A DNA stretch of 64,000 nucleotides, from the NCBI GenBank assembly GCA_024516035.1, contig CM044957.1:558001-622000 (forward strand). The letters run 5' to 3'. A program made the translations under genes and the position numbers. The notes below the pieces were generated by a model. The model saw only the letters and a list, made by a program, of their open reading frames with translations. It was not told the origin of the DNA and searched no databases. This document shows, in pieces, positions 1 through 64,000 of the stretch (position 1 is its first letter; each line of letters begins with the position of its first letter). This DNA is from Bactericera cockerelli. Its lineage: Eukaryota > Arthropoda > Insecta > Hemiptera > Triozidae.

Positions 1-2
1 GT

Positions 3-3000
3 ATTTTGGACTTACAAAAGTCAGTAGTGTCTGGTGAACCTTCCCTTATTCCTACTATGTTTGGTTATCTTGTTATGGGAGTGGTAAACTCTAATACCCC
101 CCTTGTATCTCAGTCCTTTCATGTGACTACTGTGGACACAGCACTGCATGATCAACTGAGAAAGTTTTGGGAAAGGGAAGAGGTTCAAGTTAAAATTCCA
201 GCCCATCCAGATGAGGTCCGATGTGAAGAGCACTTTGTGAACACACATTACAGGGACCCTGACGGAACTTATGTTGTTCGTTTGCCTTTTCGTGCTGACC
301 GCCCACCTGATTTAGGAAATAATTTGAATCATGCCAAGTCTCGGTTGTTAAAACTGGAGCGTTCCCTGGAATATAAACCAGAATTTAAATCTCTTTATCA
401 TGAAAATTTAAAGGATTATGTTGATCAGGGTCATATGATCCCAGCCACAAAGCCATCCACTTATGTTCTGATTCATCATGGTGTTATGAAGGCCTCTAGT
501 TCTACGATCAAGGTGCGGGTTGTTTTCAGCCCTGCTGAGCGTGCAAGTCCCCACCATCCATCTTTGAACGAAACCTTGCTAGTTGGTCCAAAACTCCAGT
601 CAGACATAAATGACCTGATTTTGAATTTCCGTTTAAATAAAATTGCCATTACGGCTGATATTCGTCAAATGTACCGTGCCATCAAGGTAGACCCTAGGGA
701 CAGCCCGTTTCAACAGATTTTATGGCGTGAGGATCCATCTCAGCCTATTCAGCAGTATGAGATACAGCGTGTGTGTTTTGGTGTCGCTTCTGCGCCATTT
801 CAGGCCCAGCGAGTAATCAAGCAACTAGTTGTTGATGAGGGGGCGAGGTTCCCTTTGGCTGCCCGTGCACTAAGTAGTGAGGTGTACATTGACGATCTGG
901 TCTCTGGGGCATCTTCTGTTGAGGAGGCACTCAGGATGCGGGATGAACTAGTGTCCCTCCTTGCTGCTGGCAAGTTTGAACTGAGGAAGTGGTCCAGTTC
1001 GCATCCTGGGGTCTTGGGAGATTTTCCAGAGGACATGTTGGAGAGGCCACACTCTTTATTTGATGATGTTGATGCCATTAAGATATTGGGTTTACAGTGG
1101 GACCCTTGCCAGGATATGTTTTGTTACAAGGTAGAACAACATTGCAATTGCCAAACCAAACGTCAAATATTGTCAAAAATTGCCAAAATCTATGATACCT
1201 CGGGTTTTTTATGCCCCGTCACCTGTTGGATGAAAGTTTTTCTCCAGGTAATTTGGCTGAGAGGGCTAGCTTGGGATGAGGTTTTGCCTGGTGACCTTTT
1301 GACTGAGTGGAAGAGGTTTGCTTCTGAGCTCCCTCTGCTTGAGTCAATTCGTATTCCCAGACTTATTCTGGATACATTTATTTTTCCTCCGGAATTGGTG
1401 GCATTTGCAGATGCTTCTCTTTCCGCTATGGGGTGTCTAGTTTATCTGCGCGTTGTCTGCACAGATGGGCGGGTCCTCATTAATTTAATTAGGGCCAAAA
1501 GTCGAGTGGCCCCTGTGAAGCCGGTAACGGTCCCAAGACTAGAGCTGGGCGCAGCTGTGATGTTGGCTGAAGTCCTTGAATCTCTGAAGCCTTTAATTAC
1601 CCGTCTCAATATTTCAAACAAGTATCTATTTTCTGACTCTATGGTTGTCCTCTCCTGGTTGCACACCCCGCCCCATTTGCTCAAGATGTTTGTTGCCAAT
1701 CGGGTGGTGCGCATTCTAGAATTAACTGATCCGTCTCAGTGGAGACATATTCAAACTGAGTTGAACCCAGCTGACTTGGCCAGTCGAGGATGTTTTCCTA
1801 GTGTTATTGTTGATCATGATTTGTGGTGGAATGGTCCACCTTTCCTAAAGCAGGAAATTTCCTTTTGGCCAATGAGTATTTTCACACCCGTTGAGGGCCT
1901 TCCTGAGCTGAAGTCAGCTGAGGTTACCACATTGGTTACAAAGGTTGTGCAGGAGTCTGAGGACTTAAGTTTTATTAAAAGGTTCTCTACCTTGTTTAGG
2001 GCCAAGCGCGTGACAGCCTGGATTCTTCGATGGCGTCACCGATGTTCGGGCAGTGCCCTTTCCAAACCTGTGGGCCCTTTGACCACCGATGAGTTAGTAC
2101 AAGCCGAGCTGACCCTAGTGAGGATTACCCAGTCAGGACATTTCTCTAAAGAGATTGAGGCCGTTCAGTCTGGGCGTCAGTTGCCTGATTCACTGGCTCG
2201 GCTGTCCCCGTTCCTTGATGGGGGTGTTCTCAGGGTGGGGGGTAGAATAGACAAGGCACCATTGCCTTTTCATTCCCGTCATCCTGTACTTCTTCCAAAC
2301 AATTGTCATATGGCCATATTGCTGGTCAGACATTTTCATATTTATTCATTGCATGGGGGCCCGCAAATTGTCCAAACTCTCATCCTGCGTCAATACTTTA
2401 TTATTGGCCTGCGCAACCTTGTTCGAAAAATAATTTTTAAATGTTTGCCATGTTTCCGTCTGTCTGCCAAGCCTCCTCAGCCTCAGATGGCGGAGCTACC
2501 CTTATCACGGTTCCACCAGTGCCGACCCTTTGTCAATACAGGGGTGGATCTAGCTGGTCCGTTCTTAATAAAGGATGGGTATCGTAGGAATGCTCCATCA
2601 CTGAAGGCTTATTTTGCCGTTTTTGTATGTTTTTCTGTAAAAGCAGTTCACCTTGAGTTGCTTACCTCGCTTTCCACAGCCTGCTTTCTTGGTGCATTGG
2701 ACCGGTTTATTGCCAGGCGTTCTGTTCCGTCCATGATATTTTCGGACCAAGGTACCAATTTCAAGGGTGCAGCCAATGTCATCGAGGACACTTGTCGTTT
2801 CTTACAGGAGAATGAGTACTCCATTGTTGACCATTTAGGTAGCCGAGAAATCAAGTGGTCCTTTAATGCCCCAGCCAACCCCTCAGCGGGCGGTCTGTGG
2901 GAAGCGAGTGTGAAGTCGGTCAAATCTCACTTGACTCGTGTGTTGACCAATCGACTTCTGCATTATGAGGAGTTTTCGACCGTTTTAGTGAAAATTGAAG

Positions 3001-3440
3001 CCATTTTCAATTCTAGACCATTGGGTGTTCCATCTCCCACCGTGGATAATTTAGATGTACTTACCCCTGGTCATTTTCTTGTTGGACAGCCTCTTTTGTC
3101 ACGTCCTGAGCGCAACTTAACTTTGTCACCATCAAATTTTGTTGCTCGCTGGACTCTAGTATCACAGATCTGCCAACACTTTTGGAAGCGTTGGTCAGAC
3201 GAATACTTGCATACTCTGCTTCAAAGACAGAAGTGGTATCACCAATCTGACAATGTCAAAGTTGGTGATGTTGGTTTAGTTTTGTCAGAAAATATGGCGC
3301 CTTTGCAATGGCCCATTGCTCGTATCACCAAGATACATCCTCACCAAGATGGTGTTGTACGTGTTGTTGAAATTACAACGTCTGCACGCAGACTTCTCAG
3401 ACCCGTTCGAAAGCTTCTCCTTTTGCCCACCTTAACTTAG
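3..3440 (+). CDS. BEL/Pao retrotransposon pol polyprotein, 5' partial
   Basis: One open frame of about 1145 codons enters from the left edge, so its true start (gag and most of protease) is outside the window. Reading order fits BEL/Pao pol: end of the aspartic protease region; reverse transcriptase with the catalytic box YIDD near residue 293; RNase H-like segment beginning FADAS near 466; HHCC zinc finger of integrase (His near 776, paired Cys near 815); integrase core with D in GVDLAGPF (about 846), D in FSDQGTNF (about 912) and E in GGLWEASVKS (about 966). The protein would copy element RNA into DNA and insert it. No stop or frameshift occurs over 3.4 kb, which suggests a young insertion. 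It sits in an intron of Pde11, antisense to that gene. Ty3 and Copia are less likely because of the Pao-type RT/integrase signatures. Confidence 0.93.
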   Translation: MLDLQKSVVSGEPSLIPTMFGYLVMGVVNSNTPLVSQSFHVTTVDTALHDQLRKFWEREEVQVKIPAHPDEVRCEEHFVNTHYRDPDGTYVVRLPFRADRPPDLGNNLNHAKSRLLKLERSLEYKPEFKSLYHENLKDYVDQGHMIPATKPSTYVLIHHGVMKASSSTIKVRVVFSPAERASPHHPSLNETLLVGPKLQSDINDLILNFRLNKIAITADIRQMYRAIKVDPRDSPFQQILWREDPSQPIQQYEIQRVCFGVASAPFQAQRVIKQLVVDEGARFPLAARALSSEVYIDDLVSGASSVEEALRMRDELVSLLAAGKFELRKWSSSHPGVLGDFPEDMLERPHSLFDDVDAIKILGLQWDPCQDMFCYKVEQHCNCQTKRQILSKIAKIYDTSGFLCPVTCWMKVFLQVIWLRGLAWDEVLPGDLLTEWKRFASELPLLESIRIPRLILDTFIFPPELVAFADASLSAMGCLVYLRVVCTDGRVLINLIRAKSRVAPVKPVTVPRLELGAAVMLAEVLESLKPLITRLNISNKYLFSDSMVVLSWLHTPPHLLKMFVANRVVRILELTDPSQWRHIQTELNPADLASRGCFPSVIVDHDLWWNGPPFLKQEISFWPMSIFTPVEGLPELKSAEVTTLVTKVVQESEDLSFIKRFSTLFRAKRVTAWILRWRHRCSGSALSKPVGPLTTDELVQAELTLVRITQSGHFSKEIEAVQSGRQLPDSLARLSPFLDGGVLRVGGRIDKAPLPFHSRHPVLLPNNCHMAILLVRHFHIYSLHGGPQIVQTLILRQYFIIGLRNLVRKIIFKCLPCFRLSAKPPQPQMAELPLSRFHQCRPFVNTGVDLAGPFLIKDGYRRNAPSLKAYFAVFVCFSVKAVHLELLTSLSTACFLGALDRFIARRSVPSMIFSDQGTNFKGAANVIEDTCRFLQENEYSIVDHLGSREIKWSFNAPANPSAGGLWEASVKSVKSHLTRVLTNRLLHYEEFSTVLVKIEAIFNSRPLGVPSPTVDNLDVLTPGHFLVGQPLLSRPERNLTLSPSNFVARWTLVSQICQHFWKRWSDEYLHTLLQRQKWYHQSDNVKVGDVGLVLSENMAPLQWPIARITKIHPHQDGVVRVVEITTSARRLLRPVRKLLLLPTLT

Positions 3441-3629
3441 GTTAGTTATCCATTCTATACAATTTGTTGTTTTCATTTTTCATGTATATTTGATGTATTA
3501 TGTTGAGTCTTGTCCTGGTCCAACATTAATTTTGTTCCGATACAGTCCACTTTTTTCCGATACAGTCCACTACTTGGTTGATAGGTCCCTTCTCCCAGTT
3601 GAAAAATGGCCATTTTGGTGGGGGGAAAA

Positions 3630-4060
3630 TGTATAATTCTTGTGAATGTCTGAGTTGCCGCTCCTGTCTCCTATTTCCTCTCCTGATCATTTCGTGCTTG
3701 AGTTGAGAGTGGAGGGAAGTATTTTTAAACCCTAACAAAAGTTAAAAGTCCCACACCAAGAAATCTGTTCCAAGTCAGCTGGCAACCCTGCCATTTTGGA
3801 GAACCAACTTCCCCTCCTGCCGCTGGAAGCGCTATCTTCTCAACCAACCAACTCTAACCTCTTCACCACTTTCACTTTTCACTCCATCACATTTTTCGAT
3901 CAGGTAAGGACTCAGCACAATTTTCCTTTCTCTATGTCTTTGTTAATTTAACCCCAAGTTTTCTAAACCCCCTAAAAGGGCTACAATCCTACACATCCAT
4001 TGTAAATAACAAAATATGTAAATAAATAAAAGTTATTTGTTGAAAAAAAAAAAAAAAAAA
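3630..4060 (+). mobile_element. Probable 3' LTR/terminal region of the BEL/Pao element, ending in poly(A)
   Basis: After the pol stop at 3440 comes a purine-rich tract (ggtggggggaaaa, ending 3629) followed at once by TGTATAATTC, the expected layout of polypurine tract and LTR start. The region then holds AATAAA-type signals near 4020-4030 and stops in a run of 18 A (4043-4060), only 15 bp from the Pde11 exon ending at 4076. A conventional LTR end could instead be the CCTACA near 3993. The 5' LTR is off-window, so the LTR cannot be confirmed by self-comparison. Confidence 0.5.
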
Positions 4061-4075
4061 TCTAAATCCGCTCAC

Positions 4076-4210
4076 CTGAATAACTCCAATAATTTGACTA
4101 GAAGAGTTCTTGATGGGCATGCAGAGTATGGACTTGTGCCTGAAGTTGTTGGATTCATCCACCAGCGGGTCAAATCTCTCATCACAGTAGGCGTCCACAA
4201 TGTTCACGGT
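4076..4210 (-). CDS. Pde11: Pde11 exon J (GAF-B)
   Basis: Acceptor tgtgttacag|ACC, donor ATTCAG|gtgagcggat; 45 codons with phase 0 at both ends. [14 protein letters not shown] and [16 protein letters not shown] are the GAF-B pocket strands. The BEL/Pao insertion ends 15 bp beyond the donor. Remaining exons, including the catalytic domain, lie off the left edge. Confidence 0.92.
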
Positions 4211-5759
4211 CTGTAACACACGGGCACACGAGCCAGGGTTAGTGGGGGGCTCAGGCTGGGTGAGGAGAATAGGGTGTTAACAATGAGCTTACGTGCGGTG
4301 CATAGACATGAGGCATATAGGTTGCACAAAACTTAAAAAAAATAATGAGTTAAAAAAAAACACGGTAAAAAGCTTCGCACAACCTATGCAATGTATTTAG
4401 ATTTAAATATGTATATATATTATTTATATCTGGTAAATAGAAGTCGTAAGACTTATTAAGCCATTTTTTTTAATATATTTTTTACCCTTTTTCACAAGAA
4501 ACACATTATTGGTATTAAACATGAATAATCTATCAATGTAGCTAGCTCTCAAACATTTAAATTATCAGGAATCTTTTGAAAAACAGTCAAACCTGGATAT
4601 AATGGAAAACTGTTTTTAATAGAGAAAATCTCAGGTCCCTGCGTCACCTGTTTATGTGTAATAGAGAACTGGCTATATCAGAAAAAAAATTATAATAGAA
4701 TTCTTCCTCTGTCCCTTGGGTTCTATTATATCCTGGTTCTACTGAATTAGAATGACCATTTTTTACTAAATATTAAACTAACTGAGAAAAAATCTTAGAT
4801 TTTTATAAGAGAAACGTGCAAAATATTGAATAGTGAAAAATAATGCTTGGAGAGAATAATTCGGTCCTAAAATTGTAAAGAGAGTAATGTGGCCTATAAG
4901 TCTAGGAAGAATAATGCCTAGAGAGAATAATTCGGCCTAAAATTGTAAAGAGAATAATGTGGCCTATAAGGCTAGGAAGAATAATGCCAGGAGAAAATAA
5001 TTCGGCCCTAAAATTGTAAAGAGAATAATGTGGCCTATAAGTCTAGGAAGAATAATGCCTGGAGAAAATAATTCGGCCCTAAAAGTGCAAAGAGAATAAT
5101 GTGGCCCAAAGTCTAGGAAGAATAATGCCTGAAGAGAATAACTCAGTATTAACTCAGCCCTTCCGTATTCTGGGAAGAATAATTCGATAGGGTAAAGAAT
5201 AACTCCTTGTACTGAGAGGACAAAGAGAAGAGTGTGGCTTATCAGACTAGAGAGAATGATTCCGCCCTGTAGAATCATTCAACTCTATTTTAATTTAAAA
5301 AGAATAATTAGGCCCTGTCAGTGTGAAGAGAAGAATGTGGCCTCTAAAACCCGTATTTATGAACAGCGAATTTTGTCTGAGCACTGTCTCAAATAAGGTA
5401 TTCGCCAATAATATTAAAGGAAATCATGCTCAAACGGCGTTTTCTGTTCTTAAATACGGCTGTAAGTTTAGACCGAGATCAAATAATTCGACCCGATCAG
5501 TGTCAACAGAGAAAAAATTGACCCTATTATTTTTTTAGTCTAGAGAGAAAAGTTGAGCTCTATTAATGTAAGATTAATAGTGTGGACTCTTATAAGTATA
5601 GAGAGAATCATTCGGCCCCATCCGTGTAAAGATAGAGAGAACAATAATTAGGTCCTATTATAATCCAGATGGAATAATGAGGCCCTATCAGTGTCGAGAT
5701 AGTGATTATAATTCGGTCTTCTTAGTGTAAATAGAGAGAATAATTCGGCCCTATCAGTG

Positions 5760-5817
<58 letters not shown>

Positions 5818-8800
5818 CGTCAAGTCGTTAGGACCTACCTCACCTGTGGTGGCCACGTGCCCCGTCACTCCTATGTTGATGGGGAAGCGGCTCTCGAAGG
5901 GGCTGCAACAGAGAGACATGACAAGTTTAAGATTGTTCTGGTTATAATATAATAATAATATAGCCCTCTGTCACTCCTATGGAGCATGGGCCTCCCCCTA
6001 TGAGGGGGGTATTGGTATTTGGTATTATACCTATATGTTTTCATACAATGTTTCTAATTTCTATGTTATAATTATGTTTGTTTTGTTGACATTTGGTTGG
6101 GCGACGTTAAATAGGGAGAAGACCAGTGTCTCGCTAGAGGACTATAAACAGAGAACAGACTAGCCAGCCCTAACAAGCCAGGCTAGCTTACAGTTCCCAA
6201 AGGGTTTAATGGCTTATAAAGAAAAAGCCAAAGTTCTTGCGATGGTTGATCGCACTTGGAAATATGTAGTTCAGGACGAGTCAACTAAAGTTGGCTGGAT
6301 ACCTAAAGTGTCTCCTAGTCCTACTTATTCTACCTAGTGTCTACTCGTCCTACCTAGTGTCTACTTGTCCTACCTAGTGTCTACTCGTCCTACCTAGTGT
6401 CTACTTGTCCTACCTAGTGTCTACTTGTCCTACCTAGTGTCTACTCGTCCTACCTAGTGTCTACTTGTCCTACCTAGTGTCTACTTGTCCTACCTAGTGT
6501 CTACTTGTCCTACCTAGTGTCTACTCGTCCTACCTAGTGTCTACTTGTCCTACCTGGTGTCTACTTGTCCTACCTAGTGTCTACTTGTCCTAACTGGTGT
6601 CTACTTGTCCTACCTGGTCCGCTCCTCCGCCTCCTCCTCCAGATCACTCGCCTCGAAGTCAAACACGCGGGAGAAGCTCCCCTTGTCCTACCTAGTGTCT
6701 ACTTGTCCTACCTAGTGTCTACCTGTCCTACCTAGTGTCTACTTGTCCTACCTAGTGTCTACTTGTCCTACCTAGTGTCTACTTGTCCTACCTAGTGTCT
6801 ACTTGTCCTACCTGGTGTCTACTTGTCCTACCTAGTGTCTACTTGTCCTACCTGGTCCGCTCCTCCGCCTCCTCCTCCAGATCACTCGCCTCGAAGTCAA
6901 ACACGCGGGAGAAGCTCCCCTTGTCCTACCTAGTGTCTACTTGTCCTACCTAGTGTCTACTTGTCCTACCTGGTCCGCTCCTCCGCCTCCTCCTCCAGAT
7001 CACTCGCCTCGAAGTCAAACACCCGGGAGAAGCTCCCCTTGTCCGCTTTGTGCAGCAGTAATACCTGGGGAAGAGAAATCATTCTTTAAACCATTCATAT
7101 TGTACACACTATTGTAAACACCATAGAGCGCGCGATTAGCTCAGTGGTTGAGCACTCACTTGCCATGCGGAAGGTCCCGGGTTCGTTCCCCGTGCCGACA
7201 AAAATTTGTATTCTTAATTTGGTTACAATTGTTTGTAAAGGATACCTTCCGGTGAGCTCGTGTTCACCCAGCATCTAAATGGAAAGTATTGTGTCACTTT
7301 TCACCCATCAGAGGGGGGCATACTACGGGATGAACATTGGACAAGCTAAGCTACACAGATCGTCTACAGTAGCTCCTGTTCCGTGGCTACGAAATAAAAC
7401 AGGCTGTGAAACACTCATCCTTTTTTTCTTATTAAAGAATATTTTTTTCCTACTTTTGAGAGTGCGTCAAACAAGCGAATAGATGACCGGTTCTATAAAT
7501 TTCATGAAACCTATATTCTTGTGAAATGTAAGAACCAAAATAGAATCATTTGACATGGCGGGAGCCTAGGTACTCCGTCTGGGCGTCCATATAATTCTTT
7601 CACCACCAGGAAGATCTGTGCCTATCTTACGCACACAGAATTATCTGAACTTTTTTTTTACATTTTATCTATTTATTAACAATTTTGGATATTAACAAAG
7701 GTTCTATTCCTAATAATACCTCCCTAACAAACATTCACATATTTTTTTAACTGTATGAACTATTATTGTAAGTGCTTTTGTTCATTTTTGTATATTATTG
7801 ATGTCAAATACATTGCCTATTATTACAAATTACAAAAATTACAGATGTAAATAAATTTCAATAAAGAGTTTACTACTACTTACTTGTACCCTCTGACACT
7901 GGATGAGGGATTGTGTGTGGGTGAGTATCCTGAAGACCATGTGCTCGATGGTGCTTTGCTCCTCGAATATCATGCGCGCTAGGTCCAGGAGTACCTGACA
8001 ACATAAAGGAAAATATTACTTTTTATTACAAGTGTTTAATTTTTGACATATTAATTTAATAGTCATATAGTTTTTTTTTAATCTAAATAACATATACTTC
8101 ATCTAAAGAATTTGTGAGGGTATTTTTTATTTTTTTTTATGATTTAAAATTGACAAATATTCCCCTACAAAACAAGTGGACTGTATACCACAGTATACCC
8201 TCAGTGTGGAGTAGTGGCATTACATAATTATGTGCTACCTATTATGTACAACTATTAATGTAAATAAATTACAAATACAAAGCTCTTGCCCTAAGCTATA
8301 AGTTATATTAAACTCGTAAATAACTGTAACAAAATTTATTATTATTAACTGAAGTTTTAAGTCTCATTCAACAGCTAGGTCACCTCCACACGGACCTCAC
8401 CCAGCCTGGGTTGGGCCGGAATACTAGCATCACGAAGTCTTCACATATGTAACTAAATATGTAACCAAATTCTACATATATACAATATTTTGTTGGATCT
8501 GGGGTTCGAAACCCTGACCTTTCGGATGGTGAGATCAACAATATCAATACTAACACTCTTTAGAGGAAGGTAACCACCAGGCGACGTTAATGCTCAAATC
8601 ATTTTCCACCACCTAACCCTCAAAGTCACATTATGTGTTCACAAACTCGAATTAATGAGGAAAAATTCATGCACTGGGTGGGATTTGAATCAACGGATGC
8701 CTACGCTACCTGGATTACCAGACTAGCGCGTTAACCACTTGATTACCAGTACCCTACAAGTTTTTGTCGACTGTGGGGTTCGAACCCATGACCTTCCGCA

Positions 8801-11800
8801 TGGCAAGATCCGTCTCACATGGTTCCTCTTCACTTCCAGCTGGCTCTTCTCTTCTCATACACTCACCTGGTTCCTCTCACTTCCAGCTGGCTCTTCTCTT
8901 CTCATACACTCACCTGGTTCCTCTTCACTTCCAGCTGGCTCTTCTCTTCTCATACACTCACCTGGTTCCTCTTCACATCCAGCTGGCTCTTCTCTTCTCA
9001 TACACTCACCTGGTTCCTCTTCACTTCCAGCTGGCTCTTCTCTTCTCATACACTCACCTGGTTCCTCTTCACTTCCAGCTGGCTCTTCTCTTCTCATACA
9101 CTCACCTGGTTCCTCTTCACTTCCAGCTGGCTCTTCTCTTCTCATACACTCACCTGATTCCTCTTCACTTCCAGCTGGCTCTTCTCTTCTCATACACTCA
9201 CCTGGTTCCTCTTCACTTCCAGCTGGCTCTTCTCTTCTCATACACTCACCTGGTTCCTCTTCACTTCCAGCTGGCTCTTCTCATACACTCACCTGGTTCC
9301 TCTTCACTTCCAGCTGGCTCTTCTCATACACTCACCTGGTTCCTCTTCACTTCCAGCTGGCTCTTCTCTTCTCATACACTCACCTGGTTCCTCTTCACTT
9401 CCAGCTGGCTCTTCTCATACACTCACCTGGTTCCTCTTCACTTCCAGCTGGCTCTTCTCTTCTCATACACTCACCTGGTTCCTCTTCACTTCCAGCTGGC
9501 TCTTCTCTTCTCATACACTCACCTGATTCCTCTTCACTTCCAGCTGGCTCTTCTCTTCTCATACACTCACCTGATTCCTCTTCACTTCCAGCTGGCTCTT
9601 CTCTTCTCATACACTCACCTGGTTCCTCTTCACTTCCAGCTGGCTCTTCTCTTCTCATACACTCACCTGATTCCTCTTCACTTCCAGCTGGCTCTTCTCT
9701 TCTCATACACTCACCTGGTTCCTCTTCACTTCCAGCTGGCTCTTCTCTTCTCATACACTCACCTGGTTCCTCTTCACTTCCAGCTGGCTCTTCTCTTCTC
9801 ATACACTCACCTGGTTCCTCTTCACTTCCAGCTGGCTCTTCTCTTCTCATACACTCACCTGGTTCCTCTTCACTTCCAGCTGGCTCTTCTCATACACTCA
9901 CCTGGTTCCTCTTCACTTCCAGCTGGCTCTTCTCTTCTCATACTCTCACCTGATTCCTCTTCACTTCCAGCTGGCTCTTCTCATACACTCACCTGGTTCC
10001 TCTTCACTTCCAGCTGGCTCTTCTCTTACACTCACCTGGTTCCTCTTCACTTCCAGCTGGCTCTTCTCTTCTCATACACTCACCTGGTTCCTCTTCACTT
10101 CCAGCTGGCTCTTCTCATACACTCACCTGGTTCCTCTTCACTTCCAGCTGGCTCTTCTCATACACTCACCTGGTTCCTCTTCACTTCCAGCTGGCTCTTC
10201 TCATACAGCTGCGCGTTCCTTAGCCCTATCCCGCAGAACTGCAGGTAGCTGGCGAACACCTTCTCGTCATTGGTGGTGAAGCAGCCGTCGTTGTGCTTGT
10301 TGATCACCTGGAGGTGGTCAATCAATCAGCAAAGTAATTAAAATCCATTTCACAGCCTTTATATTTCGTAATAGCCATGAAGCAGCAGCTACTGTAGATG
10401 TAATCTCATCCCGTAGGATGCCTCCCCTCTGATGGGCGAGAAGTGACACAATACTTCCCATTAAGGTGCTGGGTCAACACGAGCACACCGGAAGGTATGC
10501 CTAACAAACAACTGTAACCAAATTTGATTTTTTAAAAAATTGTCGGCTCGGGAGTTCGAACTCCGCGACCATCCGCATGTCAAGCGAGTAACTTATCAGT
10601 TAGCTAATCGTGCTCTTCATAATTAACAGAATTCCGAAACAGCTGGACCAATTTTATTGACTCCCAATTTGGCGCAGGGTCTTTCTTTTTGGTATTCAAG
10701 TGCGTACCAAGAAAGGATTTTAAAAACTCCATATACGACGACAGCCACGCGTAAAAAACTCAACGGCGACATAGTGCCGGGTTTTAGCTGATTAATTTAA
10801 TTTAATTTTTTTTTTTAATTTTTGATTAATTTATTTTATTTTTTATTGTACATGAAATACAACTCACGATCAGATATATAAGAGTAAAATAAATAAAGAA
10901 AAAGGTCCAGCTATTAATTAGCGTCTCGTTCTTTTTCTTTGCCTTTTCCCAAACCTACTTGGGGTCGGCATATATCAAGTAATAGTAATACATTTGCATG
11001 AAAAATAAAGAAAGTAAGGCAAAGTCCCTATGAACCCTGTGTACCCTATTTTAAAGAAAATTTTAACATAAAAGAAATCAAAGTGATCGGATTGCTGATT
11101 GGTGCACGAGGTGCAATGACGAGTTTTTTTGAAGAGTTCAGAAAAAATTTTAACCTTCCGAAATCCATTTTAAAAGAAATAACGACATCAACAGTTAGAG
11201 GTTCTTGCAAGATTATCCATAACCATCTCTATAAAAACAACCTGAACAAAACATCAAAAAAAAAGAAGAAAAAAAAAAAAAAAAAAATTGTAAAAAAGAA
11301 ATTCATCCACCATATTTAATGTCCAAAATCACCATACTATGTACTACTGTGTCTATAGGCAAACATCATGAGATGTCAGTTGTTGTTATTAATATATTCA
11401 ACGTTTATTATTATTACTGACCTGGGCCACTCCTATAACGTCCCCGTTGAAATCCTTGATGGGCATACACAGAAGGGTCCTGGTCTTGTAGCCCGTCCTG
11501 GCGTCTATGTCCTGGTTGAATCTCGTATCCTGCGACGGAGATACACGAAGGTTAAAGCAAAGTTTAAACTATCCTGCCACGAAGATACACGAAGATATTA
11601 ATAATAATAAGCCCAGTAAACGGTTGTTTATTAACGGAGCTAGTCCAATTTACAAATGTCAATATATATAAACACAACAATAAAGGTAAAAAAATATGTC
11701 AAATAAATTTAAAAATATCACAGATTAAAGCAAAGTTAAAATATCCTCTATGTTATAGACCTTGTAGTAAAATACATCTATAAAAAAATGTTTAAAAAAA

Positions 11801-14800
11801 AATCCTCGATCATAATAAGTCCTGTATGGTACCCGGGACTTACAAAGAACTCGGGACTTAACGAGCTGTTCCCCCTGTTGTAAAAGTCGACTAACCGCAA
11901 CAAACCCTAATCAGCCTAGCTAGCTGACGCATTAAAAGGGTTTCAATAGGCTTTTGCAAATAAAAAAGTCCTGCAAATAATTCACATATAATATGTTGGC
12001 TGGGAGGAGCTAGTACTAGCTGGAAAATGCTTCGAAAATGCTTAAATTAATTGCAAAGCAACCATAGTCCACCTAAGCTATTATTTATTAACCCGGTTAG
12101 AGACCATCACACCCCCTCGGCATAGCTTTTGCCGCTACAACAACAACGCCAAACCTCCAAGGTATCCTAAGCTCCTCCCACCATCAATACTCACCATATA
12201 ACCGACTTCAGTAGCTTGATCGATAAGGCGGCGGACTTGTAACCTACGTCGGTGGTTCAAGTCCCGGTTTCAGCCTAGATTTGGTAAAGTGAGTTTGAGT
12301 ACTTGTGATATCACGAAAGTGATTGACACAAATATGATAACTTTTTTTTACTCACCATATAAGCGTCGGGAATATTGACGGGCTCGCCACTCTCGGCCAC
12401 ATAGCCCACAATGCCACACCCCCAGGGTATCCTAATCTCCTCCTTCTTCTCCATTTCCTGCAGAGTGCTTCGCGAGCAGACGTCAAACAGTTTGGACACC
12501 AGACACTTGCTGTGGCAGCCTTGCGCCGAGTGGGCCTGGAAACAGGAGAGGTGCAGTTTGGTTAGGCGATCTTTGTGGAATTTAGGAGAAAAAAAAGTCT
12601 TCGAAAGGGAAAAAAAATTGGTCTCTTCTTTTTTTTTGTGGAATACAGGTGAAATCTTGGGCTGTGTTTTAGGCTGTCGACAGCTTGTCCATCCCGCCGG
12701 TTGCCTGCCTTGTGATGGACCAGAAGTGACAAAATACTTCCTATTTAAGTGCTTGGTCAACACGAGGGGGGAAGAATACATTAGTTCAGATTGATTTGTA
12801 ATTATACCACCCCCTCCATGGCTCACCTGGATGTGTGTGGAGGAGGTGCAGAAGGTCTCGGGGCGAGGCACGCCCACCACAAGGGACGAGGCGGCCACAC
12901 TGGCGGGGGGCGGGGCGGGCGTGGGCGGGTGCGGGTGCCCGTGGGAAGCACTCAGACAGCCGACGGGCCGCGCGGGCACCACAGGAACTTTGAACGAGAT
13001 CGAGGCGTGGGCGTGGGCGGGGTGCGGGGGGTGGGAGGGGCGCACCTCCCCCTGGACGAGAAACAGGGAGCCCCTGTCGGCGTTGAGCAGGGTGGACACG
13101 TTCTGCAGGATCTTGTGGCAGAGGGAGCGGACGTCCAGCTCATTGCAGATGTCCTTCACCTGGGGGAGGGGGGGGGGGGGGGGGGGGGTCAGTATAATCA
13201 GTATGAACCGAAAAGTGAGAAGTTGTACTAGATCTACAACTACATGAATATCAGAACATTTTTTTTTTTTTTTTTTTTTTTTTATAGGAGGGAAATAGAG
13301 ATAAATAGATTTTTATTCCGACATGCTTGACTCTACAGATACTGATTTAAAGACATCTTTTTTTTTTTACTCAAATCCTAATAATATCAGAACATACCTG
13401 GACAGCTGTTTCGAGCTGATTTGCTCTCATCAGCAGGTAATAGTTCTGAACATCCATGCCATCCACTAACCTCTCTATTTTAATCAGTATACAGTAGATC
13501 ATTAGAATTAATTAGGTTACAGTGTTCATTGCCGGGGTTTCACTGAAAACCCCACAACCAGGTCAGTGTGGGGACAGACAGAGGAGTATGCTTTGTAATA
13601 TTGTAATTGTTGTAATGTTTTGTTAGTACAAAGATAGTAACAATTTAAATTCTTAATGTTTACAGAGACCTGATGACAGATACCTTGTTCGGAAAATAAG
13701 AATCAAACAGTTAGTAAAGATACCAAGGTAACAGCTACTGAACTGCAGCACTCTGAGACAAAAGAGAAAATGAGAGGATTTTCTCAAGTCCTAGCTCGTA
13801 CACTATGAAAATCATCACAATACATATTTCTAGAACAAATAATGCATGAATATTATGATTGGCATGAATATTATAATTATTTTACAATTTCGATCAAACT
13901 TTATTCACATTTTTTATATAGGTACAATAAAAAGGTATAATTATGTAATAGTAAACAAAGCCTGATGAAGGGTGGTGATAATGCCTTTGGCATTTTCTCG
14001 CCTCGCGTTCTATGGATATCTGTGCCTATCTCACGGACAAGGAATTATTATTCTAATACCAGCTGAGACTTCACGTTTTGATAGCTCGTAACGAGAGAGC
14101 ACAATTTCCTGATTCTCGGAAAAGAGACAACGCAAGGCAACGCTGGAATCCGTAGAGGAGATACAATTAGACCTTTCCGTCAGCTCTTTTAATTAGCTCC
14201 GGGAAATAATTAAAACTCGATACTGTGTCAGCACAAACAGAATGACAATGCCGTCTTCTCACAGGACCAAACGAGAACGCAATACGCGAGATGGACGAGA
14301 CGAGAGAGAGAGAGAGAGAGGGAGCGGAAAGAATTAGCGAGACATTAAAGTGAAACACAAATTACAGAGGAAACAGGAGACAAGGTCAAATACGACATTG
14401 CGAAAGGAAGATTTAAGGAAGAAGGAAGGAAGGAGAAGGAGAAGGAGAAGGAGAAGGAGAAGGAGAAGGAGAAGGAGAAGGAGAAGGAGAAGGAGAAGGA
14501 GAAGGAGAAGGAGAAGGAGAAGGAGAAGGAGAAGGAGAAGGAGAAGGGAAGGAGAAGGAGAAGGAGAAGGAGAAGGAGAAGGAGAAGAGAAGGAGAAGGA
14601 GAAGGAGAAGGAGAGGAGGAGGAGGAGGAGGAGAGGAGAAGGAGAAGAGGAGGAGGAGGATGAGAAGGAGGAGAAGGAGAAGAAGGAGAAGGAGAAGGAG
14701 AAGGAGAAGGAGAAGGAGAAGGAGGAGGAGAAGGAGAAGGAGAAGGAGGAGGAGGATGAGAAGGAGGAGAAGGAGAAGAAGGAGTGTGGAGAACTCGTAT

Positions 14801-17800
14801 TGCTTCAAACCTGTCCCAGCGTCAATGGCGCGTTGAATGCACCGGATCTCGTAGGATCGCCGAAGTTAAGCAACGTCCAGCGAGGTGAATATTTCGTGAT
14901 GCTGGTATTCCGACTCAACCCAGTCTGGGTGAGGTTAATGTGGGTAGCACGTTTGTGAGTTTTCTCCGAATGGGAGGTAACACCTCCGTCGTGATATGAT
15001 CATGCAGTTGAAAGCGACGTTAATCCCCCCCCCCCCCCCCCCCCAAATAAACCTGTCCCGTAAAATCGGCCTTGTTGTTTAGTTTTAACACAGAGGTAAT
15101 CACAACAATAACAACAACAAACAACAAAAAAAATCTTCCTAATTGCTTTTGAAGGTAATCACGGTAGCCACATACATTTACTTTAAATAAAATAAATCTC
15201 GTCTAACTCTTTGAGGGCTTCCAAGATACGAGTACTAGCAGCGTTGCCGCGCTGCGAGCGCGATCCTTTGTTTCAGGCCTATGTAGCCATATTGGATAGT
15301 TTTTTAATGGGATAGATTTATTAGCCATGAGATACACCTATGTTATGCAGTCTCCCTTACATACACCTCGATGGGAAACAGGTTGTATTGGAAAGTGAAA
15401 CATCATTGGGATGAAAACAGAAAGTCCATATTCTGATATTCGTGAATATGAATGTGAATACTTGAGATAAGGTGACAAATTTTACCGATCAATATTCGGC
15501 GAACATTTCCATAATTAAAACAAACGATATCGAAACAAGCTTCTAATCAGAACAATGATTGTTTGGTTTGTTTCTTATTTTTACTTTCCCTTTCCTATAA
15601 TACTGAAAGTATTATTATTATTATTATTTTGTTACTAAGGAAATAATTATATACAAACAGATAATTACAAATTAATATACAAAATTGGAAAAAAGTATGA
15701 GAAAAAAAAGAAGAAGAAAAAAATGGTGAGAAAAAAAATACCTACTTCAGATTTCTAAATACTTTTTTTATAAATAAATTTATTTATTTATTTAATAACA
15801 GGATAACATATACAAAGGTATTTTTCCTAAGCTAAAGCTTCTAAGAAAAAATAATAACATCTTAATTATTAACAACAATGAATTGTAGATAAAAAGATAC
15901 TTCAGATTTAAATACACAATAAAACATTTTGATTTTTTTTGAACTCCCGCAGCCAGGCAAATGCCGTCATAGGTATAAGTCAAAACGAGTTGCTTGGTAA
16001 ACACTTTTCTGCAGAATAATATACATAGGAGGTATTTACTATTTCAATTTAATAAATATTGGGAAATATTAAATCCCCCAATAATATCCTTACCACAGTC
16101 TCAAATATTACAAAAACATGAATTATTTGTTCCTCCGACCGAAGATGAAACTTAATTATATTCTCTTTCTTCTATTCATACAAAGTATACACTTATAATA
16201 TTCCGTAACCACCAGGCGAGTCAAAGAATTTTATACCACCTAACCCCCAGAGCCTTATAGTAATACATACCTAAAAGGTGTGTGTGACCAGTGACCACCA
16301 TAATAGGTCACATGCTCATCAAATGAAAGAAGAAAAATTCATGCACTGGGTGGCTTTCAATTTAGGCTCGTTTAAGCTCACATAAATACGAACGTATAAT
16401 AATTTCTACAACCGATATTTCACAACAATCGATATATACCTATCGTCTTCGATATCCATCGTCTTCGATATCGACCACCGATCACTGAGCATCAAACTAG
16501 GCTACTAGAGGTGGCCGATCTGGCACAAGGCTACTGCCTCGGAGAGGACGGAATTTTCCATTCTGTTTTGACGACTTGACGCATCATCGGTATCTCGTAG
16601 CAATCTCGACTGTGCGATATCGCTTTATCAGTGACGTGTTACCCCACTCCGCCCGCATTCATTTATTGCAAACGAACAGAGGGTAAAACCCCCGTCGTGA
16701 TATGACCATGCAGTTGAAAGCGACGTTAAACCCCCCCCCCCCCCCCCTTCCACCCTCAAAAATATCATCGTTTCTGTTCTTCTGTTTTGAATCAGAAGAT
16801 ATCAGAGAACTCTCTCTCTCGCTCGCACATGTGTAAAATGTCACATCCCCCCTATAATCCTCCTCCTAAATGCTATACTCAATCGAGTGCCCCCCGACCG
16901 CGCCCCAAATCCTATTGAGTGCGCAGACCCCCCCCCCCCCCCCCCCAGCTGTTCGCCCATTATGTTTCGAGTGCGTTTCTTGTCGGGGAGTTTGTTTTAT
17001 ACGCCGTCCACGGCTGGCGACGGTTCAAGATTCGGTGCCCGTCTCTAATCGCGTCTACATACGAGATATCGCCTTATTTAATAATAATAATAACACTCTT
17101 TAGTGAAAGGTAACCACCACCAGGCGAGGTTAATGCTCAAAGCATTTTCTACCACCTAACCCTCAGAGTTTTATTATTATATGGTCACAAACTTAAGGTA
17201 AGGTGGTAGAAAATGCTTTGAGCATTAACCTTGCCTGGTGGTTACCTAAAAACTAAAGAGTGTTGTTTTTATTAATATTATTACTAAAAAAAGTTTATTA
17301 AAATAAAATTACTATACTGGTGTATGGATGAGTGAGAAATCTGACGTAAACTATGCTGAGATGGAATAATGTTGGTATTCATTCATGCGTGAGCACTCGG
17401 TGAGTGAATGATCATCTCATGTTCATTCATTCATCCAAACTGATCACTGCGGAGCTATTCCAGGATTCCATTCATTAAAGTGAAGACAAAAGCTTACATT
17501 GTAGCAGGCGTTAACCTGTGTCCACCCGCATGCGTGGACACCAAGACAGGCCACCGGTGGCGGCGTCAGCAGATTGGAAAGAAAGTAATATAATATCGCC
17601 TTATTTATGCTGCCCAATTAGGACTATTAAGTCCCATTATTCCACCAGTAAGCCCAAGACGTATTATTATGGGGTAAAAATCCCAAATGGGAGGATAACT
17701 TGTCATGTCCCGGCTGGGTTTCGAACCCGCGACTTCTAGATTCACAGAGTGCCGCCTTTACCACTGAGCTACCGGGACAGACTGTCCGGGGAATACTGTC

Positions 17801-20800
17801 TCGCCAGAGGACTATAGACAGAGAACAGACTAGACCCTAACAAGCCAGGCTTAGGAGTTTTCTAAGGATTTAATGGCTTACAATAATTTCCTAAGATTCT
17901 GAGGGTTAGGTGGTAGAAAGGTAATTTTTCCAAGGATTGATTGTAGTAAAATGTTCGATTCCAAAAAAGATAGGGGTTATTTCTTTATTCATTATTTCAT
18001 TCGCAGGAAACTGACAAACCTCCTACTCACATTAACCTCATGCAGCCTGGGTGGGCCGGAATGCTAGCATTACGAAGTCTTTACCTTACTGGACGTTCAA
18101 CCACCTGCATTCAACACGCCATCGACGCTACCTAAGGTTTATTTTTTTAAATTTAAGTTTAATGTCGCTTTCAACTGCATGGTCATATCACGACGAGAGT
18201 GTTACAATCCATAGTCACATTAAGCTTACCCAGTCTGGGTTGGGACGGAATGCCAGCATCACGAAGTCTTCACTTCGCTGGACGTTGCTTAACTTCGACG
18301 CCGGCTGAGGTAGGGGTTAAGTGAGAAATTCTTGACTCATTCAATTAAGACGTGAATCAATGTATGCCTACACGGAATTGGTGCTGTCTGAATAAGCAAG
18401 AGTCTCGCAAGTAGGTATTTATTGATTGGTGATGAAATTTTATTACTGAGATGCCATTAAGAATTCGAACGCGAAAGTGATGTCATGTAAGCAGGGACAT
18501 GACAATATTATCATTATATAAATGTTTATTAGGAGGACAAACTAATGTACGATATTATTACACTATAAAATTGAGAGAAAATAAATAAATACTAAAATAG
18601 ATTGAAAAATAAATACATAAATAACAAAGAAGAAACTAGGTAGATTGCTATATATAGTTGTATTTATTTTATAGAAAAATGTTACAACGCAGCGGTTAAA
18701 ATAAGAAAATAAAACTAATGTCCTAACTATAGGACGGTGTTCTTGCCTGCGGCAATCTCTTCCACCCAACCCTTAACACAGGCTACGGGAATCTCAATTT
18801 GAATAATTAAATAATAAACTTCTTCTTCCACTTTGCCTTCTCCTAAACCTACTAGCGGTTGGCATTGTTCAATCTCATGGTTGATGTTGGCTGGTTGTGG
18901 CACATTTTTACAGCTAAGTAATGCCTTCCTATAACAACAACGATTCTATTTGATTTAACATCCTGATTTGGACGGATCCTAAATTGGCTGGGTTTGTTAG
19001 AAAATTCTGTCCCAACCGGGAATCGAACTCAGGAACTCTGGACTACGGGCAGTAATCACTACCGTTACGCCACGGAGGCTGGCATGATAATTAGGATTCT
19101 AAAGATGGCAATCATCATAATAAAATTTATGGAATCCTCGAGAAAAAATAAATTACTCTTTAATCGAAGAAGGTAATCACCAGGCAAGGTTAATGCTCAA
19201 AGCATTTTCTACCACCTAACCCTGAGAGTCTTATTTTTAGGTGGTCACAAACTCATATAAAAGAGGAAATATTCATACATTGGGTGGGACTCGAACCAAC
19301 GGATCCATACACTACCCGGATTCCCAGACTGCACCTTAACCACTTGACCACCAATCCTCGAGCAGAAGAGAGGGAGTGGGGATTGACCAGTTTCGCCGCG
19401 CCAAGGACCATTGACTTTTCATTATCTCATTTGAATATTTGCTCCAACATATTTCGATGACATGAAAAGGCTTTTAACTCGTGACGAGTACGTCAGACAC
19501 CCCCGCTAATTGATGGAGGCGTTCAAATTAGCTGTCGAAATTCGGCATTGAAAGATTTTTTTTTTTTTTTTTGACAAGCGAAGAAAGTTTTTTACTTTCC
19601 TTATCCGAGAAAAAAAGGAAAGTATTGTATTCGTCAAAAATTTGACCTACCCAGTTTTTCACATTTCTGGACGAATCAGAACCTCAGAATACCAAAAAAG
19701 TTGTTTTCTGCCATGGGTACGTGCGTCTGTCTGTGATCAATATATCTCGAGAACGGTAAGAAGTCTGGCTGGGGGACTTTAAACAGGGAGAAGACCAGTG
19801 TCTCGCTAGAGGACTATAAACAGAGAACAGACTAGCCAACCCTTACAAGCCAGGCTAGCTTGCAGTTTCTTAAGGGTTTAATGGCTTATAAAGAAAAGTC
19901 CAAGTCCTCATGATGGTTGATCGCACATAGAAATATGTGGTTCAGGACGAGCCAACTTTGAAATAAAGTTGGCTGAAGACCATCACTCACCCCTCCAGCT
20001 GTAGCCAAGCTGGCTACAACAACAACAACAACAAGAACGGTAAGAGCTAGACTTGAAATTTGGTATGGAAATTAAATTTATACACCAGACGAATTCTGCG
20101 GCAGATTTCTGTGGCGGGGGGACCCGCTTGGACTAACTTTTTTCGGCATAAATCGAAGCATATTTAGAGGGTAACAAAATTTCAAGTAGTTATTTTCCGA
20201 GTCCCGAAGCAAAATAGGTTTAGGTTAAGTGAGAGATTTTTCTCTTCATATTCTTTTACAAGCGGGCTGTCGCCCGCTTTGCGGGCCGAGGCATGGCCGT
20301 GAAAGCAAAAAATCCATTTTCGCCAATTGCAGGTGTTGTAGTGGGAGTTTCGAAAAATCCCGTCTTATTGCACATCTAGACTATAAGACAAAGCTACCTA
20401 CCAAATTTCAGCTTCCTAGGACTTACGGTTTGGGCTGTAGAGCGATGATCAGTCAGTGATCAGTGGTCAGTGAGTGTCTTTGACATTTATATATTAAGAT
20501 AAATGCACCGGTTCTCGTAGAATCACCGAAGTTAAGCAACGTCCAGCGAGGGGAAGACTTCTGGCATTCTGGTATAACCCAGGCTGGATGAGTTGAATGT
20601 ACGTAGCAGGTTTGTGAGTTTCCTCCGTCGTGATATGACCAATATGACCATTAGGCCGGAGTGAAAAAAATAATTTTGGAATTTGAAAACGCCTAATATG
20701 TCAAAAGTTGTGATTTTGTGAGTAGATCAATCCCTGAAAGTTTCAAAAATTAAAAAAATGATCTTGAGTCTCCACATTGAGCTTAAAGTTTAAGCTATTT

Positions 20801-23800
20801 TTGAGTATGCAATTTGAAGGGGCAACATAGTTTTTTACCCTTTATTGACCTCTGACATGAAAAGTTTTCATTTTACAAAAAAAGTATTGTATTAAATTGT
20901 ATTGAGAACAATTTTCTGTATCATTTAGTATCATAAAAACGTCTCTCTATGATGTACAGTTAAAGAGATAGAACACTAATAGTTATTACTCTTGTTGAAA
21001 ACTTATGAAAATTATAATTTTAGGGACACTCCGCTTCTAAAAAATCATAAAATTATTATTATCTAATATGATAACGAGTATCATATGTATTAAAGACATT
21101 ACCAGAAAGAACAAACAATGAATAGTACTAAATTAAGGATCAAAGGTTTTATATTTTCAAATGATTATCATTCATTTTATGTATTACCAAAAAAATCTTT
21201 TTTGTGCTACACACAGGAATATTTTTACGGCTCTTTTGTCGAGCACGTATAAATCGGTCTCGAGCAACTTCGCCACAAACAGATTGTGATGCCTCAGTTA
21301 CCATTACCAGCCTGATACGCCTTTCCACAGCTTGACTGTGGCTGCTGGCATGGGAGTTTGAGAGCATCGAACTCCGTTTGGGATCGGATGAGGCATATAA
21401 TTTCCTCATCAGTCAGGTTCAAGGTGGCAGCTGGATCCAGTGGATTTTCCCAACTGATATATGAGATTGAAGTAGTCATCAGCTTCAAAATTATGAGGAG
21501 ACAATTGGGGCTGGGGGACTTAAAACATAGAGGAGACCAGCAGTCTGGCTGGGTGACTATAAACAGGGAGTAGACCAGCATTGGCTTGGTTCGGAGGGTC
21601 CTTGTCAATTAATAGACTCCTTGTAAAGACAGTGGTAGGAGGGCTGAATCATTCCTCCATTGTCTGGCTACCATCGTTCACATTATCTTTATGAAGCTTG
21701 CGGGGTTTTAAAATTCTACCCAATGCTTGTTCTCGCACATTAGAGCGCGAATCCTTAATTATAATAACACACTTTAGTGAAGGTAATCACCGAGCGAGGT
21801 TAGTGCTCAAAGCATTTTCTACCACCTAACCCTCAGAGTCTTATTATTATGTGGTCACAAACACAAATTAATGAGGAAAAGTTCATTCACTGGGTGGGAT
21901 TCGAACCAACGAATCCCTCCGCTACCTGGTTTACCAGACTAGTGCGTTAACCACTTGACTAAAAGTGCACCTTAGCATTGCAAGAAGTACAAGTTGAAAA
22001 GTTATCATATTTGTGTTAATCAATTTCGTGATATCACAACTACTCAAACTTGCTTTACTAATTCTACGCTGAAACCGGACATGAACCACCGACCTCTAGG
22101 TTACAAGTCCTCAACCTTATCGATCAAGCTACTTGGTCAGTTTGCGAGAAGAGTATTTTCAAAGTAAGCGAAATACGCGTTTCTCTGTATCACATCAAAC
22201 ATAAGTCTTTTGTATTGTATAGACAAGAAAGAACATTTCTCAATCATTTTAAATAAATGCATGGGCCTTTTTGAGCTATTTTTTTTTAATTTAAAACCAC
22301 GACGGGGCAATCACTTTCATTATGTAATCAGCAAGAAGTTATATCTTTTACATGAAGTGCCTCAATAACGCTTTGTAGGAAAAGAGGGCCAAATATTAAA
22401 AACTTTCAGTAGGGCGGCTGCAAATTAAATAAAAAACAATTTAAAGTTATAATTAAAAGATTTAATACATGTAATATTAACTATCAATCAAAACGATTAT
22501 TATTCTTAGGTAATACTGATATGGAATGGGTATTTCACTTCATAAAAAAATTAGTTAGTTATTTTATTTAAACAACCAAGTCAACCTAGAAAAATTTGAT
22601 CCGTAATATCCGTAGTTAAGTTCTAACGAATGCACAAATTAATTTGAACAATCATTTTCACATAGAAAGAAAGATCTGAAAACTCAGTTTTGTACTTTTT
22701 TAATTACAAAGCTACAAATTGGAGACGAGACCGGACAAGAACAAGCGAGAAAATGTCAGTAAGCATTAAATTTATTTTCGCGCACAGTTACCTACATAGA
22801 TTTTATATACATACATGTTACTTGTACTCGTATAATGTAGGAAGATGTCTTAAATAACCAATTAAATATAGATAACAACGTAAATCTTTTATCCTGAAAA
22901 AAGTAGGCCTTGAGTTGTACCAGCACCTATGATATGGACTAATAACCTACCATATTATTATCATTTTCCGAAGTTTCTGCTAGAGTTACAATTGTTTATG
23001 TTCTAGCTCATAGATAGTACATCATAGAGAGAAGTTTCAAGGAATTAAAATATAGAAAAAATTGTTTACAACATAATTTTATTCGTTATCTTTTTTTGTA
23101 TAACGAACACTTTTCATGTTAGACGTGCTTCAAGTGCAAAAACCGATGATGCCCCTTCAAATTGCATACTCAAAAATAGCAAAAACTTTAAGCTCAATGT
23201 GGAGACTCAAGATCATTTTTTTAATTTTTGAAACTTTCAGGGATTGATCTACTGACAAAATCACAACTTTTGACATATTAGGCGTTTTCAAATTCCAAAA
23301 TTATTTTTTTACCCCCCTATTTCACTCCGGCCTAATGACCATGCAGTTGAAAGCGACGTTAAACCCAAACTTTAGAAGAAAAAAAAACAGACAGACACAA
23401 AACCAAAGTTGCTCAGGAGGTTACGAAACGTCCAGAAATATGAAGAAAATCAGAGCAAAAAAATATATATATATTTTTTTTTTACAAAAACGAACACACT
23501 ACTTCCGATTTCTAACATTAAATTTTTTCGGAAGTAATAAATATTGAAACATCAAAAAGTTAGAGCTGTTCGATGCTAATAAATTAGTCCAAATAGCATC
23601 CGACTGAAAGTTTCCGGAACAACATTTTTCAAATTTTAGAAGAAAATTTGTAGCGAACTAATTAGGAGAAAAAAAATTCAACCATTATGAACTTTGGAAA
23701 TTAATTAGAAGCTTTTTCTTGTCATTTGAGAGTGCTTACTGATGTCTATAATAAGATGTACAAAATACAGGGTGAATCACAATTGGATTGGACAAATTAA

Positions 23801-26800
23801 ACCAGAGAAGAAAGGAGATACCAGCTTTGCCAGGTCAAACACAAAACATTGGCGCCTTAATAGAGTTGGCGTTAGGAAGAGCATGCGACCGTTAAATGTG
23901 GAAGTAGGAGAGCCAGAACCAACCTCAATTATGAGGAAGAGGTTGACCATTGTCAACCCCAAAGAGGTTTGAAAAAAGGCAAAGTGAAAGACGAAGAAGA
24001 AGACAAAAAAGAAAAGGAAGATTGGGATGGGTTGTCTTAAGCTTACAGCCTAAATAATTCAGACAGCTAAATAATTCGTAACCGTATCTTGATCTTATAG
24101 TGGACTTTAATCTGAAGTTCAAGCAACAAGGCCTTCTTCAACTGTCAGACTCGCCACTACAGCCTGTCACAGCCACTACTACAGCTTGTCACAGCCATCA
24201 CTACCCATCCCATGGTATGTCTTACAGCCTGTGGAAGCCGCCACTACATCCCGTCTTATCTCTCTTCCTATGCTTGGTTTTCCATTCATCATTCAGTTAC
24301 TATGTCTGTACTATTAGTGCTAGGCACGGCAGAATACATACCTACCATTGTATAGGAGGCCGCACCAAACTGTACTTTGTGATGCAGGTCGCCCTCTATG
24401 TACTACCATGTATGCACGCCTATGTACCCATGTATACATTATATGCTGAATGGCATAGCTCAGATCTATGCCTGGAACGCAGTAGTATTTATGTACGCGA
24501 CGCTAGGCTAGCACGGTGGCATATACAGTAGGGTGGAGCGAAATCGCACTTTTATTTTTATTTTTTAATGGAATAGTGAAAAAAAGTTGTCTATGGGCGA
24601 GAAACTTCCGAATCTGTCATTAATTTTTTTCTAAAAAATCGGGAAGATGCGCCCCGAGCCCCGCCTACTTTTGCAAAATTGTCATTTATAGACACTTTTC
24701 CTATGAATTTTCTAATTTTTTTAGTAATACTTTTTGAAATGGAATAGTTGTAAGTGTTTACTTTATAGAATGATCCATCATTATAAAAATAAAAATTAGT
24801 CAATTTTAAATGGTAAGTCTCGCCCCAAATTTGTCCAAATCTAACAAAAATTTCTAAAATCAGCAAAAAAGACACATATCTGCCGAATTTTCTAATTTTT
24901 CTGGGACATTTTTCCGGAACAGAATAGTATTTAAATACAAAAACATACTATCCTCGTTTACTTAGATTAAAAAGGTTTATAAAATTTACACGTTAAGTAC
25001 CGCCCCGAGCTGCACCAAGGCCGCCTAATATTCTAGTAATACATAGCTCTCTCTAGGCTCTCTAATTATGAGGATGGGCTCATGTACTGTGGTACACACA
25101 GATTTTTATTAATTTTTCCAGGGTACTTTTACAGGACACAATATTACTGAAGTACTACTTTATATTCTTTTCGTACACTTGTAACAAAAATTGACTCATA
25201 TATCACATTCTTAGTGTCGCCCCAAGTTGGTGAATTCATTAGTACATTTTTATATGCTACATGGGTAAAACACCCAAGTAATTACAATGAATAAGAACAA
25301 TATATTGATGAACGAAACTTTTTCTTCATATTATGTATAATTAAAATGAAATATAAATAGTTTAATAAAGGTAGGAGGTATAAAGTTATACAAAGTAAAT
25401 TTGAACGATTACAAATTACGTATTGACATTGGAAAGTACCTTTCTTTTTTATAAAAAAAACTTCAATTTTTCAAAACCGATTCGGACATTTCTAACTAAA
25501 AATTTGCTAATTTTATTTATTATTCAGGCAAAGTCCTTTTTTGTATGAAACACTGGAATCATTCTTCTGGATCCAATTTGATTCCCAATCAAACCATCTC
25601 TGGCTTTTTAACCAATCACAGTGCTTGATGCATTTGTCACAAGTTTGATGTACCTTGCGACGCACTGTGCGTGGCAGGGCACATCTGGAATAAAGTTTTT
25701 CATGTTGTTGTTTTCAACAATGTTGGCCAGATCTTCGATACTGATGTCTCTTATTAAAGGGGGCTCAGTCACAGGAACTTCGTGCCACTATATTAAACTG
25801 CTGTAGGATGTTGCTACAGTGACTTTTCTAACATCAGGGAACCTATTTTCTTCACGTGATTTTTTAATTATTCTGTATGCAATTTCCCTTTGAACTTTGC
25901 TGTTATCTGCCAGCACAATCAACAGCAAGTTTTCAGGATGCGCGTAGAAGGCGTTTCTCTGAATAACAGGATCTACTATTTTCTTTACACTTTCATCAAG
26001 ATACTTTCTTCGTTGAATAAGATCAAGCAAATGTTTGGGTCCATCGAAACAAGATGATCTATTTTTAATTGAAAACCACATTGGACCCTTTAATATGAAT
26101 GTAGTCAATGTCAATGTGCTACGAACTGTTTCTTGTTAAACGTGATAAAATTTTCGAATCTTAATACACTGATATTAATTATTTCGAGAGAAAAAAAATC
26201 GCACAAATCGTTTATCAGATAACACTCGCTGCTTTCTGTCAACTGAGTTGTGGTAGGCATAAAACCCACGGATTTCTACCAAAATCTTGTTTTTTTGTTT
26301 CTAATATTTAAGACCTTTTGTTGGCATTGATGGAGATGAATCATCATGTTTGTAAAGGATTCTATTTCTATGATGAGTCATCATAAGAAACAGAGGATAG
26401 TATACTTGAGTGTACCACAGTACATGAGCCCATTCTCAATCATAGAGAGCCTAGAGAGAGCTATTTATTACTAGAATATTAGGCGGCCTTGGTGCAGCTC
26501 GGGGCGGTACTTAACGTGTAACTTTTATAAAACTTTTTAATCTAAGTAAACGAGGATAGTATGTTTTTGTATTTAAATACTATTCTGTTCCTGAAAAATG
26601 TCCCAGGAAAATTAGAAAATTCGGCAGATATGTGTCTTTTTTACTGATTTTAGAAAATTTTGTTGGATTTGGACAAATTTGGGGCGAGACTTACCATTTA
26701 AAATCGACTATTTTTTATTTTTATATTGATGGATCATTCTATTAAGTAAACACTTACAACTATTCCATTTCAAAAAGTATTACTAAAAAAATTAGAAAAT

Positions 26801-28438
26801 TCATAGGAAAAGTGTCTATAAATGACAATTTTGCAAAAGTGGGCGGGGCTCGGGGCGCATCTTCCCGATTTTTTAGAAAAAAATTAATGACAGATTCGGA
26901 AGTTTCTCGCCCATAGACAACTTTTTTTTCCCTATTCCATTAAAAAGTAGAAACATCGCTCCACCCTAATATACAGGGTCGTCGATATATAGTTTACATT
27001 TAAAGGAAAATTAGTATATTTCACGGCTTTGCTCAGGTGTCTCGCTCATCTTAACCTTAATCTTTTTGATGATTCGTCTTTTATTAACGGGGGAAAAAGA
27101 TGAGAACAAATAGCAAAATAAACTTGTAAATATTTTCTGTCTTTCTGGCCGGCTATAATCAGAAGAACAAGATGAACCAGGTTACCAGGCCCTCATTTCA
27201 GAAACCACTTTCATAATCCCCAAATCTCCCTTTCAACCGTCACACAACACGCCCTCTGTTGATAGGTAATTTCGTTCAAATTATCCAATCAGAGTGCGTT
27301 GTGTGATGATCTGATGATTCAAAGGGAGATTTGGGATTATGAGAGTGCTTTCTGAAACGAGGATCAGTTCAGATAATGACGATTGAAAAAAAGCTGCGTA
27401 CACACGAATCAGAAGAACAAGATAATGATGATTGCTAAAAAAAAAGCCCCGTTCACACTCACCAGCTCGAAGATCAGCTCCTTCTCGTCCAGATGCTTCA
27501 GCTCGTAGCGGCTGCGGCGCGAGCTGTTGTTCACCGTCTGCGCATGCGTGTTGTGATGCGAGCTCTGCGCATGAGCGGCCTCTACTGCGTCGCTGCACTG
27601 GCTCACCGGGGAGAGGAAGGTGGGCGTGCCGTCAATTGTGTTGACGATGGGCTTCAGGAGGCCGCCGCGCTCGAATTCGTGCGCAGAAATCTTGCGCACT
27701 GGAGTTGTGGCGCCTGGTGAGAAAAGAGGGAATTAATAAATTAATAATTGTATAATATGGAATAACCGACCTCGATAGCTTGATCGATAATGCAGCGGAC
27801 TTGTAACCTGGAGGAGTTCGGGGGTTCAAGTAATTTGGATATCACAAATTAATGTGATTAACACAAATATGATAGCTTATTTTTTTTAATGGATATGGTA
27901 TTTTTGATATTAATAGGGTACACTGGTTCATATACCAACTATACGACACATAAAAAAGCGACCATAATTGTAGACACAATTTTACAATCCATTTGCTGGG
28001 AATTGTACCGGCTACCCACATTAACCTCACCCAGACTGAGCAGGGCCGGAAATGCCAGTCTCCCATTTTTGAAGGAAACAGAATTTTCTTCGAAAAATCT
28101 GCCCCAATGGGGATTCGAACTCGGGATCTCTGGACTACGGGCAGTAGTCACAACCGTTACGCCACAGAGGCTGGCAACAAAACCCGGCAAACGTTCCTTT
28201 CCTCTATACATCAGATCACCCAAGTCTTTTCTTGAGGTGTGGCGGCACTGGCTGGAAGTTTGGCCTGCTCTGTGTGGAGGGCGGAGGAGGAGGAGGAGGA
28301 CACTCACCTGAGGGGGTGCGGGAGGTGGGGCAGGGGGGGCATTGCACGAGGGTGGGGGAGGGGAGGCCGTGTTCACACGAGGAGCTGCCCGTGGCGTGAC
28401 TCACCAACCAGGCGTCCACCACGCTCCGCGTAGCTTTC
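4076..28438 (-). CDS. Pde11: Dual 3',5'-cyclic-nucleotide phosphodiesterase, PDE11 type (10 exons, partial at both ends)
   Basis: Joined exons (28308-28438, 27463-27713, 12827-13159, 12356-12535, 11422-11529, 10170-10307, 7884-7994, 6970-7064, 5839-5902, 4076-4210) give about 515 codons in one frame. The product would hydrolyse cAMP and cGMP in the cytosol; family GAF domains are regulatory. Order seen: N-terminal [16 protein letters not shown] and [18 protein letters not shown] segments typical of PDE11; GAF-A from [20 protein letters not shown] through [27 protein letters not shown] and [12 protein letters not shown] to the NK..ND...DE motif; a linker helix; GAF-B from LLLHK through [18 protein letters not shown] to [17 protein letters not shown] carries an extra Pro/His-rich stretch of about 70 residues. 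The catalytic HD domain is beyond the left edge, and the initiator exon upstream of 28438 was not found. PDE5/6 are less likely because the N-terminal and GAF-A wording is PDE11-specific. Intron 2 is 14.3 kb. Confidence 0.92.
4838..5760. repeat. Degenerate tandem repeat (about 70-bp unit) in the Pde11 intron
   Basis: Repeated wording such as agagaataatgtggcctata, tctaggaagaataatgcc and agaataattcggccctaaaa recurs every 65-75 bases, clearest from 4850 to 5150 and decaying rightwards. No coding content. Confidence 0.8.
5761..5814. repeat. (GA)n microsatellite
   Basis: An almost pure GA run of about 50 bases, ending about 25 bp before the donor of Pde11 exon I. Confidence 0.95.
5839..5902 (-). 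CDS. Pde11: Pde11 exon I (GAF-B)
   Basis: Acceptor ctgttgcag|C, donor GGTGAG|gtaggtcct. The alternative gt six bases earlier would break the frame with exon J, so the later one was chosen. It encodes [20 protein letters not shown] plus Glu, the strand preceding TVNIVDAY in GAF-B. Confidence 0.88.
6306..6969. repeat. 20-bp minisatellite with two exon-H copies, abutting the exon H donor
   Basis: A unit of exactly 20 bases (tacctagtgtctacttgtcc, with t/c and a/g variants) repeats about 25 times. It is interrupted at 6615-6687 and 6852-6924 by copies of the last 73 bases of Pde11 exon H. Read on the minus strand each unit contains ctag|gtaggacaag, a near copy of the exon H donor accag|gtaggacaag. 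Confidence 0.93.
6970..7064 (-). CDS. Pde11: Pde11 exon H (GAF-B start)
   Basis: Acceptor ttccccag|GTATTA, donor ACCAG|gtaggacaag; 31 codons plus two bases that complete a Ser codon with exon I. Contains [20 protein letters not shown]. Two extra copies of its last 73 bases (6615-6687 and 6852-6924) lie downstream of the gene-proper donor. They lack the 5' part of the exon and an acceptor, so they are not independent exons. Confidence 0.88.
7127..7422 (+). repeat. tRNA-headed SINE, family C (representative)
   Basis: Head gcgcgcgattagctcagtgg...ggtcccgggttcgttccccg, then gtttgtaaaggataccttcc, a body ending cgaaataaaacaggctgtga and aacactcatcc. Minus copies: 10348-10617, 12672-12770 (partial), 31074-31172 (head), 49050-49153 (partial), 51261-51476, 55124-55200 (head only), 62800-63089. 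Plus copy of the 3' half: 36209-36358. Confidence 0.85.
7884..7994 (-). CDS. Pde11: Pde11 exon G (inter-GAF helix)
   Basis: Acceptor gttgtcag|GTACTC, donor GTACAA|gtaagtagta; 37 codons with phase 0 at both ends. [20 protein letters not shown] is the connecting helix between the two GAF domains, and [14 protein letters not shown] begins GAF-B. Confidence 0.9.
8819..10169. repeat. 48/42-bp minisatellite made of the Pde11 exon F donor junction
   Basis: About 29 units of 48 bp, with a 42-bp variant lacking one gagaag. On the minus strand each unit is gtgagtgtatgagaag... ...gaagtgaagaggaaccag, that is, the last 38 or so bases of exon F followed by its gtgag donor. Copies are nearly identical. Long open frames here on both strands follow from units divisible by three and are not genes. 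Confidence 0.96.
10170..10307 (-). CDS. Pde11: Pde11 exon F (end of GAF-A, linker helix)
   Basis: Acceptor ccacctccag|GTGATC, donor AACCAG|gtgagtgtat; 46 codons with phase 0 at both ends. [18 protein letters not shown] is the NK..DE-type GAF signature; the rest is the helix leaving GAF-A ([19 protein letters not shown]). The last 38 or so bases and the donor are repeated about 29 times in the adjoining array. The first donor met after coding sequence was chosen because the next copy runs into a stop (GTG AGT GTA TGA). Confidence 0.9.
11422..11529 (-). CDS. Pde11: Pde11 exon E (GAF-A)
   Basis: Acceptor cgtcgcag|GATACG, donor GCCCAG|gtcagtaata; 36 codons with phase 0 at both ends. Contains [20 protein letters not shown] followed by [16 protein letters not shown], the ligand-pocket strands of GAF-A. 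Confidence 0.92.
12190..12350 (+). repeat. tRNA-headed SINE, family D (representative)
   Basis: Head agtagcttgatcgataaggc...ggtggttcaagtcccggttt, then agtgagtttgagtacttgtg and gatatcacgaaagtgattga, then cacaaatatgataac. Its right end lies only about 6 bp from the Pde11 exon D donor. Other copies: 21985-22140 (-), 27760-27885 (+), 29128-29285 (-), 40862-41002 (-), 50710-50842 (-). Confidence 0.8.
12356..12535 (-). CDS. Pde11: Pde11 exon D (GAF-A core)
   Basis: Acceptor ctgtttccag|GCC, donor TATATG|gtgagtaaaa; 60 codons with phase 0 at both ends. It encodes [16 protein letters not shown] and [20 protein letters not shown], the central strands of GAF-A. Confidence 0.92.
12827..13159 (-). CDS. 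Pde11: Pde11 exon C (GAF-A start plus Pro/His-rich insert)
   Basis: Acceptor cccccag|GTGAAG and donor ATCCAG|gtgagccatg bound exactly 111 codons. The first 38 residues are the GAF-A opening ([16 protein letters not shown]...). The remaining 73 are a Pro/His/Ala/Val-rich insert absent from the vertebrate PDE11 GAF-A core. The exon is very GC-rich. Its acceptor pyrimidine tract is almost pure C on the coding strand (a run of about 25 G at 13163-13188 on the plus strand). Confidence 0.88.
14420..14785. repeat. (GGAGAA)n purine-rich microsatellite
   Basis: About 365 bases of nearly pure GGAGAA/GGAG/GAG on the plus strand, immediately before a 5S-derived SINE. The long Arg/Glu-rich (plus) and Leu/Ser/Pro-rich (minus) frames are by-products. 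Confidence 0.95.
14815..15046 (+). repeat. 5S rRNA-derived SINE copy with poly(C) tail
   Basis: Contains gcgttgaatgcaccggatct and gccgaagttaagcaacgtcc of the 5S-like head, with the TTGGATGGGTGACC part lost. The family tail follows, ending gcgacgttaat plus about 18 C. Confidence 0.8.
17089..17268. repeat. Inverted pair of family B SINE 3' ends
   Basis: 17089-17190 is a minus copy of the family B tail (aacactctttagtgaaaggt...). 17195-17268 is the same tail in plus orientation ending aaagagtgttg. Together they make a potential hairpin. Confidence 0.7.
17591..17781 (-). repeat. tRNA-headed SINE, family A copy
   Basis: Reverse copy: aatatcgccttatttatgct to the head gggtttcgaacccgcgactt...accactgagctaccgggaca. 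Confidence 0.8.
18010..18305 (-). repeat. Two adjacent fragments of the 5S-derived SINE
   Basis: 18018-18110 and 18160-18305 both carry the reversed family tail (cattaacctcatgcagcctg; ctttcaactgcatggtcata) and gctagcattacgaagtcttt-type sequence with the 3' part of the 5S-like head. Further tail fragments are at 16673-16747 (+), 8380-8440 and 48238-48275. Confidence 0.6.
19758..20035 (+). repeat. Short interspersed repeat, family F, with (ACA)n tail
   Basis: gtctggctgggggactttaa...gaccagtgtctcgctagagg...acaagccaggctagcttgca...tgtggttcaggacgagccaa...ccagctgtagccaagctggc(tacaacaacaacaac). Copies: 6094-6305 (+), 17783-17885 (+), 34654-34772 (-), 56310-56398 and 56549-56782 (+, interrupted). No clear Pol III boxes were recognised. 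Confidence 0.75.
20259..20499 (-). mobile_element. Short non-autonomous Helitron-like element
   Basis: Reverse copy of the 47409 family: 5' end A|TCTTAATATATAAATG at 20499, 3' end ...gcgggcgacagcccgCTTG at 20259 (CTTG instead of CTAG). It is inserted into the head of a 5S-derived SINE. Confidence 0.7.
20500..20643 (+). repeat. 5S rRNA-derived SINE, left half, split by a DNA transposon
   Basis: aaatgcaccggttctcgtag and caccgaagttaagcaacgtc are 5S-like, followed by family tail to gatatgacc. The SINE resumes at 23335 (atgaccatgcagttgaaagc, then gacgttaaaccc) after the TAGG element. Its left end is interrupted by a Helitron-like insertion. Confidence 0.75.
20652..23334. mobile_element. DNA transposon with TAGGCCGGAGTG termini and 8-bp target duplication
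   Basis: Inverted ends of about 190 bp start TAGGCCGGAGTGAAAAAAAT at the left and end ATTTCACTCCGGCCTA at the right. They share the inner block aaaatgatcttgagtctcca / tggagactcaagatcatttt. Direct repeats ATGACCAT flank both sides (20644-20651 and 23335-23342). It inserted into the tail of a 5S-derived SINE. The interior is AT-rich with a decayed transposase fragment near 21200-21470 (-). Confidence 0.85.
21200..21470 (-). pseudogene. Transposase remnant in the TAGGCCGG element
   Basis: Two minus-strand frames carry [13 protein letters not shown]...TEASQSVCG...[13 protein letters not shown] and, upstream, DEEIICLI. The pattern C/S-H-x-Q-x-V-x-R-x-I-x-L-V-T-x-A-S is shared with the remnant in the element at 24529-26968. 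Frameshifts and a family F SINE fragment (about 21508-21570) break it. Function is inferred from position between inverted repeats. Confidence 0.6.
23380..23560. repeat. Unclassified dispersed repeat
   Basis: gagcaaaaaaatatatatat...tttacaaaaacgaacacact...tccgatttctaacatt recurs, with changes, at 53640-53775 (gagcaaaaaatatattattt...gatttctaatatt). Non-coding. Confidence 0.45.
24529..26968. mobile_element. DNA transposon with TAGGGTGGAGCG termini, TIRs of about 560 bp and 8-bp target duplication
   Basis: Left end TAGGGTGGAGCGA and right end TCGCTCCACCCTA are inverted, and the match continues inward for about 560 bp (to about 25103 and from about 26412), for example gggcgagaaacttccgaatc / gattcggaagtttctcgccc. 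Direct repeats ATATACAG flank it (24521-24528 and 26969-26976). Between the arms lies a broken minus-strand coding region. The superfamily was not assigned; 8-bp duplications occur in hAT and P, for instance. Confidence 0.9.
25600..26114 (-). pseudogene. Transposase remnant in the TAGGGTGG element
   Basis: Minus-strand reading gives [20 protein letters not shown] and [20 protein letters not shown], then in another frame [20 protein letters not shown] and [19 protein letters not shown] ending in a stop near 25607. The CH-x-Q block aligns with that in the element at 20652-23334. The 5' part is absent, so this copy is non-autonomous. Confidence 0.65.
27463..27713 (-). CDS. Pde11: Pde11 exon B
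   Basis: Acceptor ttctcaccag|GC, donor GAGCTG|gtgagtgtga; 83 codons. It contains [20 protein letters not shown] and [10 protein letters not shown], a block conserved in PDE11 N-termini, then a His/Gln/Ser-rich linker and the lead-in helix of GAF-A ([14 protein letters not shown]). Confidence 0.88.
28308..28438 (-). CDS. Pde11: Pde11 exon A (most N-terminal exon found)
   Basis: Acceptor tgtgtttcag|G and donor CCCTCAG|gtgagtgtcc bound 43 full codons plus one base at each end. The first part, [16 protein letters not shown], is the conserved N-terminal PDE11 segment. The rest is Ser/Pro/Cys-rich low-complexity sequence. An upstream exon must supply the start codon. Confidence 0.82.
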
Positions 28439-28843
28439 CTGAAACACACGATGCACGGATGTTATCAGTTATCATAATTATGTCCGTCTCTTTTTTTTTT
28501 TCTTTTTTTTTCTTTTTGGTCTAAGCTCAAGAGTTTTCGAGAATTGTGGCAAATCTTCCAAGGTCCGTCCAAGTGTCGAGATAAAGCACATTAGCACAGG
28601 CTACAGGTCTGCCCATTGAATTCAATACTGGAGGAATTGGAGGAGCTCATACTAAGAGCACGCTCCGCTCTATGCTTGCGAATTTGCAGATCCCGATGCA
28701 GACACACACACAGTCGCAAATTATTCGCAAATATGAAACTGCACAAAACAAAACACACAGAAACTGCGTCGAGATTTAGTCATGCAAAAATAATAAGCCG
28801 TCAGTGGCGTGGATGAGAAATACGCGGGGGAGGGCTCACAAGT

Positions 28844-29060
28844 CTGTCCCGGTAGCTCAGTGGTAAAGGCGGCGCCCTGTGTATCTAGTGATTCCAGAGG
28901 TCGCGGGTTCGAAACCCAGCCGGGACATGACAACTTATATCCTCCCATTTGGGATTTTTACCACATAATATATACGTCTTGCGCTTACTGCTGGAATAAT
29001 GGGACTTCAATAGACCTAATCGGACAGTATAAATAAGGCGATATTATTATTATTATTATT
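28844..29060 (+). repeat. tRNA-headed SINE, family A (full length)
   Basis: The head tgtcccggtagctcagtggt...ggttcgaaacccagccggga has A- and B-box-like segments and a tRNA-like end pairing (tcccgg/ccggga). The body is acttatatcctcccatttgg ... ggcttactgctggaataatggg-type, then ggcgatatt(att)n. Other copies, all minus strand: 17591-17781, 38040-38238, 41190-41339 (internal deletion), 41571-41775, 57551-57743. Confidence 0.85.
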
Positions 29061-29854
29061 GGGCTCGAAATAGCTCTCCAGGTATGTTTTGATATTTATG
29101 TACAATTGAACATCTAGTCACAAAAGTTAAAAAAATTACCATATTTGTGTTGATCACTTTCGTGATATCACAACTTCTCAAGCTCGCTTTACTAAATCTA
29201 CGCTGAACTTGGGACTAGAACCACCGACCTCCAGGTTACAAGTCCGCCACCTAATCGATCAAGCTACTGAAGTCCGGTACATCTAGTTACAACTTCTCAT
29301 TTTTTCTGTTTTTACCGATTATTTCTCTCATATCTCGTGAGGAAAAATGAGTAATACGAACATAATAGGAAAAAATGAGTAATAGGAACAGTGGCAGCAT
29401 AACGAGGAGGAATGCGGATATGTGAAAATGATGAATTTATAGTTAAATTTACATGGAAATCGTTCTCTTATAAATAGGTTTCCCTTAATCCAGGTTTCTC
29501 CAAAAAAGAGGTTATTTTTTTTTTTTGAAGCGGTAAATTGGACATGGAAATTGTTCTCTTATATCCAGGTTTCTCTTATATCCAAGTTTATTTTCTGTTA
29601 TATCCAAGTTTCTCTTAATTCTCTTATATCCAAGTTTCTCTTATATCCTGCAGGTTCGACTGTATATCCCTTCAAACTTACACCACTGGCATTGACAGAT
29701 GCGTCTAATGCAGATATTTTAACGACTGTCACTATTAGGAACAGGATTTGTGAAGCATGAATTAAGAGTGGCAGACGGAATAGGCTAATAGGCTCATGAA
29801 TAACATCACAGGTTTTTAATATAATAGCAATCATTACCAATGTATGTTAATACT

Positions 29855-30092
29855 AGGCGCGGCCGGTAGGAAAAATTTTGGGGGTGCTGCCACATCATAA
29901 ACCGGACTAAAATGGCATAGAGTCGCTCTTTCAGAATCTAAAGACTTAAGAGTTTCTTTACCATGCCAATCATAGATAATAATGCATCAATTATTCCAGA
30001 AATGTGCGATAGTTTAAAATGTGGGTTTGAGAAAATCCTCTCTTTTTCGTCTGGGGGTGCTGTAGTTCAGTTCCTTAGCACCGGCCGCGGCT
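29855..30092. mobile_element. Small MITE-like element
   Basis: Ends ggcgcggccggt (29857) and accggccgcggc (30090) are near-perfect inverted repeats, and gggggtgctg occurs just inside both ends. About 235 bp, non-coding. Target duplication not clear. Confidence 0.45.
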
Positions 30093-30414
30093 GGTTATAT
30101 AATTGTACTAGCTACCTATTTATAAATTATTATAATATATGTAGATATTGCAGATAGTATGTGTTTGTAGATAATTATGTAAATAATTTATCTATGGTGT
30201 AGCACAATACCGTGTATTGGTAGTGAAGCGGTTAAGGTCCTTGTCTGGTGATGCAGGTAACGTAGGGATCCGTTGGTTCGAATCCCACCCAATGCATCAA
30301 TTTTTCACCACTTCTTTGAGTTAGTGACCAGTAAGAATAAGATTCTGAGGGTTAGGTGATAGAAAATGCTTTGAAGTACCACATGCACATTAGAATGAGA
30401 AGAACACACAGGAC

Positions 30415-30686
30415 TATAATAATAACACTTGGTGGAAGGTCACCACCAGGCGAGGATAATGCTCAAAACATTTTCTACCACCGAACCCTCAGAGTCTTAT
30501 TATTATGTGGTTACAATACCAGACAATGCTTCCTACAACATAACCCACAGAGTCTTATTATTATGTGGTCAAAAACTCAATTTAATAAGTAAAAATTCAT
30601 GCACTGGGTGTGATTCGAACCAACGGATCCCTACGCTACCTGGATTACCAGACTAGCGCGTTAACCACTTGATTACCAGTGCACAC
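30415..30686 (-). repeat. tRNA-headed SINE, family B copy with internal duplication
   Basis: Reverse copy carrying two successive versions of the cagagtcttattattatgtg segment (near 30491 and 30550), so about 60 bp longer than its relatives. Confidence 0.75.
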
Positions 30687-31330
30687 TATCCCATGTCACT
30701 ATTATAGCATTCATTCGTCGGGAATCAGAGGATACAAACATAAATGAGAAGGGCGGGAACAGCAGACAGATAACAAATGTATGCAGCAGCCTCAGCAAAA
30801 GATACATCAGTATGTCAGTGGCAGGAACGCGGGGCATATAATTATGTACAATGTACATACATCAGGAATATCAGGATAGATAACAAATGTACAATACCGT
30901 GTGCGCTGGGGGACGTTAAACACATACGGCCCCAGCTTTGTCGGGGAAAGTATCCCTTACACATAATTGTAACCAAATTTGAAACAGGGGCAAAGACTTC
31001 GATTGATATAGACCTCTCTTTAAATAAATGTTCATTGAAAAAAAAAAAAAAAAAAACAAACAAACAAACAAACAAGTGTAACCAAATTTAGAACACAATT
31101 TTTCTGTCGGCTCTTGGGTTTGAACCCGGGACTTTCTGTAGTCCGACCGAATATCTTACCACTGAGCTATTCTATTGTATTGTAATACGGGCGCTATCGA
31201 TCTGAATAATGTAAGGATACCTAATAGAAAACGATCAGTTGCATAACGTGGATATATTAATTAATTTATTTTTCTTCATTTTTTCTCGTTTTACTTCTCT
31301 CATGTTGTATATTAATTTGTAATTATCTGT

Positions 31331-31430
31331 NNNNNNNNNNNNNNNNNNNNNNNNNNNNNNNNNNNNNNNNNNNNNNNNNNNNNNNNNNNNNNNNNNNNNN
31401 NNNNNNNNNNNNNNNNNNNNNNNNNNNNNN
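31331..31430. other. Assembly gap (100 N)
   Basis: Exactly 100 N, the usual placeholder for a gap of unknown length. It lies between the penultimate ACLY exon and the most 5' Pde11 exon found, so it may hide the last ACLY exon and 3' UTR, the Pde11 first exon, or both. Confidence 0.97.
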
Positions 31431-31877
31431 TTTTTTCATTGTTAAAATAATTATTTGTACTGTACATATGTCCATTTATATCTAATAAAGTGTTGAATAA
31501 TAATAATAATAATACAATGTTTCCGAAGTGCAATCATGTGCCATTCTGGGTACAGCCCACATTCTCAGAAAGTTTGGTGTATAATTGAAAGCGATTTAGC
31601 TAACGTCTAAAGAATATGGTTTATTCTCGATGTTAATAATTTGTTTGTACGATAAAAAAATAAATTATCTTGCGTTGTATGCCAAAATAATAATACCATT
31701 AAAAAAATATCACTACTGTGATCAACGACAACTCTTTTTTTACTTTAAGAAAAAAAAAAAAAAAAAAAAAAAACGAAAAAAAAAAAAAACGAAAAAAATA
31801 TCACTACTTACACGCAACTCTTTATTAAGAAAAAAAAAAAAAACCCTGCACCAGGGGACGGAGCCCCCCCGACTCAC

Positions 31878-32151
31878 CGATGAACCCGATGGAGCGGCCC
31901 AGCACGAACAGCCCGTTGATGGCGCCCATCTCCACGTACTCCTGGGCCTCCTCGCGGGTGAAGGAGCCGCTGTGCCGCAGCAGATCCACGAAGGCGACGG
32001 CGATGACCCCGTCCACGTTCAGGATGAGGTTCGGCTTCTTGGAGGTGGTGATCTTCTCCACCTCCAGCGCGTAGTTGAGAAGGGGCGTGGCCGGGAAGCT
32101 GGAGAGGACGAACTCCTTGATGATCTTCACGCGCATGTCCGGGTTGTTGAT
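31878..32151 (-). CDS. ACLY: ACLY exon 16 (penultimate)
   Basis: Acceptor tcctcggccag|ATC, donor TTCATCG|gtgagtcggg; 91 codons plus one base. Contains [34 protein letters not shown] and [11 protein letters not shown]. The expected final HYLDQKRLKQG exon is not seen downstream. Confidence 0.95.
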
Positions 32152-33286
32152 CTGGCCGAGGACGGAGGATTTTGATTTGATTTGATTTGGTTTATTTTTT
32201 TCATAACAATTTTAAATTTACAAAAATAACATCTCCTAAGCTAATTAAAATAACTTATGAGGAGATTGTCAACAGTTTTTAACAATTGAAGACCACACGG
32301 AAAAACGATGAGGGTACAAAAAATGAAAGAAAAGGTTTTGGATATTAGGGTACTGTAGATTTGATGTTTAGTATTATTGCAAAAACCGGTACCGCCTACA
32401 CCCCCATCTATACCGTTAAAATTCTATTCTATTCTATTCTACTAAGTATCTTAATATAAAAAATACCCATCCACGGAAAGAATGATGAAGGTGCATCAGC
32501 CACAGCAAGAAATACTATTACGTGCCGTGACTGATGCACCTACTATTATAATATTTCCATCTATACAGCCTATTTTATTCTTTAAAAAGATCCAGTAAAA
32601 CTTAATTCATTAAACTGCGACAGAGCTTTGAACTTTAAATCTTAATTTTCTCGAAATGAAAAATCGTGAACCTTCATTTTTCTTCCCGTGTGGTCTTCAA
32701 TTGTGTTAACAACTTTTGTAATGTGTTCACAATTTTTGAAGAAATTAAAATACAATAAAATGAAACCTAAACCTAGATTGCATGAGTCAATCAATTCATC
32801 AATTCTTCTTCTTTTACTCTGCTTTATCCCGCTTAAGCAGGGTCGACGTTGTTCAACCTTATGGTTGAGGTTAGTTGGTAATGAATTTTGAAAAAATCAT
32901 TGAAAAACAGTCTTTTTCTCTACACCCTGTATGGGAAAGGTCGACAGTGACAAGTACTTCATTCAATTTTGAAAGCTAGCTTTCATGTCTTTGCTATCTC
33001 TGTAATAATTTTTGTGTGATTTCCGAAATTAGAAAAAATATGAAAAATATTTTTGTCGAACAAGAAATACACACGTTATACGAGAAAAAACCTATGCGTT
33101 CCAATAAGTTTGTCACTCAGTGAGTGGTCAAAATCCCCAATGCGAGTATAATTTGCATGTCCGGGTGGGTTTTTTTGTCTTTTTTTACAGCATAATAAGC
33201 ATTACAGATTCCTCTAATATATGTGTATAAAAAATGGCGTTCTTTCACACACGGAATTTTTTATAGGGATATCATAATTTTTTTAT

Positions 33287-33322
<36 letters not shown>

Positions 33323-36300
33323 GAGTAAATAAAAGCATGGCTGCGAACCACTCGTAAAGAAAAAGGAGGCATGTGGTACAACTCACAGACTTGACCCTGT
33401 GTCCGATTCCCATGATAAGCTTTCCCTTCTTGCGCATCTCATTCACAAACTCCATGGGGATGTGGCCCGCGTCATAGGCAGCACTGAACTGCTTGGCCGC
33501 GTCATTGAGAGCTCCACCGAACCTGTCTCCCTGTTGAGCCAAACAAGAAAGGGTTGTGTGTAAATAATAACATACAAACTATATTTACCTTTTTTTTTTC
33601 TTCTTTCAACAAATAACTTCTAATTATTTACATTTTTTTGTTATTTACAATGCATGAAAAGAATATAAATATCAAAAAAGACAAAAACAAAATTTTAAAT
33701 CATGAGTATCCCATAGCCTAATTTACTTATTAACCCTTTGACGCCGAGCGTGTCGTTTTCGACACAGGTACTTTGACATTCAATAATTATTCACTAGAAT
33801 ACAGTATCATTATCGTTTCAGTGTGAAACAGTTCCTTGACTTCTTATCTTCAAATCTATCCAGCGCGATTTTTGAATTGTTTTGTTTACATTTCTAAATT
33901 TTCATTTGTTGCTGAGATTTCGAGAGTGCATCATCGCATGGAGTTTTGCCGACTTTGGCAAGTTATTTCTTGTGTTTCCTGGTCGATTATTTTACGATGA
34001 AAAAATGAAAAAATTAATAGAGGTAGCTAATATGCTTATTAACATATAGTTTTAAAGAAAATTGTAATAATTTTCTACATTCTTGTTCCTTTAAAGCCCG
34101 GTGTGTCGTTTTCGACACGGATTCATAACTTTTTACCGGTAAAAGCTAGAAAGCTGAAACCAACGCCAAAAGTCTTAGAAAACCATCAGGATGAAAGAAA
34201 AGTTGGTTGCGATTTTTTTCCCCCGGCCAAATTAATTCCGGCGTCAAAGGGTTAAGTATGTGCTAGGGGCTATGGTAATATAAAAATTAATAATTGATGA
34301 AAAAATGAAGCACTTTATAAATATAAGCACTGTAGTTTCTCGGAGGCGTTCTCCGCGAAACGACCGTTTCGCTTGATAATATATAAATGTACTTGTTTGT
34401 GTTTTTATGTCAAAAAATTTAGTGGGAAGCGCAGAATAAAAGGACTTCTTTTTTTTCCTTGAATATCCTGATATCTTATTTTTGCCCATAATTCCACCAC
34501 TGGAGCCCAGAACAATGCTTCTGGACGTCGAACGCGATAAATACCCATATCAATTGTTCCACCACCAACACCCAAGGACACGGAAAGTAAATATAAAGTA
34601 TAGTAAAATACAAATAAGTAAATATATAAACGCTTCTCTTTTTTTCCTAACAAGTTGTTGTTGTTCTTGTTGTTGTAGCCAGCTTGGCTATAGCTGGAGG
34701 GGGGAATAATGGTCTCCAGCCAACTTTAGTTCAAAGTAGGCTCGTCCTGAACCTGACAGGTCATTAATATCACTAGGTCAAGACCAAGGGTTGGGTGGAA
34801 GAGATTGCCACGGGCAATAACCCCGCCCTTTAGTTAGGACATTACATTAGCTTCATTCTCTTTTTTGTTCTTGTTTCTTTGTTCAATCTATTTATTTTTT
34901 AATTTCATTGTATTTTACTGTATATATTTTTGTCTTACCTAATAAAGCATACTATGTATAGTAATAATAATAAGAGTGTTAACATTAATAATAATGTTAA
35001 CACTCTGTAGATACACAAGGTGTCCAAGTTTTTTTTTTTTTGTTGAAAATTTCAGAATCAATAATAATAAAATTAAATAACTAGACGACTCACAATAGTC
35101 AGGAGACCGGACACCAGGGAAGACACGAGATCCTTGCCTGCGCGCGCACACACGATGGTGTTGTGCGCCCCGGACACGGCGGGCCCGTGGTCTGCGGTCA
35201 CCATCAGACTCATCTCCAGGAACTTGCACACGTAGGGGGGCAGCTGGCGCTGGAACCAGAGCAGGCTGAGGACGCCCCCGATGCCCATATTCTGCTTGAG
35301 CACGTCTGAGATGGGCATGCCCGCGTACAGGAGCTCCTGGCCGCGCTCGTCACAGATGGAGGTCATGAAGGAGGCGGGCTTGCGGATGAGTCCCAGCTCC
35401 TGGGTGGGGGACATAGAATAGAATAGAATAGAATATACCTTGTTTATACTGCCGAGGTAAGACTGAAAAGTTCCTTTACTCCAGCAGTCAAACAGGTATT
35501 ATATATTTTATGGGATAAATATATATTTTATGGGATAAAATAGAGAGTGGGTTAGTGAATTAACTTGGAAGTCATGAAGGAGGCGGGCTTGCGGATGAGT
35601 CCCAGCTCCTGGGGGGCGGAGATAGAGATTGTGTTAGTATATTAATTTTTTTATTTATTTAGAAACTCTTTATTAGTAGGTAGAACATATGTACAGACAA
35701 ATAATGGTAAATATAAAAATAGACCATATTAATCTCTATATATAAAACAGAAAAAAGGACTACCTACCTACCTACCTACCTACCTACCTACCTACCTATG
35801 TTTGTTTGTTTGTCCGGAGTTGTTTAGCCAAAACGGTAAGAGATAGCGAAAAATGTCTCAGAATTGACCCCCCCAAAACCATTATCGCTTTGTCCAGAAA
35901 AATTATAAAAAGTTCAAAAAGGCATTGCTGTCCAGCAGTACGGCCATGCCTTAGTAAATTTGAAATTTAGTCCCGTTGCAAAGCACGGGCAAACGGCTAG
36001 TAATAAATAAACAAGGAAAAAAAAAAAAAAAATATATACATATGTCCTAACTAAAGGGCGGGGTTATTGCCTATGGAAATCTCTTCCACCCAACCCTTGT
36101 TTTTTTAAAACTAAAACTAAATTAACTTGGAGGTCATGAAGGAGGCGGGCTTGCGGATGAGTCCCAGCTCCTGGGTGGCGGATAAAGGGATTGGGTTAGT
36201 AAATGTTAGTGTCACCTCTCGCCCATCAGAGGGGAGGCATACTACGGGATGGATAGACTACAACACAGACCACAAGCGTCTACAGTAGCTCCTGTTTCAT

Positions 36301-39300
36301 GGCTACGAAATAAAAACGGCTGTGAAACACTCATCTTTAAAAAAAAAAAAAAAAAAAATAACTTGGAAGTCATGAAGGAATCGGGCTTCCGGATGAGTCC
36401 CATAAAGGGATTGGGTTAGTATAATATTGGGTAAATGGGGAGGAGAAAAAGTGTTAGTGGGAAGATAGAGTAAAGCTAAAGGGTGGCGGATAAAGGGATT
36501 GGGTTAGTAAATTAACTGGCTGAAAACTGGCACTGTTATTATTATTATAGCCTTTATTCTGACTTTTATTCTTAAAAATGCTGTTATTTTTACTATTATT
36601 ATTTTACTTTATTCAATTATTAGTGTATTGATGTTATAGGTGGGAAACCACTGCTTTGTAATGCACTCTAAATAAAATAAAAAAATTTAAGAAAAAAAAA
36701 TTGAAATTGAAATTTATTTGAATAAATTTTCAATACATATCCAAAATAAGCATAGACAATAAGTTTTGTTTTATTTTTTTCCATCATGTATTCATTTATT
36801 ATTTTTCGATTAATTTTCTAATGTTAAGTATTATTATTATTATTATTGAATATTTTATTAGAAGGACAAATACAAACAAATAAAATACAAAATGAAGAGT
36901 AATAAAAACAGACAATACACTAATTCAGTATGTACAGATGACCTAAAGGGCGGGGTCATTGCAAATGGCAATCTCTTCCACCCAACCTATGGAACACTGT
37001 CGCCGCTGAGGTTTTTGCCCGTGTAAGATAATAAATCCTTGTCCACTCACCCTGGCCCACGAGTAGTGCATGGGCACGGTGTATAATTATATAAACACAT
37101 TTATTTTAAGCTATTATATTAACCAGTTAAGGTAGTTAGGATTTTAGTTTTTTTTTAATTTAGTTTTTAATATATAATGTTAAGTAAAAATGTATAATGG
37201 AACCCCCCCCGTTCATGTAAAAAAAAAAAAAAAAAAAAAAAAACATGTCCACTCACCCTGGCCCACGAGTAGTCCATGGGCACGGTGGGCGGGGGCAGCT
37301 CAGGCTGGGGCACGATGTCCCCCCGCTTCACCAGGTCCTGGTACACGGAGGCGATGAGCTCGCCCAGCGTGTCGAAGGAGGTGGGCACGTGTCCACCCGC
37401 GGCAGCCAGGGCTTTGTTCTTGGCGACGGCTGTCTCCGAGTCTGAGTTGGCGCACGAGCCCGCGTGTCCGAACTGAACCTCCGAGGTGAACATGCCTGGG
37501 GGTGGTGAGAAGATGAAGGGTAGTTTATTTATTTATTTAGAAACTCCTTATTAGTTGAACATATATACAGAAAAATAATAGTAAAAATTAAATATAAAAA
37601 TTGACAATATTAATAATATAAAAAAAAAACAAATATATACATAATATATCCTAACTAAAGGGCGGGGTTATTGCCTATGGCAATCTCTTCCACCCAACCC
37701 TCAAATTACTGTTTTAGGGATTTTTTAAAGACATTTTCACCCTAGTTATATAATTAACAAAACCTTCTCCAAGGTTTTTAAATCTTACTTCTGACCATTT
37801 AGACCTGGGTAGTGGGTATGCTTGGTAAAAAGAATTAACTTTATTTTTTATTCTAGGCACAAGCTCTATTATTTTATATGTACAATTGTACATGTGTCAA
37901 AATAAAATAAAGCAATAAAAAGTTAAAAAAAACCGTAGTTCAAACTACAGTCAACCAACCCTTCGCCATTGAAACCTTTGGCTCCTTTGGGGCAAGTGCT
38001 TTGGAAATGTTTAATAATAATAGATAAATATAATAATATTAATATCGCCTTATTTATACTGCCCGATTAAGACTATTAAGTCCATTATTCCAGCAGTAAG
38101 CCCAAGACATATTATTATGTGGTACAAATCCCAAATGGGAGGATAAGTTGTCATGTCCCGGTTGGGATTCGAACCCACGACCTCTGGAATCTCTGGATTC
38201 ACTGAGTGCCGCCTTTACCACTGAGCTACCGGGACAGACAGTTTAACTGCATATTCAAAACCTTGGTCCTTGAGACGAAGGACAGACGCGCGGGGGAATA
38301 TTTCAGGCAAAGGCTTAGTTTCACTGTTCAAAGAGGTAACGTGGCCTCAGTGCTGAGCACACTGCCTCGGGAAGATGTCCTTGGAGAAGTATTTTATGTG
38401 TTGTAAAAATAAGATGATTTACTATTTTAAGGAAAATTAACACAAGAAACAAACATGATGTTGAATAGTATTAACATAGCAGAATGCCTTCAAGTGTGAA
38501 CAAGTTATTTTTAAAATTTATTTATTTAACAGACGTTTACATCATCAGAGGTCTGCCTGTGCTAGCAGCTCCTCTACCACTTCATCATCAATTTTTTCAT
38601 TCTGATTTTTATAATCAATCATTATACTTTCTAATGTTCTTTTCAGCACCACATTCTGGATGTGTTATAAATAATATAAAAATAATGTGTTTCTTTGTGT
38701 TATTATATCACAATTTTAGTGGGTAGGGCAAATTATAGGACTTTTCCGTATCTTTACAATTCCAATATCTCATGCCACTGGTGGCATCACTCACTCGCAC
38801 AGGTCCCGATACACCACGCCACCAGCGGCTTGCTGATCCTCTTGCTCTGCAGCGCCTCCGTCACCTCGTACTCCTCCACGCCCCCACCTCCACCTCCCCC
38901 ACCTACACCTATGTCCCCCACTCACTAGCACAGGTCCCGATACACCACGCCACCAGCGGCTTGCTGATCCTCTTGCTCTGCAGCGCCTCCGTCACCTCGT
39001 ACTCCTCCACGCCCCCACCTCCCCACCTACACCTATGTCCCCCACTCACTCGCACAGGTCCCGATCACCCCCCCACCTCCCCCCCCCCACCTACACCCAT
39101 GTCCCCCACTCACTCGCACAGGTCCCGATACACCCCCCCCCCCTACACCCATGTCCCCCACTCACTGGCACAGGTCCCGATACACCACGCCACCAGCGGC
39201 TTGCTGATTCTCTTGCTCTGCAGCGCCTCCGTCACCTCGTACTCCTCCACGCCCCCCCCCCCACCTACACCCATGTCCCCCACTCACTCGCACAGGTCCC

Positions 39301-42300
39301 GATACACCACGCCACCTACACCTATGTCCCCCACTCACTCGCACAGGTCCCGATACACCACGCCACCTACACCTATGTCCCCCACTCACTCGCACAGGTC
39401 CCAATACACCCCCACCCCCTACACCTATGTCCCCCACTCACTCGCACAGGTCCCGATACACCACGCCACCTACACCTATGTCCCCCACTCACTCGCACAG
39501 GTCCCGATACACCACGCCACCTACACCTATGTCCCCCACTCACTCGCACAGGTCCCGATACACCCCCCCCACCTCCACCTATGTCCCCCACTCACTAGCA
39601 CAGGTCCCGATACACCCCCCCCACCTCCACCTATGTCCCCCACTCACTCGCACAGGTCCCGATACACCCCCCCCCTACACCTATGTCCCCCACTCACTCG
39701 CACAGGTCCCGATACACCCCCCCCCCTACACCTATGTCCCCCACTCACTCGCACAGGTCCCGATACACCCCCCCCCCTACACCTATGTCCCCCACTCACT
39801 CGCACAGGTCCCGATACACCCCCCCCCCCTACACCTATGTCCCCCACTCACTCGCACAGGTCCCGATACACCCCCCCCCCTACACCTATGTCCCCCACTC
39901 ACTCGCACAGGTCCCGATACACCCCCCCCCCCTACACCTATGTCCCCCACTCACTCGCACAGGTCCCGATACCCACCCCCCCCCTACACCTATGTCCCCC
40001 CCACCACTCGCACAGGTCCCGATACACCCCCCCCCCCTACACCTATGTCCCCCACTCACTCGCACAGGTCCCGATACACCCCCCCCCTACACCTATGTCC
40101 CCCACTCACTCGCACAGGTCCCGATACACCCCCCCCCCCCTACACCTATGTCCCCCACTCACTCGCACAGGTCCCGATACACCCCCCCCCTACACCTATG
40201 TCCCCCACTCACTCGCACAGGTCCCGATACACCCCCCCCCCCTACACCTATGTCCCCCACTCACTGGCACAGGTCCCGATACACCCCCCCCACCTACACC
40301 TATGTCCCCCACTCACTCGCACAGGTCCCGATACACCCCCCCCACCTACACCTATGTCCCCCACTCACTCGCACAGGTCCCGATACACCACGCCACCAGC
40401 GGCTTGCTGATTCTCTTGCTCTGCAGCGCCTCCGTCACCTCGTACTCCTCCACGCCCCCACCTCCCCCCCACCTACACCTATGTCCCCCACTCACTCGCA
40501 CAGGTCCCGATACACCCCCCCCCCTACACCTATGTTCCCCACTCACTCGCACAGGTCCCGATACACCACGCCACCAGCGGCTTGCTGATCCTCTTGCTCT
40601 GCAGCGCCTCCGTCACCTCGTACTCCTCCACGCCCCCCACCTCCCCGAGGAGGCAGATCATCTTCACGGCGGGGTCCGCCTGGTAGCGCAGGATGTGGTC
40701 CATGAAGGTGGTGCCCGGATATCTGTCCCCGCCTATGGCCACGCCCTCGTACACCCCGTTCGTCGCCTTCGAGATGATGTTGTTCAGCTCGTTCGACATG
40801 CCGCCCGATCTGAGAACATGAACGTTATAGTATAGTATATTTATTAGTTTTTTTTTTTTTCGTCATATTTGTTTAATCACTTTCGTGATGTCACAACTAC
40901 TCAAACTCGCTTTACTAAATCTACGCTGAAACCGGGACTTTAACCACCGACCTCGAGGTTACAAGTCCGCTGCCTTATCGATCAAGCCACTGACGTCGGT
41001 AATAATAATTTTATTACCATAAGTGGAAGTGGAAGAGATTGCCATAAGTAGAAACAACTATCCGGAAGAGTGTGGTCCTGCAAACGTGTCATGTTGTGCG
41101 GAACATACTAGTTATAGTTTTAGTGTGATAGACTGAAATGTCTCCTCACTAGTAACTTAGAAGCAAAAAAAAAAAAAAAAATTTTACTGATCGCTAAGGA
41201 CTAACGAGTCCCATTGTTCCAGCAGTAAGCCCCTGACGTATTATTATGTGGTCAAAATCCCAAATGGGAGGATAACTCGTCATGTCCCGGCTGGGTTTCG
41301 AACCCGCGACCTCTGGCTTACCAGTCAGACCGGGACAGAACGTTTAACCAACTTAGAGATTGCCATCAGCAATTACCCCGCTCTTTAGTTAGGACATCTG
41401 TATATAATTGTATAATTGTATTAATGTATTTTCTTTTTTTCTCATTTAGTAATATATTTGTATTTGTTTTTCAATGCAAATACCCAAAGCTCTTGGATCC
41501 ATTATTTCTTCAAAATTGTCACCTCATATTCAAAAATTAATCGCAACATATATTTGTAAAAATAAAATAATAATATCGCCTTATTTATACTGGCCGATTA
41601 GAACTATAAAGTCCCATTATTCCTGCAGTAAGCGCCCAAGACATATTATTATGAGGTAAAAATCCCAAAATGGGAGGATAACTTGTCAAGTCCCGGCTGG
41701 GTTTCAAAAACCCGCGACCTCTGGTATATCTGGATTCACAGAGTGCCACCTTTACCACTGAGCTACCGGGACAGATAGATTAAAAAAAAAAAAAAAAAAT
41801 CAAAATCCTAGACACTCTACCTGGACACGTAGGCTACGCTAGCGGGGCGATACAGCTATCAATATCCTAGACCTATACTCTACCTGGACACGTAGGCTAC
41901 GCTAGACCTCTACTCTACCTGGACACTTAGGCTACACTAGACCTCTACTCTACCTGGACACGTAGGCTACGCTAGACCTATACTCTACCTGGACACGTAG
42001 GCTACGCTAGACCTATACTCTACCTGGACACGTAGGCTACACTAGACCTCTACTCTACCTGGACACGTAGGCTACGCTAGACCTCTACTCTACCTGGACA
42101 CGTAGGCTACGCTAGACCTCTACTCTACCTGGACACGTAGGCTACACTAGACCTCTACTCTACCTGGACACGTAGGCTACGCTAGACCTCTACTCTACCT
42201 GGACACGTAGGCTACGCTAGACCTCTACTCTACCTGGACACGTAGGCTACGCTAGACCTCTACTCTACCTGGACACGTAGGCTACACTAGACCTCTACTC

Positions 42301-45300
42301 TACCTGGACACGTAGGCTACGCTAGACCTATACTCTACCTGGACACGTAGGCTACGCTAGACCTCTACTCTACCTGGACACGTAGGCTACGCTAGACCTA
42401 TACTCTACCTGGACACGTAGGCTACGCTAGACCTATACTCTACCTGGACACGTAGGCTACACTAGACCTCTACTCTACCTGGACACGTAGGCTACGCTAG
42501 ACCTATACTCTACCTGGACACGTAGGCTACACTAGACCTCTACTCTACCTGGACACGTAGGCTACACTAGACCTCTACTCTACCTGGACACGTAGGCTAC
42601 GCTAGACCTCTACTCTACCTGGACACGTAGGCTACGCTAGACCTATACTCTACCTGGACACGTAGGCTACGCTAGACCTCTACTCTACCTGGACACGTAG
42701 GCTACGCTGCCGGGTCGGTACAGCTATCATAATCCTAGACCTCTACTCTACCTGGACACGTAGGCTACGCTGCCGGGCCGGTACAGCTATCATAATCCTA
42801 GACCTCTACTCTACCTGGACACGTAGGCTACGCTGCCGGGGCGGTACAGCTATCAATATCCTAGACCTATACTCTACCTGGACACGTAGGCTACGCTGCC
42901 GGGGCGGTACAGCTATCATAATCCTAGACCTATACTCTTCCTTCCCAAGCGCTTTTATCATTTGTAGTGGTACCTGTCCGATGTGCATCCAAATTCACAT
43001 TTTCTGAGTAGTGTTTTCTTCCCGATCGCAATATAGGGTTTGTAATGGTATCTTCCCAAGGTGCATTCAAATGCACAAACACTTTTCTGAACTCATGTTG
43101 ATTTTAATCTTTAATGTGAACGGATATTTATTACAGAGGTTTTTTCAAAGGAAGGAGAACTCTGTGCGTTATAATAGGCGGGACAATTTTGTCTTGGTAT
43201 GATAGCATTACCAAAAAAATGTGCATTCAGATGCACATTGGGAAGGAAGAGGCTATACTCTACCTGGACACGTAGGCTACGCTGCTGGGGCGGTACAGCT
43301 ATCAATATCCTAGACCTATACTCTACCTGGACACGTAGGCTACGCTGCCGGGGCGGTACAGCTATCAATATCCTAGACCTCTACTCTACCTGGACACGTA
43401 GGCTACGCTGCCGGGGCGGTACAGCTATCAATATCCTAGACCTATACTCTACCTGGACACGTAGGCTACGCTGCCGGGTCGGTACAGCTATCAATATCCT
43501 AGACCTATACTCTACCTGGACCTCTACTCTACCTGGACACGTAGGCTACGCTAGACCTCTACTCTACCTGGACACGTAGGCTACGCTAGACCTCTACTCT
43601 ACCTGGACACGTAGGCTACGCTAGACCTATACTCTACCTGGACACGTAGGCTACGCTAGACCTATACTCTACCTGGACACGTAGGCTACGCTGCCGGGTC
43701 GGTACAGCTATCAAAATCCTAGACCTATACTCTACCTGGACACGTAGGCTACGCTAGACCTCTACTCTACCTGGACACGTAGGCTACGCTGCCGGGTCGG
43801 TACAGCTATCAATATCCTAGACCTATACTCTACCTGGACACGTAGGCTACGCTAGACCTCTACTCTACCTGGACACGTAGGCCACGCTGCCGGGTCGGTA
43901 CAGCTATCATAATCCTAGACCTATACTCTACCTGGACACGTAGGCTACGCTGCCGGGTCGGTACAGCTATCAATATCCTAGACCTATACTCTACCTGGAT
44001 ACGTAGGCTACGCTGCCGGGGCGGTACAGCTATCAATATCCTAGACCTATACTCTACCTGGACACGTAGGCTACGCTGCCGGGGCGGTACAGCTATCAAT
44101 ATCCTAGACCTCTACTCTACCTGGACACGTAGGCTACGCTGCCGGGGCGGTACAGCTTAGAGTGCAGAATGTTGTCCATCATGCCACCCGTGTTCCCGAT
44201 CTTGAAGCAGCCGGGCTTGAGGCCGCCCACAGTGGCGGGCCCGATGATGCTTACGCCCTTCTCCTTGGCGGCCAGGTTCAGCTTCCGCGTCATGTTCTCG
44301 GGGATACCTGGGCGCCAATAGATAATAAATAAATAAACCTGGGCGCCAATAGATAATGTATAAATAAACCTGGGCGCCAATAGATAATAAATAAATACAC
44401 CTGGGCGCCAATAGATAATAAATAAATAAACCTGGGCGCCAATAGATAATAAATAAATAAACCTGGGCGCCAATAGATAATAAATAAATAAACCTGGGCG
44501 CCAATAGATAATGTATAAATAAACCTGGGCGCCAATAGATAATAAATAAATAAACCTGGACACCAATAGATAGTAAAAAAATAAACCTGGGCGTCAATAG
44601 ATAATAAATAAATAAACAAACAAACGCGCCAATAGACAATGTATAAATAAACCTGGGCGCCAATAGATAATGTATAAATAAACCTGGGCGCCAATAGATA
44701 ATGTATAAATAAACCTGGGCGCCAATAGACAATGTATAAATAAACCTGGGCGCCAATAGATAATGTATAAATAAACCTGGGCGCCAATAGATAATGTATA
44801 AATAAACCTGGGCGCCAATAGATATGTATACATAAACCTGGGCGCCAATAGATATGTATAAATAAACCTGGGCGCCAATAGATAATAAATAAATAAACTT
44901 GGGCGCCAATAGATAATAAGTAAATAAACCTGGGCGTCAATAGATAATAAATAAACAAACCTGGACGCCAATAGATAATGTATAAATAAACCTGGGCGCC
45001 GAATAGATAATGTATAAATAAACCTGGGCGCCAATATATAATGTATAAATAAACCTGGGCGCCAATAGACAATGTATAAATAAACCTGGGCGCCAATAAA
45101 TAATGTATAAACAAACCTGGGCGCCAATAGATAATAAACAAATAAACCTGGGCGCCAATAGACAATGTATAAATAAACCTGGGCGCCAATAGATATTGTA
45201 TAAATAAACCTGGGCGCCAATAGATAAGAAATAAATAAACCTGGGCGCCAATAGATAATAAATTCAGAGAGGTAATGCCATGAGCACTCGTCAAATTTTT

Positions 45301-48300
45301 CCATGAAATGTCACTGAATAAGTGTTAATCCATTGGTCTGTTTTCAGGACTCACGCCTTGAATCGCGCAGTGGCTCATCGTTTTTTTTTTTTTAATAATA
45401 AATATCTAAATCATACCTTAAAATTTAAATATTAGACTAAAATGACTTAAAAAGCCCGGGATCCAAGGACCCGTGTTCTGCAAACAGTGTGACATTTTTT
45501 TCTTTAAATAATTGCAGTGACTCGTAAACGTTTCGTACTTTTGTTTTCTTCTTTTAAATAAGTTATAAAGATTCACAGTTGGTGTATATAACTATAAAGT
45601 TGAAAAACACCACTTTAATATAATATAGATAGATAGATATACAGGGTGTCCCACCAAACTTGGACACCTCAAATTACTCGGCCCCTGAAAGAGTTTTTGA
45701 AAAATAAAAAATCCTTGGGTACATGGTCTAATTATGCGGTTTCAGTCATGAAATTTTTTTTATACAGGGTGGTTCAAAAGTCAGAAATTGAGGTGTCAAC
45801 TTTCGATTTTTAAATGGATCGACCTGAATTTTATTTGATAATTTTACTTTTAAATAATTCCTGAGTACTTTTTTAAACAAAAATTTTACATACAGGGTGG
45901 TTTTTTTTCGACCAATTTTTTTTTCTAAATCTCGAATAACTCAAGTTTGTTTAATTTTTTCGATAACAAGAATAGAGAGTGTTTGTGTAATGAAAACACG
46001 CACTTTCAATTGGCATCAATTTTTTTTATACAGGGTGCTTCACAAGTAAAATAATGACTTGATTTTTTTTAAAACTGAGTTTTTTTAATTTTTTATTTGG
46101 GATTAATAATTCTAACCTAATTTTACACTTTTTTTTGTTAGTCATATCGAAAAACAAAACTAAACTGTTGTACAGGGTGAGACATAATTTTTTTGTGACA
46201 CCCTGTATATGGGCACTCAAAGAGACGTAAAATTAAATATAAAAACTAAATGTGCAAGAAAAACTTCGATTTTTAATTATATAAAAAAGTTATGGTGTTT
46301 TAACTAATATTGTCACATGGACAACCCTGTAGATATTTTCTTAAAACATCATATGGGTAGTCGAAATTGTCTAAAATTCAACGAGGAGTCAAATCTGAAA
46401 GAAAAAAATGAATTCAAAAAGCCATTTTCAGTTTTGTGTCTACACCTACCTACTTTTTATTTCTAGTTTTAAAATCATTCAGTGTGTACACCAAATTGAA
46501 AATGGCTTCAAAATTCGTGTTTTTTACTTGTTTTTTCCCCACGATTCGAAGTCTTCGTTGAATTTTATACAACCTCGAGTACCCACATGATAGTTTAAGA
46601 GAATATCTACAGGGTGGTCCATGCGACAATATTAGTTAAAACACCATAACTTTTTGATATTATTAAAAATCAAAGTTTTTCTTGCACATTTAGTTTTTAT
46701 ATTTGATTTTACGTCTCTTTGACTGCCCATATACAGGGTGTCACAAAAAAATTATGTCTCACCCTGTACAACACTTTAGTTTTGTTTTTCGATATGACTA
46801 ACAAATGATGTGTAAAATAAGGTTAGAATTATTAATTCCAAATAAAAAATTAAAAAAACTCAGTTTTAAAAAAAATCAAGTCATTATTTCACTTGTGAAC
46901 CACCCTGTATAAAAAAATTTGATGACAATTGAAAGTACGTGTTTTCATTACACAAACATTCTCTATTCTTGTTATCGAAAAAATTAAACAAACTTGAGTT
47001 ATTCGAGATTTAGAAAAAAAATTGGTTGAAAAAAAAACCACCCTGTATGTAAAATTTTTGTTTAAAAAAGTACTCAGGAACCATTTAGAAGTAAAATTAT
47101 CAAATAAAATTCAGGTCGATCCATTTAAAAATCGAAAGTTGACACCTCAATTTCTGACTTTTGAACCACCCTGTATAAAAAAAATTTCATGACTGAAACC
47201 GCATAATTAGACCATGTACCCTAGGATTTTTTATTTTTCAAAAACTCTTTCAGGGCCGAGTAATTTGAGGTGTCCAAGTTTGGTGGGACACCCTGTATAT
47301 AGATTCACTGCGTTTAGCATATAAAAATGGCTTTGATGGCAGAGATTGCCTCAGGCAATAATCACGCCCTTTGTCAATATTATTCTTGTCAATAAAGAGT
47401 TATTATTATCTATACTTATAAAAGAGAGTTTCACTCACTGACTGACTGACTGATTCATCACTGTTTCTCCGAACTGGTAAGTCCTAGGAATCTGAAATTT
47501 GGTAGGTAGCTTTGTCTTATAGTCTAGATGTGCAATAAGACGGGATTTTTCGAAATTCCCACTACAACACCTGCCAATGGCGAAAAAGAATTTTTTGCTT
47601 TGCGGGCCATGCCTCGGCCCGCAAAGCGGGCGACAGCCCGCTAGTTATTATATAAAAATCAAAGACGACGTACCTTCGGCAATGATGGCGATGCTGCGGA
47701 TCTGAGGGAAGCTGAGAGTCTCCAGGGTGGAGTCGTAGGCAGATCTGAGGGAGGCGAAGTTGACCAGAACGTCCGCGTCTTTGTTCTTGCTCATGGCGTC
47801 CTCCATCTTCTTGTACACTGTAGAGTTGGGGGAGTGGGTGTCAGTAATCAGCGAGAGAACAAAAATCATGATATCCCTTAAAAAAACCTTCCGTGTGTAA
47901 AAAAGAACGCCAAAAAAAAGAGTTTATTTGAAAAGAATCTGTCATGTTTTTTTTTTTTTGACCTGTCGTAGTGGTTTTCAGTGAAATCCTTATAATTAAC
48001 CCTGCAACTTAACAACTTAATTAGATGTATTGTGTCTAGTTCTATAAAACGTCCTCATTAAGACAGTCAGGACGGCGTTTTATCCTCCATTCGGTTGGAG
48101 TCGTACCAGCTATTTATTTTTATTTATTTATTAATTGAAAAGATAGAGCCTTATTATAAGGTCTATTTACATGATGTTTTTTGTATAAATATAAAACTAA
48201 AACTAAAGTAATGGATAATAGATAAAACTAAAACTAACCACATTAACCTCACCCAGCCTGGGTTGGGACGGATGGGTTCGAGAATTACCTGGAATGAGCA

Positions 48301-51300
48301 CCTCCTTGTGTCCCCAGTAGAACTTGAGCTTGTGGTCGCCGGTGAAGGGATAGACCATGGCCGCCACCGAGGGCTCCGCCCTCTGGCACACGAAGTCAAA
48401 GTCCAGCATAGACTGGACGGCGCGCGTCTGCATGCCCCACACGATGGCGCGCGTCTTGGCCGAGAAGAGAGGCTTGGGCCCGCCCCCCCCGGAGGCGCCG
48501 CCCAGACTGAAGCCACCGGGCCCCGAGGCGGAGGTGGGGGTGCTGGCGGGGGAGGGGGAGGCAGGGGCGGCCTTGCTCTTGGACTGGAAAGAGAACGTGA
48601 AATAATTATTCAACAATTTAGATCAATCTTTTTTACAATTTTTTATATAGGTACAGTCAAAAGGTATAATTAATTAAATATAAACAAAGTTTGATCAAGG
48701 GTGGTGATAATGCCTTTGGCATTCTCTTCTAATTGTCAGTGAGATGTTAGGATCAAGATTAGAAGCCCTTCAAAGCTTAGGAGAATTATTTTTGTATAAA
48801 TGTTTCTTTATAAAGAAAATAAATAAACTATTATTATTAAATTAAAAAAAGTAGGTAGGCTAAGGCCGGTTTCAGTAAGTGCAATCAGTTAAAGGTACTG
48901 AAATTTTGTGAAACACGGCGTTTTTTTGGACCAAAGGTAATCAGAAGACTGAGTGCTTGTTGGACTGCGAGAGATCCTGATTGAGAGAGATGTATATCAA
49001 CAATATTGTGACATTATATTACATTGCTGTTATGTACTACGATGTACTTACTTGCTGGGTCAACAAGAGCACACCGAAACGGGTCCCTTACAAACAACTG
49101 TAACCAAATTTTGAATGCAAAATTTTTGTTGGGTCTGGGGATCGAACAACCATGTTACTGATTCAATTCAATTCAAATGTTTAGTTATTGATTTAAAGTG
49201 CATATACAAAACAGTTAATAAAAACCAATTACATTGTTAATACACTATATAAAAAAAAGAGGAACAAAAAAGTAAGTTAAAAAAAAGAAGTTAACAATAA
49301 ATAAAAGAATATTATAAACAATTTGTTAGAATAAATTAAACAAGACTTAAGAATCTATCTCAAAAAACATCCGTTTGAGGTTAGAAATAAAAACACTCAA
49401 ATTCTGAGCGTAGTCAAGATCAGGGTGACTATTACAGAGACTCAGAACCCTCAATATGGGTACAATATTTGAAGGAATTGCCTTAAATGGAATATGTTGA
49501 CGGCGACTAGATCTCCTTAAACTAGGTATGTTAAAAACTATTTGGGATGACAGAAAATCACAGTCGGTGATGTTGTTGAGAAGTTTGTAAATAAGCATTA
49601 TGTCTTTGTATTTCCTTCGAGCTTCTAGTCTTGTAAGACCGTAAGTTTGAAGAGAAATATTATATGAATTTGAAAACCCTAAGGCACGGAAAGAAACTCT
49701 CCTAAGGAAGTTCTTCTGCACTTGCTCAATTTGACCAGTGGTGACATCTCCAACACCACCCCAGACCTCCGAACAATATTCTAATTTCGAGCGAACAAGA
49801 GCACTAAAAAGTACCGAATAGGAAGAAGGGTTGCGGAAGGTTTTAGTGGCCCAGAAGACAACACCAGAGGATCTTTTAGCATTCGCTATCATTTTTTGAA
49901 TATGGTAATCAAAGTTTAATTTATTGTCAAAGAGAACACCTAGGTCCTTATGTACATGTTTTCTGCTAATGAGAATGTTATTAATCCTATAGTTATGGTA
50001 CCTTACAACATGTTGCCTCGAGTACCTAACAACAACAGTTTTATTATTATTACACTGCATTCCATTCTTAGAACACCAACATATAACCGAATTAATATCA
50101 CTTTGAAGAATTTCATGATCATGAGGGTCGCTCTGCTAATTTTGAGGTCATCAGCAAAAATTTGAAAATGACTAGATATGACATTTTTAATGTCATCAAA
50201 AAAGAGAATAAACAACAGGGGACCAAGATTGGAATAATAATAATAATAATACCTTATAATAATACCTTTCACTAAGGAGTGTTAACTCCTTAGTGAAAGG
50301 TAACCACCAGGCGAGGTTAATGACCAAATCTAACCCTCAGACCCTTATTATGTGGTTAAAAACTCAAATTAATGAAGAAAAATTCATGCACTGGGTGGGA
50401 TTTGAACATTCGAAAAAACTGACATTTTTTTCCGGTCGGTTTTAAATAACAAAAAACGGCAATTTTGTTTTTCGAATCAATAATACCCGGGCAGTAAAGC
50501 AGGTGCGTCGTCACGCTTACCTGGTCTTGTCCTCCGGGCAGCAGGAAGTTGGCGGTGGCCCCGTCAGCACTGGTCTCGGAGGGGATCTCCTTCTTGCCGA
50601 GAGCCATGCCGACGATAGCAGTCATGTGGGTCTCCGGCCCGAACACAAACAGGGGGATGCCCAGGGTCTTGCCGACCTCGCGGATGATTCTGCAACAAGA
50701 GATAGTTATATCATATTATTTGTGTTTATCACTTTCGTGGTATCACAACTGCAACTTGCTTAACAAAATCCACGCTGAAACCGGGACTTGAACCGCCGAC
50801 CTCCAGGTTACAAGTCCACCGCCTTATCGTTCAAGCTACTGTAACAAGAGATAGCATTTTCTTTTTCCAATATCTGACAAGACTTCAGTTAAGGATTGGA
50901 TGGAAGAGATTGCCATACGCAATAACGCCGCCCTTTAGTTAGGGAATATGTATAAATATTTATTTTTATTGTTTATATTGTTTCCATTTTTCATTTTTAT
51001 AATACTTATTTTTTCTGCACATATGACTTTATAGGGTAACTTCGCCAGTAATTCACCAGACCCCAGTAGTAGACCAAAATTGAAATTTCCCTCCATTATT
51101 TCCTGTTCGGAAGGTTTGATGGTTCTAGTGATTATTAAGCAGCATGTAAAATGTTCTTATGCATTCTTTGCTCTTGACAACAGTGGAAAAGTTTTGGAGG
51201 TATAAGAACATTTTACATGATGCTTAATAATCACTAGAATGATTTTATTTTTATTTTAAAACCTGCCCATCCCGTAGTGTGCCTCCACTCTGATGGGCGA

Positions 51301-54300
51301 GAAGTGACACAATACTTCCCATTTAGGTGCTGGATCAACACCAGCGCACCGGAAGGTATCCCTTACAAACAAATGTAACCAAGTTTTTTAATACAAATTT
51401 TTGTCGGCGCGGAGTTTCGAACCCGGGACCTTCCGCATGGCAAGCGAGTGCTTAACCACTGAGCTATTCGTGCGCTATATGAACGTTTACAATGAACTTT
51501 GGAGAGCACCTCACCTGAGCCCCTCCTGGTAGTTAGGCCCCGCCCTCCTCACGAAGATGGAGATCTTGTGCTCGATCAGTTTCGACTGGAACTCTGTGAG
51601 GGCGGTGACGATGCCTTTGAAGGTGGCGGCCACATTGGTGAAGTTGGCAATGCCTCCGCCTGTGATGAGCACCTGTGGGCGAGAGGAGAAGGGGTGTGAA
51701 GATGGCTACGCATCGGTGGAAATCCAAGATGAGACGAACAATATCTATAGTATCTATACCTATGTACGAGTATACGAGTATGTACAACTATACACGGGTA
51801 TAGATATGTACATAATTATAGATCTACACGAGTATGTACAATTGTACATAGGTATAGATATAGATATGTACATAGGTACAGATATAGATATGTACATAGG
51901 TACAGATATAGATATGTACATAGGTACAGATATAGATATGTACATAGGTACATATCTATACGATTGTGTACAATTGTACATAGTTTGTTATAGATCTTGC
52001 TAACAAGCCTTAAGCTCAATAGAAGGAGGTCACTTGAAGAATTTGAAGTTTGATAGTAAAATACAAAAAATAAATGAGTATTAAAAAAAATTGTACATCA
52101 ACAAAATTGTGACATTACATTGCTTCTTAGCACCTCCTGCACTCACCTTGCCCTGGGGATGCTTCTCCTGCGTCATGAGGGACAGGATGTTAACCCCTTG
52201 ACTACCAGAGTCCCCTCCTGCACTCACCTTGCCCTGGGGATGCTTCTCCTGCGTCATGAGGGACAGGATGTTAACCCCTTGACTACCAGAGTCCCCTCCT
52301 GCACTCACCTTGCCCTGGGGATGCTTCTCCTGCGTCATGAGGGACAGGATGTTAACCCCTTGACTACCAGAGTCCCCTCCTGCACTCACCTTGCCCTGGG
52401 ATGCTTCTCCTGCGTCATGAGGGACAGGATGTTAACCCCTTGACTACCACCAGTCCCCTCCCGCACTCACCTTGCCCTGGGGATGCTTCTCCTGCGTCAT
52501 GAGGGACAGGATGTTAACCCCTTGACTACCACCAGTCCCCTCCCGCACTCACCTTGCCCTGGGGATGCTTCTCCTGCGTCATGAGGGACAGGATGTTAAC
52601 CCCTTGACTACCACCAGTCCCCTCCTGCACTCACCTTGCCCTGGGGATGCTTCTCCTGCGTCATGAGGGACAGGATGTTAACCCCTTGACTACCAGAGTC
52701 CCCTCCTGCACTCACCTTCCCCTGGGGATGCTTCTCCTGCGTCATGAGGGACAGGATGTTAACCCCTTGACTACCAGAGTCCCCTCCTGCACTCACCTTG
52801 CCCTGGGGATGCTTCTCCTGCGTCATGAGGGACAGGATGTTAACCCCTTGACTACCAGAGTTCCCTCCTGCACTCACCTTCCCCTGGGGATGCTTCTCCT
52901 GCGTCATGAGGGACAGGATGTTAACCCCTTGACTACCACCAGTCCCCTCCCGCACTCACCTTGCCCTGGGGATGCTTCTCCTGCGTCATGAGGGACAGGA
53001 TGTTAACCCCTTGACTACCACCAGTCCCCTCCCGCACTCACCTTGCCCTGGGGATGCTTCTCCTGCGTCATGAGGGACAGGATGGTCTTGGCGTACTCGT
53101 ACGTCTGCTGCTCGCTGGGGGCGCCACTGTACTCGCCGTAGTTGGCGAGCTCCTCGGCCCCGCCCAGGTCGCATATGGTGTCGCTGTACACGACGGAGGC
53201 CCCGCCCCCCGCCACCATGGTCCAGATGCGGCCCTTCTTGTTCAGAATGGTGAGCTGCGGGGAATGATACACACGGGCAGTTGCATGTGAATAAGACAGA
53301 TACATACAAAAAATGTACATAAATACTAAAAAAATTGAGAATATACAGATAAATAAAAAAAATGTACATAAATATTTAAAAAATTGAGAATATACAGATA
53401 AAAAAGTGTACAAAAATTGGGTAATTCTCTACCCACTTCTCTTAGAAGCCCTTCAAAGCTTAGGAGAAGTACCTTTGTATAAATATTTCTTTATAAAGAA
53501 AATAAATAAATAAACTATTATTATTATTATGCAACGATTCACATTGGACCTCAACGAAACTTTAAATATTAATAAAAATTGATTAACATTTTAAAATAGC
53601 TTTGTTTATTTTCGTTATGTTCTTTTGTTTTGTAAAATGTTCTTTGCTTTGATGAAAAAAAGAAAAGAAATCGGAGCAAAAAATATATTATTTTCTTTTT
53701 TTACAAAAAGGAAAACAATACTTTCGATTTCTAATATTAGAAATTCATGTGAAGTAATAAAGTATCTACCTTGAAAAAAAGAAAAAGAAGAAAAAAAAAA
53801 AAAAAAAAAAAAAAACCCCCACATACATAGATCACTTATTCAGTACCTTGAGCGAGGCGCCACTCTTGGCGTCCAGGTCGGCGATGTACGCCTCCTCGGG
53901 GAAAGCGTCCCTGCCGAAGGGCGGCGGGTACACCACGGCCCCCCACTGGGCGCGACAGATGAAGTCCGCCGTGGCGTCCAGCTTGGCGGCCAGGTCCAGA
54001 ATGTAGATCGTGTCGGCGGTCACCACCAGGGGGTTGATCTCGAGGTAGGTGAAGTAGAGGTTCACGTACAGGTTGTACAGGGCGGTCACGAACTTGGCGA
54101 TCATCCTGTGACAAAAAAAAAAAAAAAAAAATCTTATGGATTTTCTACAGCTCTTTTGATTTGGGCGGTGGACCAAAAACTCCAACTCCTTATGTAAATG
54201 TATAATTTTGTACATACCATGTGCAATTTTGTTCAAATATAAGATCCATACGATGGATAATTTAATAATCCTGTCTGTAACCGGTTCGAACCACAGAACC

Positions 54301-57101
54301 CAGAAAAAACGTACCTAATCGAAATTAAAAAAAAAAAATGTTATTTGAAAGAATAATAATAATAAAAACTTCTTCATTGGACATTTTGGAAACTGAGCTA
54401 ATAACAATATTAGCTCAGTGGTATTAAGATACTCTCTTGTCACAATAAACAGTAGCTGCTCTTCATGGCTACTAAATTAAAAAGGCTGTGAATTACTCAT
54501 TTTTAAAAGAATTGATTAACTCAAAGTCCCTGTTAATTTTGATTTTTAGCATGATAGAATCCACAACAGATTAAAAAAAAAACTTTTTTGGACGTTAATT
54601 TTTACACGGAAGGTTTTTTTTAGGGATATCACAAATTTTTTCCATTGAAAAAAAAAAAAAAAAAAAAATAGAAGGTATAAAAGCCAACAGACTCGTCCGA
54701 CTTACGGTTTCTTGGCGGCCGCTACATTGACGAGTAGCTTGGCGGTGATCTGCTCCTCAGTGACGGAAGACACGCCCACAGGGATCTCCAGTTTCAGAGC
54801 CTTGGCGTCCACATCACCAATGTCCACGCCCCCCTGGTGGTGGAACAGAATGGTGTCCGAGTTGCGACTCGAGTAAATGCACACGTACGCCTCTTCATCC
54901 TGCAACGAGAATCATTTGCTTTTAGATAACATTAAAAAAAAAATCGTGTATCATAAAAACAAGATAGCTTTATATTTTTTAAAAAACTTTTTTGAAAATT
55001 CCATGGTTAAATTTATTTTTAATCAACAAGATGATAACATTTATAAGTAAAAAATACTTTATACTTTTATATTTTTGAAGATGAGTGTATCAAAGACTTT
55101 TTGGATATTTGGATACAATTTTTTTTGTCGGCGCGGGGTTCGAACCCGGGACCTTCCGCATGGCAATCGAGCGTTCAACCACTGAGCTATTCGTGCGCTT
55201 ATTATATGCAGTAGGTTCACTTAAATCTCGAACAATAGCTGTAAAAAACTAATGTTAAGCCAATTCTCATCATCTAAATTGGGTGATTAATCATGAAAAA
55301 TACTTGAACTCACGTCTTTGTGTGGAATGAAAGGTTCAATGATGAAACTTCTCAGCTTTCCTGTGGCTTTTCCGATCTGAAATCCAAAAAAAAATATTTT
55401 ATTGAAATCAATGAATGGCCAATTGCTCTTCTAAAGGCCGAATTATAAAACAAGATTAGTTAATCTTAGTGGACACTATTCCTTAACTTTCACCTTGACA
55501 ACAACTGTAGAGGTCATATCTAAGCCGGGCTTTGTAGCTGTATATTACTTTTGTGACGTAACGGAGCTCTAGCCAGCCTTTGTGATGGAAAGTCTTGTTT
55601 TAAAATAAATAATAATAATGCTTTTTCTCTGTGTTATTATGTCACAATTTTAGTAGGTAGCGCAAAATCATAGGACTTTATCACTTTATTACAATATCTT
55701 GTATTAATTTTTTTTTGCCTACGATTCTGCCACTGGTCGCTGCTTCACATCAAAGCAGATACTCACTTTTCCTCACGAGGTACGAGTGGACCCCGAACAT
55801 CCAAGTACAGAGCAGAAAACTAAAAAGACCTGGGACTCGAACCACCGTCCACCAGTCACGAGTATATTTTATGCATTTATTTTCTGTTTTTTTTTTATAT
55901 ATACATTATACATAATGTCTCCAATTTTGTATATTAATTTGTAATTGTCTGTTGGTACAAAGGTCTTCATAAAGAAAGTTTATAATAATAGTAAGGACTT
56001 TCATCATCATCATCCTCATCATAGGGTGGCGTCGTCGTGAACGATGGTATGTGAACGTGAACAGTGCAGGAATGACTCAGCACTTCTACCACTGTCTTTA
56101 CAAGGAGGCTAATAATTTAAATCCTGTGCTAACTTAAACCCCGAGAGACTCACCACTTGGTCCTTGCCCATGCGCTCTGTGATCCATGATTGAGCAGTCT
56201 TGAAGTCTGTGTTCACCTTGATGAGGCCGAGCTTGCCTCGTCTCTTGATCAGCTGGTCTGGCTTGGCGACGAGTTTCTACGAGAGAGTGCAACATAATAT
56301 ATTAGGGTCTGGCTGGGGGACGAGTTTCTACACGAGAGAGTAAAACATAATATATTAGGGTCTGGCTCGGGGACGGTAAACAGGCAGAAGACCAGGCAGG
56401 GTGGTGCGGAAGAGAATGCCGTCGGCATTCCGCATTAGCACCACCCTTGATCAAGTGTTGTTTTATTAACGTCAATTTCCGTGTATGTATATTTGTATAT
56501 ATTCTATGTAAATAACACTTGATCTAATATGTTTAATAATAATAAGACCAGTGTTTCGCTAGAGGACTATAAACAGAGAACTGACTATCCAGCCCTTAAC
56601 AAGCCAGGCTAGCTTGTAGTTTCCTAAGGGTTTAATTGCTTGAAAAGAAAAAGTCCAAGCAATCACGATGGTTGATCGCACATAGAAATATGTGGTTCAG
56701 GACGAGCCAACTTTGAAATAAAGTTGACTGGAGACGATTATTCGCCCGTCCAGCTGTAGCCAAGCTGGCTACAACAACAACATAGTATATTAGAATTATG
56801 TATGTATGTAGGTTTCATTTGGACGTATTCATAAAAAAGAAGGAATTGCTCGTGAGCAAAAGCCGACGTAAAAAAAAAAAAAAAATATCTACAAAAAATC
56901 TCCCTCGCCGCGGTTCGAACCCAGGTCACCTGGGCTCACACTTACAGAGGACGCGAGCCAGGGTTCATCCCGCTGCAGCTGCGCCCAGCTCGTCTCCTCA
57001 GTGACGGCGGCAAACCGGCACTTGGCGGCGGCGGTGTTGGGGTCGAGGTTGCGGTTGATAATGTCCTTGCCCGTGGCCTCGGAGATGGCTTTGGCGGACA
57101 T
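31878..57101 (-). CDS. ACLY: ATP-citrate synthase (ATP-citrate lyase), 16 coding exons, lacking only the terminal exon
   Basis: The joined exons encode about 1062 residues colinear with animal ACLY (human about 1101). The enzyme makes acetyl-CoA and oxaloacetate from citrate, CoA and ATP in the cytosol, feeding lipid synthesis and acetylation. Order: ATP-grasp/succinyl-CoA-synthetase-beta part (start [56 protein letters not shown]); CoA-binding and ligase part ([40 protein letters not shown]); the phospho-histidine loop [11 protein letters not shown] with His752, matching human His760; and the citrate-synthase-like C-terminal module ([29 protein letters not shown]). The central linker is short and Ser/Pro/Gly-rich without the RTASFS-type phosphosite of mammals. 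The start is the ATG at 57099-57101, matching the family N-terminus. The last exon (HYLDQKRLKQG... in animals) was not found; the N gap is the likely reason. Confidence 0.97.
32287..32702. mobile_element. MITE-like sequence with nested inverted repeats
   Basis: Ends ttgaagaccacacggaaaaa (about 32287) and cttcccgtgtggtcttcaa (ending about 32701) are inverted. A second inverted pair, aaggtgcatcagccac / gtgactgatgcacct, lies around 32490-32540. Non-coding. Confidence 0.55.
33387..33530 (-). CDS. ACLY: ACLY exon 15
   Basis: Acceptor ttggctcaacag|GGA, donor GTCAAGTCT|gtgagttgta; 48 codons with phase 0 at both ends. Contains [20 protein letters not shown] and [12 protein letters not shown]. Confidence 0.95.
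33734..34251. mobile_element. piggyBac-type MITE
   Basis: 518 bp bounded by TTAA on both sides (33730-33733 and 34252-34255) with perfect 13-bp inverted ends CCCTTTGACGCCG / CGGCGTCAAAGGG. Two internal copies of the hairpin gtgtcgttttcgacac occur near each end (about 33750 and 34102). No coding region. Confidence 0.85.
35094..35399 (-). CDS. ACLY: ACLY exon 14
   Basis: Acceptor ccccacccag|GAG, donor CTGACTATT|gtgagtcgtc; 102 codons with phase 0 at both ends. Contains [20 protein letters not shown] and [20 protein letters not shown] of the citrate-synthase-like module. Confidence 0.95.
35570..36512. repeat. Dispersed degenerate copies of the ACLY exon 14 acceptor end
   Basis: Copies of the first 45 or so bases of exon 14 with its acceptor occur at about 35570-35621, 36130-36180 and (decayed) 36362-36402. 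They are joined to a recurring tag ggataaagggattgggttag (near 36183, 36403 and 36489). The real junction is at 35399/35400. Confidence 0.8.
35733..36000 (+). mobile_element. Short non-autonomous Helitron-like element
   Basis: Starts TCTCTATATATAAAAC after an A, ends ...cccgttgcaaagcacgggcaaacggCTAG before a T, with a 3' hairpin (cccgt..acggg) just before CTAG. A (CCTA)n run lies inside (35761-35798). Confidence 0.8.
36940..36995. repeat. Short repeat with the motif aaagggcgggg...cacccaaccc
   Basis: A 50-60 bp segment (aaagggcggggtcattgcaa, then atggcaatctcttccaccca) recurs at 18720-18780, 34790-34850, 36045-36100, 37650-37705, 41340-41395, 47335-47400, 50880-50945 and 59600-59660 in both orientations. 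It may be the 3' end of an unrecognised retroposon. Confidence 0.6.
37049..37080 (-). repeat. Single displaced copy of the ACLY exon 13 donor junction
   Basis: A 32-base copy of the end of exon 13 (reading [10 protein letters not shown], then gtgagtgg) lies about 210 bp downstream of the real one at 37257. It carries a D-to-H change. Confidence 0.85.
37257..37495 (-). CDS. ACLY: ACLY exon 13 (phospho-histidine loop)
   Basis: Acceptor caccacccccag|GC, donor GCCAGG|gtgagtggac; a Ser codon split with exon 12, then 79 codons. [11 protein letters not shown] carries the catalytic His (residue 752 here) phosphorylated in the first half-reaction. It ends [12 protein letters not shown]. Confidence 0.95.
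38040..38238 (-). repeat. tRNA-headed SINE, family A copy
   Basis: Reverse copy with head gattcgaacccacgacctct...ccactgagctaccgggacag and the tail atatcgccttatttatactg. Confidence 0.8.
38786..40546. repeat. C-rich minisatellite made of the ACLY exon 12 donor junction
   Basis: Around 30 units of 50-60 bp, of the form actcactcgcacaggtcccg then atacacc, a C run of 6-11, and tacacctatgtccccc. On the minus strand each unit holds the last 30 or so bases of exon 12 plus A|gtgagtgggg. Four longer copies (about 38796-38893, 38932-39027, 39174-39262, 40376-40466) extend to 85-95 bases of exon 12, coding for [20 protein letters not shown] onward. Long open frames here are shadows. Confidence 0.95.
40547..40809 (-). 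CDS. ACLY: ACLY exon 12
   Basis: Acceptor cttgttctcag|A completes Arg from exon 11; donor TGTGCGA|gtgagtgggg; 87 full codons plus split ends. Contains [37 protein letters not shown] and [12 protein letters not shown]. Four further copies of its last 85-95 bases, and many copies of its last 30 or so, lie in the array at 38786-40546. Confidence 0.95.
41571..41775 (-). repeat. tRNA-headed SINE, family A copy
   Basis: Reverse copy with a small insertion at the B box (gggtttcaaaaacccgcgac). A more deleted relative lies at 41190-41339. Confidence 0.8.
41812..44120. repeat. 35/63-bp minisatellite made of the ACLY exon 11 donor junction
   Basis: Two interleaved unit lengths. The 35-bp unit holds acctggacacgtaggctacg then ctagacctctactct. 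The 63-bp unit also holds ctgccggggcggtacagcta then tcaatatcct. On the minus strand both are the end of exon 11 (AGCGTAGCCTACGTGTCCAG, or from AGCTGTACCGCC onward) followed by gtagagta. Roughly 45 copies, interrupted once by a foreign segment at 42945-43250. Confidence 0.95.
42945..43250. mobile_element. Small MITE-like insertion inside the exon 11 donor array
   Basis: About 300 bp of unrelated sequence splits the array. It begins near ttccttcccaagcgc and ends near attgggaaggaag, an imperfect inverted terminal match. Internal gtgcatt(c)aaatgcac palindromic pieces recur. No coding sequence; superfamily not assigned. Confidence 0.5.
44121..44307 (-). CDS. ACLY: ACLY exon 11
   Basis: Acceptor attggcgcccag|GT, donor GTGTCCAG|gtagagtaga; two bases, 61 codons, two bases. 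Contains [20 protein letters not shown] and [13 protein letters not shown]. Tandem arrays flank both sides: donor copies at 41812-44120 and acceptor copies at 44308-45262. Confidence 0.95.
44308..45262. repeat. 31-bp minisatellite made of the ACLY exon 11 acceptor junction
   Basis: About 30 units of cctgggcgccaatagataat plus an AT-rich 11-mer (gtataaataaa or aaataaataaa). On the minus strand each unit is an AT-rich/pyrimidine stretch ending ctattggcgcccag|G, the complete exon 11 acceptor. Confidence 0.96.
45638..47300. mobile_element. 1.66-kb near-perfect palindromic (foldback) element
   Basis: Arms of about 810 bp mirror each other from acagggtgtcccaccaaact at 45641 to agtttggtgggacaccctgt ending about 47297, with a spacer of about 40 bp near 46465. 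Ends are flanked by TA-rich bases (possible TA target). ACAGGGTG-type motifs recur inside each arm roughly every 120 bp. No coding region. Confidence 0.85.
47409..47644 (+). mobile_element. Short non-autonomous Helitron-like element near ACLY exon 10
   Basis: Starts A|TCTATACTTATAAAAG and ends with hairpin ccgcaaagcgggcgacagcc, then cgCTAG|T. The interior shares gcaataagacgggatttttc and ctacaacacctgccaatggc with the copy at 20259-20499. Its right end lies 29 bp from the exon 10 boundary. Confidence 0.8.
47674..47817 (-). CDS. ACLY: ACLY exon 10
   Basis: Acceptor caactctacag|TG, donor GCCGAAG|gtacgtcgtc; 48 residues including split codons. Contains [20 protein letters not shown] and [10 protein letters not shown] Helitron-like insertion lies just beyond the donor (47409-47644). 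Confidence 0.95.
48289..48583 (-). CDS. ACLY: ACLY exon 9 (linker and start of CoA-binding domain)
   Basis: Acceptor ctctttccag|TCC, donor ATTCCAG|gtaattctcg; 98 codons plus one base. The first 40 residues are a Ser/Pro/Gly/Ala-rich linker. Then comes [20 protein letters not shown] and [20 protein letters not shown]. Confidence 0.94.
49150..50260 (-). pseudogene. 5'-truncated non-LTR retrotransposon, reverse transcriptase C-terminal part
   Basis: Minus-strand frames encode [16 protein letters not shown] and FADDLKI (the YADD-type RT catalytic box, about 50145-50165), then after a frameshift near 50060 [20 protein letters not shown]...[13 protein letters not shown]...[10 protein letters not shown] to a stop at 49347. 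This is the thumb/post-RT region usual in Jockey/CR1-type LINEs. The 3' end carries a (TTGAA)n-like tail (about 49160-49176). Endonuclease and ORF1 are absent. Confidence 0.85.
50521..50689 (-). CDS. ACLY: ACLY exon 8
   Basis: Acceptor tcttgttgcag|A completes an Arg codon with exon 7; donor GACCAG|gtaagcgtga; then 56 codons. Contains [20 protein letters not shown] and the beginning of the linker ([12 protein letters not shown]). Confidence 0.95.
51261..51476 (-). repeat. tRNA-headed SINE, family C copy
   Basis: Reverse copy with cccatcccgtagtgtgcctc, gatgggcgagaagtgacaca and head tttcgaacccgggaccttcc...gagctattcgtgcgc. Confidence 0.8.
51515..51672 (-). CDS. ACLY: ACLY exon 7
   Basis: Acceptor ctcgcccacag|GTG, donor GGCTCAG|gtgaggtgct; 52 codons plus two bases. 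Contains [20 protein letters not shown] and [13 protein letters not shown]. Confidence 0.95.
51815..51965. repeat. 24-bp tandem repeat
   Basis: The unit agatatagatatgtacatag plus gtac repeats about five times, with looser copies on both sides (51750-51985). Intronic, non-coding. Confidence 0.85.
52128..53041. repeat. 81-bp minisatellite made of the ACLY exon 6 donor junction
   Basis: Eleven extra units at 81-84 bp spacing. On the minus strand each contains the last 14 codons of exon 6 ([14 protein letters not shown]), gtgagtgcgggagggga(c), and ggtagtcaaggggttaac. Since 81 is divisible by three, most units are open in the frame of exon 6. Confidence 0.96.
53042..53254 (-). CDS. ACLY: ACLY exon 6
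   Basis: Acceptor attccccgcag|CTC, donor GGCAAG|gtgagtgcgg; 71 codons with phase 0 at both ends. Contains [20 protein letters not shown] and [20 protein letters not shown]. The last 42 bases and the donor are repeated eleven more times in the array on its 3' side. Confidence 0.95.
53847..54105 (-). CDS. ACLY: ACLY exon 5
   Basis: Acceptor tttgtcacag|G preceded by a run of about 19 T, donor CTCAAG|gtactgaata; one base plus 86 codons. Contains [25 protein letters not shown] and [20 protein letters not shown], the nucleotide- and metal-binding part of ATP-grasp. Confidence 0.95.
54706..54899 (-). CDS. ACLY: ACLY exon 4
   Basis: Acceptor ctcgttgcag|GAT, donor AAACC|gtaagtcgga; 64 codons plus two bases. 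Contains [20 protein letters not shown] and [12 protein letters not shown] of the ATP-grasp domain. Confidence 0.95.
55314..55376 (-). CDS. ACLY: ACLY exon 3
   Basis: Acceptor ggatttcag|ATC, donor AAAGAC|gtgagttcaa; 21 codons ([20 protein letters not shown] plus D) with phase 0 at both ends. Confidence 0.94.
56154..56276 (-). CDS. ACLY: ACLY exon 2
   Basis: Acceptor ctctcgtag|AAA (tag rather than cag), donor CAAGTG|gtgagtctct; 41 codons with phase 0 at both ends. Contains [14 protein letters not shown], the start of the ATP-grasp fold. Confidence 0.94.
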
Positions 57102-57110
57102 GGTTCAGTT
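56946..57110 (-). CDS. ACLY: ACLY exon 1 (first coding exon)
   Basis: Coding bases 57101-56946 give 52 codons beginning [20 protein letters not shown]. The exon itself begins at 57110 after acceptor cctgtttcag, so nine bases are 5' UTR and a non-coding exon lies further upstream. Donor is TCCTCT|gtaagtgtga. Confidence 0.95.
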
Positions 57111-57550
57111 CTGAAACAGGGGATGGAGAGCACGTTAGAGGTTTATAATAATGATAAAGGGATTAGGGATGGGCGATCCCAGATGGATACGTCTGCAATC
57201 AGCCCTCACAAAGACAACACTCACAAAGCCACAGAATACACAAATGACTCCATCATGACTTAATCAACAAACTGCATCACACTCACACCAAGACAACCTA
57301 CCTGTATAGTCCTGTGGTTACATTAGCAGGAAGATAACAACATGATCTATATCAAGACAACACTTAACAAGAAACAGAAAACACACAGGACAATAAAAAC
57401 AATTAAGGGGGGAAGCGGATAAGTCAAAAACAGGAGCCGCTCCAAAGCTAGATAAACCTTATCTAGTAACAGTAAAGTTGCAATTATTATTATTTGCTAC
57501 AGAGTTAAATTTGAATAAAAGCCATCAAAAAAAAAGGTCGGAAGTATAAA

Positions 57551-57743
57551 AATAATATCGCCTTATTTAAACTGCCCGATTAGGACTATTAAGTTCATTA
57601 TTCCAGCAGTAAGCCCAAGACGTATTACTATGTGGTAAAAATACCAAATGGGAGGATAACTTGTCATGTCTCGGCTGGGTTTCGAACCCACGACCTGTGG
57701 ATTCACAGAGTGCCACCTTTACCACTGAGCTACCGAGACAGAC
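57551..57743 (-). repeat. tRNA-headed SINE, family A copy
   Basis: Reverse-oriented copy: aatatcgccttatttaaact at its 3' end and tttcgaacccacgacctgtg, then ccactgagctaccgagaca, at the tRNA-like head. Confidence 0.8.
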
Positions 57744-58005
57744 AATAATAATAATAAACGCATTAGGGGTGGGTGATCCGAGATGGATACGTCTGCAATC
57801 AGCCCTCACAGGTCGAAAGTTTCACGGATTAATACAAATATGATAGCCCTTCAAAGCTTAGGAGAAGTAACTTTGTACAAATGTTTCTTCATAAAGAAAA
57901 TAAATAAATAAAAACTAAAAAAAACTTTTATACTGTCTAGAGTAAGGAGTTCTACAATCATGATACGACATTCATTCATACTGAACTCTGAATTTGCACA
58001 ACATA

Positions 58006-58913
58006 CGAGGTCTGTCCCGAAAGTTCGTATAAAAGTGTTCTGGGAAGGCTGGAAAGCTAAGTGGGGATGCCAGGTGGGCTGCGTCCCCTTCTATAACATC
58101 TAAACAATGCTCAGTGTGCGCCCAACCGCCGTACAAAAAGAACTGTTTCGTCCCGGTACCTGTGAAGTGACCCCTCTCTCTACCACTCGTCGGCGTCGGA
58201 GATCTCAGTCATTCAAGAACAGCGCGTCATCATCAAATTTCTCGCGAAACTCGGCAAGAATGGCCGCGAAATTTTTAGTGATCTCAACCAAGTTTATGGA
58301 GATGATGTTTTCAAGGAACCAACAGTCTACAAGTGGTTGAAAAGTTTTCGTGAGGGCCGCGAAAGTCTCGAAGATGACCCTCGGTCAGGACGTCCTTCCA
58401 CTTCCAGCACTTCTGACAATGTGGAAAGAATTCGATCTTGTGTCCTGCGGGACCGTCGTTTAACCGTCAGACAGGTGGCTGAAGAGCTTTCTTTGAGCAA
58501 AACAACTATTTGGCGCGAGAGGGGCGGTGGATCCTCCACCACGACAATGCCCCCGCTCACACCCCCTCGTTGTGCATGAGTTTCTGACTGACAATTCGAT
58601 CATAGCGACTGAACATCCCCCTTATTCACCGGATTTGGCATCTTGTGACTTCTTTTTAATCCCAAAAACAAAATTGGTGCTTCAAGGGCGGCATTTGGGG
58701 GACGTTGAGGCCATTAAAACAGCAACGACGAGTCAGCTGAGAAGCCTTCAAACTGAGGACTTTTAAGGAGCCTTCAAACAGTGGAAATGGTTATGGCAGA
58801 AGTGCATTGTGTCCCAGCGAGAGTATTTTGAAGGAGACAAAATTGAATTACCCGATTAATTGTAAAATAAAAATTTTATCTCATTTTTATACGAACTTTC
58901 GGGACAGACCTCG
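58006..58913 (+). mobile_element. mariner-like element, internally deleted
   Basis: Flanked by TA (58004-58005 and 58914-58915). Inverted ends CGAGGTCTGTCCCGAAAGTT ... AACTTTCGGGACAGACCTCG. 908 bp holds the 5' and 3' parts of a transposase only. Confidence 0.9.
58223..58826 (+). pseudogene. mariner transposase pseudogene
   Basis: The 5' part encodes the helix-turn-helix DNA-binding region (EPTVYKWLKSFREGRESLED, DDPRSGRPSTS, LTVRQVAEELSLSKTTIWR). It then jumps to the catalytic end (HHDNAPAHT, then with a frameshift PPYSPDLASCDFFLIPK). The region with the first catalytic Asp is deleted, and frameshifts are present. Confidence 0.85.
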
Positions 58914-60618
58914 TACTATGTGTTAGGTCTTAGTACGCACAGAGGCAATACTAGGGAAAATCCTAGAGGTCAATGAAGGTCGCACCGAACGTATAACTCG
59001 TAACCCACTGATGGACGAATCAAAGTCACCAGATGAGAAAATAGGTTTCACGAAAAACCGGTTAACGACGACGGGTTATTCCCTAATTTAATTTGTAATA
59101 TTAGTGGCAATGTGTTTCATTTGCGTACTTTTAATATATTATTAATGAGAATAGGAAAATCTTCTAAAGACACTCAGCCACCTCGGATATTTTTATAGTC
59201 CCCCAGCCAGACTTCTGTTCTCCTCCCTGTTTATAACCCCCCCCCAGACTGCTGGTCTACTCCCTGTTTATAGTCCACCAGACAGACTACACTACATACA
59301 TAGAAAAAAATCCTTCAAATATAAATGATTCATGAATGTTTATTTTGACGTGGCATAAAATACAATCCTCATTGCCACTCATGAAATTGACAAATTGTAA
59401 CTTCAATTAAATTGAAGGTAACAAAAATTGTTTGTCACATTTTTATGACGGTTTTATATCCTGGTTTGTGGTGTTATTATTATTTTTATATTATGCTTTA
59501 TTAGGCAAGACAAAGTAAAATATATACAGTAAAATACAATGAAATTATAAAGAAAAATTAATAGATTGAACAAACAAGAACAAAAAAGAGAGAAAGCTAA
59601 TGTCCTACCTAAAAGGCGGGGTTATTGCCCGTGGCAATCTCTTCCACCCAACCCTTTATGAAAGATGTTCTGTCATGGAACAACAACTTCTAAATTGAAA
59701 AAAAGAGAATATTTTAAAGGTTGTTACTAATAATAATAATAAATCTGTGTCCGTGAGATAGGCATAGATTCCTATATGACGTTACTAAAATTTATTTAAT
59801 TTTAATGATTTTCAAATTTACTCATATGAGTGTCTGGTCTTTCCTCAAACTAAATCAGGAAGTCCAACACAGAGGAATTATAAATATCTCCTAAGAATCA
59901 TAAAAAAAAATCTGCCACTAACAACGCAACAAAATTTCGAAAGAAGAAATTGAAGAAAAAAAAAATCCGTCTCTCACAACAAAAGAAAATTTCGAATAAA
60001 GAAACGGAAAATTCAATACATTCCTTATTATAGGATAAGGAAAGTAAAAAATCTGCCCGCAACAAAAAACGCATCAAAATTTCAAGAATATATTCTCTAC
60101 GCTTCTCCCACAGTTTGGTCACCCCTGATGCGTCGGAATTGTGGCCACAGTCCATCCGCCGCACTTTGGAGAGCCCTCGCGCTAAGGACCTTTAGGCTAC
60201 TCACACCGGCATGCCAGGGTTCCGGCCTCCGGTAGCCAGGAAACATAGGACTGTCCGGCCAAACGACTTAGCCTTAGTATTACGAAACCCGAACACTGTA
60301 AACACATCTACCTATAAACCCAGATAAGTGTGAGCTAAGACTTTCACTTCATATTCTCGTAAGTCTCGTTAGAACGTTAGACTGACTAGATTTGGCAGTT
60401 CCTGGTCTTAGGCTGTGGAATTTTACAAGATTTTATTTTTTTCTGTCTTTGGTATGGTCAGCTCCAATTATCATTAAACAGGGAGTATCATTAAACAGGG
60501 AGTATAGAGGAATAGACCAGAATCCTGCGTCGCGTTCGGAAGTTAAATACACGAGTAGACCAATGTCATTCTGGTTGAGGAATAATAAACTGAGAGTTCA
60601 CAAATTACATTAATATTA

Positions 60619-60830
60619 TAATAACACTCCTTAATAGTGGAAGGTAACCACCAGGCGAGGTTAATGCTCAAAGCATTTTCTACCACCTAACCCTCAGTCT
60701 TATTATTATGTGGTCAGAAACTTAAATTCATGAGGAAAATTCACGCACTGGGTGGGATTCGAAAAAACGGACCCCTACGCTACCTGGATTACCAGATTAG
60801 CGTGTTAACCATTTGACTACCAGTGCACCT
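60619..60830 (-). repeat. tRNA-headed SINE, family B copy
   Basis: Full reverse copy from ataacactccttaatagtgg to tttgactaccagtgcacct; B box at gggattcgaaaaaacggacc. Confidence 0.8.
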
Positions 60831-61295
60831 AGATGGGGTACCAGGCAGTAGAATTCTGGCTGGAGGATCCGTTTTGTAGTGTGACAGTAGCAGTTAAAAG
60901 AGACAATTGACCCAAAAAAAAAACCCCAAATTTTACCCGAACTCAGATGATTAACTCCGAATTTCTGAATCACGGGTTTCACACTTGATGTATATCAGTA
61001 CTTACTTTCCGTGTTAGTAGCGGACACGGAAAGTAAGTAAGTACTGTATAACCTATCGACTATAACCAATGTAAGTAAGTACTGTACAACCTATCGACTA
61101 TAACCAATGTTGAACAGTACTTACTTACTTTCCAGCGGACATGGAAAGTATAAGTAAGTACTGTACAACCTATCACCAATGACTAAACACTGTCTTATTG
61201 ACGTCTTAATCGATTTTACTTCCAAAATCATTTAGGTATTTTAAATACTCTCCAGACAAAGTAATTTATTTTATGGGTGGTCAGAAGGTTACCAA

Positions 61296-61562
61296 GCCAG
61301 CGTCGATGGCATGTTGAATACACCGGTTCCCTTCAGAACACCGAAGTTAAGCGACATCCAGCGAGGTTAAGACTTGGATGGGTGACCATTCAAATTCTAA
61401 TTCTCGTGACGCTGGCTTTTCCCGGCCCCACTCAGGCTGGGTGAGGTCAATGTAAGTAGCAGGTTTGTGAGTTTCCTGCGAATGGAGGGTAAAACCCCCG
61501 TCGTGATATGACCATGGTAGTTGAAAGCGACGTTAAAACCCCACTTAAAAAAAAAGAAAAAA
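61296..61562 (+). repeat. 5S rRNA-derived SINE, near full length
   Basis: 61296-61416 matches a 5S rRNA in length (121 bp) and wording: terminal stem GCCAGCGTC paired with GACGCTGGC, then ATGTTGAATACACCGGTT, CACCGAAGTTAAGCGACATC and TTGGATGGGTGACC (internal promoter area). A tail follows (ggctgggtgaggtcaatgta ... tgatatgaccatggtagttg ... gcgacgttaaaacccc) ending in an A-rich run. The shared tail on all copies marks it as a SINE (SINE3 class), not a 5S gene. Confidence 0.85.
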
Positions 61563-61710
61563 AAAGAAGGTTACCATCACAGTCTTACCACAATTCTACA
61601 GAATATTATTGGGAATTTTGTCTTATAAGCGTAAAAAGGCATTTCCTGAAGCATTTCAGGAATACGTAATGTTCCAGACAACAATGCCTTAAGGCAGCAG
61701 CGGACACGAA

Positions 61711-61924
61711 ATCACTGGTAGTCAAGTGGTTAAGGCGCCAGTCTGGTAATCCAGGTAGCGTAGGGATCCGTTGGTTCGAATCCCCTTACCCAGTGCATGA
61801 ATTTTTCCTCATTAATTTGAGTATGTGACCACATAATAATAAGACTGTGATTGTTAGGTGGTAAAAAATCGCTTTGAAAATTAAATTCGCCTGGTGATTA
61901 CCACTAAAGAGTATTATTATTATA
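61711..61924 (+). repeat. tRNA-headed SINE, family B (representative plus-strand copy)
   Basis: Head cactggtagtcaagtggtta...ccgttggttcgaatcccctt has A/B boxes; the body is gcatgaatttttcctcatta ... gaccacataataataagact ... ggtggtaaaaaatcgctttg ... gcctggtgattacc, then actaaagagtattatt. Minus-strand copies: 8551-8756, 16201-16362 (partial), 19150-19355, 21762-21970, 30415-30686, 50275-50405 (headless), 60619-60830, 62527-62709. Another plus copy: 30204-30378. Confidence 0.85.
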
Positions 61925-62341
61925 ATCACAGTAGGGTGGAGACAGATTTGAGTACTTATGCTATTTAATGACTCTTAAGCATTCGACATTTCCCGTTTGA
62001 CGCTTCAGGAAATACAAATACCAAAATACAATACTTTCAAAATATTACATATACCTAACATTACTTTCGAATTCTAATATGAACTTAATAACAAATAATT
62101 CCTTATTATATGATAAGGAAAGTAAAATAAGACGTATGAATGTCTTATGTATTATCAATCTTATAGTAAAAGAATCAAATGGCACTTATTCATCAAATAT
62201 TTCTTATTAATCATAAATGATATCAATTCACTTCTTAACCAGTGCTACGGAGCTGCGGAACTGCAGCACCCCAGTGAAAAGGAAAAGAAAGGCGGTTTCA
62301 AGTCCTAGCTCCTATACAATGAAAATCTTTATACATTTTAT

Positions 62342-62460
62342 AGAATAGAATAGAATAGAATAGAATAGAATATACCTTGTTTATACTGCCGAGGTAAGAC
62401 TGAAAAGTCCCTTTACTCCAGCAGTCAAACAGGTCTTATATATTTTATAGGATAAAATTT
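62342..62460. repeat. Retroposon 3' end with (TAGAA)n, copy 1
   Basis: (tagaa)n then tataccttgtttatactgcc, gaggtaagactgaaaagtcc and ctttactccagcagtcaaac. A second copy is at 35413-35525, next to ACLY exon 14. It resembles the 3' part of SINE family A. Confidence 0.7.
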
Positions 62461-62799
62461 AGTATGCTTGATAGTAAAAAAAATAACAACACTTATTACT
62501 TATTAGTGTTGCTATTATTTTTATATTAACCACTAGGCGAGGTTAATGCTCAAAGCATTTTCTAACCCTCAGAGTCTTTTATTATTATGTGATCATAAAC
62601 TCAAATTAACGAGGAAAAATTCATGCATTGGGTGAGATTCGAACCAACGGATCCCTACACTACCTGGTTCACCAGACTAGCAAGTTAATCACTTGACAAC
62701 CAGTGCACTTAATTTGTAATTATAATGATTGTAATGGTAAACAAACTTAAACTTGTCAGGTATTAAACGAGCGACTCTATAATTCCATTAAAAAAAAAG

Positions 62800-63089
62800 A
62801 TGAGTGTTTCACAGCCTATTTTATTTCGTAGCCATGAAACAGGAGCTACTGTAGACGCTTGTGGTCTGTGTTGTAGCCTGCCTGTCCCGTAGTATGCCTC
62901 CCCTCTGATGGGCGAGAAGTGACACAATACTTCCCATTTAGATACTGAGTCAACACGAGCGCACTGGAAGGTATCCCTTACAAACAACTGTAACCAAATT
63001 AAGAATACAAATTTTTGTCGGCACGGGGGATCGAACCCGGGACCTTCCGCATGGCAAGCGAGTGCTTAACCACTGAGCTAATCGCGCGC
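62800..63089 (-). repeat. tRNA-headed SINE, family C copy (full length)
   Basis: Reverse copy from gatgagtgtttcacagccta to taaccactgagctaatcgcg, with B box gggatcgaacccgggacctt. Confidence 0.85.
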
Positions 63090-63286
63090 TTTTTTTGGTC
63101 CGGTTTATGTGGCAGCACAGAACATCTTCTCACCCGCCGCCCCTGTTCATAACAATCATACTGCATTAACAGCGATACTTGCATGAGACGTAGTATGACC
63201 CAGAAAAAAATTGTATTTGGAGAACAATTATACAAATTCCATCCAGTTTTAATTAAAATATAAGTACAGTAAGTACTTATGTACAG

Positions 63287-64000
63287 TAGGGTGGCCCTTA
63301 TTTTCGAAAGTCGGAATTTTCTCGCTCCATCGGCAAAATATGGTTCCAATTAATATTAAAAAAATCTGGAAAAAGTTTCAGCTCGATCAAAGGTCGTTAA
63401 CACGTGCCGCCGGGACCTTTAAGTTTAGATCTGCAATCGGAAGGGGCAATATACGTTTTTAAGCATAATGTTGATCCTATCTTGAAGAAACTTCATCTCA
63501 CAGAAAAAAATATAGAACGTAAAATGTACAGAAGGGTTTTCTTTTTATTATTTGGTACATAATAATTTTAGTGGGTAGCACAGCATTATCGAGACACCTG
63601 ATAATAGCATTTGTCTAAGTAACTCACTACTGTTTTTTTCGTAATACTAAGTAGAAAATTAGAAAACTATCGTATATTAGATTTTTTTATTTGAAGTTGA
63701 AGAAAAGAACATTGAACATAATTATTGTAATAATATTAATTTATCCATACTATTAAAATAAATGCGAGATAGAAGTTCACTAATAAGTAAATCCTGCTAT
63801 CCTACTTGCTATGAGTTTTCAAGAGATACGCTTTTGTTGGCTTAGGATACTGACTTTTGTGATCTTTGACAACTTGAATGACGAATTGTTTTTGGTTTTC
63901 AATCTTTGTTAGCTTATTATTGTATTCGCCCATCAAATCAACTCCTCTTTCTGCTGTATCGTTTACTACTTTTAAGAATTTAATCTTGTTATACGTGTCT
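63287..64000. mobile_element. Left part of a third TAGGGTGG transposon, runs off the window
   Basis: Begins TAGGGTGGCCCTTATTTTCG directly after atgtacag, the same terminus and a similar flank (..TACAG) as the element at 24529. It contains a coding remnant or intact 3' end of a transposase at 63802-64000 on the minus strand. The right terminus is off-window. Confidence 0.65.
63802..64000 (-). CDS. Putative transposase C-terminus, partial
   Basis: 66 codons open to the window edge, ending with TAG at 63802-63804. They include VVNDTAERGVDLMGEYNNKL and NQKQFVIQVVKDHKSQYPK. I recognise this wording from uncharacterised transposon-like proteins of invertebrates but cannot name the family. It lies 515 bp inside the TAGGGTGG end. 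Whether the full protein is intact cannot be judged here. Confidence 0.55.
   Translation of the reverse strand, partial: DTYNKIKFLKVVNDTAERGVDLMGEYNNKLTKIENQKQFVIQVVKDHKSQYPKPTKAYLLKTHSK

What the first reader, a model, noticed from the sequence alone, without database searches (positions are those of the whole stretch)
6306..53041. Splice-junction minisatellites: six arrays whose monomers are copies of the adjoining exon/intron boundary
Arrays at 6306-6969, 8819-10169, 38786-40546, 41812-44120, 44308-45262 and 52128-53041 each touch a coding exon. Each monomer contains that exon's own splice junction: exon end plus gt..., or in one case ...ag plus exon start. Unit lengths differ (20, 48/42, 50-60, 35/63, 31, 81 bp) and sequences are unrelated, so this is the same event type happening independently in two unrelated genes. 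Two more junctions (exons 13 and 14 of ACLY) carry one to three copies. That makes 8 of about 50 visible junctions. Random minisatellite birth would not be expected to start at splice sites so often. Possible causes: replication slippage or R-loop/transcription-linked repair at junctions, or selection that removes arrays intruding into exons while junction copies stay tolerated. Tandem duplication of AG|GT segments has been proposed as a route of intron gain; these arrays look like a runaway form.
Basis: partly seen in the sequence, partly recalled or inferred. Interest (0 to 1): 0.88.

Follow-up and report, generated by a model that had tools for sequence, protein, structure and literature searches.

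The report
Splice-junction minisatellites ("mirages") in psyllid genes
In this sap-sucking insect the DNA at the edges of many gene segments has been copied over and over in tandem into the neighbouring spliced-out DNA, a curiosity previously named "mirages" in lancelets, and in the genes sampled it is more common at those edges than chance would give.

Summary
The window is from a psyllid (ACLY product 94% identical to Diaphorina citri) and holds ACLY and a PDE5-like gene. In an objective test 8 of 47 splice junctions have further copies of themselves within 4 kb; 9 with the exon-11 acceptor array, whose unit has only 2 exonic bases. Flanking DNA predicts 0.6-0.8 junction arrays of at least 100 bp; 7 are seen. 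Copies recur at 2 of 12 junctions in the rest of the PDE gene and 9 of 60 in seven myosin loci, but 0 of 8 in muscle Mhc. Long gene-body arrays hold a junction in 16 of 22 cases. At six donors tested an early stop precedes the first decoy donor, and decoy GTs change as often as neutrality predicts: the arrays look like tolerated intron DNA. The kind is known, as lancelet "mirages". New here: an insect host, the frequency (19 of 127) and a measured enrichment. Most likely tandem duplications across junctions, hidden by splicing and then expanded; why junctions are favoured is open.

The parts
6321..7044 (-). Array A: PDE5-like exon F donor (junction 6969|6970); 20-bp monomers ctag|GTAGGACAAG and interspersed 78-bp units
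   Evidence: longest shared string GGACAAG (78-bp joint, shuffle P 0.04) and AGGTAG (20-bp joint, P 0.13)
8813..10207 (-). Array B: PDE5-like exon D donor (junction 10169|10170), 43/48-bp unit, 29 further junction copies
38788..40646 (-). Array C: ACLY exon 12 donor (junction 40546|40547), about 52-bp and 131-bp units, 28 further junction copies
   Evidence: AGGTGGGGGG shared by exon and intron (shuffle P 0.014)
41799..44157 (-). Array D: ACLY exon 11 donor (junction 44120|44121), 35- and 63-bp units, 45 further junction copies in two blocks
42937..43252 (.). 316-bp insert splitting array D, 14-bp inverted ends CTCTTCCTTCCCAA, AGTATAG on both sides
44306..45263 (-). Array E: ACLY exon 11 acceptor, 31-bp unit ...GCGCCCAG|GT (2 exonic bases), about 30 copies
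52133..53084 (-). Array F: ACLY exon 6 donor (junction 53041|53042), 81-bp unit, 11 further junction copies
37040..37081 (-). single displaced copy of the ACLY exon 13 donor (original junction 37256|37257)
35558..36402 (-). three displaced copies of the ACLY exon 14 acceptor (35558-35639, 36119-36204, 36355-36402) with other sequence between; the test counts two of them
56255..56375 (-).

Best explanation
These are mirages: minisatellites born when a short stretch spanning an exon/intron junction is tandemly duplicated. Shown: one copy stays as the real junction, the others lie in the intron, and at six donors an in-frame stop precedes the first decoy donor. Inferred: splicing uses the exon-proximal site, so the mRNA is unchanged and the duplication is tolerated; the repeat then grows and turns over like any minisatellite; the first step is slippage or microhomology-mediated template switching. 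Also inferred: junctions are a real birth hotspot in this genome, because neither local array density nor GC content accounts for the excess. The cause of the hotspot is not known.
For: Junction copies at 8 of 47, 2 of 12 and 9 of 60 junctions. Excess over flank density and over a GC-matched rate. Tandem clusters (offset up to 250 bp): 18 of 119 junction windows (about 3.0 per kb) against 42 clusters in 7,161 intron centres (about 0.59 per kb). 16 of 22 long gene-body arrays hold a junction. Two unit lengths at one junction (20/78, 35/63, 52/131) point to repeated births at the same place. Longest exon/intron shared string above shuffles at 2 of 6 joints (7 bp P 0.04, 10 bp P 0.014). Stops precede the first decoy donor at 6 of 6 donors tested. 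Decoy GT changed in 1 event in 524 cells, 2.1 expected. The product made with exon-proximal junctions matches D. citri ACLY at 94% over the whole query.
Against: No RNA data. The hotspot rests on 19 of 127 junctions in ten genes, two of them recent paralogs; five of the eight myosin loci have none or one (myosin VI-like pair 0 of 22, mD 0 of 6, muscle Mhc 0 of 8, mE 1 of 6). Shared strings are no better than shuffles at 4 of 6 joints. Outside the window purely intronic tandem duplications are also common (37 of the 42 clusters), so the overall enrichment is about 5-fold, not 12-fold. The genome-wide pattern count did not complete.
Confidence: 0.56

Rival explanations
1. No hotspot: tandem duplications arise everywhere, exons being good seeds; those inside exons are removed by selection, those purely in introns decay unseen, and only junction ones stay, re-seeded by a copy that selection keeps constant.
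For: Counted copies lie on the intron side as far as offsets were printed; flank array units are GC-richer (0.45) than the flanks (0.36). Donors exceed acceptors, 14 of 60 against 5 of 59, Fisher P 0.043 (counts typed in, Mhc left out; P 0.045 with Mhc, 0.085 if array E is added to the acceptors), as expected if an array is easier to bear where the true site is transcribed first.
Against: GC-matching still leaves 7 seen against 0.78 expected; intron duplications of the same genes are about 5-fold rarer per kb overall and 12-fold rarer in the window. Variant events are not significantly fewer in the exonic than in the intronic part of monomers (P 0.53 and 0.33).
Confidence: 0.27
2. The hotspot has a transcription- or splicing-linked cause (R-loops, spliceosome contact, exon/intron chromatin or GC steps) that breaks junctions and lets them be duplicated. 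This is a narrower form of the best explanation.
For: Non-muscle myosin II has 4 of 14 junctions affected and muscle Mhc 0 of 8, in the direction expected for germline-transcribed genes; the intron start is slightly G-richer at affected donors (0.37 against 0.30, P 0.09).
Against: None of six exon-end or donor features is significant among 49 donors (49 of the 60 donors; paralog mB and doubtful sites left out); the gene contrast is tiny and germline expression was not measured.
Confidence: 0.2
3. The decoy splice sites are selected, for example as extra U1-binding sites that protect long AT-rich introns from premature polyadenylation or that tune splicing.
For: Donor excess; decoy GTs nearly all intact.
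Against: GT intactness equals neutral expectation, 1 against 2.1 events; donor strength is the same in affected and unaffected donors; acceptor arrays exist too.
Confidence: 0.05
4. Assembly artefact.
For: Repeat arrays are often mis-sized in assemblies (general knowledge).
Against: Monomers differ (41 variant events in nine donor arrays), several unit lengths interleave, an element with inverted ends sits inside array D, and junction arrays also occur on contigs 1, 7 and 8.
Confidence: 0.03

Closest known systems
Lancelet 'mirages' (Adh3, globins BflGb6/BflGb9, TnC, PGBD5)
   Same: Minisatellite-like tandem copies of the gene's own intron/exon boundary, at 5' and 3' boundaries, unit length different at each locus, many copies keeping AG/GT, mRNA apparently spliced normally (PMC3087553 and PMC3902484, passages).
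   Different: Host is an insect; arrays here reach about 45-50 copies and about 2 kb; enrichment over flanks and introns was measured; no RNA or polymorphism data here.
Intron gain by tandem duplication (Rogers model; ATP2A1; potato RdRp)
   Same: Tandem duplication of an AGGT segment or, in the potato gene, of a stretch crossing an intron/exon boundary (PMC4974935, passages).
   Different: There a new intron is created and used; here no new intron was shown and the copies stay inside an old intron.
Human internal tandem repeats altering gene structure in segmental duplications
   Same: Minisatellites changing genes, 53 exon and 27 intron modifications (PMC2812944, outline and sections 9 and 10).
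   Different: Not described as copies of the junction in the sections read.
Minisatellite giving multiple donors in the interferon-induced gene 6-16; human introns from tandem arrays (Zhuo 2007)
   Same: Tandem repeats carrying splice-site sequences.
   Different: The first is recalled, nothing read; the second seen only as a reference title in PMC3488318.

Membership tests
mirages | tandem minisatellite-like repeats whose unit contains the gene's own intron/exon boundary | tested here: met
   8 of 47 window junctions with >=5 bp on both sides, two of them (donor 13, acceptor 14) only as displaced copies; array E only weakly (2 exonic bases)
mirages | occur at both 5' and 3' intron boundaries | tested here: met
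   donors 14 of 60, acceptors 5 of 59, Mhc left out (counts)
mirages | unit length varies from locus to locus | tested here: met
   20 to about 131 bp in the window
mirages | do not disturb regular splicing | not testable with these tools
   no RNA; indirect only: product from exon-proximal sites matches D. citri ACLY at 94% over the whole query
mirages | length instability, germline or somatic | not testable with these tools
   one assembly only
mirages | known host range: cephalochordates | tested here: not met
   insect, psyllid; this is where they were reported in the passages read, not a structural criterion
intron gain by tandem duplication | a new, used intron lies between duplicate copies | not tested
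   intron positions were not compared across species

The most novel reading that the evidence does not exclude
Splice junctions are a genome-wide hotspot of tandem duplication in psyllids: roughly one junction in seven carries its own copies, through a process tied to the junction itself (transcription, splicing or exon chromatin) rather than to base composition. It would supply raw material for new introns and alternative splice sites, and may have arisen separately in insects and lancelets.
Probability: 0.42. Interest if true: 0.78.

Novelty: new member of a known kind. Interest (0 to 1): 0.6.

Why it matters
Tandem duplication across AG|GT is a long-proposed source of introns (PMC4974935, passages), and that paper says proven recent cases are few. 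A genome in which 19 of 127 sampled junctions carry such copies, in a group with several chromosome-scale assemblies (PMC12203342, passages), would let one measure birth rate, instability, splicing choice and conversion to new introns directly. It also warns gene annotation: decoy donors and exon fragments by the dozen lie beside real exons.

Tried and rejected
Amphioxus as the source: rejected, ACLY is 94% identical to a psyllid. Muscle Mhc 'copies' (4 hits): dropped, they are paralogous alternative exons. One mG donor hit: dropped, the chosen site is not the exon end. A G-rich signature looked possible with 6 against 18 donors but was not significant with 49 donors. Lower apparent divergence of the exonic part of some monomers was due to a few shared variants, not to significantly fewer events. 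GC content as the whole cause: not supported by the matched expectation. Array C3:542001-542386 starts about 10 bp after a donor and was not counted as a junction array; a degenerate upstream copy at the acceptor of PDE exon L3 and an old partial copy of PDE exon B near 12149-12169 were seen but not counted.

Genome-wide counts of spaced donor words were planned as the decisive in-silico test; the genome search gave no answer.
Full report
What the window is. The window lies in a 565,017,811-base assembly of 1,032 contigs, as contig 3, 558001-622000. The ACLY product assembled from window exons is 94% identical over the whole 884-aa query to Diaphorina citri ATP-citrate synthase; an unnamed record follows at 93% and Bemisia tabaci, the next named one, at 86%. 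So the organism is a psyllid. One paper gives 567 Mbp for Bactericera cockerelli (PMC12203342, passages), which is close but does not prove the species. Two minus-strand genes matter: ACLY and a PDE5-like phosphodiesterase (best solved match a cGMP-specific PDE, E 2e-123).

The observation. TRF reports all six arrays. I placed 47 splice junctions (24 donors, 23 acceptors) and asked whether a 50-bp window centred on each has another same-strand copy within 4 kb covering the junction by at least 5 bp on both sides: 8 of 47 do. They are ACLY acceptor 2, donors 6, 11, 12 and 13, acceptor 14, and PDE donors D and F, with 1 to 45 further copies. The ACLY exon-11 acceptor array is a ninth if 2 exonic bases are accepted. 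Acceptor 2 (56255-56375) was not in the finding. The same test on the window's other positions gave 183 of 1,731 non-low-complexity intron centres, many of them dispersed repeats at large offsets, and 13 of 267 exon-interior centres, of which 11 are parts of the junction units and 2 belong to an old partial copy of PDE exon B.

More than chance. In the 200 kb of flanks there are 37 TRF arrays of period 12 or more and at least 100 bp (junction arrays of the PDE gene among them, which makes the comparison conservative); their summed unit length predicts 0.61 such arrays over 47 junctions, and 7 are seen (Poisson P 3.6e-6; 2.7e-4 if every unit is counted double). With GC-matched rates from 28 flank arrays (PDE part left out) the expectation is 0.78, P 1.8e-5. 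Inside the same genes, with junction arrays masked, tandem duplications with offset up to 250 bp form 42 clusters over 7,161 intron centres at 10-bp steps (about 0.59 per kb), against 18 of 119 junction windows (about 3.0 per kb): 5-fold. In the window alone it is 5 clusters in 1,724 centres against 8 of 47, about 12-fold. So the window is a favourable sample. Of 24 arrays of at least 300 bp and period 20-300 in ten gene stretches, 18 hold a junction; merging blocks of one array gives 16 of 22 (read). Array E is counted among these 16.

Beyond the window. The rest of the PDE gene to the left has copies at 2 of 12 junctions, among them a 56-bp unit repeated about 25 times. Stretches of myosin genes were fetched from the positions of Myosin_head matches, chosen by compactness and not by array content; seven of about fifteen myosin loci were taken, plus 8 kb of muscle Mhc. 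One search printed 14 of 68 junctions; I dropped 4 in muscle Mhc, which are alternative-exon paralogs, and 1 in locus mG where the script chose a wrong site. That leaves 9 of 60 in seven loci and 0 of 8 in Mhc. Non-muscle myosin II has 4 of 14 and two more arrays at exon edges that the domain search had not listed. A pair of recent myosin VI-like paralogs has 0 of 22 (the class read by eye from the translation). In all, 19 of 127 junctions, in six of ten genes. Splice sites of the myosin exons were picked by a simple score, so these counts are less exact than those of the window.

Anatomy and working. Each counted copy is contiguous genomic DNA crossing the junction, so spliced cDNA is not the source. 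For six unit joints the longest string shared by chosen exon and intron segments is 7, 6, 10, 6, 4 and 4 bases; only the 7 and the 10 exceed shuffled segments (P 0.04 and 0.014; the others 0.13 to 0.69). Microhomology may thus help at some joints but is not a rule. Several junctions hold two unit lengths, both containing the junction (20/78, 35/63, 52/131), which suggests repeated births there. Array D contains a 316-bp insert with inverted ends, and the exon-14 acceptor copies are separated by other sequence, so arrays persist and age. At six donors (five arrays and the displaced copy of donor 13) the first in-frame stop lies 1 to 87 nt past the true donor and in each case before the first decoy donor found by the 50-bp test, at 43 to 206 nt. 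If inner donors were used often, these genes would be broken. Across nine donor arrays, 41 variant events occur in 10,043 cells, 23 of them singletons; GT changed once where 2.1 were expected, and exonic and intronic parts do not differ significantly (P 0.53 and 0.33). Decoys are therefore neither purged nor visibly kept.

Cause of the junction preference. Of 60 donors 14, and of 59 acceptors 5, carry copies (Fisher P 0.043; 0.085 if array E is added to the acceptors). This fits tolerance being higher where the true site is transcribed first; that reasoning is inference and the test is weak. GC content does not explain the excess, and exon-end GC, G-skew, G, purine content, donor strength and early-intron G do not separate 14 affected from 35 unaffected donors significantly (49 of 60 donors). 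I therefore favour a true excess of births at junctions plus tolerance, with the physical cause unknown.

What is known. [quoted passage not shown] They occur at both boundaries, with units of 10-72 bp (Adh3) and about 150-160 bp (globins), show length and somatic instability, apparently leave splicing regular, and have been proposed as a source of introns (PMC3087553, passages); TnC and PGBD5 are further cases (PMC3902484, passage). The original report is not held and I saw it only as a reference. Intron gain by tandem duplication, including one crossing an intron/exon boundary, is documented (PMC4974935, passages). None of the listings of ten searches (titles and starts of abstracts, capped lists) showed a report of mirages in an insect; the main text of one psyllid assembly paper has no word beginning with 'tandem' or 'satellite'. 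The library lacks most subscription papers, so earlier reports may exist.

Verdict. A real, non-random feature; a new member of a known kind in a new host, with frequency and enrichment measured on a small sample. RNA, population and genome-wide tests are missing.

Noticed in passing
window 4835-5141, 5309-5339 and 5609-5759: A purely intronic repeat family (71-bp unit and relatives) in the PDE gene, not containing a junction.
   Followed up: partly
window 12149-12169: Diverged partial copy of PDE exon B 265 bp downstream, preceded by GTGAGT: perhaps a decayed old mirage.
   Followed up: no
window 41207-41724, 51328-51404, 37620-37701 and others: Dispersed repeats, some with tRNA-like box sequences (SINE-like by eye), account for many non-tandem duplicate hits in introns.
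   Followed up: no
window 58166-58766 and 49347-50135: ORFs that look by eye like mariner transposase pieces and a non-LTR reverse transcriptase remnant.
   Followed up: no
G000 contig 3, 28997501-29005500 and 29207001-29222000 (L025, L023-L024): Two closely similar myosin VI-like genes (by eye) in opposite orientation about 200 kb apart, without junction arrays.
   Followed up: partly
G000 contig 3, 542001-542386 (L009 4001-4386): 27-bp repeat beginning about 10 bp after the donor of a PDE exon but not including it.
   Followed up: no
L033 4971-6208 (G000 contig 8 about 7839971-7841208): 1.2-kb microsatellite-like CTATTCTATTC array between copies of a myosin exon acceptor.
   Followed up: no
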